In this document: in pieces, positions 1-64,000 of the stretch
Position numbering within the stretch: position 1 is the stretch's first letter
Layout: each line of letters starts with the position of its first letter
Source: Aporrectodea caliginosa
Lineage: Eukaryota > Annelida > Clitellata > Crassiclitellata > Lumbricidae
Assembly: GCA_020284085.1 (NCBI GenBank)
Contig: JACEVL010000690.1
Span: 947,001-1,011,000, forward strand
Length of the DNA stretch: 64,000 nt
Direction of reading: 5' to 3'
The notes under the pieces: model-generated
Database searches by the model: none
What the model saw: the letters and a program-made list of their open reading frames with translations, nothing else
Told to the model about the DNA's origin: nothing
Translations under genes and position numbers: made by a program

Positions 1-118
1 GTCCGGGGATGAATTGTCCGGGATGAATCGTCCGGGGATGAATTGTCCGGGGATGAATCGTCCAGGATGAATCGTCCGGGGATGAATTCTCCGGGGATGA
101 ATAGTCACCAAACCGACT
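1..118. repeat. Short tandem array of GTCCGGGGATGAAT units
   Basis: About seven imperfect units of roughly 15-17 bp (GTCCGGGGATGAAT followed by C/T and sometimes a shortened GTCCGGGATG) run from the window edge to about 104. The array is cut by the edge, so its full length and any inverted partner are not visible. Arrays of this GTC-type word commonly flank tandem-core nonautonomous elements in invertebrates; compare the GTCTAC arrays at 59.3 kb. Confidence 0.75.
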
Positions 119-770
119 AAATCCAACAGCTCCAGTGGAAGATTATCCAGCTAAAAACGAAAATAGTTTGTTGTCATATTTCTAGACCGTTAGGAGAAAA
201 AATCCACAAAATACAGCGTGCAACCAATGAAAAAAACTAATTGGAAAGGTAAAATTCATGTAGGGTCAATTATGGAATGTTTCTTCTTTAAAGCTTGTAT
301 TAGGTCTAATTAATGCTGGAGGGATTTTTTGCCAATCAACTGATTTAAGAACTGGGGTTATGTGGTGGTGATTTGGAGTTTTAAGGACTGCACGGATAAG
401 ATGCCAAGTGGTAGGGTGCTCCAGACGGCTCAGCATCAGCGAAAACTAATTGAGCCATATCGTCAAGTTCTCGCTGCTCAGATAGGCAGGACACCAATGC
501 AAATGACGCTGGCTGTGGAATGCTGAAATCGGCGTGTATAGCCTAATATTGAGAATGAAATAGTTTGTGTAGACATGGCTACATAACTCTGGATGACAAG
601 TTAGTAAAAGTCAGTTCAGTTCATCACGCATTGTTTCAGGCTCTGATTCCCGTCAACGAGTAATTCGTTGACGGGAATCAGGACTGCAGGCTATATTTTC
701 TTAAGTATGCAACACCAGATAGAAAACCGTGGTAGAATTTAATGTAGGTGTACGCTGATTGGTAGGCCTA
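119..770. other. No gene seen; contains a perfect 17-bp hairpin
   Basis: No coding sequence is supported. A perfect inverted repeat sits at 643-659 and 665-681 (CTGATTCCCGTCAACGA, loop GTAAT, then its complement). Nothing else in the stretch is recognisable. Confidence 0.6.
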
Positions 771-2058
771 CAGTGTGATTCTTGTTAACGATGACAGAAC
801 GAAAATGTTCGTTAACGAAAATAAAATGATATCGTTGACGATGCCAATGACTGTAACTAAAAAATATAATTAGCTATATCTATAACGCAAATAAAACAAA
901 CGAAAATTCATCGTTATTTTCGTTAAAAGAAATAAAATAAAAACTGCAATATTAACAAACATAAGAAAGTGAAAATGCGCTACAACTAATAGCCTATGTT
1001 CGCCCCAAACATATGCTATTATGGATTTATGAATTAGTTCCATTTTGTTAAGTTTAGTTAGGCCCTATTTTGTAAACGTTTCAATAGCGATAGCGGCTGA
1101 AGTCGACCGGCACAAATTCGCAAAACAAGTAGGTCTAATCATAGTAGTCTTGTAGTCAAAATGTCTCTTAAGAGCTTGAACGGCCGCATGCGTGGGAATG
1201 CTGTCTAGATTCATATCAAGTACGAATCAATCAAAAATAAAAGTTCGTGTTTCATCAGCGGAAGGGAATGTTATGTGGCCTGTTCATATCCCGTAAAAAC
1301 ACGACTAATCTACTCAATCATCTCAAGTACTACCGTACTTGGTCCATCCGTCTACATACAAAGAAGTCTGGCTGCAGGGAGTGATAAAAAAGAGGTGTAT
1401 ATATTAAGGAAACTCCGAGTAGGCAATCAAAACTGGTGAGATAATAGTGTGTAAATGGCTGTGTTTATCAATGTGTTTGGTGATTTTTACGGACAACTGG
1501 TCTCTTTGTTTGTAGGTGTCATTATTCCGGGTTATAGAAATATTTATCTCTGTCATGCATTTAATAAGAGTGTTTCAAATAGCCGTGCTGCTGATGCAAT
1601 ATTTTATATTACGAGACTGAGGAATAATACATTTAAGAGATTGAGGGCTGTTACAGCTAATATAATTATCATTAGGTTAATTTATTCTTTATTTTCAATA
1701 TGAAAACAATAATTTAAAACCGGGGAGTAGTAGGTCATATACTCTGCAATGGTTACAATCAATCATTTTCATCATCAGAATTGATGAATTTTTAGCATCA
1801 AGGTTACGTGTTTTCATGATGCTAAAAGCACCCCTTCTTCAAAGTGTTACGCGTCCTAATATACAAAGCTGCTGCGTCTGAAGGCAATATCGCTTAGCCT
1901 TGTTGTAACTAAGTAGCAACTAAAATAGAAATCCAGTAACTATAACTATAACTATAACCAAAAAAATACTAAATATAACTGTAACTATAACTGAAGTTAA
2001 AAACCGATAGGGCCTAATAACTGTAACTAAAATAAAATCTGTAAAGAGAATCACACTG
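771..2058. mobile_element. Nonautonomous hAT-like element (CAGTGTGATTCT ends)
   Basis: The left end CAGTGTGATTCT at 771 is matched by AGAATCACACTG ending at 2058. The right flank GATTGGTA (2059-2066) recurs on the left at 757-764, but there it is separated from CAGTG by exactly six bases, GGCCTA, which look like a later insertion at the TA ending the duplicated target. Inside are AT-rich runs of TAACTATAAC and TTAACGAAAATAAA type and no credible coding sequence. The 8-bp target duplication and the CAGTG start fit the hAT superfamily. Confidence 0.55.
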
Positions 2059-2066
2059 GATTGGTA

Positions 2067-3653
2067 TGCAGCGGACTCAACGATATGCAAACATCATGAT
2101 TACAAACGATGATGGCAAGCAGCTGAAAAAACTAAGGTTCTAACAACCATATCAACAATCTCTCTCATGTGTAAGGCGCTAACTGTGATGAGTGCGAGTG
2201 TGATACAAACATAAATTCACAGAGACCTGGTTTGCCGGCAATTAATTAAAATAAAATCGAACAGATTTTATCTCATTAACCTGGTTTTGAAACCTAATTT
2301 ACATCGTTAACTACATGTAAGTTACACAGACAGGCTCAAGTTGGTAGTTATCTAGAGTTCCAGAGATGTTGATATCGCGAACATTGTTTCTTAGCCATTA
2401 ATTTTTATTTACTATTAAGTAGTTTGATAAAATTGTTTCACAACCTTACCGTTGTCTTGGAAGGTTGATGATCTCTTTCTGTTAAAATAAACATTGTGAA
2501 GATTCATTTAGCCCAAATGTACTTAACTTAGGCCTAATGTTTATTGTATGTTCGCATATAATTATAATGAAAGTTATAAAATTAATTTTACTGGCACAGT
2601 AGAAACTTCTCGGTAATGAGAAGCTGAACTGATAATCGGTAAGATTAGCCAGAAATCAAAATCTGATTGCATTCTGAGAGGAACTGATCGGTCATTGAGA
2701 TCCGAATATTTGCACGATCGTCATCAGGCTGAACCTCAACTATCAGAGCGAGGGCTTTCATCTAAGATTTATGTATATATATTCGTTTATTTCATAAAAC
2801 AACAGGCAAACGGCTGTAAGTGAACAATAACAGTAGATAAAGGGTTATAGAAGTAAAACATTAAATATTTAATATTGTAAAGTAATAACAATAAAGTAAA
2901 ACCGCGGTAGCCTGTTGGGTGCAATGCTTCAGGTTGACGATGTTGAACGTTAGAGACATTTTCAGATAATTGGTTACCAGTTCGCAAAGGCGAACGCCGG
3001 AGGTATAACGCCGATTGTTTAGTTTACTTAGTTTGATAACCACTGTGTATATCTTACGAATCCCTACAAACACCTAACATACATTGGCCGAGTAATGGTT
3101 CCAAATTTACAGTAGCGCCATCTTTGGGACTTACCAATGACAACGCGATTTATTGGTATTAATCCAGTTCTCCCACTTCCCAAATGTCTCACCATCCACC
3201 AACCGACATTTTCGCTGCAAAATAAGCAATCCATAAATTTTTTAGTTAAACTGTTTTCGACTAATTAGGCCTATCTTCTCTCGGTTCAGGCAAATATTCA
3301 GCCGAAGTGTTTACTTAAAGAACTTGTCTTGGGGCTGAACGCTATTCTGGCTGAAGTTCCAACACAACAGCAGAAATCTACCAACTGTATTAAGCACCGG
3401 GTTTGAAAGTATGCGCAAAATGAATGCAAACGCTTTAATTGTTATACTGCCCTTATTGGTGAAGGTTTATAGGTCATTAAGAGTTCGTGATATTAACCAA
3501 AAGGGATTGAGATAAAAAGAATTGTCGACGGTATAATATCCTGCCCTTTATGTTAGTGAGAAATTGTTGCACATTAAAGAACTTTTTGTATGCTTTTTCA
3601 CTTAACTAATAAAACTACCAATAATTATTTTCTGTTGTACAATGTATAGTAAC
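2067..3653. other. Noncoding stretch with a retroelement tail near 2.77 kb
   Basis: No convincing gene. At about 2769-2840 there is a TTCGTTTATTTCATAAA segment followed by CAACAGGC..GGCTGTAAGTGAACAA. The same block recurs at 61.59 kb and in shorter form at 6.78, 42.97 and 47.98 kb. It looks like the 3' end of a non-LTR element on the minus strand (AATAAACGAA then A-rich). The rest shows no recognisable structure. Confidence 0.5.
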
Positions 3654-3987
3654 CTGATGTTCACGAAACAACTTATCTCCATTTTATCTCCTCTTTTACA
3701 TGTAAACTCAAGCTCTGCTGGGAAAGGATCGACTTCTGTGCTGTTTTCTAATCTCATTAAATCCAACTCTGTCCAATCGTATACCTCTTTGTCATGTACT
3801 ACACCTAGCTCCACTGCTGTCAGAAAGTCTGCTAGTCTTTCTATCTCTAAGCTATAATCGATGAGTGCATTTCCCACTCTTTTCCTCGCCAGTCTTTGAC
3901 TTTCTAGGATGCGATCGAGTTCTCTTTTCTCTCTGCAATTCATCTGTTTGGGATCGAAGTCACGAACTGCGCGCAATATAACTTCCT
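3654..3987 (-). CDS. Candidate exon of an unidentified gene (downstream exon)
   Basis: An open minus-strand stretch of about 111 codons with charged, alpha-helix-like content (CREKRELDRILESQRLARKR, then IERLADFLTAVELG). It starts after a good acceptor, pyrimidine-rich sequence ending TTTCCAG at 3988, and could end at a CAG/GTTACT donor at 3654. Joined to the candidate exon at 5774-5843, the split codon G+AG keeps the frame. I do not recognise the family. An accidental open stretch remains possible. Confidence 0.4.
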
Positions 3988-4637
3988 CTGGAAATAAAAT
4001 CACAAAAACATCTTAACACCTGCTAAACGAATCCCTAAAAATTATGACGTATCGCATAAGTTGGGGGAACTTCAACCTAAGCCCCAAAGACAAAATTAAT
4101 GTCTTACTTTGACTTAGTTTACATAATTGTTTTTAAAGTATTTCTTTATTTCGGTACAATTTAATCTTGATACATGTTTATGGGCTATACTGTTACAGTA
4201 GCCTACGTGACAATACAACGGATTTAGAAGCTGCAACTTATTGCACAATTACATATTGTCAATCTGTGTCTGATTATAAAATACATATTATTTTAGTGGA
4301 AGGTGATTCTTGAGGGACGACGCGAAAGAGCAATGACTTTTTGAGATTTACCTTCAGTTACGGAAGTTGCTTGAGATGCCAAGTCTTTCCTTCTCCTTCG
4401 TTGAAGCATAGACAAACACATAGTGTCGTTGCAAGCCTCACGCGATAAACGTTCCATATGTACCTTTGAATGTCAATTAGGCCTATGGTTATTAGAATTT
4501 GTTTTTATCATGACTCAGGTGAGATTCGCTGATTTCATTGAAGATACTGACTTTCTGAATAAACTTCAATGTCTACCCTATGTTAACCGCTATTATGCTA
4601 GCCCTCTGATAGGTCTTCATCGAGTGAAATAAATTAC

Positions 4638-4814
4638 CACGGGCGTATTTAGGGGTGGTTTTACGGGTTTAAACCCCCAAATAAGTTTCTGAAAACTTTT
4701 TTATATTCTTTTATATGCAAAATACAAAAACACTGGACTTTTGCGACGATTTTCAATGCAAATCCCCCCGGAACCTTTAAACCCCTCGGAATTTTTTTTC
4801 TAGCTACGCGCATG
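4638..4814. mobile_element. Short hAT-like MITE, 177 bp
   Basis: The left end CACGGGCGTATTTAG and the complement of the right end, CATGCGCGTAGCTAG, match at 11 of 15 positions. The flanks TAAATTAC (4630-4637) and TAAATGAC (4815-4822) match at 7 of 8 positions. The interior is rich in runs of C and A and has no coding content. It is probably an old hAT-type miniature element. Confidence 0.5.
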
Positions 4815-5773
4815 TAAATGACCCGATGGAAAGACTCTAATTTAGCTATAAATGCATATATTATGTATTGTGAATAATTGTAAATACTTGCAGAAATTCT
4901 AGGACTAACATTCTTAACGCACAAATGCCATAAGCATTAATGGATCAGCCATGCAGCGAATTATGAGTTGGCTAGATAGTCTCTTTTGAGTTAAACTCGT
5001 GCAGCTTAGGCTAGTGTGTTAGTAAGTTAAAGACGCGTACTATAAAGCGAATGCTGCTAGCAATTGGTTACACAGTGAAAACATGTTTAGGCTCGTTTGT
5101 CTCAAAGCTGAGAATCGTAATTCGTTCTTATTGCTTAGACAATTTATATGCATTTCCATGCGAGTCCTATAGGCCTAGTACTATTGAGTTTGCAAGTTTT
5201 GTTTCCATTCATATTTTTGTGGATGTGTGTTGATTTCAGCGCCAATTAATATAATATTAGTTTCTTTAATTAGTCGAAATACCAATCAACATGCTCCTGG
5301 TAATGATGTGGGTTTGGAGTGTCCTTGATTATTGCTTTCTGCATTCAATTACAGCGCTATATAAGTTATTAAATTAATACTATTGTAACTCACTACATAG
5401 ACTATAACTGCGGTCGCCATTCGTTCTTCCTTCCTCTTATAATATAAAAAGTCAGTGTGCGAATGCCCTACAAAGTTACTCTATAGCCATCAAACATGAC
5501 TTGTAATATTCGAATATAAAAATTACACAGACTTACCGTTATTAACCTAATAATACCTTAATATTATAATAGGCCTACAATCAAAGTGGCAATCTAGGTC
5601 AAGTGATATGCTGCAGGTGTGAGCTACATGTATTCGCAGGTTGGAACCCAAATCTGCAAAACTTCAAAGGTAGCCTATAGTTCGTTTTATTGTTTTATGT
5701 AGAAAAATGTACATGCACATAACAGAACAAACGATGTTAAAGTAGGGCCTACATATAATTTTTGATTGTATAC

Positions 5774-5843
5774 CTTCATCCAAAACAGGTTTGAAAACCT
5801 TCACGATGGTTCCTTGCTTGGCGATTAACTTAACAGAGAAGTT
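5774..5843 (-). CDS. Candidate short middle exon of the same unidentified gene
   Basis: A 70-bp minus-strand segment translates to NFSVKLIAKQGTIVKVFKPV then LDE and ends at a strong GATGAAG/GTATAC donor. It leaves one base (G) that pairs with the AG opening the exon at 3987. The acceptor side (GCGCAAAG) has a weak pyrimidine tract, so the 5' boundary is uncertain. Phase agrees with both neighbours. Confidence 0.35.
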
Positions 5844-5982
5844 CTTTGCGCTTTACGTTTCGTTGATCGTAGGCCTACACGACACGATCTCGCTTGAATG
5901 TTAACACTGGGAATTCCACTGGGATTGTAAAATTGCATTAGAATTTCCATCAGCAAACAATCCCTGACAGCTATTATTATAC

Positions 5983-6300
5983 TTTAGACTGAATATAATT
6001 ATTTTCGTTATCGAGCGATTGTTTGTCTGTCTGGACTTCTACAACTGTACGCAGAATAGCAGATGTTTGTCCATCAGTTTCCGAGGAGTAATTGGTGGTG
6101 TTCGTTTTCTTTCGTAGAGATTTTGGTGCTACCTTTACTTCGTGCAGATCTTTTCGCCCTTCAACGAGAGTGATCTGGTTGTGCCTTAACGTATTTAATA
6201 ATTCAGAATGGTTGATTCGCTCCAGCCAGATAAATTGCAGCCAAACAGAAGTCGAGGAGGAAGAACGAGAGATTGGTTGCTCATTTAGAGATGGCCTCAA
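5983..6300 (-). CDS. Candidate upstream exon of the same unidentified gene
   Basis: An open minus-strand frame of about 106 codons contains WLERINHSELLNTLRHNQIT, then a Lys/Thr/Ser-rich tail. It can splice after ..NNYIQSK at AAA/GTATAATA (5983) in phase 0, matching the next exon. No in-frame ATG lies inside the open stretch. The frame stays open upstream, so the true start would be in another exon or the stretch may not be coding. Family unknown. Confidence 0.3.
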
Positions 6301-6763
6301 TCGATAGGGGCGCCATGTGTAGGCCCTACTGAGAACCTGAATTAATTTAATGTGCTATAAGATAGACAGACATTTTGACGCCATGTTGCAGTTTCCACTT
6401 TATGTTTTTGCGTATTTCAACAAATAAGACCAAATTTAATATATGTAATTCGAGGTGGCCAATGGCCATTACATGACGTATTATTATGAATACAGGATCA
6501 CGATTCCAGTGTTTTGCCTATTGTAATGTAAGGCAATGTATTGTAATGTTATGCGCAGGCTTCCATTTAAAGCTCCATAAAAACAGGTTCACGAGTCGTA
6601 ATCGTAATCGTAATCTCCAAACTTCTAAAGCGCCACTGGAAAGCCAAGCGCAGGGCACCAGCTTATTCACGAGCGCTGCGTCTAATCAGAAGGGTTGTCC
6701 GAAAGAGTAGTCCGAGGGAGGTCCGAGTCCGGTTTCCAGAGGATCAGAGGGGTCAGAGTAGCT

Positions 6764-7393
6764 GTATTGTATTGTATTTTCGTTTATTTCATAACTTGCT
6801 GTCAAGACGCAACAAGTAACACCAATGCATGATTATGCAGTTATATAGTATTAGAGACTATAGTTGCTAAGGTGGGTGTCGTTTAGGTCGAGAGTTTGAA
6901 GGTAGGTGATCAGTTGAGTCGGGGTAAGAGTTCTTGAAGAGGAGAGACTTTAGTTTCGAGTGGAAAGTCTTGGCGTTGATGGATAGAGGAGCCTGATGCG
7001 GATGATGGTGCACGGGTGATTGGAGATGATGGTTGAGGAACCGAAAAAGTGCGGAATTCAGGAGGTAGGTCGTTCCAGAGACGTGGTGCAGTGTTGGATA
7101 TGGCTCGGTTGGAGAACTTCAGATGAGCAGTGACAGGAGGTCGAGAGAGAGAGAGTAAGAACGGAGGATGAACGGGTAGAGCGGGTTGGCTGGATGGTGA
7201 AGAGGTCGCGTAGATAATCTGGGCTGGGAGTATTGTAGAGAGTTGTAGGTTAGTGATAAGACTTTGATGTGAATTCGCTCTGGGATTTTTAACCAATGGA
7301 GTGATTTGAGGATGGGAGTGATATGATGATGCTTGGGCGTTCTGGTGACGGCCCTGGGTAATGAGTTTTGGATTCCAGTGAGTTGCATAGTGT
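6764..7393 (-). pseudogene. 5'-truncated LINE, end of ORF2 (reverse transcriptase C-terminus)
   Basis: Read on the minus strand, two overlapping frames give TRTPKHHHITPILKSLHWLK and LKFSNRAISNTAPRLWNDLP. These are typical of the last part of L2/CR1/Rex1-type LINE ORF2. The 3' end (minus strand) reads ATGAAATAAACGAAAATACA followed by repeats of ATACA. The frame is broken and the RT core is missing, so this is a dead, 5'-truncated copy. Block D has no equivalent, so it inserted after the duplication or was lost from D. Confidence 0.75.
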
Positions 7394-7695
7394 TATACTC
7401 TGCACGCTAAATAAGTTGATAACAAAGGTCATAAATCGACACACAAAAATGCACCCACTCATTCAGTCAAAGACTTAGTTAGATTGTCGCTCCGTTTAAA
7501 GTTCAGTCGATACTGGCGCGTGGAGTGCCCGAACACATCTGTCTTACGCTGGTCGAATAACGCGAATCGAAACAAGGGGGATTTCATTTCTACTTTGACT
7601 TATTAAATTGTAGGTTATTGCACAGTGTTTGTAGTTCACTGCAAAGATCAATGATGCGCTAAATTCATGCTAAAATTTTACTGAACTGGATTTAA

Positions 7696-8669
7696 CCCTC
7701 GGGCTACCAAGGGGGGAGGGTGGTTGCCACCCCCTAGGTTTTTTTCATCTCAAACTTTTTCCGTATGGAATAAAAATTTGACCTTTTAGGTAGCTGTAGG
7801 GGGTTCACTTACACACGTTTTGAGGTAAAATGTGAGATGATATCTCACACCGTTCAAAAGTTATACCCAATATACCCGAGGTACCAGAGGGGTGGATACC
7901 ACCCCCTAGATTTTTGACTATATCTTATCTGTCATTTAATATTAAGAGACACAAATAATACCATTCTATAGAGGGAATGTGGGGCTACATTTCTATGGTC
8001 ACTGAGTTGACCTGAGACAACCGGAAGTGCTCAAAATAAATAATAATACGCGTAATATGCGTGAAAAATGGCTGAATGGAAGCACTCCCCCTTAGTTTTT
8101 GTCTGTAGCATATTCATTTGTCTTCCTGGAAGAGAAACAAAGATACCATTCTTTAGAGGGAATGTAGGGCTTCATTTGCATACCTACATCTTTGTCTTTT
8201 GAATACCGGAAGTGATCAAAATAAATAATAATACGCGTAATCTGTCTGTGTGAAAATCGATGAATACGGCATTACAACGTAAAGCGATATATATGTATGG
8301 ATATAAATGTATGGATGTACATTTATAGGCTACTATATAAACATGTGTAGGGATGATTGTTTGTATCTTTTATACATAGATTAGTTTTAAAACACACATA
8401 ATCTTATATTTGTTTATCCAAAAAGTACAAAATGTACGCAATAATATACAATATTGCTAATTAATGGGTTCCGTTGTTAAAAGTGATGTAATTTCGAGGT
8501 GCATTCACATAATGTACAACTAAATATACCATTCTGTGCAGAAATGAATGCTGAATCCATTGCTATATTACAAGTTATGATATGTAAAACCAAACACGAA
8601 ATCCAGGGGGGGTGGTAACCACCCCCCCTTGGTAGCCAGTGTTACAAAAAAAGCTTGGTAGCCCTAGGG
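7696..8669 (+). mobile_element. piggyBac-like nonautonomous element, copy 1 (974 bp)
   Basis: Flanked by TTAA on both sides (7692-7695, 8670-8673). Ends are CCCTCGGGCTACCAAG and, inverted, CCCTAGGGCTACCAAG (15 of 16 match). TTAA duplication and a CCCT start are hallmarks of piggyBac. The interior has about three related modules, each opening with a GGGGTGGT/ACCACCCC palindrome. Two modules end in CCGGAAGTG.TCAAAATAAA and an ACGCGTAAT word. No transposase. Copies 2 and 3 (33997, 44766) are in reverse orientation. Block D has the empty TTAA site at 35535-35538. Confidence 0.9.
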
Positions 8670-8903
8670 TTAAATTTAAATACTACACTTAGTAAAAACC
8701 CGATTTTCACGATCACCTGTAGTAAGCAGTAGAAAACGCTTCGCTCTATCAAGATAGACTGGACATGATTTCTGCGCCGCTTCCAAAATTTAGTTTGAAC
8801 TGCTGCCTGCAGTGACAACTCACGCTAGTAGGCAAGTTTCTGTCAAAACAAATGATACTGTGGAAATATCATGACTACGCATTGAATGGAATAGTTCTAC
8901 ATT

Positions 8904-9252
8904 CAAGGCCATTACTTTTATCCAATAGGCACAGTAGGCACTGTGCCCAGGGCCTTCGAAACTTTTAAGAGCCTAGGCAAGTCGGAAAATCAGATAGGCC
9001 TTTTGAGAAAATGGACATTTCAAATTCTAACTTAGCCTAATAATTTTTGTAATTGTACTGAAACAGTTTAACTTTAAGATATTAACTTAAAGTTATGATA
9101 TGTGAAATTATTGGATCTTTCTATTAGCAAAAATCACATATAACGTCAGAGTTGGCAGTTGGGTCTATATAAGAGACTAGAGTAGGCCTTTACGTAGGCC
9201 TACTACGAATGCAAGACTGCCTAGGGCTTGTGACGACCTTAAAACGGTTCAG
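8904..9252. mobile_element. Old hAT-like element predating the C/D duplication
   Basis: Flanks TCTACATT (8896-8903) and TCTACACT (9253-9260) match at 7 of 8. The left end CAAGGCC..., better preserved in block D as CAGGGCCGTTTTATCC at 35802, matches the inverted right end CTGAACCGTTTTA. The same insertion lies at the paralogous site in D, so it is older than the duplication. Confidence 0.55.
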
Positions 9253-9589
9253 TCTACACTTAGGCCTAGTTCTCTTCCTGCATTCTTGTCTTCATAATTA
9301 GGCCCTATTCATAGGCGCAACCACCCTATGGGACCCGTGGGACGCGTCCCCCCCAACTTTCGAACAGGTTGGGACGGCCATGGACGCGTCCCCCAACTTT
9401 CGAACAGGTTGGGACGGTCCCCGCCAACTTTTGAAAATTGTGAGGCAAACAAGAGCCAAAAATGAACACCATTTGGTATCAAATGCTCAAAATTGCTTCG
9501 GCTTCTGGGGCTCCGCCCCAGACCCCGATGGGGGTACTTACGACGCTTCCCATACCGCCTATAGTCGTTAGGAACTTCTTGCCTTCTGC

Positions 9590-10970
9590 AATCTCTCCCC
9601 TGTGTACCATTAATGCCAGTATACTACAAGGCTCTGGCCTTGGACCTACTGATATTGTCAAAGCCATTTCTAAATACAGTAGAAACCGTCTCCCTAAATA
9701 TGCCGACGTAGCTACTTGCAAGCTGGTCCCTGCTTCTTGCATTGACAGCACTCTTTCTGAACTTGACCATATCTCTAAGTGGGCAATGGGCATCCATTAG
9801 CAATCTTAAATTAAACCATGATATATGACCAGAGAAATGGTTGTCAAACGACCGAGGTCCAAACCTATTGCCCTCCCTCCTCTCATCCCTGGCATCGAGC
9901 GGGTCCAGGAGATGGTTATTTTGGGTGTCACTATCTCTGATCAGATTGGCTTTGGGGCAGGGGCGGAGACTTAGGGGGGCAGCGGGGGATGGTCCCCCCG
10001 AAACTTGATGTGGGGGGACGGAGCTGCTTATATCCCCCCAATATTTCTGAAATATTTCATGAATATAATAATAATAGCTACGAGTGACAGCTGGTTCTTA
10101 TCAGCACTCAAATAAAAAGCAATTTTGTTCAGATGGCATCATAAAATGCTACCATTACATGTGGAAATTCAAAAATTTTAGATCGGGAGGGGTCACATCC
10201 CCTCCCCAAACCCCTCCCAAACTCAAACACGACTCAAACTACATGTTAGCTACGAGTGACAGCTGGTTCTTATCAGCACTCAAATAAAAAGCAATTTTTT
10301 CAGATGACACCATAAAATGCTACCATTACATGTGGAAATTCAAAAAAATTTAGATCGGGAGGGGTCACATCCCCTCCCCAAACCCATCCCCAAACTCAAA
10401 CACGACTCAAACTACATGTTAGCTACGAGTGACAGCTGGTTTTTATCAGCAATCAAATAATAAAGCAATTTTGTTCAGATGACAGCTTAAAATGCTACCA
10501 TTACAGTGTAATTTAAGATGGGGGGGGGCACATCCCCCTCCCCAAACCCCTCCTCTGCTCGGCGCTGCGCGCCTCGCCAATCGTCCTTCGACCGCTCCTT
10601 CACCGGTCCCCAAAACCCAAGACCAAGTCTCCGCCTATGCTTTGGGGCACACATGGACAAAATATGCTGCAAACCCCGAAAATCTATGTTCGCGCTACGT
10701 GTTTTGGTCGCCCACGGTCACCACTGTGAACGTCTCTTTGACATTGTTAGAGCTACTATCCTCGCACGGCTACGTTATGCCTCCTCTGTTTGGTGGGGAT
10801 TTGACACTGTAGGGGAACATAAACGCCTTAACGGTATTCTGAGAAAAATGACCCGTCCAGGCTTCCTCCCTGCCGATGTTCCTAGTTTTGACAAACACTG
10901 TTCTAGAGCTTATTCTACTCTTTTCCGTTCAATTCTCTTAAACCCTTGTCACCGATCTGGATGGATTAGG
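9590..10970 (+). pseudogene. Broken LINE ORF2 fragment inside the hAT composite
   Basis: 9600-9957 encodes RT-like pieces: a GSGLGP motif, a KYAD-type segment, then LDHISKWA and, after frame breaks, LGVTISDQIGFG. The relic resumes at 10640 with KSMFALRVLVAHG, ATILARLRYASSVWWG and a C-terminal tail. This order (palm end, thumb, C-terminal region) matches LINE ORF2. Several stops and shifts make it non-functional. The gap from 9958 to 10639 is a nested insertion. Confidence 0.7.
9958..10639. mobile_element. hAT MITE with three internal tandem units, nested in the LINE relic
   Basis: The target duplication CTTTGGGG (9950-9957, 10640-10647) is exact. The ends share CA..GGCGGAGACTT inverted. The body has three tandem copies of about 175 bp, each with GCTACGAGTGACAGCTGGTT, CTACCATTACATGTGGAAAT and a CATCCCCTCCCCAAACCC stretch. 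No coding sequence. Confidence 0.8.
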
Positions 10971-12022
10971 TACTTTTATATCGAAATCATCGGTGAAAAA
11001 TTTGAGGTAAATAAAAGCCCAAAATGTACTCCATTTGGCATCAAATGCTCAAAATTCCGTCGGCTTCTGGGGCTCCGCCCCAGACCCCGATGGGGAGCTT
11101 ACGACGCTCCTCCATACCCCTAGTCGTTAGGGGCTTCTTGCCTTCGGCAATCGCAGCTTCGCGCCTTCGGCGCTCGCAATTCCCCCACTCACACATTCTA
11201 GTAGGTCCCCCCCAACTTCTGGACCGTGGTTGCGCCTCTGGCCCTATTCAATAGTTTTAAAATTGTTACAAACTTCTTATGTTCGGTCGAGGTCTTGATG
11301 CGTGTAAAATACTCAGCAAAATTGTATCAACATAAAGGCGGTAGTCTGGTGCAATGTAGGTCTAAACGTCTAAATAAATGTCCAACTGAATTTGACAACT
11401 CTAAAAAATAATACGATATTAACTCATTGTTGGCATAATAGCCTACGCACCAAAAATGATGACGTCACTATTTTCAGTGACCAATTATGTTAAAGTTAAC
11501 AAGTTGCTGTTAAAACATTTAAATCATGCTAATTTTTCGACTATATTTTAATCAGTTTTCACAAATATATCAATTGTTTTCCTTTTTCTGCAGAATATTG
11601 TCTTATAATTATTAGAGTTAAGTCTCAGAACTGGCGGACGGCAATTATTAATATTTTGGCGTTTGCATCATTTTGTCATTCGTTATGTTTTCAATATAGG
11701 CCTACACGAGAAATCTCGCTAAATTTCTTCTCTATGTCAACTATTTCAATGCATTTTGCAACCATAGGATATCGCTATCACGAGAGTAACAAAGTGGTGG
11801 TGACAATCCATCCCATTCCCTCTGCCCTTTTCCTACGCCTACCCTTATCATCCCCTTATCTAAAATTATAATATACGACCCTAGTAGGCTCTGTCTGCCA
11901 CTCGCACATAACAAAGTAAGCTTACATGTTTACATTCTGTTTCACAACTGTTAATCAGTTGACGAGAGCGAGACCACCACAATAGAACTAAACAATAGTT
12001 CTTCGTGAAACTTACTTCAAAC

Positions 12023-13143
12023 CATAGAACGAGTATGCGCATATTACGAATATTAATTTGTTTAGAAATTGACGAATATTAAAACTGGCCAACGAATATT
12101 ATAAATATTAAATATTTTATTGTTTTATTTCTTTTAATTCTTAATTGTAAAAAAAAATCAGTGCCAAAAATATGCATAGGAACAGTTACTTATTGCAGTT
12201 ACTCATCTTATAATTAGTAGCTTCACTGGGTTTATTGTTCGAAGTGTCAAAAGGCTATGCAGGCCGGGACCGATCTTGCGGAATTCACATTTTGACGCCC
12301 AAACAAGCCACAGCTGCAGTATTAGCACACAGCGACTCAATGACTCAGCCTCCTCCTTTCCCTACCCCTCAGCACTAAGCGCATCAACGTGAAACTGGAA
12401 CAGAGAGGGAGAGATCGTAGAGAGACAGACAGAGACAGACTAAGAGAGAGAGTGTGTGTGGGTGTTTGTGTGTGTGAAAGAAAGAGACAGACAGACAGAC
12501 AGAGATACTCTGAATCGGTATCGGTTCATCTATTTTGTCTGAGGACACTTTTATGATAAGACTGCTCACACACGAACGTTAGGTGGTGGTATCCATGTAT
12601 ATTTACTGCATGCTGCTTGTATACGGAGAATGGCAGTCATTTATATGTATACATAACCGCCAAATGGCTGGCGGTAGAAACTGACTATGATGATGATAAA
12701 TCACTATTAAAATTCAGCGCGCATTTGATACTTTTTACTGTAGGCCCTATTAGTGTTACCAAAACCGTTGTGGGGCAGCATGAACCCGCCTTGGCGCCAC
12801 AAAATCAAAACTTGTGTGAGCTTCGGCATATTTAGGTTAACGGTCCTCTGGTCGTGGTCGGCTTTATTTACAGAGTTCCTCAAGAGTAGGGCAACCTTGG
12901 GTAGGAGGGCTAAGCGTAGGCTGCCAGCTTACGGACGACAGCACTAAGTAGGCCTATAGCACCGCAAAACCACTGCACATATTCTTAAATTAGTAGGCCT
13001 ACTCTTAAATTAGTTCGTAAACAAAGCGGAAACAGTGACGTCATCAACGAATATTTACGAATATTTACGAATATTAAAAATGTCCTAATATTCACGAATA
13101 TTTACGAATATTAAAGCCTGAAGTCACGAATTCTCGTTCTGTG
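12023..13143. mobile_element. hAT-like element, ACGAATATT-rich subterminal regions
   Basis: Ends CATAGAACGAG and inverted CACAGAACGAG. Exact 8-bp duplication CTTCAAAC at 12015-12022 and 13144-13151. Both subterminal zones contain clustered (T)ACGAATATT words. The middle holds a GAGA/GTGT/GACA microsatellite (about 12400-12505) and no credible gene. The same 8-bp target in block D (38891-38898) is occupied by an unrelated hAT element. Confidence 0.8.
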
Positions 13144-13331
13144 CTTCAAACCAAAAGAACAATGGTCAAAAGTGGTGGTGATTGTTAGCCTATCGCCACT
13201 TTTAAAAGTGGTGTTGACCGGACAATACAATACACTCTAAACCCGAACCTTGTCAATTGGTAAGGTTAGGCTTACTTTCCCTTGTCCACTGGGTGGTTAT
13301 GATAAGGCCACCCATATAGCAACCTGCGCAA

Positions 13332-13778
13332 GTTACTTTGAAAGTAAGCTGCCTAGGTTACCATATGGCAAGCTCTTCATACTTCGAAAGTAAGCTGTCT
13401 AGGTTACCATATGGCAAGCTCTTCATACTTTTAAAGTAAGCTGCCTAGGTTACCATATGGCAAGCTCTTCATACTTTTAAAGTAAGCTGCCTAGGTTACC
13501 ATATGGCAAGCTCTTCATACTTTGAAAGTAAGCTGTCTAGGTTACCATATGGCAAGCTCTTGATACTTTGAAAGTAAGCTGGCTAGGTCACTATTTGGCA
13601 AGCTCTTCATACTTTGAAAGTAAGCTGTCTAGGTTACTACTTGACAAGGTCATGATACTTCAAAAGTAAGCTAAGCTACTACTTGGCAACGTCATGATAC
13701 TCTGAAAGTATGCTGTCTAGGATACTACTTGGCAAGTTGAGTATACTTGAAAGTAAACAGTGTAGGTTACTATATGGA
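13332..13778. repeat. 46-bp tandem repeat, about nine to ten units
   Basis: Each unit contains CTAGGTTACCATATGGCAAG, CTCTTCATACTTT and GAAAGTAAGCTG. The first six units are nearly identical and the right-hand units diverge progressively (TACTACTTGGCAACGTCATG). The ACTTTGAAAGT part is palindromic. Units are directly repeated without spacers, so this is a satellite, not a CRISPR. Confidence 0.9.
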
Positions 13779-14690
13779 ACCTTCAGTGTTGCTTCCTTGG
13801 ATTCTTTAGTAGGATTCCATAGATGGAACCGTGACATTTACTTCAGTGGTAGTAATTAGTGAAATATGCAATACAGTATTATACTAGGACAGGAAAATTT
13901 CACTGATATATTTACTAGAACAATCTTCAGCTTTATACTCTATGAATTTATCCATAATAATTATTCTAAACCAAATCAAATCAAAATGAGTTTATTATGA
14001 GATAACAACCGTGACGTGACATGCAGTAACGATTACACATAGAAAAGTGAACAATAATGTCTTGCAAATATAGGTTCAGATCAAACTTCAAAATTGTCCA
14101 GTTGATCTCACAGCAGGAAACCCTACAAGGGACGAGTCCCGTTACCTAGGATGCCCTATAATTATCATTGGTGGAAGGATGATTGGTTATAATGTTTTCG
14201 TCAAAGTAGGAGGGAATGCTATGTCCAGAATGAAGTAGGTGGCAATCAGACAGCAGACAGCCTGTGGAAGGTCCACAATCCGAGACACCACCTCTTTGCC
14301 ATCGGCTCTCACAGCGATGCTTGACACCATCAACGGGTTGGCCTCCATCATTTTTCGGAGATGAATCGCCACATAATTTGATGACGGAGATCCTAAAACA
14401 TCGAAAAGTTAAATTCAACAGAGTTCTCCTTCAAAGATCCACAATATTGTGCTTAACATAAAATTATGACTGAATACTTTTCATACCATTACACGAGTTG
14501 AACAAATTAGAAAATATAAGAAATGTAAGCATCTACTCTAAAAAATTCTGATGTGGAAAAATTGATTACTGATACGCCATTAACCTTCACACCTAAGACA
14601 GCCATAATTTTATTACTTAAACCTTATAAGACGGAGCGGGGTAAATAATTACCCAGGGGTGTTTGGATGTTGATTGCGGAGCAACTCTAG
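13779..14690. other. Noncoding; weak coding relic on the minus strand at 14.19-14.40 kb
   Basis: Mostly AT-rich sequence without recognised features. On the minus strand, 14400-14187 reads as YVAIHLRKMMEANPLMVSSI then a hydrophobic LPQAVCCLIATYFILDIAFP segment. It may be an exon or a fragment of a mobile-element protein. No splice signals or family assignment. Confidence 0.35.
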
Positions 14691-14696
14691 GTAGGT

Positions 14697-15512
14697 AAAA
14701 ACGCCTCAGAATTAAGTGGTTCGCGACTTAATTCTGAGGCGTTTTTGATTGCTAATCCCCTCATTATTAGGTCGTTAGCAATCAAAAACGCCACAGAATT
14801 AAGTCACGAACCACTTAATTCTGAGGCGTGTGTGATTGCTAATAACTCAGGAAGTATATTAGATAATTCTATAAAATTGTCACCACATTATAAGATCTTT
14901 GAGTAGATTCTAAAAATGGTAAAACTTTGCAGTTTGACCCATTACATATGAGCACAGTCCAGCTCCAAAAAGGTGTTTTGTTCCCGAATGTAAAAAAACT
15001 CATTTTTCAACTGGAATTTTGTAATAGAAGGCATTCCGGAAGCAAAATTATATTAGTATTTTATGAAAGTACTTTTCAAGTCCTTTCTAATGGTGTGCAG
15101 CACATAACTGTGCTACCTATACCACATGACCATTTTTCGATCGAAAGACGACCTACTTTTAACTTTGTGTAGTTTTCAAGATGGTCTAACACATTCAGTT
15201 ATTGGTTAAAATAACTCAGAATTTGCCAGATCATTCATCATAATGCCCATAACAAACCCAAAAACTTATGAGACTTTATACTTAATACCAGCGAACCAGT
15301 GGTTGCTCAAATATCGATATTTGTGCCGTTGGAATGAACAAAACGCCATTTTCAAGCTGGGCTGTGCTGGAGCGTCATGGGTCAAACTGCAAAGTTTTAC
15401 CATTTTTAGAATCAATCTACTCAATGGACTTATAATGTGGTGAAAATGTGATAGAAGTATCTAACATACTTCATGAGTTATTAGTAATCAAAAATGCCTC
15501 AGAATTAAGTCG
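14697..15512. mobile_element. Fold-back element with nested hairpins
   Basis: Arms of about 180 bp at roughly 14803-14985 and 15332-15512 are inverted copies (shared words include CCACATTATAAG and AAAACTTTGCAGTTTGACCC). Outside the left arm are two further hairpins. The first has a perfect 21-bp stem, 14697-14717 with 14726-14746; the second, about 14785-14830, uses the same ACTTAATTCTGAGGCG word. The centre of about 345 bp has no obvious gene. I did not find a clean target duplication. Confidence 0.7.
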
Positions 15513-15699
15513 TTCACGAGCTGTCGCCACGCCCCCCCCCCACCATAAAGCTGGTCATATCTTAAATACCATGCAACATTATGAGCTAATATTTTGCATG
15601 GCTTCCTAAGATATGTTGGGTTACAAACTGACCAAATATCAGCAAATTCTGAGATGGTGTGGTGGGGACCATTGGTTGATTTGATGTGGAATGACCCAT

Positions 15700-16776
15700 G
15701 TATGTATCTGCTCATAGGTAAGCTAGAATAGCACATGGTGTCGAAATTAATGTTGTCAAGGTCAAGGAATCGATTTATCGTAGCGGCAATAGTGTGAGAG
15801 TTTTACTTTCCAAGATGGCGGCCAAAATGGCCGCCCAAACACAAAAATATGTATATCTCAGCTCATAGGTAAGCTAGAATAACAAATGAAGTGTCTAATT
15901 TCATATACTGAAGGTCCAGGAATCGGTTTCTCGTATTCGCAATAGTGTACGAGTGCTACTTTTCAAGATAGCGGCAAATATAAGCGCCAACACAAAAATA
16001 TGAGCTGAGATATACATATTCTTGTGTTTTGGCCCAATATTGACCGCCATCTTGGAAAGTAAGACTCACACACTATTGTCGCTATGCGAAACCGATTCCT
16101 AGACCTTGAAATTAAAAAATGTGACACTTCATTTGTTATTGTAGCTTTCCTGTGAGCCAATATATACTTAGTTTTTTGTTTTGGCAGACAAATTGGCCGC
16201 CATCTTGGACAGTGATATTAACACACTATTGTCACTACGATAATTCGTTTCCTTGACGTTGAAAAACTTAAATTGGACACATTATTTGTCACTGTAGCTT
16301 ATCTATGAGCTGAGATATACATATTTCTGTCTTGACGGCCATATTGACCGCCATCTTGAATATTAACATTCGCACACTATTGCCACTGAGAGATATCAAT
16401 TCCTTGATCATGAAAATATTGAATTAGACACTTTATTTGTCAATGTAGCTTATCTATGAGCTTAGATATACATATATCTTTAATTGGGCGGCCATCTTGG
16501 CCGCCATCTTGGATAGTAACAATCCCACACTACTGCCACTAAGAGAATTCGAGTCCTTGATCTGGGAATTATTGAAATCGACACTTCATTTTTTCATTGT
16601 AGCTTACCTGTCAGCTGAGATATGTATATTTTTGTGTTTCGACGGCGATATTGGCAGCCATCTTGGATTGTAGTATTCCCACACTTTTGCCACTACGAGA
16701 AATCGATTCCTTGACCTTGGAACTATTGAATTCGATACTTCGTTTCTTATTGTACCTTATCTATGAGCTGAGATAT
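15700..16776. repeat. Satellite of about 150-160 bp units that flips orientation at 16.0 kb
   Basis: At least seven units share GCCGCCATCTTGG, CACACTATTG, a CGATTCCTTGACCTTGAAA-like word and TAGCTTATCTATGAGCTGAG. Two units to the left of about 16000 are in reverse orientation and five to the right are forward, making a large imperfect inverted repeat. The CAAGATGGCGGC word resembles the vertebrate YY1 consensus; no functional claim is made. Confidence 0.85.
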
Positions 16777-17159
16777 TAAAAATGTCATTGGGGTAAAAAA
16801 ATCATCCCACATCCTCCTCAATGTAGCGTAAAATGTGGCCGTCCTACGAAGGTTAAAAAGGATTAAAAGATGTAGCTGTACTGTATCAAAAAAGACTAAC
16901 CAAGGAGTTAACCTCTACACAAATTATGCTCGCCTGGCATGCTTTTAATAAGTCAGAATAAAACATTCCCCCCTCTCTACATCAATGTTTGCATCATTCA
17001 GCAAGCTTCAGTCATTTGCATACGAGAATACCGAAATATGATAATCATTTGCACTGAAGATGCAAGGACGATGTGTTACTGCTTCAGTGACAGGTCCTAC
17101 TACGTAGGGGGGGATGGAAGCAGACTGCTTCCAATTTGTGCCAGGGGGAAAGGTTATCC

Positions 17160-17518
17160 CCCTAGTGGCCGAAATGGCGAGCAAAGCTGACGACCGACTG
17201 TTCACTGCGATTAGAACTAATGACCATCATGTTCTACGCCGGCTGTACCCTCGACTACGGGAGACTACGTACACCCTCCGTCCTAGGTCTAACCAATTCT
17301 CACTCCCACCTAAGGACACCAAAAACTTTATTCCTAGGCTGCTTTACAAGGACATCTATTAAACCAAAGACCCTTTAACATAAAATAATAGCCAATAATA
17401 TCCTGGACCAAACTTTAAACGGAATAGCCAACGCGTACACATTTTTGTTTTTCTTGTAATCGCATTGCGTTCTGACAATGTGTTATGAATAAACGAAGAT
17501 TCTATTCTATTCTATAGT
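17160..17518 (+). pseudogene. LINE 3' end (terminal ORF2 residues plus tail)
   Basis: The frame ending at 17362 reads LFTAIRTNDHHVLRRLYPRL, then TYTLRPRSNQFSLPPKDTKN and FIPRLLYKDIY-stop, the usual C-terminus of CR1/L2-type ORF2. A 3' UTR with GTTATGAATAAACGAAG follows, ending in about three copies of ATTCT. The 5' part is missing, so it is a truncated insertion on the plus strand. Confidence 0.7.
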
Positions 17519-17560
17519 GAAATGGATGTTGCTGTACAACTGACAGTACTGACTCAACTG

Positions 17561-17944
17561 TTGCAATGGTGTCCGGACATTGCCCCCCGGAAATCCCCCC
17601 CCCCCAACAGAAAGTGGGTAACTCTACCATTGTCCACGATAACTGTCATTAATCCAACTTCTATTGAAGCGAAGACCTTCCTTCTTTCCTTATCCCACTT
17701 TTATTTAAGAATTTCTTTCATCAATCCCATTTCTATTTAAGAAAAGAATTTCTTTCATAAATCCAGCTTCTATTTAAACACAGAATTTGTTTCATCAATC
17801 CAACTTCTATTGAAGCATAGAATTTGTTTCATCAATCCAGCTTCTATTTAAGGAAAGAATTTGTTTCATCAATCCAATTTCTATTAAAGTAAAGAATTAT
17901 TTTCATCAATCCGACTTCAGGGAAATGTCCTAGACCCATTGCAA
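17561..17944. mobile_element. Tandem-core nonautonomous element (44-bp AATCCAGCTTCTATT repeats)
   Basis: The core has about seven imperfect units of roughly 44 bp with ATCAATCCAGCTTCTATTTA and AAAGAATTTGTTTC. It is flanked by inverted ends, TTGCAATGGTGTCCGGACAT on the left and, inverted, TTGCAATGGGTCTAGGACAT on the right. The same core with different ends occurs at 59.3-59.7 kb. The layout resembles tandem-core Helentron-type elements of invertebrates, but no diagnostic terminus was confirmed. Confidence 0.65.
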
Positions 17945-18559
17945 TGTATCGGCTGTCGACTGTAATCGAGTCTCTGGACTGTAAAGTTTATGTATTTTGG
18001 TAGTAATGGTTTTATGGTCATACTGTTGGTAATGTTTGTTTACTTTTAATGTGGTACGGCGACAACATAAAATTATTTTTACCGTACCACTTTTTGTTTG
18101 CTAAAAGCTAAAAAATACTTTTATCAGTTTATGTGTATTTTAGATTACGAAAAATGGCATGAAACACTGTCAATATATGCAAAAAGCGTCAGCTTCTGGG
18201 GGACTTCAGACCACCTAAATTCTCATTTTGCCATACTACTTTTAAAATCGTGGCGCGCGTGTGTTGAGCGGGGGGGATTGCTTCCAGCATACAAGGGGGG
18301 ATGTAGTTATTGCTTCAGTGATGTTGAAAAAACATTTCCCAAACTGACAAAATGACAGCACGCCAACTTGAAAACACATGGCCTTTATTGTCTAGAGTGC
18401 TATTCTTACCTCACTGAGAAGGCAGAAAAATTTCATGCTTTCTCCATTAACAACAGGCAGCTGCAGATGTCTCAAAATCTACAACAAATTCAAAATTCTT
18501 TTGCAATAATTTGCTCAAGATAATTCTGAATGTAAAATATACATGCAGCTGACTATAAT

Positions 18560-18865
18560 GATGCGAAAGCCGTTATCTGCGACTTCATCTCGTTCCTTGC
18601 GATCCGCTGATTGGCTTGATCTTTTTGTTCCTAGGACTAGGACTGCTTCGGCTCAACGCCGGACATTTGCTGTGGTTGGTCCCCCTACTTGGAATGACCT
18701 TCTCCCTCAATAAGGGCTAAACTAATGACTGGTTTTTCTTCTATGGTCTCTCGTTCCATAAAGACGTTTCTTTTCCCCTAGGGTTTCGTGCTGAGAACTC
18801 CTCTGAATAGTTATTCTGAGAGAGAGGCGCTATATAAATATTTAGATACGATACGATATATATTA
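18560..18865 (+). pseudogene. LINE 3' end fragment
   Basis: Contains RTRTASAQRRTFAVVGPPTW then NDLLPQ-stop, a typical LINE ORF2 C-terminal patch, followed at a distance by KTFLFP. The 3' end reads GAGAGAGGCGCTATATAAAT and a GATAC-type tail. 5'-truncated and frame-broken. The stretch 17945-18560 upstream shows nothing recognisable. Confidence 0.65.
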
Positions 18866-19049
18866 AGCAGCACTGTGCTTTTCAGTTATAGGCCCTTCCA
18901 TATTAGTCAGGTGGCTTAGCGCTGAATTTCAACGTTATTGTTACCGGGCGGATAAAAGCACCAAATTTGGCATGAAGATCCGTTATGGTCTACTAAGTAA
19001 AGTTGGAATAGGAGCCCTCTGAAATTAATAAGCGTTTTTATGTAAAACA

Positions 19050-19660
19050 CAAAAAACCAAGGTCAAAAGGTCAAACTCAGGGGAAAAAGCCACAACTAAG
19101 CTAAATATTATTCTATTTGGGTGATTCTTCTACCCATTTGATCGTACCAGTAAGGGCTACATCAGAGAAAGACATAGAACTAGAAGGCTAACATAATTCA
19201 AGGTCATTTCAAGGTCAAAAGGTCAAAATCAAGAGAAAATTGGCAATAGGTAAGCAAAAGTTTTCTTCATCTTGATAATTCTTAGTTATGGCAGTTCTGC
19301 ATTGATTTCGACCTTTGGCCTTGAAATTAACCCAAGGTCATTTCAAGGTCAAAAGGTCAAAATCAAGGGAAAATTACCATAACACAGAATCACCAAAATC
19401 AAACAACATTTGGCTGAGTTTTAGCCATTTCCAAACATTTTGCTCAATCTAGATGAGTCAGAATTATGGCAATTCTCTGTTGATTTTTACCTTTGACCTT
19501 GAAATTAACCCAAGGTCATTTCAAGGTCAAAAGGTCAAAATCAAGGAAAAATGACCATTACACAGAATCACCAAAATAAAACAACATTTGACTGAGTTTT
19601 AGCCATTTCCAAACATTTTCCTCTACAAATTTACCTTTTTCACCTTAAAATGACCTCAGA
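19050..19660. repeat. Tandem repeat carrying clustered AGGTCA half-sites
   Basis: Three to four imperfect units of about 135-180 bp. The repeated kernel at about 19201, 19335 and 19513 has AGGTCA, five bases, AGGTCA, two bases, AGGTCA. A further DR2 pair lies at about 19060. Units also share TTGACCTTGAAATTAACCCA and ACAGAATCACCAAAAT. Nuclear receptors bind AGGTCA repeats with such spacings, but here the motifs come with the repeat, so function is only a possibility. Confidence 0.75.
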
Positions 19661-19774
19661 TTATCTTACATTTCACAGGCTTGTTTCAATGTGGCAGAGC
19701 TCTGTATAACCGGATACGGTCTTTTAAGGGAGAAATGCTGAGTTTCCATTAAACGGTGTGTCATTGTTCTATGA

Positions 19775-20728
19775 TGCTTACTGGATGATGACATAGAGAA
19801 TCCGGAGAACTTTCGTCACCATGAACAGGGTCTCTCATCACAGAAGAACTTCCAGCGACAGGTCGTCAGCTTATCTGAAACCATCCGGCAGATGGGCAAT
19901 CCTTTCTTGGACGATTTCCCAGATCTGCTAACTCTTGATAGTCGCAACTGCACAGACAAGTCTGTGGTAGTTACAGTGCGCACCTTGGAGGACGTAGGCA
20001 GGAATCAGTATCAGGACTTCGTTCAGAATGTGCTTGTTTCGCGAACCCACTCCATACATGACCCAATCAAGAGGAATTCCCTTGCACTCTTCAAGACAAC
20101 CAAGTACAAAGCAATGTCTAAGGAGGGGAAGAAGATCAAAGTGCTTCAGAACAATGTGGCACTGTTTGGTCAGCTGTATATATCTATGCAGAACCGGGAT
20201 GGCGATTTGGAGGAATTTTTCACACATGAGATACAGTCCTTCCCTCCTTCCCTCTCAGACTTCGGCAAGCTTCATTTACCTGGCAATAAGTCTGACTTGC
20301 TGCAATGTCTTGAGCAGCCTGGGCAGTCAGAGCCACCTTCATCCTACGACTGCAAAGTACTGGATGGTGCTGTCATCGTCCACTGTCTGCCCACTACCAG
20401 CGTCAGCTCCTTTCATCAATATGCAGACAAGGTATTTTTACCTTATCTTAAGAAGCAGCTGCAGGATACTTCAAGGTTGGATATTGTCTGGGACACGTAC
20501 ATCCCAGACAGTTTGAAGGAGTCTACTAGGGAAAAGAGAGGCGATGGTGTGCGCAGGAAAGTGTCTGGTCACACCAAACTGCCGCGTAATTGGATGGACT
20601 TTCTTCGCGACTCGATGAACAAGAAGGAGTTGTTTGCCTTTTTGTCTTCAAAGGTTGTAGAGTTCAACTGGCCACCAGACAAAGCCGTATATGTTACATC
20701 AGGGATGATAGAAATAAATACAAAATAG
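19775..20728 (+). pseudogene. Truncated multicopy invertebrate protein (uncharacterised family)
   Basis: Open from 19775, just after a stop, to the TAG at 20728, about 317 codons; the first ATG is at 19892. Recognisable stretches include VVVTVRTLEDVGRNQYQDFV, LYISMQNRDGDLEEFFTHE, LDIVWDTYIPDSLKESTREK and SGHTKLPRNWMDFLRDSMNK. I recall this type as large uncharacterised proteins present in many copies in invertebrate genomes, often linked to mobile DNA. The N-terminus is lost, and the C-terminus stops just after YVTSG, before the part expected to carry an acidic/His motif. Probably a decayed mobile-element gene. The piggyBac element begins within about 60 bp. Confidence 0.6.
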
Positions 20729-20872
20729 AGGGGGAAAATGTATTTTCATGTTTGCTGTACGTGGTTACTTAGAAATCAGCCGTCCTACATGTAGGACGCT
20801 GGGAACACACAACACATGCAGTTTCCAAATATGAATATGATCATAGGTTTTTGTTTACAGCAATAATGTAGA

Positions 20873-20878
20873 TTTATT
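20873..20878 (-). terminator. Polyadenylation signal AATAAA for the piggyBac gene
   Basis: AATAAA on the minus strand about 70 bp beyond the stop codon of the transposase gene. Confidence 0.55.
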
Positions 20879-20949
20879 TTCCTCACAAATGATAAAATGA
20901 CATTATTAGGACTATTTTGACTTCTGCCTAGAATTAATCTAGACTTGGT

Positions 20950-22692
20950 TTATTTCTTGTGATAGTCAATGAAACACTTCACGTGCAAACCAATGTTGCA
21001 CTTGCTGCACCGAGTGGTGCACTTTTGATGACAGTATCGACATCTTGTTTGTTTCTCCTGCGGCTCCACGAGATGGTCTAGTCGATCATATCTGGAGTCG
21101 ACATGTTCAGTCTGTGACGGTCTACCTGCACCCTTTGATGATTTGGCATTGGTCTCCAGTAGAGCGGTTACTACGCGACGGCGGAACTGGAGATGATCCA
21201 GTGATCCTTTGCGAGCTTTGTGGAGTTGCCTGGCATTTTGCTCAGCCAAATCGATACAGTGACATATCAGAGGGAAGTACCACTTCTTTCCTCTTACTGA
21301 AATACGGTACAGGCTGATATTTTGGTCACAGCGGTCGACGCCTCCCATGTTTTCGTTGTAGACGCGGACAAGGTGAGATTGTGTGACGCTGATATTCTTT
21401 TTCTTCTTCTGTGAGTATCTGGTAACATTGTGAGTCGGTCGTCCAGATAATGCATTCGAGGCAATGGACACAACGCTGTTGTCATTCCATTTGCAAACAA
21501 CAATGTTCTCATCTTTCGCTAGTCGAAAGTCGTATGAGCCACGTTCAGTCTTCTTCATAGCTTTTGTGTCCTGAAGAGGACACTTTGACGTTCTGTTTTC
21601 CCGAATCGTTCCTGTTGCCTTCAGCTTGCGTTGTGAAAGTTCTGCCAGCAATGGTATCAATGTGAAGAAATTGTCGAAGAAGATATGGAAAAAGTGATCA
21701 TCGCCAACGGAAGAGATCACGTCAGCATATTGAAGTATGACGCCTGCTCCAAGACCCAAATCTTTGTACTTTGGATCAATCCTTGAACCAGCCCCTTGAT
21801 ATGGCTCCATCCAGTTGACATAACCGAGTCGCGTTGCACCAACCCATAACTTGAATCCATACCGAATCGGTTTACCTCTGATAAACTGCTTGCAGCCATG
21901 CCGCCCAAAGTAAGGCACCATTGCTTCATCGACACTGTGATTTTCTTCATGTGGGCCATTTGCTAGGAACGCCTTGTTCAGTTCATCAAACAACGGACGC
22001 ACCTTGGCGAACTTGTCGGCCTTATCCAGACGGTCATTATCAGTAAGGTGAAGGCATGACATAATTTCGTCGAAGCGATTCCTAGTCATTGCAGCAGCGA
22101 CCAACGAGTTGTGCGTGTCTTCGGACTGCTGCCAGTACATACGGCGCCTCGGTACTTCAACATAGCCACTGAGAAGGAGAATTCCAATGAAGCATTTCAG
22201 CTCTTCAACAGTCATGTCGAGATTCTTGTTCTTGCGAGCTGCATAGTTGTTGGTTTGAGTCACGATCACGCCGAAGACCTCAGCATCAAAGAAGGTGAGA
22301 AAGAGGTCAACTGGTGATTCCCTAAGTTCAATGACATCTTTAGGGTTCCAAGTCCTTGATGTAATCGGAGAAAGCGCTAAATCACCTTTTCTCCATGTAT
22401 AGACCTTCATCTTCTTCTTTGCTGGAGGAAGACTGGATGCAGCTAGGTGACGCGCATCATCATCGCTGTCAGTACTGCTGTCGTCACCTGGTGGACGTTG
22501 CGTCTCAGCATCGGCACGCAACTGACTTGGAGGCAGGTTGTTTATGGTTACCGTCTCCTCATCTCCTGAATCCTCATCAGTTACTTCTGCACATGCGTTA
22601 TCGGGTGGCTGTATAACAATGTCTACTCCAGCAGCTGGCACAGAATCTGGATCATCCTCCAGCATGGCCATCACTTCATGAAGTTTGTACAT
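20950..22692 (-). CDS. piggyBac transposase (PGBD-like)
   Basis: A transposase that cuts DNA at TTAA by a DDD mechanism. The 580-residue reading from the ATG at 22692 has an acidic N-terminus, then the DDE_Tnp_1_7-type core: TFFDAEVFGVIVTQTNNYA, NHSVDEAMVPYFGRHGCKQF (first Asp), HIFFDNFFTL (second Asp), MGGVDRCDQN (third Asp). The tail is a Cys/His-rich domain, CRYCHQKCTTRCSKC then GLHVKCF, as in active piggyBac proteins. No stop or frameshift is seen. The frame is open 37 codons further upstream, but a strong acceptor (TTGTATTTTCACAG) lies one base before ATG 22692, so I place the start there and treat the extension as intron. It could be an active transposase or a domesticated gene. Confidence 0.9.
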   Translation of the reverse strand: MYKLHEVMAMLEDDPDSVPAAGVDIVIQPPDNACAEVTDEDSGDEETVTINNLPPSQLRADAETQRPPGDDSSTDSDDDARHLAASSLPPAKKKMKVYTWRKGDLALSPITSRTWNPKDVIELRESPVDLFLTFFDAEVFGVIVTQTNNYAARKNKNLDMTVEELKCFIGILLLSGYVEVPRRRMYWQQSEDTHNSLVAAAMTRNRFDEIMSCLHLTDNDRLDKADKFAKVRPLFDELNKAFLANGPHEENHSVDEAMVPYFGRHGCKQFIRGKPIRYGFKLWVGATRLGYVNWMEPYQGAGSRIDPKYKDLGLGAGVILQYADVISSVGDDHFFHIFFDNFFTLIPLLAELSQRKLKATGTIRENRTSKCPLQDTKAMKKTERGSYDFRLAKDENIVVCKWNDNSVVSIASNALSGRPTHNVTRYSQKKKKNISVTQSHLVRVYNENMGGVDRCDQNISLYRISVRGKKWYFPLICHCIDLAEQNARQLHKARKGSLDHLQFRRRVVTALLETNAKSSKGAGRPSQTEHVDSRYDRLDHLVEPQEKQTRCRYCHQKCTTRCSKCNIGLHVKCFIDYHKK

Positions 22693-22693
22693 T

Positions 22694-23009
22694 CTGTGAA
22701 AATACAAGAAAAAATTTCTAATACATTGTGTTACTAGTGTGTAAGCCAAAAATATACCAAAAATATAACAACAGTAAGAACATACAAATTTGTCTATTGG
22801 CATACTAGGCAGACCTACCTGTTCAAAATGACCCTAATACCAACCCTGGAACTAACCCTGACCCTAAAAAATTGGATGAAGTGACAAACAATTTCCAAAT
22901 AATATGTTGTACATAGTCCCAGTGTCCTACATGTAGGACGGTGCACTAACGATCCCTGCCAAAGCCTGGTAATATTGACTAACAAAAGACTAATAATTTT
23001 CATGCATAC
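22694..23009 (-). other. Probable 5' UTR intron of the piggyBac gene
   Basis: Donor AAG/GTATGC at 23010/23009 and acceptor TTTTCACAG/A at 22694/22693 on the minus strand give a 316-bp intron. The upstream exon (23010 to about 23195) would be noncoding. Inferred from splice signals only. Confidence 0.45.
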
Positions 23010-23220
23010 CTTCATAGCTGTAGGTAATTTAGAAATAGTTATAATATTTATAATTTTCGCATGTAATAGTGCACACCCATCTCTTTCTAGCCATATCGAC
23101 GATTTCTCAGATTCCGTTTTTCTTCGAATTGAAATTTTATTTCTCTGATATGACAACGCAAGCAAAGTCAACAACAAACATTACAACGTACAGGAAGTAC
23201 ATCTTCCTTGTAAAAAAGAG

Positions 23221-23228
23221 TATATATA
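23221..23228 (-). promoter_or_regulatory. Possible TATA box of the piggyBac gene
   Basis: TATATATA about 30 bp upstream of the inferred noncoding first exon and inside the left-most palindrome. It is also a simple sequence, so support is modest. Confidence 0.35.
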
Positions 23229-23682
23229 ACTAAGAGATGTTATTATGTATTATTGCATAATCAAAAAAACTAACTGTCCTACATGTAGGACGTGGGGATT
23301 ATCTGGGCTAATCCTGCATGTTACTTTGTGGAATAATTCATCTTTGATTTTTACATGTTAAAGTACATGGGCATTCGTTTGAATACAGTGTGCAACCGCT
23401 ACTTTAGATAGTGTAGTTTGGTCGGTAAAGTCATGTTCATACGCCATCAAACTGGCGGAACTCAGATTCTGTCTCCAAGATTATGTCTTCTCTGTACAGG
23501 GCCATTTTTATTATTATTTTAGGTTAGCAATATGAATAAAAGACGATTTTTACTGAAAGCTTAGAAAACTTCATACTGAAAAGGCTAACAACTGGCGCGC
23601 TTGGAGAATAATTTCAATCCACAGTGCTATAGGTTCAGTGTTTTCAATTCCACATTGTGTATTTGCGCAAAAATTAGCAATT

Positions 23683-25356
23683 ATGCCGAAAAGCATTTCT
23701 TACAAGAATTCATTAAAGTGTTCCATCGAAAATGCAACACGAGAAAAGACAGAAAGTTCCCAGCTATGTCGGAAACCATTTGTGCTGGATAGTCATATGA
23801 AGAAAAACAAGAAAACCCATTCCAGTGCAAAGACACACGAATGCGAGGTTTGCAAGAAAATATTTACGCACAACTGTGACCTAAAGAGGCACAAGAGAAT
23901 CCACACTGGAGAAAAACCATACAATTGCCTGGTATGTGACAAAACATTCGCAGAATCTTCGAGTCTGAAAGCGCACACTAGAACACATACTGGAGAGAAA
24001 CCATTTCAGTGCGAGGTATGTAAACGAATATTTTCTCAGTCTTCCAGTGTACAGGGCCATATTAGAATCCATACTGGAATGAGACCTTATCAATGTCAAG
24101 TATGCCAAAAGTGTTTTCCCAGATCTTCAAGTCTAACACGTCATGCAAGAATTCATAACAGAGAGAAACCTTACCAGTGCCAAGTATGTCAAAAACGCTT
24201 TTCCCTGTCTTCAAGTCTAACACGTCATGCAAGAATTCATACCGGAGTCAAACCGTACCAATGCCAGTTGTGTGAATTTAAAACTATGTACGAAGGTCAT
24301 CTAAAGAGGCACATGAGAACACATACTGGAGAGAAACCATACCTTTGTTGGATATGCGAGAGAACATTCTCAAACTTCTCAGGTCTGAAAAGTCATGAAA
24401 ATACTCACTCTGAAGACAAACCATTTCTGTGTATTCTTTGTAACAGAACATTTTACACATCTACATCGCTAAAATGTCATGTTATAATACACACTGGACA
24501 GGGACCACATCAATGTCAGATATGTAAACGAACTTATTCTTATTCTTTTCAACTGCGAGATCATTTTCGAATGCATACTGGGGAAAAACCATACCAGTGC
24601 CATGCATGTCAAAAAAGTTATTCTCGTTCTGTTCAACTGCGAGATCATTTTCGAATGCATACTGGGGAAAAGCCATACAAGTGCCAGGCATGTCAAAAAG
24701 GGTTTATTCGATCTTCTAGTCTAAAAAGTCATACAAGAAATCACACCGGAGAGAAACCACACCACTGCCAATTATGTGAGTTTAAAACTAAGTATAAAGA
24801 TCAGCTAAAGATTCACACAAGACTCCATTCTGGAGAGAAACCATACCTTTGCCAGATGTGCCAGAAAACGTTCTCATCTGCATCTGGTCTAAGAAGCCAT
24901 GAAAAAACCCACTCCGAAGATAAACCATATCTATGTATTCTTTGCGAAAATACATTTTCTATTTATTCATCGCTGCAAAGTCATGCTAGGATCCATACTG
25001 GAGAGAGACCATACCAATGTGAGATGTGTAAACAAAGTTATTCCCAATCCTCTCATCTGCGATATCATGTTCGAATCCATACTGGAGAAAAACCATACCA
25101 ATGCCAGGCATGTAAAAAAAGGTTTACCCGATCTATTAGTCTTAAAATGCATGCAAGAATTCATACCGGGGAGAAACCATACCACTGCCAATTATGTGAG
25201 TATAAAACTAATACTAAAGGTCATCTAAAGAGACACACTAGAATACATGCAGAGGAGAAACCATACCTTTGTCAGTTTTGTCAGAAAACGTTCGTATGCG
25301 CATCAGGTCTGAAAAGACATGAAAAAACCCACTCCATGTCTGGTTCAAGTTTGTGA
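23683..25356 (+). CDS. C2H2 zinc-finger protein with 18 fingers (unit A1)
   Basis: Probable nuclear DNA-binding protein of 557 residues. After a basic N-terminus of about 50 residues with a degenerate finger (LCRKPFVLDSHMKKNKKTH), 18 C2H2 fingers follow, most joined by TGEKP linkers. A higher-order module of five fingers recurs: CQLCEFKT type, then ..[21 protein letters not shown], CKxSYS and CQACQKRF. No KRAB, BTB, ZAD or SCAN domain is seen. I chose ATG 23683 (MPKSIS) because the frame upstream has no ATG and block B has the matching start (MMPKNI). The stop is TGA; 17 codons later the same frame continues into unit A2. Confidence 0.85.
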   Translation: MPKSISYKNSLKCSIENATREKTESSQLCRKPFVLDSHMKKNKKTHSSAKTHECEVCKKIFTHNCDLKRHKRIHTGEKPYNCLVCDKTFAESSSLKAHTRTHTGEKPFQCEVCKRIFSQSSSVQGHIRIHTGMRPYQCQVCQKCFPRSSSLTRHARIHNREKPYQCQVCQKRFSLSSSLTRHARIHTGVKPYQCQLCEFKTMYEGHLKRHMRTHTGEKPYLCWICERTFSNFSGLKSHENTHSEDKPFLCILCNRTFYTSTSLKCHVIIHTGQGPHQCQICKRTYSYSFQLRDHFRMHTGEKPYQCHACQKSYSRSVQLRDHFRMHTGEKPYKCQACQKGFIRSSSLKSHTRNHTGEKPHHCQLCEFKTKYKDQLKIHTRLHSGEKPYLCQMCQKTFSSASGLRSHEKTHSEDKPYLCILCENTFSIYSSLQSHARIHTGERPYQCEMCKQSYSQSSHLRYHVRIHTGEKPYQCQACKKRFTRSISLKMHARIHTGEKPYHCQLCEYKTNTKGHLKRHTRIHAEEKPYLCQFCQKTFVCASGLKRHEKTHSMSGSSL

Positions 25357-25407
25357 AATGCAACACGAGAAAAGACAGAAAGTTCCCAGTTATGTCAGAA
25401 ACCATTT

Positions 25408-26484
25408 ATGCTGGATAGTCATGTGAAGAAAAACAGTAAAAGCCATTCCAATGCAAAGACACACGAATGCGAGTTTTGCAAGAAACTTTTTACGCACAAC
25501 AGTTACTGGAACCTACAGAGGCACACGAGGATCCACACTGGAGAAAAACCATACCATTGCCAGATATGTGACAAAACATTCACAGATTTTTCGAAACTGA
25601 AAGCGCACACTAGAACACATACTGGAGAGAAACCATTTCAGTGCGATGTATGTGAACAAATGTTTTCTCAGTCTTCCAGTCTTCAGAGCCATATTAGACT
25701 CCATACTGGAATTAGGCCTGATCAATGCCAAGTATGCCAAAAGTGTTTTCCCAGATCCTCAAGTCTAACACGTCATGCAAGAATTCATACCAGAGAGAAA
25801 CCTTACCAATGCCAAGTATGTCAAAAACGCTTTTCCCTATCTTCAAGTCAAACACGTCATGCAAGAATTCATGCAGGAGTGAAATCGTACCTGTGCCAGT
25901 TATGCGAGTATAAAACTATGTTCGAAGATCATCTAAAGAGGCACATGAGAAAACATACTGGAGAGAAACCATACCTTTGTCGGAAATGCCAGAGGACATT
26001 CTCAAACTTCTCAGGTCTGAAAAGTCATGAAAATACCCACTCTGATGAGAAACCATTTCTGTGTATTCTTTGTAACAGAACATTTTCCACATCTGCATTG
26101 CTACAAAGTCATGTTAGAATCCACACTGCAGAGAGACCACACCAATGTCAGATGTGTAAACGAAGTTATTCTTATTCTTTTCAACTGCGAGAGCATGTTC
26201 GAATGCATAATGGGGAAAAACAATACAAGTGCCAGACATGTAAAAAACGGTTTATCCGATCTTCTAATTTAAAAGTGCATGCAAGAATTCATACCGGAGA
26301 GAAACCACACCACTGCCAATTATGTGAGTTTAAAACTAATGATAAAAGTAATATAAAGTTGCACACGAGAACACATACCGGAGAGAAACCATACTTTTGT
26401 CAGTTATGTCAGAAAACGTTCTCATCTGCTTCCGGTCTAAGATGCCATGGAAAGTCACCTAAAGAGGCACACGAGAACACATAA
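25408..26484 (+). CDS. C2H2 zinc-finger unit A2, frameshift-truncated
   Basis: Same frame as A1, starting 52 bp after its stop, with no room for a separate promoter. The 358 residues contain 11 complete fingers and a broken twelfth ([20 protein letters not shown]). The last finger and the SMSGSSL tail are present to about 26589 in another frame, so a deletion and frameshift near 26450 ended the protein early. The first finger has a two-residue insertion ([11 protein letters not shown]). The start of the unit matches A1 from residue 17 onward, as expected from unequal exchange between tandem zinc-finger genes. It may be expressed only by stop readthrough or as a downstream reading frame, or be dead. 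Confidence 0.6.
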
Positions 26485-27473
26485 TGGAGAGAAACCATAC
26501 CTTTGCCAGATTTGTCAGAAAACGTTCGTATGCGCTTCTGGTCTGAGAAGCCATGAGAAAACCCATTCCATGTCTGGTTCAAGTTTGTAAAAACATTTAT
26601 CAAAGTTCCAAGTCTGCAAAATTGTATTGGAATCCATACTAGTGAAAAACTTCAAAAATTCCAGGTATGCCAGATACAATTCTAACGCAGTTATTTCAGG
26701 TATACGTCAGGAAACATTTTTATGCACTTCCTGCCATTCTGTGCCAGGTTTGCAAAAAGGTTTTCGCCATCTTGGAGTGTACAAATAAAATTACCTGAGA
26801 TATATGACGTCATTGAGACACAACTTCGGTGAACAGAGCAGAAAGATGGATGTGTTGAGCTACTCAATCAATGACAACACGCATGAACAAATTCATACAT
26901 ATCAATTCATACATATTTATTTGGCTTTAGTAAAGTGCAACTGAGTGTTCAAAGATCCTGCTTTCAACAGCCTTTTGTTTTGACTATGTTGGAACATTTT
27001 AGTTCAATTTTGGTAGGCCTATAATGTTTGTGTCTAGTAAGGCACTTCGACTCTATCGAACTGTTGTTTGCACTGAGGATCTACTTCACATGATCTACTG
27101 TAACTGTTTTCGTGTTGTTTTCACTCAATTCAAGTTTTACAGTGTCGTACTTTCATGCTGTCACTGTTCCTTAACTGCAATCACAAAAGAATTGCAACGA
27201 TAATTTCACAATTTCTCAGTTCTGACGGTTACGATGCTGTTAAGGTTGATAATATTATGTCTTAGCAATTAAAGTTTGTTCTGTCTTTATTTGTCATAGT
27301 TAACAAAAAATGTAGAGTCCATGAACAGCTGAGGACGGAAGACAGATTCGCCCACAACATAGAGAAAGGTTGAAATAGTTGTTAATCAACTCATGAATTT
27401 ATTGCATCAGGGTTTAAGTTTTATTTCGCCTCGATAGTTCTACATTCGTGTGCGCTCAATATTTAGTTAGGTC
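26485..27473 (+). other. 3' flank of the zinc-finger units
   Basis: Holds the out-of-frame remains of the last finger of A2 (to about 26589), then a noncoding region conserved in block B. A polyadenylation signal AATAAA lies at 26784-26789 and is conserved at 42342-42347. No other gene is seen. Confidence 0.6.
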
Positions 27474-27933
27474 CAGAGCCGGATTAACCTATAAGCGAAA
27501 TAAGCCATGGCTTAGGGCCCCACAACGTTTTGAGGGCCCCCAACTGTCAGGAAATATAAAATCAGATGGTACAAAGGTCCTATTTGACATGGCTTAGGGC
27601 CCCACAACGTTTTGAGGGCCCCCAACTGTCAGGAAATAATAAATCAGATGGTACAAAGGTCCTATTTGACATGGCTTAGGGCCCCACAACGTTTTGAGGG
27701 GCCCCAACTGTCAGGAAATAATAAATCAGATGGTACAAAGGTCCTATTTGACAATTTTCTTCTGGAAGAAAGACGGAAAAGCCAAAAAAAGGTCATCAAA
27801 CATTTTTCAAAGTAATAAACATGGTTTTTCTCCAAATCTTGAAAAAAATTTTGCATGACTTTCCGGTTAGGGCCCCCCGATGTCTTAACCCGGCCCTTGG
27901 CTTAGGGCCCCCGAAAGTCTTAATCCGGCCCTG
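27474..27933. mobile_element. hAT MITE with an 82-bp internal triplication
   Basis: Ends CAGAGCCGGATTAAC and inverted CAGGGCCGGATTAAG. Exact target duplication GTTAGGTC at 27466-27473 and 27934-27941. Three tandem 82-bp units (CTTAGGGCCCCACAACGTTT ... GTCCTATTTGACATGG) fill the left half. Block B has the single empty site GTTAGGTC at 43150-43157, so it inserted after the duplication. Family member of the larger hAT copy at 36696. Confidence 0.9.
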
Positions 27934-28522
27934 GTTAGGTCTACAGTTAAACACTGCGAACAAGAAACGAGCCTAAAAGAGACCTGTTGTTTTTTTTAAC
28001 TGCCAGTAGGCCTAACACTATTCTAGTACTTATCCCACAGATCTAGAATTAACAAATTTAAAATAGTGCAGCGCTATTGTTATAGTGCTGTGTAATCTTT
28101 TCTATTGACATCAGCGGTTAAGTTTTGAAGACATTATTGATGAAGAAGCTGTCAGTGTTCTTAAAAACTTGGAAGTTTCTCATTTAGGTTACTGCCATGT
28201 TTTCTTCTCTCACCAGATTCATTTAATAATTTGAAACATTTGACAATTATAAAGACCATAATTATAATAGGGTCTACTTGCGTAATGTGACTCAAATCTA
28301 GGCTTAGGCCCTAACAATGAACATTCGTCTTCTTTCGCGTAGATGATCAGTATGAGGTATATATATTCGATAGATGGCGACGGAGTGACATCAGTGGGCG
28401 TAGAACGGAGATCTAAAATATCGCTTTAAAAACGGAAAACGAAAAGTAAACAAATACTTAAACTTACCTAACGAAGGATTACAACGGTTAGAAAAGTCTC
28501 GGTTAGAATTAAGTCAGTGGAA

Positions 28523-29333
28523 ATGTCGAAAAAAGGATCGAAACAGGATGACCTGGTTCAGCTGGTTGAGGCCGTACAGGACGACAAGGTAATCACCGCC
28601 ATTATCGCCCGCATATCACCGAGCCTCAATTCTATCATCGAGGGTATGTTCGCAAAACTCGCAGAAAACTTTGCAGCAACATTCCGACAAACTCTCGAAA
28701 ATTTCGCAGTGGAACTGGTTGAAAGTGCGACATCCACCCTGACGTCGAAAGTAACGGTTCTTGAAGACGAGAATAAGAAGCTGAACCAACGCGTGAATGA
28801 CCTGGAGAATATAAACAGGCTGAACAATCTGATCGTCTATGGCCTTCCTGAGATGCCTTTTGCTTCAAACTCGGCTGCAGAGATGACTACTCAACAATTA
28901 TCTACAAAATCAAACCATGATGAAACAACTGTAGCTCTGGAGCTATGTCGCAGTCGCCTTGGACTGGAGATTGATGTAGCCGACATATCTTTCGCATACA
29001 GGATCTCACGGGGTGGTAAAGAAATGCACCGTCCAATCCTGATCGGGTTCGCCTCACGTCGAGCTCGTGACCAGGTCTACTCTGCAAGGAGAACCCTACG
29101 CGCATCATCCTCAAATCCAAACTAGGTATACATCAACGAGCACCTCACCAAATCCAATGCTCACATCGCTGACACATCGCTATGCGCTGACCAGGAAAAT
29201 GGTTAGAGAAAAAAAGATCCACTCTACTTGGTCAGCTGGTGGTCTTATCTTCACTCGGAAGACAATCTCTCCAGATGAAAAGCCAACAAAGGTGAATTCA
29301 GTCAGTGAACTGGATGAACCGTGCGTCAACTAA
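28523..29333 (+). pseudogene. LINE ORF1 (coiled coil plus RRM-like), broken
   Basis: From ATG 28523 (MSKKGSKQDD) the frame runs to TAG at 29125. It has a heptad-like region (VTVLEDENKKLNQRVNDLEN) followed by an RRM-like stretch (NNLIVYGLPEMPF, ADISFAYRISRGG, PILIGFASRRARDQV) as in L1-type ORF1 proteins that coat the RNA. After the stop the same frame briefly continues (VYINEHLTKSNAHIADT). Then a shift leads into RYALTRKMVREKKIHSTWSA and GGLIFTRKTI, ending at 29333. One stop and one frameshift thus break a protein of about 270 residues. Confidence 0.75.
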
Positions 29334-29552
29334 CCTTCGCTGAACTCAATGCCACGTACCTGGAGTTTCCTTACAATTCAGTAAGACATAATTTCAATAA
29401 ATCACCTATGCTATCTGATCTTAATTTGTCATCATTGGTTGGATTGGAAAATGTTGTTTACTTCCAACATAATGTCTTGATCTCTTCTGCGATCCATTGT
29501 TGGACCCATCTTTGATCAGCGGACCATCGTTGATACTAATAGTGACAGTGTT

Positions 29553-32500
29553 ATGGACATTTTATGTTTCATTTGCAAGAACCCTAAATCTGATGCTTAT
29601 AAACTAATCCAATGTACTGTTTGTAAAAACTGCTATCATTATAGATGCTGTTCGATTGAACCACTGAACTCTAAAGATGCTAAATCTTGGTACTGCCAAA
29701 ACTGCTTAGAATCAGCATTGCCATTTAGCCATATTATTGATGGAGATGTTTTTAATACTTGCATTACTGAATCTGCTGATGTACCACTAGGTTTACATAA
29801 TGCCAAGGAGAAGCCCAAACTTGCATTCTTCAATGACCACCAAGTGAATAGGCCATTAATAAATAACTCTGACCTAGATCCTGACGACAACTATTATGTA
29901 GTTAGACCAATTGATCATGGCTATAACACTCCTTCTCAATTAACTCTAAAGCTAGGAACTGACCTGCAACTATGTTCATTCATGCATGTCAACACTAGAA
30001 GTATATATATCTCCTAAACTTGCAGATATACAGCTTCTATTGCACCAAATACCTGTTGGGATCATGGCTGTGACAGAAACCTGGCTAGAGGAAACATCTA
30101 TTGATACAGTACAGATTTCAGGATATAACTCTATACATAAACCTAGGGGAAAGGGCCGTGGGGGTGGTGTAGCCTTCTATGTAAAGAAAGAAATAGGCTT
30201 TCAAGAACTGGCTCCACTGAAGCACAATCCTTCACATGTTTCATATGAAAGTCTATTCATCACAGTTCCCCAGCAGAATGGTACACAACTTACAGTAGGT
30301 GTTATTTATAGACCACCTGGACAAGCTATGCAATTGTTTAATGAAGAATTCAATGAACTATTATCTGAGCTAACTGTAACAAAAAAGGAAATAATTCTAA
30401 TGGGTGATTTTAATATTGATTTGTTAAAACATAATGATCACGCACTGACAAAGAACTTCCTTGACTGCATTTCATCTCATCACTTTCTGCCAGCAATACT
30501 GCAACCTACACGTATAACTGACACTACAGCTACACTAATTGACAACATATTTACAAATATATGGCCTAGAATTGTAAACTCTTCGATCATTGCAACTGAT
30601 GTCTCTGACCACTTACCCATTATGGCCTGGTATCTTTTGCAACCCACAAAGCAAGACAAACCAACAACATATACCACTAGAATCATAAATGAACAGTCAC
30701 TAGACCAATTTAGAATGCTCCTATCGCAATTAGATTTCACTCCAGTCTCAGCCCTGTGTACTGAAAGAGACACCAATAAAGCATATGAAACCTTCCTTGA
30801 CATGTTCACGAATGTATACAACTCCGCCTTCCCGCTCATACAGGTTAATAAACGGAGTCGTCGATCCTTTGACCACCCATGGATGACTAAAGGGCTGCTG
30901 AAATCATGTAGGCAAAAAGCAAACTTGTATTTAAAATATATTAAACATCCAAACCTGACAACAAAAAATAAGTTCATTGTATATAGAAACAAATTCAAGA
31001 CCACTAAAATTAAAGCTGAACGCAATTACTATGCTACTGAATTTGCAAAATATAGCAATGATATAAAAAAGACTTGGAATATCATAAAAACTATAGTTAA
31101 CTCAAAGACTGACGACACCAGAATAGAAACACTGAAGATTAATGGACAAACAATTACCGACAATGAATTAATGGCAGAAAAATTTAATAATTATTTTACT
31201 GGAATTGCCCAAAATCTGTCTGACAAAATTCCCGAGTCTACTAGTTCCTTCATGGAACACTTGAAACCGCCGCCACTTAATTCCTTTGCTGTAACTCCAA
31301 CATCGCCAGAAGAGCTACTGGAGTTAAACCAAGCCCTGAAACTCACACATAGTCCTGGACCTGATCAACTGGATCCTAGCATAGTTAGTCCAAACCTGGC
31401 TCTTATAGCAGTCCCACTAGCTGACATAATAAACTGCTCCTTATTAACAGGGATAGTACCTGATGAAATGAAAAGATCAACAGTTACACCTATATTCAAA
31501 CAGGGTAATAAAGAGGACCTAACGAATTATAGACCTATATCTATATTGCCCTATTTCTCGAAACTCCTAGAAAAAGTTATGTACCAAAGACTATATAACT
31601 ACATATCTAAAACAAATATTCTACACCCCTTGCAACATGGATTTAGGCCTGGCCATTCAACTTCAATGACACTGATAAATATACAGGATAAGATAACGCA
31701 AGCCATTGATAAGAATGAATATTCTATAGGAATATTTCTAGATCTAAGCAAAGCATTTGACACCGTAGACCATAATATACTAATAAAAAAGCTGGAAAAT
31801 TATGGAGTCCGGGGTATCCCTCTTTCTTGGTTTAAGGATTATCTTACTCATCGGCAACAGCAAGTCAAATGCAATGGCACAACATCAAGATTTAAATTAA
31901 TCAAATTTGGAGTTCCTCAAGGATCTATACTGGGTCCCCTGTTGTTTTTGATATATATTAATGACCTTCCTAATACATCCTCTATCCTCAATTTTGTACT
32001 GTTTGCAGATGATTCCAATGTCTTCTTCTCACACAAATCTTATGAAGAAGTATTTCGAATCCTTAACCAAGAACTCTTACTAGTGTCAGACTGGTTCAAA
32101 GCAAATAAACTATCTCTTAATTTGGCAAAAACTAATTATATTCTCTTCTGCTCTCATAGGAAATCAACCCCACAACAGAAAGGAAAAGTCCAAATAGACA
32201 CTACTGACATCCCACAAGTAAAATCTGTAAAATTCTTAGGAGTCTACGTAGACCAACATCTTACCTGGAACATTCATATTGAGCAAATAGCACTAAAAAT
32301 AGCCAAAAATATAGGAATAATAAAACGAATATCTTACCTGCTACCTACTAACATTATGCTCACCTTATACTATTCTATGATTTATCCATACATTGCCTAT
32401 TGTAACATGATATGGGCATCAAACTACAATTCTCGACTCCACAGAATAAATGTTTTGCAAAAAAGAGTTGTTAGATTAATAGCTGGCTCCCCCTATAATT

Positions 32501-32835
32501 CTCACACTAAGCAATTATTCATGCAGCTCGGTATTCTAAAAATTGCACAAATCAAACAACTGCAGATCAACGAATTCATGCATAGATATACTTACAACAC
32601 ACTGCCTAGCTCCCATGCCAACTTCTATAGCCTAGCTTCGGACATTCACTCACATAATACAAGAATCTTAGCCTCATACAGAAGTGAATTTGCACGTACA
32701 AACACTCGTAAATTCTCGATCAGATGTGTTGGCCCAGTGGAATGGAACAGAATACCCCAAGACCTTCGCAGTATCTCAAATTTAAAGCTTTTTAAACATC
32801 AGTTACGCCTATGGTTAACTCGTCAGAGCGATTAG
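29553..32835 (+). pseudogene. LINE ORF2: PHD finger, endonuclease, reverse transcriptase; one frameshift
   Basis: Starts at ATG 29553 with a PHD-type zinc finger (CFICKNP..CTVCKNCYHYRCC..WYCQNC). The apurinic-type endonuclease follows: VNTRS, AVTETWLEE, RGGGVAFYVKK, VIYRPPG, LMGDFNID, LIDNIFTN, SDHLPI. The reverse transcriptase has HGFRPGHSTSMTL, IFLDLSKAFDTVDH, GVPQGSILGPLLF, LFADDSNVFF and VKFLGVYVD, then a C-terminal region (LQKRVVRLIAGSPYN). A (TA)n expansion of four bases at about 30000 breaks the frame between the PHD part and the endonuclease; otherwise the frame is open to TAG 32835. Function when intact: target-primed reverse transcription. The PHD may bind chromatin (inference). Confidence 0.9.
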
Positions 32836-33217
32836 TTGGGTTCTAACCCCTTATTCTGTTTATTTTTGCTTAGTTAAGGTTTAATACTTTGTACTAGTAC
32901 GTTAAAAATTGTACATGTACTTTACTTATATCATGAATGCTCTGTACTAGATGACCTCTGTTAACCATCTAGCAACTGACTGCGTATATAGGTGCCCTAA
33001 CCAGCGGGACCCTGGTCCCTTCTGGGTTCCCTTTTGTTACCAACAGATTTTTCTTCTTTGTACAGCAAAATGTTACTTTGCCAATGTTTGGAACAATAAA
33101 TTTATGGTTATGGTTATGGTTATGGTTATGGTTATGAGGAAAATTTGAGCAAATCCTTAACGCCACGTAGCCATCCAGCCAGCTCAAATTACATTGAAAC
33201 AACGAAGATTCCATTAA

Positions 33218-33608
33218 CCCGTTTTGGACCAATGTTCGTTTTACGAACACATTTTTATGACATCACATTGGTTGACGTCATCATTTTAGTTTTCTTTTCA
33301 TGTGCTCCTATGGCAGCGAAAGGTTTTATTTGTCGGATAAATCGCCAAAAAATTAGTTTTGAATGTTTTGAACATTTTTGTCTTATGATAAATACTGCAA
33401 CTCCAGGTATGTTCACCGTCTTTTGTTTGAAAATTTGTAATTTTGGTTCGATGTGTGATATCGCACGAGCTGATGGGCATTTGACAAGAGCACATATTTA
33501 GCACAAAGCACATGTCATTTGCATAATTATACTGTGATAAAATTAATGGAGTCGTAATTTTTTCATATCTGGGTCATGTTCGTTTTACGAACATTGGTCC
33601 AATACGGT
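33218..33608. mobile_element. MITE with palindromic ends (TTGGACCAATGTTCGT)
   Basis: Left end TTGGACCAATGTTCGT..ACGAACA at about 33224-33250 and its inverted copy at 33580-33605. A TTAA (33214-33217) lies left, followed by CCCGTTTTGG, and the right end reads CCAATACGGT, so it may be piggyBac-like, but no TTAA is found on the right. No coding content. Confidence 0.6.
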
Positions 33609-33992
33609 ACTGATGGCGTCAAGTCAAGTCAACGTTGATTTACATATGCGTATTTCCGATCTTGAGCTACATATATCAACCAAATCATATAAATATAGGC
33701 TACATATATAAAATTATATATGATGACTTCGGCAACGGCCTGATCATCATTGTCAATTTCAAGTGCAACCAAAGTCTATAGGCCTAATAGTAATCCTTTG
33801 CAAACCTGACATCCATTATCAAGGAAGGCAGTTTTAATATTTTATTAGGGCTGTTAACGATTTAAAATGTCTTATATACTGTTTCGGTAATATTGTGCGT
33901 CTTATTAGACGTCTTATGTTCATGATATTCTTAGTAACTGATCAGTACTTACTAGTCTTTAAAGATTAGTAAAGTAACTAAAGCTTTACGTT
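33609..33992. other. No gene seen
   Basis: AT-rich sequence between two miniature elements. Only scattered TAGGCTA/TAGGCCTA words were noticed (33779-33786). Confidence 0.5.
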
Positions 33993-33996
33993 TTAA

Positions 33997-34964
33997 CCCT
34001 AGGGCTACCAAGCTTATTTTGTATCACGGGCAACCAAGGGGGGGGTGGTTACCACCCCCCCCTGGATTTCGTGTTTGGTTTTACATATCATAACTTGTAA
34101 TATAGGAATGAATTCAGCATTCATTTCTGCACAGAATGGTATATTTAGTTATACATTATGTGAATGCATCTCGAAATTGCATCACTTTTAACAACGGAAC
34201 CCATTAATTAGCAATATTGTATATTATTGCGTACATTTTGTACTTTTTGGATAAATAAATATAAGATTATGTGTGTTTTGAAACTAATCTATGTATAAAA
34301 GATACACACAATCATTCCTACACATGTTTATATAGTATAAATGTACATCCATACATATATACGCATACATATATATCGGTTTACGTTGTAATGCTGTATT
34401 CAGCCATTTTCACACAGATTACGCGTATTATTATTTATTTTGATCACTTCCGGTGTTCAAAAGACAAAGATGTAGGTATGCAAATGAAGCCCTTCATTCC
34501 CTCTAAAGAATGGTATCTTTGTTTCGCTTCCAGGAAGACAAATGAATACGCTACAGACAAAAACTAAGGGGGGAGTGCTTCCATTCAGCCGTTTTTCACG
34601 CATATTACGCGTATTATTATTTATTTTGAGCATTTCCGGTTGTCTCAGGTCAACTCAGTGACCATAGAAACGTAGCCCCACATTCCCTCTATAGATTGGT
34701 ATAATTTGTGTCTCTTAATATTAAATGACGGATAAGATATAGTCGAAAATCTAGGGGGGGTGGTATCCACCCCCCTGGTGCCTCTGGTATATTGGGTATA
34801 ACTTTTGAACGGTGTGAGATATCATCTCACATTTTACCTCAAAACGTGTGTAAATGAACCCCCTACAGCTAACTAAAAGGTCAAATTTTTATTCCATACG
34901 GAAAAAGTTTGAGATGAAAAAAACCTAGGGGGGTGGCAACCACCCCCCCTTGGTAGCCCGAGGG
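33997..34964 (-). mobile_element. piggyBac-like nonautonomous element, copy 2 (968 bp)
   Basis: TTAA at 33993-33996 and 34965-34968. Ends CCCTAGGGCTACCAAG and inverted CCCTCGGGCTACCAAG. Same family as 7696-8669 in reverse orientation, highly similar over the full length. No coding sequence. Confidence 0.9.
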
Positions 34965-35801
34965 TTAATGCTGATTATTTAAACTTGAATATGGTCCTAT
35001 ACTGCAACAATTAGGCTATAGACGTTCAATAATTTTTTTCGTTATATGACGTATGAATGGCCAAGGTAGATTCTCTATTAAAGTATTATTATAAATACAG
35101 GATCACGATTTCAGTGTTTTGTAGACCCTCCCCCTATGTGAGGATTTTGAAGGCAATGAATTGTAATGTAATGAGCAGGCTTCCATTTAAAGCAGCGTAA
35201 AACAGGATCACGATTCCAGTCAGTTGTAGCCTATTATAGTGTTAGATTTTGAACGTTGAATAATATGATAGCAAAGATCAGAAATCGACACAATGATGTG
35301 GCCACTCATTCAGTCAAAAACTAAGTTAGATTGTCGATCGGTTTAAAGTTCAGTCGATATTGGCGCACACAGAAGACGAAGTCGTTCGTCTTACGATGGC
35401 AGAATAAAGCGAATCGTAAACGAGGAAGACATGATGCCAACTTTGACCTATTAAATTGTATTGCTCAGTATTTGTAGTCAACTGCAAAGATCAATGACGT
35501 GCTGAATTTATGCGAAAGTTTTACTTAATTGAATTTAAATTGAAATAATTATTACACTTTGTAAAAATGGGAATTTTCTCGATCACTTGGTGTAGGCTTA
35601 GCATTAGAAAACTCTTCACGCTGTCAAGATGCACTGGACTTGATTTCTGAGCCGCTTTCAAAATTAAGTTTGAACCGCTGCCTCTGACCAGTCACGTTCC
35701 GAGGCAAGTGGCTGTCATATAAATGACTACGCTATACGGTCCATTCAAAATGACATTGTGGAAATATCACGACTGCGCATTAAATGGAATAGTTCTACAC
35801 T

Positions 35802-36262
35802 CAGGGCCGTTTTATCCATTAGGCACAGTAGGCACTGCGCCTAGGGCCTACGAGCCTTTCAGGGCCCTCGCAAATCTGAAAATCAGATATTGAGAAAATA
35901 AGTGTAGGCCTAATGATTGAATTTGAGGCAAAAATAAAAAGGACATTTCAAATTCTAATTTAGTAATTTTTTGAATTGTACTGAAACAGTTAAACTTTAA
36001 GATATTAGAGCCTAACTCAAAGTTAGGTTAAGAGACAGCGTACATTATGTTAAATTAACGGCTCTTTGCATTAGCAAAAATCACATATAAAGTCAGAGGT
36101 GACAGTTGGGGTCTATATACGAGACTATAGTAGGCTTACAGGTCACAGGAATGCAAGAGTAGGCCCTACCTAGGGCCTGCGACGACCTTGAACACAAAAA
36201 TATCTTTTTTTGCTTGTAGCACCAAAATGGACAATGTTATGCTAATAGCTCTGATTAATTTA
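35802..36262. mobile_element. Old hAT-like element, block D copy
   Basis: Left end CAGGGCCGTTTTATCC preceded by TCTACACT, paralogous to 8904-9252. The right end is altered or replaced (AT-rich sequence up to about 36260), so the right boundary is approximate. Confidence 0.4.
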
Positions 36263-36723
36263 GTTCTCTTCCTGCGTTCATGTCTTCATAGTTTTACAAT
36301 AAGCCTAATTGTTACAAACTTCTAATATTCTGTCGAGGTCTTGATGCATAGTAAATACTCACAAGATTGTCTCAACATAAAGACGGTAGTTTGGTGCAAT
36401 GTAAACTTCTGATTTGACACCAGTCCTCTTATAATGCGGTATTAACTCATTGTTGGCGCAGTAAGCACAAAGAATGATGACGTCAGTATTATCAGTGACC
36501 AACCGTTCTAGGTAAGGTTACAAGTTTACTGTTAAAAATTGTAATTCATGTTAATCTTTCGATTATAATAATTATATCAATCAGTTTTGACAAATGCATC
36601 AATTGTTTTCTTTTTTCAGCAGAATGTTCTCTTATAATTATTAGAGTTAGGCCTAAGTCTCACAACTGGAGGATATTTTAGCGTTTGCATATTTACAGTG
36701 CCGGATTAACGCATAAGCAAAAT

Positions 36724-36872
36724 ATTGTATTGTATTGTATTTGAACACTTGTTATAGCGCCCCTACCAGATTTCCCATTCAGAGGCGCTCCCGACTACTG
36801 CGCGAACGCTGAATCGGAGTTTCACGCCGAAGCGCATGAGCAATTGCGAGTGAAGGACTTGCCCAGGGTCCC
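36724..36872 (-). repeat. SINE 3' part inserted in the hAT element
   Basis: Minus-strand reading: GCGTAGGGACCCTGGGCAAG, TCCTTCACTCGCAATTGCTC, then GGGGCGCTATAACAAGTG and an ATACA tail. The GCGTAGGGACCCT word joins it to the tRNA-derived head at 49.24-49.34 kb, so both are pieces of one SINE family with a LINE-like tail. Confidence 0.6.
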
Positions 36873-37769
36873 TACGCCATGGCTTAGGGCCCCGGAGGTT
36901 TTGGGGGCCCCCAAATCTGGAGAAATTAAATCAAATTGTTGTAGCAAATTCCTAATTTTGGTATAATTTCAAATATTTCAGCGTTACCCTGAAACATTTT
37001 TAGTGCTAGTAAGTTTTAGTTACTACTTACTTACTGAATACTGACCATAGTTGCAGACTCGCATTCAAAGTCTGTATAGGCGCCCCTAGCGACCGACGGC
37101 AGACGTCAAAGGCTCAAAGCCGAAACTCTATATAGTAGGCCCAAAGATGTTAGAGCCTAGACAGTTAATTAATTCTAACATCTTTGTTAGGCCTATGTCG
37201 ACACTTTTTTGACATGGTGACCTGGCGGCGGACGCAATAGGGTAAAATTATTAAATTACTCAATTTTGAATAGCGGAACATAATATTAACATTATGATAA
37301 TTATATGAACGGTCAGTGACATTTATAAACAATGAAGCAGTCATATTAGGTGTGAATTTGTAAAAAGAAAGAAAAAACAACTTTTAAAAGAAAAAGGACA
37401 TGATGGACGTCTCTATAGACTACATGGTTTTTCAAGCCCTGCCTAAGCTGCCTTTGCGAGCGCCAAACAGCGCAATAAGTGCATTGAGTGCAACCGAAAC
37501 CACCGCTACTGCTAGTGATGACTTAGATTTGGATCGACTCCCTGGCGTTGAATAGGCTATAGGAGAATGAACTCAAGAAAAATATTTCTAAGAAGACAAA
37601 TTAATTATGGACAAGCTGAAGACGCAAATTTGAGCCCAAGGGATAAATTTCGCGTTTAGACATTTAATGCCTATCACTGACGTTCTGTCAACGAACTTGT
37701 AAAAAGAGCCACAGTGTAGGCCTACACAAATATCGCAGATAAGTTTTCGCTTCTCATTTATTTGGAGTT

Positions 37770-38250
37770 ACCAGGTACCAAATGAAACACGCAATGAGCA
37801 GGCTCAACGTTTAATTGAATCATATCCAGAGGATTTTGACACCACCTTCGTAAATGAACTTGACCAATTCCATTGTTATGTCAAGAGGCGCAAAACAAAT
37901 ATCAAAAGCGTGGTTAACACCCAGGTTAACCCCCGAGCAAGATCCAACCATAAAGACTTATATGATGTTATTTTTGAAGACGGTCTTCAATTTGTTTTCC
38001 TAAATGTTGAAATAGCACTACGTATTTTTTGAGTTTGATGGTCACAAACTGTTCGGGAGAGCGATCCGTTTCCCAGCTAAAGCGAATAAAAAACGATTTA
38101 GTATCTGCCATGCTCCAGGAAAAGCTAAGTTCACTTAGCCTGATGTGCATCGAATCAGATGTCCTTCGGCAAAATGCAGTTTGATGATATCGTTGAAGAA
38201 TTTGCCAGGCAGAAATCAAGGAAGAAGTTTTTAAAGTTTTTGTTTGATAA
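37770..38250 (+). pseudogene. hAT transposase C-terminal relic
   Basis: One frame gives NEQAQRLIESYPEDFDTTFV, NELDQFHCYVKRRKTN and KDLYDVIFEDGLQFVF. Then a frameshift leads to SLMVTNCSGERSVSQLKRIK, NDLVSAMLQEKLSSLSLMCI, the hAT family dimerisation region (Dimer_Tnp_hAT), and a second shift follows. It resembles the ZMYM1-like/52-kDa-repressor-like branch of hAT proteins. Upstream, 37400-37560 may hold the degraded N-terminus. Non-functional. Confidence 0.8.
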
Positions 38251-38898
38251 TTGTATTTGTTCTCATTTAACAAAGAAATTACTTTATTAGCTCGTAAATT
38301 AGTCAATATCATATACGTTTAGAACTTTGTGTTCAGATACCCGTAATAATTATGGCAACTAACTTTGCTTTGGGGCTAGGGCCCCCGGATGTCTCTTGGC
38401 TTAGGGCCCCCGGAAGTCTTAATCCGGCCCTGCATATTTATCGTTCGTTGTGCAACTTATGTTAGGCTAAGTGCCACAGCTACCGGACCGTTTGGCATAA
38501 TTATTAATATATTTGGCGTTTGCATATTTGTCGTTCGTTGCATTCGTCAATATTTATACGAATAATCTTGATAAATCTCTTCTCTATATCAACTATTTCA
38601 ATGCATTTTACAACCATAAGATATCGTTATCACGAGAGTAACAAAGTAGAGGTGACCAATCCATCCCCTCCCCTCTGCCCTTTTCTGCCCTTTTCTTCTG
38701 CCAACCTTTATCATCTTTTGACCTAAGCTTATTTACGACTTTAATGTGCTCTATCTGCCACTTCAAAGTCGCAGATAACAAAATACATGTGTACATCCTG
38801 CTTCACAACTGTTAATCTGTTGACAACACGGAGACCTCAATAGAGCTAAACAACAGTCTGTCTTGAATCATCGGCATTCAAAGAAACTTACTTCAAAC

Positions 38899-39272
38899 CG
38901 GTGCGACCACTCTTCATTTTCTGAAATCCCAAGCTCTTGCCAGAAAAATCCCAAGATTGGCCAAAAGTGTACCAAAAATCCCAAGTTACCGAAAAGGAAA
39001 AAGATGTGATGAAATATGAAATGCGTTTTAACTTTCACCAATCACAATTCTTCACCAAAATGCCTAATTAAGAATTCGCAAAGAAATAACCGGAGCATAA
39101 CATTGAATGAACAATGTTTACAGATTACAATAATGATAAATGTCTTTCAGACTGAACGAATTTTTCTAATCTGATTCGCTGCTACTGTTGTAAAGTACGG
39201 TAAAAACTAATCTGTAGACCATAGAAGAAATCCCCAGATTGCTAGGGAAAATTCCAAGCAGTGGTCGCACTG
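38899..39272. mobile_element. hAT MITE, 374 bp (GTGCGACCACT ends)
   Basis: Ends CGGTGCGACCACT and inverted CAGTGCGACCACT. Exact duplication CTTCAAAC at 38891-38898 and 39273-39280. The interior repeats AAATCCCAAG-type words and is unlike the hAT in the same site of block C. Confidence 0.85.
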
Positions 39273-39370
39273 CTTCAAACCAAAAGCACGATAGCCAAAA
39301 GTCGAGGTGACTGTCACCGTCACTTTTATAGGTGGTGTTGACCGGACAATATAATGAATCTCGAATGTAT

Positions 39371-39630
39371 TTTGAGTTTTTCATTTCTTGTGGTTTTCTA
39401 CTTAAAATTGTGGTTTCTCACGTGGTTCTTCATATCTGCATATAAAATGAGTAAGCAATGAGCTAATACGACTTGGCTTGTGCTCTATCGCAGCCGCAAA
39501 GCATAATAATATTATTCTTTTCGTTTCGGTCACTAGCGTGAAAACGTTCGACATCTGTAAGTTGTCGATACAACTGGGCTATCATTGCTATTTGGATATG
39601 TAGAGTGTGTGTGTGTGTGTGTGCGCGCGC

Positions 39631-39674
<44 letters not shown>

Positions 39675-40137
39675 ACTCTTGAAATCGAGAAAATTTTGGC
39701 TCGTAAATTCAATCATCAGTGAATTTAGTAATACAATTTAAGAGAGTTTGTCACTAGAATTTATTTGATTAATCTGGAAATGAAAAGAATTGACCCTGTT
39801 GTTAGCTAGAGTGTGTTGATGGTAAGTATTAAGGCTCTAATTTCGAGTCAAGGTGTAGTCCTAACCATTATTTGTTTTCGTATAAGTTCACGTAGTTTCA
39901 TCACCATGTATATAGCCTATACGATTAACAAAAACTTACCGTTTTAAATCTTTAATAAATTGTTCTCTTGACAGCAAAGATAAATCGTCTACAACTGTCT
40001 GTTAAAAGAAGTTCACTTTATTTTATTAAGTTTCCAGACGTTAATAGCCCCTCATCTTCCTAGACATGCCGTTTATTCAGAAGGTTCTATTAGGCCTATG
40101 TTTTGACGGGGGTGTGATGCGAAGAAAAAGTAGACTA
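39371..40137. other. Noncoding with GT/GC microsatellite (39604-39672)
   Basis: A GTGTGT..GCGCGC..GTGTGT run of about 69 bp is the only clear feature. No gene signal. Confidence 0.8.
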
Positions 40138-40541
40138 ATTCTGCATGGTTCTTTTTGGAATCAGCCATCTGTGATACTAACATGTTAAATTACATGCGCA
40201 TTCGTTTGAATACAGCTAGTGAGCAACGGCTACTTTTGATAGTGTAGTTTGGACAATAAATTCATGTTCATAGGCCATCAAACTGGCGGAACTCAGATTC
40301 TATCTCCCAGATATGTATATCTTTTTTGTGCATGATAACTACGAAGTTTTTTAAATATTATTTTCGGTTAGCAATAGGAATAAAAGAAAAGTAAAGATAA
40401 CCTACTAAAACCTTTCGATTTTTAATGAATGCTTGGAGAACTTCACACTGAAAAGGCTAACAATTGGTGCAGTTGGAGAATAATTGCAATCCACAGTGCA
40501 ACAGGTTCAGTGTTCTCAACTCTATCTTTACGGAAAATTTA

Positions 40542-42151
40542 ATGATGCCGAAAAACATTTTCTTCAAGAATTCATTAGGATATTCCTTCGGTAATGCAAC
40601 CCAAGAAAAGACAGAACGTTCCCACGTAAGTACTGGCATAAGTCAGAAATCATTAATTGTGCTGGATAGTCATACGAAGAAAACTAAGAAAATCCATTCC
40701 AAAGCAAAGACACAGGAGTGCGAGTTTTGCGAGAAAATATTTAAGAACACCTATGAGCTACAGAGGCACACGAGAATCCATACTGGAGAAAAACCATACC
40801 ATTGCCAGGAATGTGATAAGACATTCGCAGAATTTTCGAAACTGAAAGCGCACACTAGAACCCATACTGGAGAGAAACCATTTCAGTGCGATGTATGTGA
40901 ACACAAATTTTCCGATTCTTCCAGTCTTCACAGCCATATTAGATTCCATACTGGAAAGAAGCCTTTTCAATGCCAAGTATGCCAAAAGTGTTTTCCCAGG
41001 TCTTCATGTCTAACACGTCATGCAAGAATTCATACCAAAGAGAAACCGTATACCAATGTCAAGCATGTCAAAAACGCTTTTCATTATCTTCAAGTCTAAG
41101 ACGTCATGCAAAAATTCATACCGGAGTGAAACCGTACCAATGCCAGTTATGCGAATATAAAACTATTTACGAAGGTAATCTTAAGAGGCACATAAGAACA
41201 AATACTGGAGAGAAACCGCATCTTTTTCGGGTATGCGAGAGAACACTCTCAAACTTCTCAGGTCTGAAAAGTCATGAAAATACCCACTCTGATGAGAAAC
41301 CATTTCTGTGTATTCTTTGTAACAGAACATTTTCCACATATGCATTGCTACAAAGTCATGTTAGAATCCACACTGGAGAGAGACCATACCAATGTCAGAT
41401 ATGTAAACGAAGTTTTTCTCATTCTTCTCAACTGCGAGAGCATGTTCGAATGCACACTGGTGAAAAACCATACAAGTGCCAGGCATGTCAAAAACGGTTT
41501 ACTCAATCTTTTAGTCTAAACATTCATACAAGAAATCACACCGGAGAGAAACCACACCACTGCCAATTATGTGAGTTTAAAACTAATTATAAAAGTTACA
41601 TAAAGTTGCACACGAGAACACATACCGGAGAGAAACCATACCTTTGCCAGATGTGTCAGGAAACGTTCTCATCTGCTTCCGGTCTCAGAAATCATGAGAA
41701 AACACAATCTAAAGATAAACCATATCTATGTATTCATTGTAACAAAACATTTTCGATGTATTCATTTCTAAAAAGTCATGTTAGATTCCATACTGGTGAG
41801 AGACCATACCAATGTGAGATATGTAAGGAAAGTTATTCGCATGCTTCTGAACTGCGATATCATGTTCAAATCCATACTGGAGAAAAACCATACCAATGCC
41901 AGGCATGTCAAAAACGGTTTTTTCGATCTTCCCATCTAAAGACACATGCAAGAATTCATACCGGGGAGACACCATACCACTGTCAATTATGTGAGTTTAA
42001 AACTAAGTATGAGGGTCATCTAAAGATGCACATTAGAATACATACAGGGGAGAAACCATACCTTTGCCAGATTTGTCAGAAAACGTTCGTATGTTCTTCA
42101 GGTCTGAGAAGCCATGAAAAAACCCATTCCATGTCTGGTTCAAGTGTGTAA
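40542..42151 (+). pseudogene. C2H2 zinc-finger gene, block B copy, frameshifted
   Basis: Starts MMPKNIFFKN, matching A1. Fingers 1-4 are intact, then a 2-bp TA insertion in the linker at about 41050 shifts the frame; fingers 5-17 continue in the second frame to TAA 42151. Ligands are also lost: the last His of finger 6 (HIRTN), the first Cys of finger 7 (LFRVC) and the last His of finger 12 (HEKTQ). Without the shift it would encode about 535 residues and 17 fingers ending MSGSSV. The combination of frameshift and lost ligands suggests a pseudogene rather than a sequencing error. Confidence 0.75.
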
Positions 42152-43205
42152 AAGCATTTTGCAAGGTTTCAAGTCTGCAAAATTGTGTTGGAATTCATAC
42201 TAGAGAAACCTTAAAAAGTCCAGTTATGCCAGATAAAATTCTCACGAGATTATTTCATGTAGGCCTAGGTTATGTCAGGAAACATTTTTATGAGCTTCTG
42301 TGCCAGGTTGTAAAAAGGTTTTCACGATCTTGGAGTGTACAAATAAACCAAAGTCTCGACTAAAATTGCGTTATTGAGGCATAACCGTTGGTGAACAAAA
42401 CAGAGATGGATGTGTTGAGCTACTCAATCTATGATGATATGCATGAACAAAAATTCATACATATCAATTAATGCATATTTATTTGGCTTTAGTGAAGGGC
42501 AACTGATTGTTCCTGTAGGACTTGACACATTCAAGGATCTTGCTTTTTACAGCCTTTTGTTTTGCGTACGTTGGAACATTTTAGTTCAATTTAGGTAGGC
42601 CTTGTTTGTGTCTCGTAAGACACTTCAACTTTATCGAACTGTTGTTTGCACTGAGGATCCATGATCTATTGTTTCGTGTTGTTTTAATTCAATTTAAGTT
42701 TTACATTGTCGTACTCTCACGATGTAACTGTTCCGTAGCTACAATCACAAAAGAATTGCAACGATAATTTCACACATTCTCAGTTCTGACGGTAACGATG
42801 CTGTTAAGGTTGATATGTCTAAGCAAATAAAGTTTGTTCTGTCGTTGTCATAGTTAACCAGTAACGACACTTAGTAACGACACTGTAGAGTCCATGAACA
42901 GCTGAGGACGGAAAGCAGATTCGCAATAAATTGCCCACAACATAGTGAAAGGTCGAAACATATATGTATTGTATTTTTTTCGTTTATTGATCTACTCAAG
43001 CTGTCATAACGCAGCTAGTTACAAGAATAATGTTAGCCGAGTAGCCTAGGCCCCTATTAATCAACTCATGAATTTATTGCAGCAGGGCTTACATTTTATT
43101 TCATTAGTTCCATTAGTTTCGATAGTTCTACATTCGTATGCGATCGATAGTTAGGTCTACAGTTAAAACACCGTGAACAATAAACAAGTTCAAAAGATAC
43201 CTGTA
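42152..43205. other. 3' flank of block B zinc-finger copy
   Basis: Noncoding, collinear with 26485-27990 apart from the absent hAT and the small tail insertion at about 42966-43058. AATAAA at 42342-42347. Confidence 0.6.
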
Positions 43206-44470
43206 CTGAAAAGGCTGATTGATCTATACTTTCAGTATTTGGTGGCAGCGGTACTATGGTCGAGCGCAGGCTATCTTCGGGGGTTTAGTTGCACAAGCAC
43301 GTGGGTTGAATCGAGCAGAAACACACAACGAGACGATTCGTTTGACGAAATTCTTAGGCTATACGAGAATATGCACGACGTATATTTACATAACAACAAT
43401 TATCAGAGTGACGTTGACGTTAAGAAGACCGCGGTCGCAGTCCTCCGATCCTGCTCTCTTGGTCCTCTCTCGCTTTCTTCTCCGACTCTCTCTTCTCCCC
43501 TTCTCCGAAACCCCAAGAGTTCCCTTGCTTCGCGTCGAGAGCCCCGAGTCAAGAGTCCCACGGCCTCGCAAAGTCAGGTCTTGTAAGAGGTCCTCTACAG
43601 AGCGACGCTCGGATCCTGCTCGCTTCCCGTGACTCTTCCTCTCGCTCCAATCTGCTCTCAGAATCCCGACCGAATAATCCTCTCTTCCGCTTTTTCCCGT
43701 CTTTTCTATCGCCACCGCCTGTCAATCAACTCTTTCGCCCCCCAACCGCACCCTGCAGTTCGTTCCCTCTTGCCTTGCTCTGCTATCTGCCTTCTCTCCC
43801 CTCCACCCTTTGACAGGCGTGGCCTTCGCCTCCGCTCCCCTAGGTATGTCGTCAGCTGTTGGCTGTCAATCATTTCAACTTACAGTCAGTCAGTACTGCA
43901 AATCTTAATTTAGTTCATGAAGTGTTCGTTCCTATGCTAACACAATCATATAATGACAACTTTATAATAAATCTATACTAACATATACTAATCTAATATC
44001 ATCGTGGCAGCATCTCACTAAAATACCTGTTTTTTTAACAAAGAGAATACAATTTTATAGCCTACTGGTCTCGGGAATGGTAGGCTGTTCCAATATGATA
44101 TTTGTTCCCGCACGTGTCAATGTTGAGAGAAATCGAGACAGGCAGAGCGACAAACTCATCAGTCTGATACTGTGTCTATGCTTAATTCATTGGTATGCTA
44201 CTTGCTGGTCATTTCCTTGATTAAAGCGCTCTAAAGTCGTACAGTTTGATTCATTGCGCCCTTAAGTTAGGAATGTTACCATCTGTCTGCATCGCTTAAG
44301 TGAAATTAAACCACAGGAGGTTGCATAACGGCTACAATTAAAGTTTCCAAAAGATATTATCTTTCTGCTACATCCGTAAACCTCAAACTGAAAGACTTCC
44401 ATTTTATACTACAGCACTGCAAGAGGGAACGGATGAGGACTGGTGCTGGAGTACTAAAAGGGATTATGAG
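43206..44470. other. No gene recognised; pyrimidine-rich stretch 43.43-43.85 kb
   Basis: A C/T-rich segment (CTCTCTCGCTTTCTTCTCCG and similar) gives overlapping open frames in several phases on both strands, as expected from biased composition; I see no protein family. The end of the stretch (44409-44470) is a diverged copy of 46049-46102 (TACTACAGCACTGCA ... ATTATGAG), a local duplication. Confidence 0.5.
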
Positions 44471-46019
44471 CAGTGATGGGCACTAACTAATTATTTTTAG
44501 TTAAACTGTAACTATTTTTCAACTAAAATAAAAAAGTTTAACTAAAAGTTTGCAACTGATTTTGTAAATAAGTTAATTAAACTCAAAATATTTACTTTAA
44601 TTTTTCCAACTTTTTAACAACCTTTTTCACAAACATTTTCACAATGACAGAGATTCAGTCAGTCAATGACAATTTCACTTTCAAACTGTGTAATGTAGGC
44701 TATGTGTGCCAAACTAATAATCCTATAGTACAGTTCTACCAGAAAATTATGACGAAAGTTGTTAACCATAGGGCTATGTAACACTGGCTACTGGCTAAGG
44801 GGGGTGGTGGTTACCACCCCCTGGATTTCGTGTTTGGTTTTACATATCATAACTTGTAATATAGCATTGGATTCAGCATTCATTTCTGCACAGAATGGTA
44901 TATTTAGTTGTACATTATGTGAATGCTCCTCGAAATTACATCACTTTTAACAACGGAACCCATTAATTAGCAATATTGTATATTATTGCGTACATTTTGT
45001 ACTTTTTGGATAAACAAATATAAGATTATGTGTGTTTTGAGACTAACCTATGTATAAAAGATACACACAATCATACCTACACATGTTTATATAGTATAAA
45101 TGTACATCCATACATATATATATCCATACATATATATCGGTTTACGTTGTAATGCTGTACATATTGAGCCATTTTCACACAGATTACGCGTATTATTATT
45201 TATTTTGATCACTTCCGGTATTCAAAAGACAAAGATGTAGGTATGCAAATGAAGCCCTACATTCCCTCTAAAGAATAGTTTCTTTGTTTCTCTTCCAGGA
45301 AGACAAGTGAATACGCTACAGACAAAAACTAAGGGGGGAGTGCTTCCATTCAGCCATTTTTCACGCATATTACGCGTATTATTATTTATTTTGAGCACTT
45401 CCGGTTGTCTCAGGTCAACTCATTGACCATAGAATGTAGCCCCACATTCCCTCTATAGAATGGTATAATTTGTGTATCTTAATATTAAATGACGGATAAG
45501 ATATAGTCGAAAATCTAGAGGGGGTGGTATCCACCCCCCTGGTACCTCGGGTATATTGGGTATAACTTTTGAACGGTGTGAGATATCATCTCACATTTTA
45601 CCTCAAAACGTGTGTAAATGAACCCCCTACAGCTAACTAAAAGGTCAAATTTTTATTCCATACGGAAAAAGTTTGAGATGAAAAAAACCTAGGGGGTGGC
45701 AACCACCCCCTCTTGGTAGCCCGAGGGTTAATGCAAGCAATGATTCATCGTGCAATGCAATGCAATTCGCTTGTCTTGACTTGAGTAATAAAACCAGTTT
45801 TCATGACAATTATTGCGGAATATATTTGCTGATTTTATCACTTAGACTTTCTAATTAATCACTAAAAAATATTAGTCAAACTTTTAGTTAATAACTAAAA
45901 CATGTTAGTTAAACTGTGGTTTTAAGTAACTAAACAATTTTTGTAGCTAAGCCTCTGCCTTAACTAATTTTTTTAAACTAAAAGTTTGCAACTTTTTAGT
46001 TAACTTTTGCCCATCACTG
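44471..46019. mobile_element. hAT MITE (CAGTGATGGGC ends) with a nested TTAA element
   Basis: Ends CAGTGATGGGC and inverted CAGTGATGGGC, with an exact duplication ATTATGAG at 44463-44470 and 46020-46027. The interior is AT-rich TTAGTTAAACTG-type sequence. Removing the nested piggyBac-like element (44766-45727) leaves a hAT of about 580 bp. Confidence 0.92.
44766..45727 (-). mobile_element. piggyBac-like nonautonomous element, copy 3 (962 bp), nested in a hAT
   Basis: TTAA at 44762-44765 and 45728-45731. The right end is CTTGGTAGCCCGAGGG; the left end is degraded (CCATAGGGCTATG). Same family and orientation as copy 2. It is younger than the surrounding hAT element. Confidence 0.88.
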
Positions 46020-47374
46020 ATTATGAGTAGGCCTAGGCCTATATGCTGTACTACAGCACTGCAGGAGGGCACTGATGCAGGAAGACTCAAAGCGATTATG
46101 AGTAGGCCTATATGCGCTATGGAAACGAGACTAAGAGAAAAATGGAGTAAGGTATCAATGGTGGATTCAGAGGCCCCACTTGCCATAATTTATATTCTGA
46201 CCTACAGGATCCACCTCTGTCGGTCGTGACTGTATCCACGACCATAAATAAAACGTTGCTGCGCTGCAATCATGCACTGTGATACAAATCATGAAAATTG
46301 ATTCTTATTGACGAATGCAAATAATAATATTGAAAAATTACTAATAATTACTGGAGGTGAATTGGATTTCGTTCATAATAATGTGGATAAATAATGCAGT
46401 TTGAAATTTAGAGTATGCCTACGTATATCGTGTGTATGGTGTCTCAGGAGCTATGCGCCTATTTTTAGGCCTAATTTATCCAAACTATTCACTGTTACAG
46501 GCATATTCTATTAATGCCCAGTATTTACATCAGTTTGACTTAATTTTAACATTTTGCAGTCGGCGACAAATAAAATCACTTTTATATTGGAGTCCTTAAT
46601 TGGTTCAACCATGAGAAAGGCCAGGCACGTCACCTTTCGAACCGCCGTTGTGCCAGCAGCGCGGAGAAAAGTTGAGGCAAGAGGACTCAACGGCCTGGTT
46701 TGCAGGGGAAGCCGCAGTATGCTAAACAAATAATTATACGCAGAACGCTGAGCAGAAAGAAAATCTCTGCGCAGAAAAGATTATCTCGGTCTCTCAAGAG
46801 AGGACAGAAAGCGACCTCATTCGTTGTTCAGGTTGAGGATGCCTGCAGTGGGATTGGATCGCATGGGATGCGAGAGTAGGCTACCTGACACCGACTCTAC
46901 TCTAGCTCGCACATAGATCAAGGCAGGCGTAGACCCCGGTCGCGCAGCAGCGTCAAAAAGGGTAAAGTACACCAACATCACCGGTACCCCATGCATCTAT
47001 GCGATCACCTTGCAGACCAGTGACGCATGGAGCAAGAAAGGACAGTAAATCAATTAGAGTTATCAAATTCTAAAGACTGGAAATACTTGCAACAGAAGCG
47101 ATTATGATAAGATCACAAAGGTAGTAAGGAGTTTGACTTTAAAACGTTTTACACGTTAGAAAGAGAATTTTAAACTAACTCCGAGCAGTTAATAATAATA
47201 ACAATCTTCGATCGATATTTTAAAACTGACAATTACGCAGTATGATTACAAATCAGTATGAACGGATGATCACAAGTTATTACAGGAGTGGAATTTAACT
47301 GTATACGGCAGCCATGCAATTCGCCCATCACGTCCTACATCTCATTTTACCAACGCCATTTGACGAATGAAAAG
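46020..47374. other. No gene recognised
   Basis: Begins with two local repeats of ATTATGAGTAGGCCTA...CTACAGCACTGCA type (46020-46115), which differ by one extra GGCCTA. The remainder, including the more GC-rich 46.6-47.0 kb, shows no family or structure that I can identify. Confidence 0.5.
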
Positions 47375-47900
47375 GCTGAGGCGACCTTAGGGAGGGTTGC
47401 GGGAGCGTCCGTTGCCTCTTCGTGCCAGAGTTTTACCATTGCCCTAAACCCCTCTCCATCGACCGACTTCGTGCTTCGACTGCTGATGCTCCTCCACCGA
47501 CAATCTCACAGACGTCTTTGATGGCTTCCGTTCAATCTCGGCATCAGACCTTCGTCTTCTTCTAGCGTCTTCAAATCTAACATCATGTGAACTAGACCCA
47601 CTCTCCTGTCTTGTTATCATTGACATTTGAGACGATCTTACTTCCTTTTTTGTTTATTCTTTAACAGGTCACTTGCTGAAGGATGCACCCATCCCTCACA
47701 GAAAGACGCTTTTGTCTTTTCTTCACTAAAAAACCTAACCTCTACACAAACCTCTGCCAAAACTACCGACCTATCTGCAATCTATCCTTCTTATCAAAGA
47801 CTATTGAGCTTCTTGTTTTTCTCCAGTTGCTCTCCTACCTTGGACAATCTGGTAAAATTAGCAGTAGCAAAGATGGGAACCTTGCATGGCTGACATACAG
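47375..47900 (+). pseudogene. LINE ORF2 fragment (start of reverse transcriptase)
   Basis: Fragments in shifting frames read SPSTDFVLRLLMLLHRQSHR, then KKPNLYTNLCQNYRPICNLS and FLSKTIELLVFLQLLSYLGQ, matching the first RT block of L2-like elements. Multiple frameshifts. Truncated at both ends. A minus-strand TTCGTTTATT tail with TA repeats lies just after it (47958-48030). Confidence 0.65.
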
Positions 47901-48030
47901 TTAAATTCGACTCCTGTAATAACTTCCAATCATCCGTTAGTATTATGACTTGAAAACATATATATATATATTATATATATATAATATTCGTTTATTGAGA
48001 AAAGCAATCTGACAAAAACTCAGAAATGCT

Positions 48031-49022
48031 AACATGAGGGATAATGGATAATTAAAGTTCATTGGAAAATATTAGAATAAACTAGTAAATATTTTTATAA
48101 AATGATCTGGGAATAAATTGAGAGTTGTTCTTGGGTGGGAGAGTATGGTTGTGTGCTCTAGGTCTTAATTGGTGGGAGGAAAGGGGTCGGAGTGGAGGTA
48201 GGAGTTGGTGAAGAACATGCTTAGGATTAATGCTTAGTACATACTTCGGTGTGTCAGTTTGAATTAAAAATAAACACGACTATTATGTTGTTCGTATTTT
48301 CATTTAAGTCGTCTAAAGTAGCTCGACGTTATTGCTCGTCTTCTGTTTTCGCCACGCTTCTCCTGTCTGTCTTACGTAGGCCCTACTGACCTTCTGGATA
48401 TAAACCTCACCACGGCTTGGCTGATGCCTTGTTCACTAGATATCGACAGTGGTTAAAGCGGTCTTATTATTCTTTGAACGTGGAGCTCTATACAGCCGTG
48501 TAAATAGGTATGCTAGGGTTTCCTTAATGTTAGCAGCTCTGCAATTTAACATAATAATGTCCAATGAACGAGACTGCTGCTTCTCCACGCTCCCGGAGGC
48601 GGGACTCTGGTGGGCCAACAGATTCCAGTTCAGAGTTGGCAGTTGACGTATGATCAGTCGCCCTTCTGACTTAGCTTCAGGTGACTCGGTAAAATCTAAA
48701 GAGTCAAAATCAACAACTAATGTATCAGCTAATAACCACGATCAGAAAACATATCGGGATTGACTGATTGATGAATGACTGAAAAAATGAATGAATTTAT
48801 AAATGAATTTATAAATTTATTTAATAAAACTAATGAATGAATGATTGACTGACTGAAGTAATAAACTGCCTAAAGAAACTAGTTAGCCTAGGTCTGAAAT
48901 TGGATCGTGGCGTTCTAGCTATAGCTATGCTCACAGCCGAGGGTCGCATTAATTGTAATCGTTTGTGAGTGACTAAGCACAGCCGTACGTCTCTGGATGA
49001 CAACGGCTGGATGAGCTGTAGA
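48031..49022. other. No gene recognised
   Basis: AT-rich noncoding sequence including short AATGAATGA/ATAAATTTA repeats at 48.76-48.85 kb. No family recognised. Confidence 0.5.
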
Positions 49023-50231
49023 CAGGGCCGGCCTTAGGCACAAGCAAAGCAGGCAGTTGCCTGGGGCGCCAAGATCTAGGGGGCGCCATTTTCACAAAAA
49101 TCTTTCTAACAGTTTTATATTTTTCACCCTTTTAGCAATTTTTTCAATTACAATAATTATTTTCATTTTGAATTCAAAACTTTCGATTATAGAACAAATT
49201 TAAAATAATTGTTGATTCCATTGCACCTTTTCAAGTAAGTAGGGTCCCTACGCGGCAGCTTGAGGTGGATTCGAATCAGCAACCCTCCGGCTGCAAGGCA
49301 CCGAACATACCACTACACCACTGCGTGTCTGTAATATTAGTCCTGACAGTGCGTAAATCTGATGCAGTGATGCTGATACAGTGACATATTTCGGCTGAAA
49401 ATGCCAAGAATTGAAGAAATATTGTAGAATATTCAATCTATGTAGGCCAATCTTTATTTGTTGACTGCCGAGCAGACATTGCAGTTGCATAAATTAGTTA
49501 AGTACAAAATATGTACATTTACATCTTAAGTAAAATAACAGTTTTCTTAAATAGGCCTATATCTAAGTCAATTTATAGTTTCTATCTTATAAAATTGAAA
49601 TTTTAATTTAAAAATTATGTGATGCCCTATGAAGCGTCAGAAGTAATTGTATGGGTAGTCAAAATTGTAAGAAGAAAAAATAAGAAACAGAAGTTAGTAT
49701 CAAAAATAAAAACGATGGCTTTCCAACTATTTCAACCAAATTGAAACTACTTTAGCTGTTAGTGTTAGCACCCAGTCATCTGCTTTAGTAATTCGTTCGT
49801 AATACAGCCTACTAACATTGCAGGTAAAACATTGCTTAAATTGCTTTCAGCTTTATTGTGTTTTGATAAACCGAAACCTGATGGAGAAAAACTGCAAGCA
49901 GAAAAAGATTTCTGATTACTTCAACAAAATAATAATTATTTTACGATGCATATTTTTTGTTTTGTTTCGGTAATTCGAATTTTTCGATAATTCAAACTGT
50001 TTTTGCTTTTTATCATTTCTAAAAATTCAAATTATCCAGGGTTGAGTGTACTGATAAAAAGGTAATAAATAACTCAGTTGAGCCAACTTGAGCGTAGGGG
50101 CCTAATTATATAATAATGTTTATGGTTGGTTCATCGTTGGGTTGTGACGTGAAGTGGACCGTGGAGTGGGAATCAGAGGGCGCCGAAGGTATGCTTTGCC
50201 TGGGGCGCCATTTGGGCTAGGGCCGGTCCTG
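49023..50231. mobile_element. hAT-like element (CAGGGCCGGCC ends)
   Basis: Ends CAGGGCCGGCCTTAGGC and inverted CAGGACCGGCCCTAGCC. Flanks GCTGTAGA (49015-49022) and GCTGTTAC (50232-50239) agree at five to six of eight positions, as expected for an old insertion. Subterminal GGGGCGCCA words occur near both ends. No transposase is visible. It contains a SINE head at 49243-49335. Confidence 0.75.
49243..49335 (-). repeat. tRNA-derived SINE head
   Basis: On the minus strand, GTGGTGTAGTGGTATGTTCG (A-box like) and GATTCGAATCC (B-box like) are spaced as in a tRNA, followed by GCCGCGTAGGGACCCT, the word that starts the SINE piece at 36.87 kb. Truncated after that word. Confidence 0.65.
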
Positions 50232-51144
50232 GCTGTTACAGTAGATTGAGGTCAACAGTAGCCTGTTCGTAGCTATGCGTCTGCATTCTGAGTGTGTGCG
50301 TTGTTATACTATGGGTTCTAACAGACCAAGCTAATTTTTGCTGTTACTGGCTAATAGCACCTATAATTGTACGTAACGGGCTAAACTGCATCCGGGATAA
50401 CATTCAGGTTGGATTACTGACTATGTTTCCAAGCGTACGTCACAATCACCGATCTATTTCCATTTAAAAAAATGTGCATAATATTATTCAGCGGCAGGGA
50501 CGTCGTGCGCAGAAGAGAACCTTGTGTTGTGTCATGTGCCTTTGAATTACAATCCAGTACGTTAAACAATAATTAGAGAAAATCCCCCAGTGTACATTTT
50601 TACGCTAGACTATAATTCGTGTACACGACAGGCGAAGGATACAGCTCGAAGTCCTTTAGATCTATCGCGTAGGTGATTACATTAATGGATATAATTTTAT
50701 GTCGGGATCAAGGTAAGCAGTTAAAAGTTAAAGACGTTTTGTCATAATTTGATGTAGTATGTACTCTGGGCAAACTTATAGTATCGTGGGCTGAAGGATT
50801 ATACAGTATCTCTGGGCATGCTGCGCGAACGCCGGACGATACCAGGTTTTCTAATGACGAACTAACCTTAACTCTGACCCTAACCGACACTTACGACGCC
50901 TAAACTGACCCTAACCGACACTCACGACGCCAGTAAACTGACGCACCATTATCCTTCAGGTCCCGATTTCATAAGCTTGCCGTACTCTGTGCAATGTGTA
51001 AGAAACAAACGAAATAGACCATAGAAGTTTCAAGTTATGCATATATTTTAGGCTAAAATCTGTGTCGTGCTATCTCAAACTGTAAACAGCTCACTTGACC
51101 TTGTTTATCAGTTCTTCGGAAAAAGCGAAGTTTACGTTGCCAAA
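50232..51144. other. No gene recognised
   Basis: A short stretch with CCCTAACCGACACT(T/C)ACGACGCC repeated twice (50.88-50.93 kb) is the only structure noticed. Confidence 0.5.
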
Positions 51145-51660
51145 TTAATTTATAAAGGGCCGATGGCAAACCGATGGCACACCAAAACCAAGCCGATCAC
51201 GGAAAATGACTGTCGCCAAGGAGTCGACGTCAGACAAAGGAGAAAATCCTAAGGAGATGCATTTTGGTAAAGGGATCCAGTGGTTTAGAACCTCACTCAT
51301 GTAGTGTAAAACACGATCAGATTTGGCAGAGCCGCCGATAAGGCTCGCGGCCGCCTGATGAACACGCTCGAGCCGCTCAATCCGAACCCGTGGAAGACCG
51401 GCGTAGATGGAAAAGCAATAATCAAGACGGCTCAGCGCGAATGCATGAAAAGAGTAAGTGCTGCATTGAAAGTCAGAGAGTGTGAAATCACCCAAAGTTG
51501 TGGGAGCTGGTTAAAGCAGCTCCGACTTACTAAGTCAATAATTATGTCGGGCCATTGAAAGTTCCTGGTCGATTAGGATCCTCAGGTCGCTCACGTACGT
51601 AGAAATTGTCAGTGCGGAAACTCCAGTCAAAGTTAGCTAGCTTCTGTATGATACCGAACC
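51145..51660 (-). pseudogene. LINE ORF2 C-terminal fragment
   Basis: Minus-strand frames give VRDLRILIDQEL-like remains, then ALSRLDYCFSIYAGLPRVRI, ERLERVHQAAASLIGGSAKS and DRVLHYMSEVLNHWIPLPKC, typical of L2/Rex1-type LINE ORF2 after the RT core. Frameshifted and truncated. Confidence 0.75.
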
Positions 51661-52269
51661 AAATGAACCCGGGTTTTCAGACCGTTAAGGCGGGGTCTAC
51701 TTCACGACATTCAGACAGCAAACGCGTCCATTACCACGAATAGCATATAACAGCAGATGTAGTGCTGTGTATAATTGGCTCAGCATAGGGCCCGATGGAT
51801 ATTGACAGGGCATACGCAAGCACGCGTGACGTCACAGATGCCGGTCTAGTGCATGTAGCTGTTGCTGCTACCCCGTGTGTTGGCAGTTTAAATAATCACC
51901 TAACGTAATAAACCACTCCGCGAAATAGATACGTAGCCAAACAGGAGCATAACACTGTTGAGGCCAAATATTTTTTTAAAATAAAAATTGTGGGCTGTAA
52001 GTTTCTTTATGATCCCGTAATATTACCTGCCAAGTTTTATGACATTTCGAAAATATTTAGGGGTCCCGCAAGGCTCATAGAGTTAGTGCAGTTTGTCGTA
52101 AATTACGCATGGCATCATTGACTTTTAAATATTTAGGTGACAACATTTTGATCCCATAATTACATGTTTAGTATCACTATAAAGCTCTTAAACAGCAGAA
52201 TCTACAGATTTAACCTTCTTGTATATTATATGCATAAAGTTTCAATTATGAAGAAGACATAAAGCACAC

Positions 52270-54380
52270 TACCAGAAGAGATCAAATTTTTTGGCTTGCA
52301 AATCAAGGAAGACTTTCGAGCCTTTAAATCTGTCGGGCACTGGGAAGGCAAGCTGCTCCCTGACATAACTGGAGTAAACACGGACAAAGTGAACCGATGG
52401 TCAGTCCTGATTTCTTCTCTAGTTAATAGAAATACTAAACTTCTGGGTGTGCCAAAGTTGGCTTCTGTGTCAAGACAGGCAGCAGCAGTACCAGTTCTAG
52501 ACCATATGAAGTCGTGGCAGTGCGATACATTTATTATCGGCATGTGTTTTGACACAAGGGCCTCAAATACCGGCAGAGTTAATGGAGCCTGCACCCTTCT
52601 AGAGGCAGCCACCGGTCGTAATCTGCTGCAGATGGCTTGTCAACATCACATGTTTGAAGTCCTGTTGTCTTATATATATTCGTAGTGTGCCTTGGTAAAG
52701 TTTGTCCATCAACTGGGGAGGCATTCTTCTCTTCAAGCGATTTAAAGATAAATGGTCCGACCTGGCTCACTTTCAACCAAAGCCTCATTAATGTCTGTCT
52801 GTGTCTGACAAACTGAAGGAGTTCATTACATCCGTGTTTGGATTGAGCAGTTCGACAGCGGTTCGCAAGCCTGGTGCCCCTCTATAGAGCGCGTTGGATG
52901 GCGAATGCATTATACTCAATGAAGATTTAGTTGCGTTTTGATGGAACCCAATCGGTTATCCAATTGACGGCCCGTGAATTACAGGGCATCCACGATTTAA
53001 CATTATGTTTTAGTCAACATCTGCATCCAATCGTGGTTTTCGTGTCGAGTCACTGCTGATTCACCCATCAATGACATTCAACTAATAATAAAATACAGCC
53101 CGTAAAAACAAAGTTTTTACTATATCCATCTGGTATCCTATAACGTGTACTCTGAAAATAGTCCGCGTTCATTTTACAACATAGCACGCTTAATGAGGCA
53201 GCGCGCCCATTATTGTTGCAGCCAATGACAACGCTGGCCAATGGCAACGCTGCGTGTGGGAAAAGGGGATTCCCCGATTCGAAAAGTTGAGTCCCCGATT
53301 CTATAAGCTAGCCTTTTTGGGGGAGCTGAAATTTTGATAGAATGAAGTGTGTGCGAGGGCGAGTCTATCTGCCAAGTTTCACGACGATTGAATGATTGTA
53401 AGTGATCGAACTAGTCGTCGCAAGATTTGACTTTTTAGCCTGTGGCTCAATCAAACAAGCAAGCAAGCAAGCAAGCAAGATTCCCGCAAGTTAAACTAGA
53501 TGGATAATAAAATACAGCCCGTAAAAACAAAGTTTTTACTATATCCATCTAGTATCCTATAATGCGTCTTATGAAGCAGTTACCTCTACAAATATATAGT
53601 CCGCGTTCATTTTACGACTGCGGCCAATCACAACGCTGGCCAATCACAACGCTCCGTATCGGAAAAGGGGATTCCCCGATTCGAAAAGTTTAGTCCCCGA
53701 TTCTATAAGCTAGCCTTTTTTGGGGAGCTGAAATTTTGACAGAATGAAGTGTGTGCGAGGGCGAGTCTATATGCCAAGTTTCACGACGATTGAATGATTG
53801 TAAGTGATCGAACTAGTCGTCGCAAGATTTGACTTTTTAGCCTGTGGCTCAATCAAGCAAGCAAGCAAGCAAGATTCCCGCAAGTTAAAGTAGATGGATA
53901 AAAAGACTGCAATATTACGATGCTGCTGCTCTGAAAACCACTGAAGATGATGCTGTGTCATTCTTGGTACCTAAGCCAAGAGCTGGAAACCCTCTCTCTG
54001 TTCTCACACAATCTCTCTTCTGAAGATAAAGCACAGCTTATGTTGACAATGAAAGGTGATCGAGGATTGCACTTTGTTCAATCTCTTTCCCGTACGAAAA
54101 GGGAATTATATATTTCTCGAAGCTTCTTCCGAACTACCGCCAACTCATCGTGGCTTGTACCCTCGATATTCCATGTGAATAGTGACCCAAAGGCCAATTG
54201 TATAAGATCGCATGTCAGCTTGTTAATAACTTTGCCTGTGTAAATGACAATGCTGAGCTTGGAGTTGCTCTTATACAGAATTTCAATTTAACAAGAACGA
54301 AGAACAGAAACAGTTTCTTCTGCAAGTTGTTGAAAAACACAGGCATGACTTTTCTAAGTGCCATCGTGACAATCTTGTAG
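52270..54380 (+). pseudogene. Relic of a multicopy uncharacterised protein (U1 coding region)
   Basis: Readable parts in order: LLPDITGVNTDKVNRWSVLI, LLGVPKLA, FIIGMCFDTRASNTGRVNGA then CTLLEAATGRNLLQMACQHH, and FKRFKDKWSDLAHF. After an insertion comes QLVNNFACVNDNAELGVALI then LLQVVEKHRHDFSKC-like remains. From memory this is an uncharacterised, intron-poor protein found in many copies in invertebrates. The CFDT, HH and ND..ERG patches suggest an RNase H-like transposase fold (inference). Stops and shifts throughout. Confidence 0.6.
53088..53905. repeat. Tandem dimer of a ~410-bp repeat inserted in U1
   Basis: Two direct copies (about 53088-53495 and 53503-53900) share AATAAAATACAGCCCGTAAA, AAACAAAGTTTTTACTATAT, GGAAAAGGGGATTCCCCGAT and a CAAG microsatellite near the end, each closing with GTTAAA(C/G)TAGATGGATA. 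The GTAAAAACAAAGTTTTTAC word is palindromic. Confidence 0.8.
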
Positions 54381-54900
54381 ACATATAGATTATTGTAAAA
54401 TGTAGAACTGAACAATATGCAGCTGAAGGTATAAACAGTGATTAAGAATAAGCAGATGCAGGTATGGGGTAGCTGAAACCATGGCTGGTTGCATAATCAA
54501 GAATTTGTAATAATGATTCCTCCTAACGATTAATGGCAATAACTGATATTGAGAAAGTTTAAAAATCTTCAGTTGCTGTACAATTTTTTCATTATTTATT
54601 CGTAAAACCATACCTATGTACGCAATAAAGTCAGATACTTGTAGTTTCCACTATTTAGGAGCTTTCCATTGGTATTAAACATGTTATCATGGGATCCAAG
54701 GTCGTTGTCTAAAAGCATTAATAAATTGGGCACGTCCGACGCAAATTATGCCAACATGGTGAAATGTGAGTGTCTTGCGGGACCCCTAAATATTTTTAAA
54801 ATTTTATAAAATTTTCCAGGTGTCATTATGGGACCATAAAGCAACATTTTAGAGGGAGTGCATAAAAATTTTCGACAAAAAATATTTCTGGGACACCCTA

Positions 54901-55639
54901 CTGTAGGCTTAATATTTTCCCTCTGAAAGATGTCAAAGCTGCATTTCCTCCAATCATGTGAAACGTACATTTAGCGATGTTTAACAATGTATGCAGTGCT
55001 TTGCACCAGTATAAAGATAAGATAAGAATATTCTTCAATTGACCAATTGCTATCCGCATTTTGGTGTACAAACATGGTAATAAGCATACACCAATACTTA
55101 CGAAGATCAAGACAGTAAAGTTATTCTAAAATAATATTAAACATTATTCTCCGAGACCCCATAATATCATTCTAATGATGAAATATTTTCTCATCAAGCC
55201 ATCTGCCGGAGGGATTGTGCGGTTATGGGCGCGTGGGCGTAGGTTGTAGAAGGTGGCTTTGATCGGAGGGAGCAGGTCATGCAGTACATGACCCCCATTA
55301 ACCAGGACAGTATGTCACTTACACATGATGATTTCGAACCATGTGATATTGTTCCAGACCGCCTGCATCATTAAGTGGCACTGTTACAGCACGTGTTCCA
55401 GTGGTTACGCTGTTTTTCATCCAACTGCATAAGATTGTATTCCATACCCTTATACAGGGTGGGCCAGCATAAATGAACCGACTTTGCATGCATATAACTC
55501 CGCCAATTTTTGTAAGTTGTTTATACTTAATGCGTGAAATTAAAGATATTTCACTCTAGTATTAGCACCCGGCTCTGTTGCAATAGGTCACACTCATGTC
55601 ACCTCGTGTCCAGGGCTGTTGTCTATTGTATAAAACCCA
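54901..55639. other. No gene recognised
   Basis: Noncoding; ACAGGGTGGGCCAGCATAAA at about 55.46 kb resembles a transposon terminus, but no partner end was found. Confidence 0.4.
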
Positions 55640-55918
55640 ACTATATTTTTTCGTCGACTTCTGTCCACGTTTAGCAATTTTCTCAGCCCTTTAACCCTAG
55701 ATGTCAACCTTTGTCGACAACAGCCTCGAAAGTGATAATGTGGGCCCTTCCATCTGGAATGACCTCCCGTCACAGCTGCGTTCATTACTCCTGATCAACC
55801 CAACTGAGTTTTATAAGTGACTCAAGTCTTTTTTTAGTCGTGGTTGGGCTGGGAGCGCTCCTGAGTAGGTTTCTTGAAGGGCGCTATATAAATCTCATAA
55901 TGAATGAATGAATGAAAA
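55640..55918 (+). pseudogene. LINE 3' end with TGAA tail
   Basis: FGPSIWNDLPSQL-like and LKSFFSRGWAG-like remains of an ORF2 C-terminus, then GGGCGCTATATAAATCTCAT and a tail of four TGAA units. 5'-truncated. Confidence 0.7.
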
Positions 55919-55989
55919 GAAATACATTAACTTAATTATCAAACGTTTAATTTAACACATACACAAATTTAACACATAACACATACCTT

Positions 55990-56300
55990 ACTAATCGTAC
56001 CCAAATGGTTATAGGAGACTCTCGCACCTCATGGGTACCTGTTAAATTTGGAGTCCCTCAAGGATCTGTGCTGGGTCCACTTCTGTATATCATGTTTACA
56101 GCTGATCTCTTCTCTTTGCTAAACACTCGGCCTCTGGTCACCTCTATGCTGATGTTGTCCAGGCCTTCGTTCATGGCTTCTCTTCCCACCAATTTGCTCT
56201 TTCCCAAACTGTTGAATCTCTTTCTGCTGATCTAAATTGTTGGATGTCCTCAAATCATCTTTCATCTCAACTCTTCCAAGACTCAATTGATCTGACTGGG
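55990..56300 (+). pseudogene. LINE reverse-transcriptase fragment
   Basis: Contains WVPVKFGVPQGSVLGPLLYI, the conserved RT motif, followed by frame-shifted remains of the YADD region (CTATGCTGATGTTGTCCAGG) and downstream palm. Truncated at both ends. Confidence 0.75.
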
Positions 56301-56849
56301 CACTCGCCAGCAGCTAATTAAACTTGATTACGCTTTACTTGCAATCGGTTCATTCAGTTTACTTTCTCGACAAACTGGGTGTTTATTTTTGTAACTATGA
56401 GAACAAGGATGGATGCATAGTAGGGTGGCCCTTAGCATGCAGCCAAAAATTAAAAATCATAAAATTTAGTCTGGCATACGTTCAATCCATGTCAATTATT
56501 GAAATAAAATTCTGTGACAAAAAAACTTTGGAATTGTTTAACATTTAGGGGTGACCCTCGATCTCTGAAATTTGTTATGTAATACGATTTTGCGATTTGA
56601 ATCACAAACTTTAAAAAAATTTATTCAGCACAGATTTTTCACTAAGATGGCTAAGAAATATAGGCCTACTAGTACTACAACAATGTCAATGAAATTAGTG
56701 TTCACTGTTCAATGCTTGTTCAGTTATTGTTCACTGTTGAACTACTTACTTCAGTGAAGTAATTATCAGTTCACTTCAAGACAATGTAAGAAAGTTATCA
56801 TTTTCCATGCCAAAAGCCCAACAGTGTTTGTCCATAACTTAGAAGGCAC

Positions 56850-58765
56850 TGTTGTCGATGTTCACTGACAACCTGCAGGAGAAACTGAAGCTGATCTTCA
56901 TCTTTTGTTAGCTTTTATTTCAGTCCTGAATGTGTGCCACTCCGCGTCCAGCTCTGTCATTGACGACAGCCAACCCTTTGAGTACTTCCTGTGCTTCTCG
57001 AAATGCTTCGTCCTCTTCCCAAGGTGCAGGATCTCTGGAAAGCATAATTTCAGACAGTCCTTGCATACCAAGCACCTGAGACAGTTTCTTGGAGTTAGTT
57101 GTTCAGAACTTTTTGAGACCTCTGGTGACAAAAACTGCATCTGACTTCACACTGGGTCTTATAGGCGGACGATCTTGAGCTACTTCTTCCATGGCAGCAA
57201 TCATCAGTTTCTTATAGTCATTGGATACTCTTGAGTCAAAAAGGGCAAGCCCAATAGGCTCTTTAGACAGATACTATAGATGAAGCCCTGCTGCCCTAGC
57301 TACTTGCTTGTAGCAGCAGAAATTGTTGTATGTGGGTATATTAGAAGTTCTCCCATGAGAGTGAAGTTGGCGCAGTTATCCAGGCTCTCAAGTAGACAAC
57401 AACCGTAAAGATGGCAATATCAGGGATGTTGCGTTCTTCTGCAGCAGTCTTCTTGAAAAGACCACATCTTTATCGTGTAGATAACTTTTGCCATCCATCG
57501 TGCCCGATGCATAGCGCCAAGCATTCGAAACCGAATTCCACGAGCTGGGACACCTCCAAGAAAGACAACTGAGAGTACGAGAAATTCTCTGTAATTGTCT
57601 CGTGGCTGTTCAGTTGCCAGATGTTTATGAGCAAATTCCAGGACGTCAGAACGGTGTATGGCCACCAAAGATTCGACCGATGGGTCTGATGAGGCTGTCT
57701 GAAATCTTTCGCTTTCAATGAATTGTCAGTAGTCTTGAAACCTCTTGAAAGAAGGTTATCGGTTCCAGTAGAAGTTCCAATGGAGGTTTTTTTGGAATGC
57801 AGCCCTAACAATTAGTTCCATAACATGGTGGCGACATGCCAGAAAAAGGAGATCCTTATTCAGTTCCTGCACTATCAAGCAACATGCACCTGAGCGATGA
57901 CCTGTGTCACAGCCTGTCGAATCGAAGCACAAGCTGTTGCTTGCCCATGGCTAAAACGCGAGCCTTTGCCTTCATTGGCCCTGCACTATGGAACCAGCTT
58001 CCTCCTTTGACACGTTCCTGTTTATTAACTGGTGGGTCAAGTGCCTCTTTTCATTGACTCAAGACCTCTTTCTTTTCTCTGGGTCTTCCGCACTGGGAGC
58101 GCCTCTGATTGGTGTGCACTGCGAGAGGCGCTATATACATTGATAGGTACAATACAAAGCGAAAACCTGATACTGAATATTGCACTCTCTCAAACACTAG
58201 ATGACTAGATGATGGCAGATGCTTTGTTGAACCTGTTCGTGAGGATAGTTTTGGAATGCCCAGTAACTGTTCAACTCCTACACATGAGATAAGAACTGGA
58301 AGACGATCAGATCCAATATTCATGTCCTGTCAAACCTTCCAGTAACTTCCCATCCCAACGAACTGTTAAAGGAACTATTACGGCTGTTTGACTTGGTGGT
58401 TCTGTTGCTTGCTTTGTCTCGTTGACTGGGATTTCAGTTGCTGTTCAAAGTGTTGACGTCATGACCAAGGCTGGAAGCCACTTCGCTAAGAACGAATGTA
58501 GTTTCCTTGACGAAATCTTGGTTCTGTCCATTGCCAACTTCCGACCAGGAGACAGAATATTGGATCTGGCTCGTTTAGATGCAGATGCTTCATTGTCACT
58601 AGTGTTGGTATCACGGGTTTTTTCCTTTACATTCACCATCAGTTCCATCACCTTAATCACTTAATTCTGCATCACTTGACGAGGAATCAGTATCCAGAAC
58701 TATCTGGCTTGTACAGGCTGCGAGCTCCTCCTGTGATCGTGTCTTGCGCTTCTGGAAGTTTACTC
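56850..58765 (-). pseudogene. Relic of the U-family protein (U2 coding region)
   Basis: From the N-terminal end (58765) downward: KRKTRSQEELAACTSQIVLD, SSSSDAELSD, RTKISSRKLHS with TFVLSEVASSLGHDVNTLN in another frame, then IGSDRLPVLISCVGVEQLLG and IPKLSS. After the LINE insertion: DNYREFLVLSVVFLGGVPAR, GAMHRARWMAKVIYTIKMWS, DYKKLMIAAMEEVAQDRPPI, and a C-terminal VNDRAGRGVAHIQD with LQFLLQVVSEHRQQC. Many stops and shifts. Shared patches with U1 (VLIS.., LLG.PKL, VND...GVA.IQ, FLLQVV) show one family. Confidence 0.65.
57830..58158 (+). pseudogene. LINE tail inserted in U2
   Basis: SLSNRSTSCCLPMAKTRAFA then FIGPALWNQLPPL and frame-shifted LKTSFFSLGLPHWER, ending GAGAGGCGCTATATACATTG and a GATAGGTAC-type tail. 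This is a 5'-truncated LINE on the plus strand splitting the U2 relic. Confidence 0.7.
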
Positions 58766-58936
58766 CTACATATATTAAGACTTATTCAAACTTGAGAGCT
58801 CCAGGGCCACCCCTAAAAATTGACCAATTGCAAAGATTTTTTTGCACATAGTGTTTTCATCATAATTGGAATAGATTGGAAGGCTGCCACAAAATTATTT
58901 TGAACTTTTATTTTTAAGGGCCACACTAATGCATAG

Positions 58937-59282
58937 TCTGTCAGTGTGGAGTTAGGCATACGATAGAGTTCACGCTACACTAAGTCTTTTGGATGAGATT
59001 GCAATATTTGAGACATTTCAGTTTCTGCTGTTGGCTGGAAGATATAATAATGAGGTAGGGAAAATGGGCAGTCTTGAGTGAAGGAGGGAGCATCGGCAGG
59101 TGAATCGTTGGTGGATTGCAAAGGAATAATTGAAGACACTGATGGATGGTAGTCATTTTTCGAAAAGGAAAGAGCAGATCGAGCTTGTGTTGAGGGAGTC
59201 AACGTCCATTCTGATGATCTACAGTACTGATCAGACGCAGAACTTCCTCGATCGATTCAGTTACCAAAAGATATCGGTTCCG
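58937..59282. other. No gene recognised
   Basis: Short open frames on both strands overlap without a recognisable family. No repeat identified. Confidence 0.4.
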
Positions 59283-59710
59283 CGACACTTCGTCTACCGA
59301 CATTGCGTCTACGACACTTCGTCTACAGACACTCCGTCTAACGACTTTTCGTCTACAAGTGTATCTTTATCCATTACGGCTAATCAACAGAGGCCGCTTT
59401 CTTTATAGTTTCGCTAAAACGTGCTATATATTCTCAGGAATCCAGCTTCTAATTACTGACAAGATTATTTTCATCAATCCAGCTTCTATTGAATGGAAAC
59501 TTATTTTCATCCATGCATCCAGATTGATTTCCAGCTTCTATTTACTGGAAAAATTATTTCAATCAATCCTGCTTCTATTTCAACACAGGGATGTTTTTAT
59601 CAATCCCACTTCCATTTAGGAAAACAGTTTTTTCATCAATCCAGCTTCCATTTTAAAGTGACAATATAAAATAAATTTGTAGACGAAATGTCGGTAGACG
59701 GAAGTGTCGT
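59283..59710. mobile_element. Tandem-core nonautonomous element with GTCTAC inverted ends
   Basis: Left end CGACACTTCGTCTACCGACA, with more GTCTAC words to 59357, is inverted on the right at 59679-59710 (GTAGACGAAATGTCGGTAGA). The core has about six units of the same AATCCAGCTTCTATTTA repeat found at 17.56-17.94 kb. Flanks share AGATATC.GG. Layout as in tandem-core Helentron-like elements; family not proven. Confidence 0.7.
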
Positions 59711-59834
59711 GACACCAGAGATATCAAGGAACCAATTCATGCATCGGGAATTTCGCCATCCTTCACAGGTGGAACTGGGTAAAAGAAGATGTGGGAGAGG
59801 GTGGGTCAAGTGGGAGAAAGACCGAGCTTCTGTG

Positions 59835-60152
59835 GGTCGTAAGTGAATTGACCAGAGATGGACAGAAGCAGATGAAACACAAAAGCTGCAAAATCCTCGA
59901 TATCTCTCACTCAGTTCAGACGATCAAGTGTTCGTGGTTGACACAGGGAATGCAGATAATGGTAGAGTGATTCTCTTGGACTCGGATCTCAAATGGAATC
60001 GAATTATTTGCCCAATAAAGGAAGACAAAGAGGAAACGCGGATCCAAAGCCCAGAGAGATTGTATTACGACGAAGAGAAGAAACAACTGATCGTCGGAGG
60101 ATATATTGATTTACGAGATGGACTTGTTGTTTGCACTTTTAGTCGACATTAA
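59835..60152 (+). pseudogene. NHL-repeat C-terminal relic
   Basis: VSELTRDGQ in one frame, then after a shift TQKLQNPRYLSLSSDDQVFV, VDTGNADNGRVILLDSDLKW, NRIICPI and LYYDEEKKQLIVGGYIDLRD, ending at TAA 60152. This matches the NHL-type beta-propeller end of the gene at 63.5-64 kb (LTRDGQ, RVLVADFGKNRVILLD, LCYDEKSKQLIVAG). The internal shift and the short C-terminus (no VHVYTL) point to a relic or a damaged exon. Confidence 0.65.
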
Positions 60153-60559
60153 AGAAAAATGTCATAAACAGATTCTGACAAACAAATATCCATAATTATT
60201 AAACTCTTCCGAATAATGAGGTAAATAATATTTAAAATATGCATAAATATGACAAGAAGTATGCTGACTGACTTTCTAAAGAAATATTTTAATCCTCGAC
60301 TTTACAGAAATCACTGAGATGCACTAGGCATATAACGCCATGTCGCCATAAGAAGATCGTACGACAGACCTCTGTTGATTGGTTGAATATGATGGCCGTT
60401 CAGTGATCTGAAAGCGTTGGTGACCGAATTTAATTAATTAATTTAACCTGTCACCCGTCTCATCTGCAGTATGGCTAAGGCAGCATTGTACACAACGGAA
60501 TCATTTGCCTATCTGAGTAATAAGTACTTATCTCCGCCAGCAAAAAATAAATAAAGAAC
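60153..60559. other. No gene seen
   Basis: AT-rich sequence between the NHL relic and the inverted exon-like segment; nothing recognisable. Confidence 0.4.
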
Positions 60560-60760
60560 GTCATGTGGTCAAACAGCGTCGACCGCTTTCCAGAGTTGCA
60601 GCTATCTAACGAATTAGTAGGCCTACATGCAGCCAGGATATCTGTTCCTCGGTGGGTTCGGCTGGCGACCACGACGGCATCATCCCCACAGCAGCTACAG
60701 AACCTTGCGCTCTTTGGAGTGGGTGATGGCATCGGTCAACATCTGTGTGACCCTGCAAAT
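60560..60760 (-). other. Exon-like segment, inverted paralogue of 62.79-62.99 kb
   Basis: On the minus strand it reads GDDAVVVASRTHRGTDILAA, related to the plus-strand VKPSLVACRTHRARDLSAS at 62.91-62.97 kb. Both are followed by a CTGCAAC word. The relation may be coding or a shared 5' region of NHL genes. This copy has a TAGGCCTA word (60618-60625) where the other has TA. Confidence 0.45.
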
Positions 60761-60826
60761 CTGTCTGTGAGACGAGTTCTGCCAGGGAAAGTTAATGAAG
60801 TAATCCACAGGACAAACCTACTATAA

Positions 60827-61560
60827 TAGCTCTGAAAAAAGAGGGCGGCGTACGACCAACAGCGGAATGGCGGCGAATTGCACGAATTAGAACGCGTTGG
60901 CATGGTCAAGAAACAGTCCAGAGCTGTAACAATTTGCTCACGCAGTCTACTCCATTCGTCCGCTGGTTGTTTAATCTAACATCACTCGAACGGTAGGGGT
61001 AATTAAGCATCCATTGGACTTTTTTAGAATATGCGTTCTTTCATAACTGTTTTTATTAATGGCCATATATTGACACGCTTTTTACTTTCCTGCAGGCATC
61101 CAGAGCTGCGCCAGAAATAGCAGCAGCTCATAAAAATTCTCTAAATAAGAAAATCGGAATGGGGTCAAACGTGCATGCTGTGCTGGTGAAGAGAGATGAA
61201 ACGACCTCGTCAAATTCTGTGACTTTTAATACATGAAAACGGCGTTGAAGTAGGCCTACTCTGGTTGAGCCGAAAACTTTGTATAGCTGCGGACATCAGA
61301 ATCTTTCGTTATCGAGTGGCGAAGATAATCTTCTGAACGAAAAATGCCCTGCGAACTACGTGATCTGCACAATTTATGGCTGAGATATCATTCGAGAGCC
61401 TCCCACGTTTTTAAATTACTGGAAATCATCAGTAATGTTGATTCTTGTTCTTGAAACATTCACGCCTCCTACGAGGAATCTTGACAAATACAACTACGGG
61501 TGATAGACCAGAGCTGTCAAGCTTGCACAAGTTCTGCGTCGCACGACCAAATCATTATAG
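60827..61560. other. No gene recognised
   Basis: Noncoding between the inverted NHL-associated segments; nothing identifiable. Confidence 0.5.
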
Positions 61561-61564
61561 GCAA

Positions 61565-61650
61565 TAACGTATGCATGCATGCATGCATGTATATTCGTTT
61601 ATTTAATAAATCAACAGGCAGAACGCTGTAGGTAAACAACAACGTTTGTC
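61565..61650 (-). repeat. Retroelement 3' tail with ATGC microsatellite
   Basis: GCATGCATGCATGCATG followed by TATTCGTTTATTTAATAAAT, CAACAGGCAGAACGCTGTAG and GTAAACAACAA, matching the block at 2.77 kb. Interpreted as a non-LTR element 3' end on the minus strand. Confidence 0.55.
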
Positions 61651-61828
61651 ATTATAACAACTTATGGTTGTGAAATTAGTATTAGTATAATTGTGTTTCT
61701 ATACATTAGTGGGATAAAGTGTGCATGCGCACATGCGTATGCGTGCACTTACTCATATCTTTCCCCTTCCCGCCTCCTGCAAAACTAGGGGAAGGAACGA
61801 GGGTGTGGTTGGGCGACATTGTGATAGT

Positions 61829-61930
61829 GTCAGTCAGTCAGTCAGTCAGTCAGTCAGTCAGTCAGTCAGTCAGTCAGTCAGTCAGTCAGTCAGTCAGTCA
61901 GTCAGTCAGTCAGTCAGTCAGTCAGTCAGT
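61829..61930. repeat. GTCA microsatellite, about 25 units
   Basis: Uninterrupted GTCA (CAGT) repeats. They create an artificial serine/glutamine/valine reading frame that is not a gene. Confidence 0.95.
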
Positions 61931-61961
61931 GAAACATTCAGTCATTCGAGGTCTGTTAACC

Positions 61962-62329
61962 CAGTGGTTCCCAAACCGTGGCCCGCGGGCCAAAAGTGGC
62001 CCGCCAATCCTTTGAATGTGGCCCGCGACAGTCACTCACAAATTTTGAAAAAAAATTAAATTACCTTGTCTTTTTGATTTAGGCTTCTGACAATTTTTTG
62101 GTAAAGAAATAGTGGGGAAAAAAGTAACAAAGTAACTATTATACATGAGTTTTGTATGGGGCGCGGGAGAGGGGGGCGCAAAATGAGGCTTCTGACGAAT
62201 TTGCCCCCGGGCGCGCGAACCCCTAGTTACGCTACTGCAACTGAGGACGGCTCCTCAGATCTCTATGGCCCGCCATGATATTTTAAAAGTAAGACTTTGC
62301 CCTCCATCAAAAGAGCTTGGGAACCACTG
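61962..62329. mobile_element. hAT MITE (CAGTGGTTCCCAA ends)
   Basis: Ends CAGTGGTTCCCAA and inverted CAGTGGTTCCCAA. Exact duplication TGTTAACC at 61954-61961 and 62330-62337. Near the left end are GTGGCCCGCGGGCCA-type words. These ends are the Charlie-like hAT type known from many animals. Confidence 0.92.
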
Positions 62330-62337
62330 TGTTAACC

Positions 62338-62789
62338 AATCAATATTTAGCCATTCATTCAATCAATCAATCCGCCAGTTAGTCAGTCAGTTTTTGTCAA
62401 ACAGTCATTCGTCTAGTCATTGAGTTAATCAGTGAGTGAGTCAGTCGGTCAATCAGTCATCTTTTGATGCCTGGATTTTAACGTGGGCATCTGTTTCTAT
62501 ATGCGCCAAGTGATAAAGACATTTGAAAATCTGGTTACATTATAAAGCTGTCATTATTTCGCATGGGAATCAGCCTCAGAACCTCCCGGAATGCGCACCC
62601 AAACTAAATAGGTGCGAGCTGATGAAACAGCCTAGACACCGCGCAAATTCGCACACTTCACTGTCGGCTGTCGACGTGCGTGGGCCACTGCAATTGATCG
62701 TATGCCTCCGTCACTCTTGTTCAAATGTTTCTATTGCTCAGATGCTGTTATTGCTCAGATGTCGCTGTAGTGCAGTTTGCCCAGTAGAT
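62338..62789. other. Noncoding; degenerate CAGT/CAATCA repeats at the left
   Basis: 62.34-62.47 kb is rich in AGTCAGTCA/CAATCAATC words, the continuation of the microsatellite zone into which the hAT inserted. The rest shows no gene. Confidence 0.5.
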
Positions 62790-62989
62790 CACTCCATTCT
62801 CTTGTTCTGGTAGAACCTCTTCACAAGCAGAATGACATGGTCACATATTGGTCAACTGAGTCATCTATTCCGACGGCCGCCATATTCTTTAGCTGGTGCT
62901 GTGGGGTGAAGCCATCATTGGTCGCCTGCCGGACACACCGGGCAAGAGATCTTTCAGCGAGTAATTTTCGAGACATCTGCAACGGTAAG
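62790..62989 (+). other. Exon-like segment with strong splice donor
   Basis: Related in inverted orientation to 60560-60760. It reads LVACRTHRARDLSAS and ends near CTGCAACG/GTAAGAAAC, a strong donor. Possibly the first exon or 5' UTR of a gene, or the paralogue of a lost exon. No protein family recognised. Confidence 0.4.
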
Positions 62990-63503
62990 AAACGGTGTAT
63001 GCCGTCACAGAAGTCCTTCTTCTTCAGCGCGGTAAATGTTTCGGTCTCTCCAGAACCGGGTTTCCTCCCAAAAGATAAGAACGATGGGAGATTTTTTAAT
63101 TAATAAATTTAAACTCCTTCCCCATCACTCTAAGAGCATGCCACTGCTCGTTGCAATCGATCGGTGCGATCTCCTTACTTATCAACATGACGCTGTATAA
63201 ATATGGCAAATCTGTTATTTGTCTATAGCAGAGGTTTGCCAAATTTAGAAAATAAGAGTCAATTGAAACTGTTTCTTGTTATAATATATACTTTATAGGC
63301 CATTGTGAAAATGTTCCTAAAATATATAATATTTGGATATCTTATGATTGATTGGATAAATCGAAATATATTACAAGGAACTTTTATCAGAATCTCTGGA
63401 TTAAAAGTGATATTATTCTCAAGTCACAGTGTACTGTAAATATGAACTATATCTTCGAAACCAACCAAACAAGATTGTCCTTCGATAATCAATCGTTTAT
63501 TTT
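62990..63503. other. No gene seen
   Basis: AT-rich sequence downstream of the NHL gene end; no clear polyadenylation signal chosen. Confidence 0.4.
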
Positions 63504-64000
63504 CTAGGCCAAAATTTGGAGTCCATTTCGATTCCAATGTCCCAGTGTCAAAGTGTATACATGCACTAGATCTGGCAAACCATGATTTCTTCCTGCGACG
63601 ATCAGTTGTTTACTTTTTTCGTCGTAACATAGTCTATATGGGGTTATGATCGGCTTTTCTTCTTCTTTTACATTCGTTGGGCAAAGAATTCGATTCCATT
63701 GAAGATGGGGATCCAAGAGAATCACTCTATTTTTTCCAAAGTCAGCCACAAGCACTCGATCGTGTGAATCGATTGAGAGATGCTGAGGTTCATCCAAGTT
63801 TTGTTCTTCATTTGATGGAATAAAACGACGGATGACCATCTGTCCATCTCTGGTCAGTTCGCATATTTCCCACTTCCATGCCCAATCACTCCCACTTGGT
63901 CCACTCTCTGCCTCTTTCTCCCTCCAATTGTGAAGGATTATGTAATTTCCGATGGATGTTTCCACTGCATGAAGAGGTACCTCGATTCTTATTAGTAACT
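63504..64000 (-). CDS. NHL-repeat protein, C-terminal part (runs off the window)
   Basis: Open on the minus strand from the window edge to the stop at 63504, about 165 codons. It contains WEICELTRDGQMVIRRFIP, PQHLSIDSHDRVLVADFGKN, RVILLDPHLQWNRILCPTNV and YRLCYDEKSKQLIVAGRNHG then VHVYTL. These are blades of an NHL beta-propeller as in TRIM-NHL-like proteins, which are often expanded in invertebrates. The N-terminal part (in TRIM proteins, RING, B-box and coiled coil) would lie beyond 64000, so TRIM identity is not shown. The frame continues upstream of the first in-frame GTG, so no start is assigned. Confidence 0.75.
   Translation of the reverse strand, partial: LLIRIEVPLHAVETSIGNYIILHNWREKEAESGPSGSDWAWKWEICELTRDGQMVIRRFIPSNEEQNLDEPQHLSIDSHDRVLVADFGKNRVILLDPHLQWNRILCPTNVKEEEKPIITPYRLCYDEKSKQLIVAGRNHGLPDLVHVYTLTLGHWNRNGLQILA

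Follow-up and report, generated by a model that had tools for sequence, protein, structure and literature searches.

Probable excision footprints of TA-targeting transposons at roughly half a million sites in the genome of Aporrectodea caliginosa

Tc1 is among the cut-and-paste elements that leave a short footprint where they are excised. The footprints of Sleeping Beauty and its relatives in the Tc1/mariner superfamily are described as a duplicated TA around two to three element-terminal bases, attributed to end-joining repair (PMC3878927, PMC2874221), and Hsmar2 left non-canonical footprints (PMC3770610). Passer, a pogo-superfamily transposon, leaves excision footprints of 0-4 bp that have been likened to those of Tc1/mariner elements (PMC9976928), and a Stowaway MITE of Triticeae left TA duplications with 1-4 bp of TIR remnant, with several putative independent losses at one site (PMC1925063). 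In cyanobacteria, the palindromic octamer HIP1 is very frequent and has been linked to methyltransferases (PMC4390886). The words described here resemble the Tc1/mariner footprints in that TA is duplicated around a short remnant, and resemble HIP1 in that a single palindromic octamer abounds in one genome, although, unlike HIP1 as its source portrays it, this word arises by insertion at TA. The Tc1/mariner cases in the cited excerpts concern engineered or single elements and the Stowaway case one intron locus, whereas here there are about 0.29 million octamers with GG/CC remnants, about half a million sites in all, and no other palindromic octamer in the DNA analysed is as strongly enriched. 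The excision mechanism itself is already known; the remarkable part is that one genome carries roughly 0.5-0.6 million scars, and a literature search of open-access papers found no description of a comparable load.

The window, that is, the whole stretch analysed, comprises 64,000 nt of A. caliginosa (GCA_020284085.1, contig JACEVL010000690.1, positions 947,001-1,011,000, forward strand). Sites are given in window coordinates with no strand assigned and rest on exact word matches unless a comparison is named. The scar words are the octamer TAGGCCTA, the 7-mers TAGGCTA and TAGCCTA, and the 9-mers TAGGCCCTA and TAGGGCCTA. An initial annotation had estimated about 29 octamers where about one was expected; the recount gave exactly 29, against 0.59, 0.66 and 1.47 under Markov models of orders 1, 2 and 3, and under every one of these models it tops the list of the 256 palindromic octamers. 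Within the set of 16 palindromes of the form xxGGCCxx, the runner-up in the window has a count of 3 (29 observed and 0.66 expected for TAGGCCTA). The related words, put at roughly 25 in that annotation, number 33 (TAGGCTA 10, TAGCCTA 13, TAGGCCCTA 7, TAGGGCCTA 3), and about 6 of the 23 7-mers would be expected by chance. A genome-wide count, which the annotation had proposed, confirmed the over-representation: with the reversed word as control, the 1.098-Gb assembly holds 292,633 copies of TAGGCCTA (7,583 reversed), 336,624 of the two 7-mers together (83,297) and 49,566 of the two 9-mers (2,816). Sample-based expectation and genome counts combined give an excess of about 0.57 million scar sites, or one per 1.9 kb.

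Most sites in the window were identified by word match alone. These are, for TAGGCCTA, 2529..2536, 3266..3273, 4478..4485, 5170..5177, 9195..9202, 9261..9268, 11697..11704, 12949..12956, 12994..13001, 28007..28014, 33779..33786, 35905..35912, 37188..37195, 37717..37724, 40091..40098, 46466..46473, 49552..49559, 56661..56668, 60618..60625 and 61251..61258; for TAGGCTA, 33696..33702, 35012..35018, 37553..37559, 38463..38469, 43355..43361, 44696..44702, 46877..46883 and 51049..51055; for TAGCCTA, 539..545, 4199..4205, 5671..5677, 35227..35233, 39913..39919, 43042..43048, 44058..44064 and 48884..48890; and for TAGGCCCTA, 9299..9307, 12741..12749, 28305..28313 and 48377..48385. As judged by eye, the flanks of the TAGGCCTA sites are unrelated, so the octamer is not a repeat family. 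The eight ORF intervals tested contain none of the 29 octamers and one of the 62 scar-word sites, as for neutral insertions; this one, a TAGCCTA at 32628..32634, probably lies there by chance. It is scarcely credible that the octamer is a site under selection for protein binding or methylation, or that it reflects base composition or microsatellites. Binding and methylation sites are often palindromic, as this word is, but the unrelated flanks and the near-absence from the ORFs tested argue against this view, the 7- and 9-mers do not form one motif, and in paralogues the word appears as an inserted block of 5-7 bp at TA.

This last observation rests first on a census of indels between paralogues, which yielded 442 extra blocks of 2-12 bp. 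In twenty of these, TA is duplicated on either side of a core of at least 3 nt made up of G and C only, and all 20 cores consist of Gs followed by Cs (GGCC in 8, GGC in 6, GCC in 4, GGCCC and GGGGCC in 1 each); in the same census, no block of at least 5 bp duplicates another dinucleotide around a G/C-only core. Blocks of 5-7 bp number 126, of which 37 duplicate TA, 18 of them with cores that are not G/C-only. Of 114 partner states compared for scar words, 34 were exactly empty (38 fit no class and 19 were of the same length), versus 45 of 5,932 partner states for other TA-N(3-5)-TA words. The sites thus have the form of Tc1/mariner footprints, with TA on both sides, a single TA when empty and a gain equal to the remnant plus 2 bp. 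Flank inspection and the census agree that the duplication is TA alone, no third base being shared; an origin from ISL2EU or PIF-Harbinger elements, whose target duplication is given as AT or TWA (PMC4482050), was rejected on this ground.

Individual alignments, together with the census and the homologues, bear out the net gain of 5-7 bp at TA that the annotation had read from a few pairs. On alignment, TAGGCCTA at 36648..36655 faces TA in the paralogue at 11619; a TTAA element has three copies in the window, one with TAGGCTA at 8326..8332 and two with TA (34336, 45095); two overlapping octamers at 46028..46041 (46028 and 46034, a nested event) have a local repeat at 46103..46110 with one GGCCTA fewer; and the pair 8995/35888 is also present. 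The annotated pair 42260/26701 exists, with TAGGCCTA at 42260..42267 against TA, but the net gain is +9, so more than one change took place. Two further pairs were not confirmed: 9261/36261 aligns on the right side alone, and 60618/62962 gave no alignment on the same strand, the orientation tried. TAGCCTA shows a net gain of +5 at 9033..9039 against paralogue 35964, at 11439..11445 against 36465 and at 13186..13192 against 39315, where the partner has no TA, and TAGGCCCTA at 36160..36168 faces a paralogue (9217) without 7 bp. The octamer at 27014..27021 is in part common to paralogue 42597 (TAGGCCT). Across window positions 5000-6400, two separate homologues, L158 and L159, reveal private gains. 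TAGGGCCTA at 5743..5751 faces TA in L158, and TAGGCCCTA at 6320..6328 faces TA in L159 and a longer gap in L158, while TAGGCCTA at 5570..5577 is common to L158, an 88% homologue. Two words are old or not footprints, since their partners are of equal length: TAGGCTA at 5007..5013 (TGGACTG in L159) and TAGGGCCTA at 35842..35850 (CAGGGCCTT in paralogue 8933).

Comparison of two copies cannot separate gain from loss, and TAGGCCTA could in principle be ancestral, with TA the product of a deletion by slippage from one TA to the other. This reading is very unlikely and already disfavoured. A hAT-like element with CAGTG ends (771..2058; TIR CAGTGTGATTCT / AGAATCACACTG) is bordered on the left by GATTGGTA at 757-764, then GGCCTA, then CAGTG, and on the right by GATTGGTA at 2059-2066 with no insert, exactly as first annotated; its 8-bp duplication polarises the gain of TAGGCCTA at 763..770. 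The element itself contains TAGCCTA (990..996), TAGGCCCTA (1059..1067) and TAGGGCCTA (2008..2016). At 5870..5877, the window has TAGGCCTA and both L158 and L159 have TA. Among 23 sites with at least two partners, 5 show one footprint against at least two empty copies and none the reverse (2 mixed, 16 uninformative), and slippage would have to be reconciled with the rarity of exact loss among the other TA-N(3-5)-TA words. The change is therefore a gain.

The initial reading of the words as footprints of a TA-duplicating transposon is supported and passes the controls run. Judged from sequence, the scar words are probably excision footprints of TA-targeting cut-and-paste transposons of the Tc1/mariner superfamily, with pogo-like elements as likely donors. 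Such a transposon would insert at TA and duplicate it; on excision, the transposase would cleave some two bases in from either end, leaving TA plus GG on each flank, and end joining could fill and seal the gap to give TA-GG-CC-TA, a net gain of 6. One base fewer would give +5 (the 7-mers), and one more +7 (the 9-mers). The donors would be pogo-like (Pfam DDE_1) elements of several families, with inverted repeats starting GGG right after TA and some ORFs still open.

Eight DDE_1 loci were scanned for TIRs with a flanking TA required: four have strong repeats (22/22, 21/22, 20/22 and 19/22), one a weak repeat (16/22, GGG) and three none. The strong repeats begin with GGG in three cases, GAG in one and GGC in none, and enclose open ORFs of 514-773 aa with a DDE_1 domain (E-values 1.9e-17 to 2.2e-23 in all four ORFs scanned), joined by HTH_psq in three and HTH_7 in the other; two of the four also match DDE_3. 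We take DDE_1 and HTH_psq to be linked to pogo, within the Tc1/mariner superfamily. Compared with Passer, the families here have GGG ends and ORFs of this length and are placed as pogo-like by their domains; the part of PMC7325037 consulted gives no GGG end. Further copies of the three GGG families were sought with no TA required, and 9 of 10 ends were located, each beginning directly after TA in differing flanks, which indicates a 2-bp TA target duplication. One GGG end pattern occurs 1,180 times genome-wide, versus 17 for its reverse. The remnant thus corresponds to the terminal bases of a TA-flanked element for the first two bases, GG, the third being ambiguous. That no donor is seen, as first annotated, holds for scans of the window but not for the genome, in which TA|GGG ends do occur on pogo-like DDE_1 elements; these, or relatives now lost whose ends were the same, are the likely donors. 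No site was seen empty, filled and scarred: for the one filled site tried, within a repeat, the best 40 of 1,715 candidates held only unfilled copies, and the copy read had TC instead of TA. A short element, TAGGGGTGTCC, had been the first donor candidate; it was rejected, as its duplication, read from three unfilled paralogues, is about 9 bp long and its TA is part of the inverted repeat. Its label "Mutator-like" is a guess from that duplication length.

The variants of the core bear on the third base. A single extra base between TAGG and CCTA is G or C, A/T words not being enriched (TAGGACCTA/TAGGTCCTA, 7,196 vs 7,425 control), which fits GGG ends. However, occasional cuts three bases into both GGG ends should give TAGGGCCCTA, and this word shows no enrichment (529 vs 1,150 control), which is at odds with such ends, and a modest excess of TAGGCGCCTA (732 vs 180, the control word having one more CpG) would rather fit GGC ends. 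In a sample, GC as a core, which should arise if each end lost one base independently, is not in excess (53 vs 50.5 expected), which counts against the footprint model, and other G/C cores exceed expectation (e.g., CCCG 9 vs 1.5, CGG 16 vs 8.6). TACATGTA, the classical Tc1 scar, is also in excess (31 vs 6.65); three of the copies share an inverted repeat, some belong to microsatellites, and one TA to TACATGTA pair was found. Of the annotated ends GG(C)...(G)CC, the GG stands; the third base is more likely G than C, given the GGG and GAG starts of the strong donor ends.

Two other sources of the cores deserve mention. First, it is possible, if unlikely, that the scars stem from different TA elements, now extinct or unseen, that had GGC ends and were cut three bases in, and whose overhangs annealed by three, two or one bases to give GGC/GCC, GGCC and GGCCC/GGGCC. 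This would predict the five observed cores and no GGGCCC excess, and suits the slight GGCGCC excess; yet three small samples contained no GGC-ended TA element: the DDE_3 loci with clear repeats (CG, CA and GT ends), the DDE_1 loci (GGG and GAG ends) and a scan of repeat termini. Second, and more doubtful still, a nuclease could make two-base staggered breaks at TA, a polymerase add only Gs to the 3' ends, and joining follow, with no element involved. The G/C restriction of the extra base and the lack of GGGCCC excess would agree, as would the rarity of filled elements in a 319-kb sample, where none of 42 filled/empty differences was TA plus GG...CC; this rarity also counts against the excision reading. 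Against it, GGCC appears more dominant than untemplated addition would suggest, and the existence of TA-flanked, GGG-ended elements with open DDE_1 ORFs makes an extra enzyme unnecessary.

Within the footprint reading, there is a small chance that the scars are this lineage's main small-insertion mutation, produced by elements that are excised but hardly ever reinserted. On this view a transposase of the pogo type, which the host may have captured, would still be cutting out TA|GGG elements, perhaps as programmed removal in body cells, and would have left several hundred scars per surviving end of the counted type.

In summary, the scars far outnumber the likely donors counted so far and may therefore record a long history of mostly vanished transposons. 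Transposon loss is otherwise difficult to observe; a short, recognisable and polarised scar at such density would serve as its fossil record and yield a very large number of insertion markers. The scar also bears on the open question of how frequently cut-and-paste elements arrive and are lost again with no copy left behind. With it, excision rates, repair outcomes and target preference could be followed over an entire animal genome and over time.

The octamer TAGGCCTA, a GGCC core between two TAs, occurs exactly 29 times in the window, in agreement with the estimate of about 29 in the initial annotation, and its relatives, the 7-mers TAGGCTA and TAGCCTA and the 9-mers TAGGCCCTA and TAGGGCCTA, are present as described there, although at 33 copies rather than roughly 25. 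Computed with a pseudocount of 0.5, the excess of TAGGCCTA over the Markov expectation is 25- to 26-fold at orders 1 and 2 and 15-fold at order 3, and the word ranks first among all 256 palindromic octamers of the window. Among cores lying between two TAs in the window, a clear excess was found for GGCC (29 vs. 0.82 expected), GCC (13 vs. 3.0), GGC (10 vs. 3.2), GGCCC (7 vs. 0.03), GGGCC (3 vs. 0.1) and CGCG (6 vs. 0.35, all six within a single repeat family), and none for GG, CC, GC or CG, which stayed near background. The flanks of TAGGCCTA show no kinship, with a slight bias to G before the word and C after it. Two other words were set aside: TACGCGTA, likewise enriched, is in our reading borne by one TTAA family (all six copies in the window and 11 of 13 in the sample), and about half of the copies of TAGGTTA form one tandem array. 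The window also holds a piggyBac-type transposase ORF (DDE_Tnp_1_7; 20950-22833) and a non-LTR retrotransposon with a long ORF (28472-32835; RVT_1, endonuclease), both free of TAGGCCTA, a 46-bp tandem array (13334-13777) and a 102-bp GTCA microsatellite (61829-61930). Entries labelled sea anemone (Actinostola, Nematostella), gorgonian and sea urchin are among the relatives of one ORF.

The initial annotation had proposed counting the octamer genome-wide against a control, and across the 1.098-Gb assembly (4,544 contigs, the window included) 292,633 copies of TAGGCCTA stand against 7,583 of the reversed word. The two 7-mers together number 336,624 (control 83,297) and the two 9-mers 49,566 (control 2,816). 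Words with A or T as third base, TAGGACCTA and TAGGTCCTA, are not enriched genome-wide (7,196 vs. 7,425), nor is TAGGGCCCTA in excess there (529 vs. 1,150); TAGGCGCCTA occurs 732 times against 180 for a control word that has one more CpG. Local clusters of TAGGCCTA, some plainly tandem, were also seen in a few viral contigs, and one contig from a viral collection (IMGVR_UViG_3300005669_000010; L080) carries eight copies and five relatives in 7.2 kb, with mostly unrelated flanks.

Comparison of paralogues places these words at TA dinucleotides. A census of the window and 200 kb of contig C1 found paralogues differing by 442 distinct blocks of 2-12 bp; in 20 of these TA is duplicated on either side of a G/C-only core of at least 3 nt, and in all 20 the core reads Gs then Cs (GGCC 8, GGC 6, GCC 4, GGCCC 1, GGGGCC 1). 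No dinucleotide other than TA was found duplicated around a G/C-only core in differences of at least 5 bp in this census. Blocks of 5-7 bp number 126; TA is duplicated in 37, with a Gs-then-Cs core in 19 and other cores, in part resembling decayed versions, in 18. Of the 114 partner states recorded for motif words in a 319-kb sample, 34 showed the exact empty length, as against 45 of 5,932 for other TA-N(3-5)-TA words; the remaining motif states comprised 23 that also carried a motif, 19 of the same length and 38 outside all classes.

The direction of change points to gain. As first noted from the sequence, a hAT-like element has GGCCTA between GATTGGTA and the element at its left duplication, and the right duplication is without it. 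A query with window 5000-6400 returned 14 matches, including two long homologues (L158 and L159; 88% and 75-79% identity). Position 5870 has TAGGCCTA where both homologues have TA, 6320 has TAGGCCCTA where the older has TA and the younger a longer gap, and 5743 has TAGGGCCTA where the younger has TA. The scar at 5570 is common to the window and the younger homologue, the word at 5007 is a same-length substitution relative to the older, and the older homologue has private scars as well. Among 23 sites with at least two partners, five showed one scar against at least two empty copies and none the reverse; 16 were uninformative and two were mixed, possibly one site viewed from both copies.

Several candidate donors were rejected. 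A terminus scan picked up a sole GG-ended, TA-bounded repeat family, an element of 632 bp whose ends read TA|GGGGTGTCC (C1:105422-106053); since its target duplication, seen against three unfilled paralogues, is about 9 bp, the TA falls within its inverted repeat. This short element has TAGGGGTGTCC inverted repeats and the duplication ACCRCACAC, and similar TAG-ended elements lie at C1:121875-123848 and C1:51009-52602 (duplications of 8 and 9 bp). Two TAGG...CCTA pairs in the window, at 52058 and 56546, were not accepted either, the former apparently being two reverse-transcriptase motifs in opposite orientation. DDE_3 Tc1/mariner elements (17 fetched loci) have CG, CA or GT after TA where the repeats are clear, one family having TA in place of CA at one end, and four loci (L141, L142, L148, L152) gave no inverted repeats. 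L141 and L142, from contigs C23 and C200, belong to a family with 12 equal-scoring copies, two of them 99.7% identical over 2.8 kb, in which no TA-flanked inverted repeats were seen within 3.2 kb. The word TACATGTA is enriched in the 264-kb sample of C1 and the window (31 vs. 6.65), with three copies inside one inverted repeat and some inside microsatellites; one TA to TACATGTA pair occurs at C1:184472, and the word could possibly represent scars of CA-ended elements.

A likely donor class emerged in the genome among pogo-like elements; the initial annotation's statement that no donor is seen holds for the window in the scans made, and its reading of footprints of a TA-duplicating transposon is supported. 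Searching for DDE_1 brought up 349 candidates, of which 150 were scored as matches. Four of eight fetched loci, scanned with TA next to the repeat as a search condition, have strong inverted repeats (GGGGAGACTTGGCACC, 22/22; GGGTAGAGTGGGGCAAAA, 21/22; GAGGAGGGCGGGGCAA, 20/22; GGGTCAACTGGGGTAA, 19/22) and ORFs of 773, 514, 652 and 696 aa, each with DDE_1 and helix-turn-helix domains; one other locus has a weak repeat (GGG, 16/22) and three yielded none. Independent support for TA duplication comes from further copies of three GGG families, where TA was no search condition: nine of ten sought ends were located, and all nine directly follow TA, with differing flanks. One end type, written as a degenerate pattern that leaves out other GG-ended families such as that of locus L165, matched 1,180 times against 17 for the reversed pattern, and at least 28 convergent pairs 0.8-3.5 kb apart were counted among 100 listed matches. 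At an occupied repeat site, the unfilled copy read has TC at the position, not a single TA. The reading is weakest where it ties the donor class to the scars: no single site turned up with the element in one copy and a scar in another.

Passages of two reports describe Tc1/mariner elements as leaving 2- or 3-base 3' overhangs, with end joining producing a scar in which the overhang sits between the duplicated TAs (PMC3878927, PMC2874221); footprints of 0-4 bp are given in part of a report on the pogo element Passer (PMC9976928), and Stowaway scars retaining 1-4 bp of the element ends in part of another (PMC1925063). GGG ends cut two bases in would leave TAGGCCTA, and one base more lost or kept at joining would give the 7-mers and 9-mers. 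This model fits the G/C-only third base, and joining seems to favor 3 to 5 bases in total. It leaves unexplained the lack of excess of TAGGGCCCTA and of core GC, for which annealing of GGC overhangs would account better; the latter scheme, kept as a less likely rival, has no known donor in the genome, whereas GGG-ended candidate donors were found.

In summary, the observation of the initial annotation is confirmed, and the words are best explained as excision footprints of TA-duplicating Tc1/mariner-superfamily elements, the likely donors being pogo-like DDE_1 elements with TA|GGG ends. By our arithmetic, which sets genome counts against sample-based expectations, the excess in A. caliginosa amounts to about 281,000 TAGGCCTA sites, 239,000 7-mers and 45,000 9-mers.
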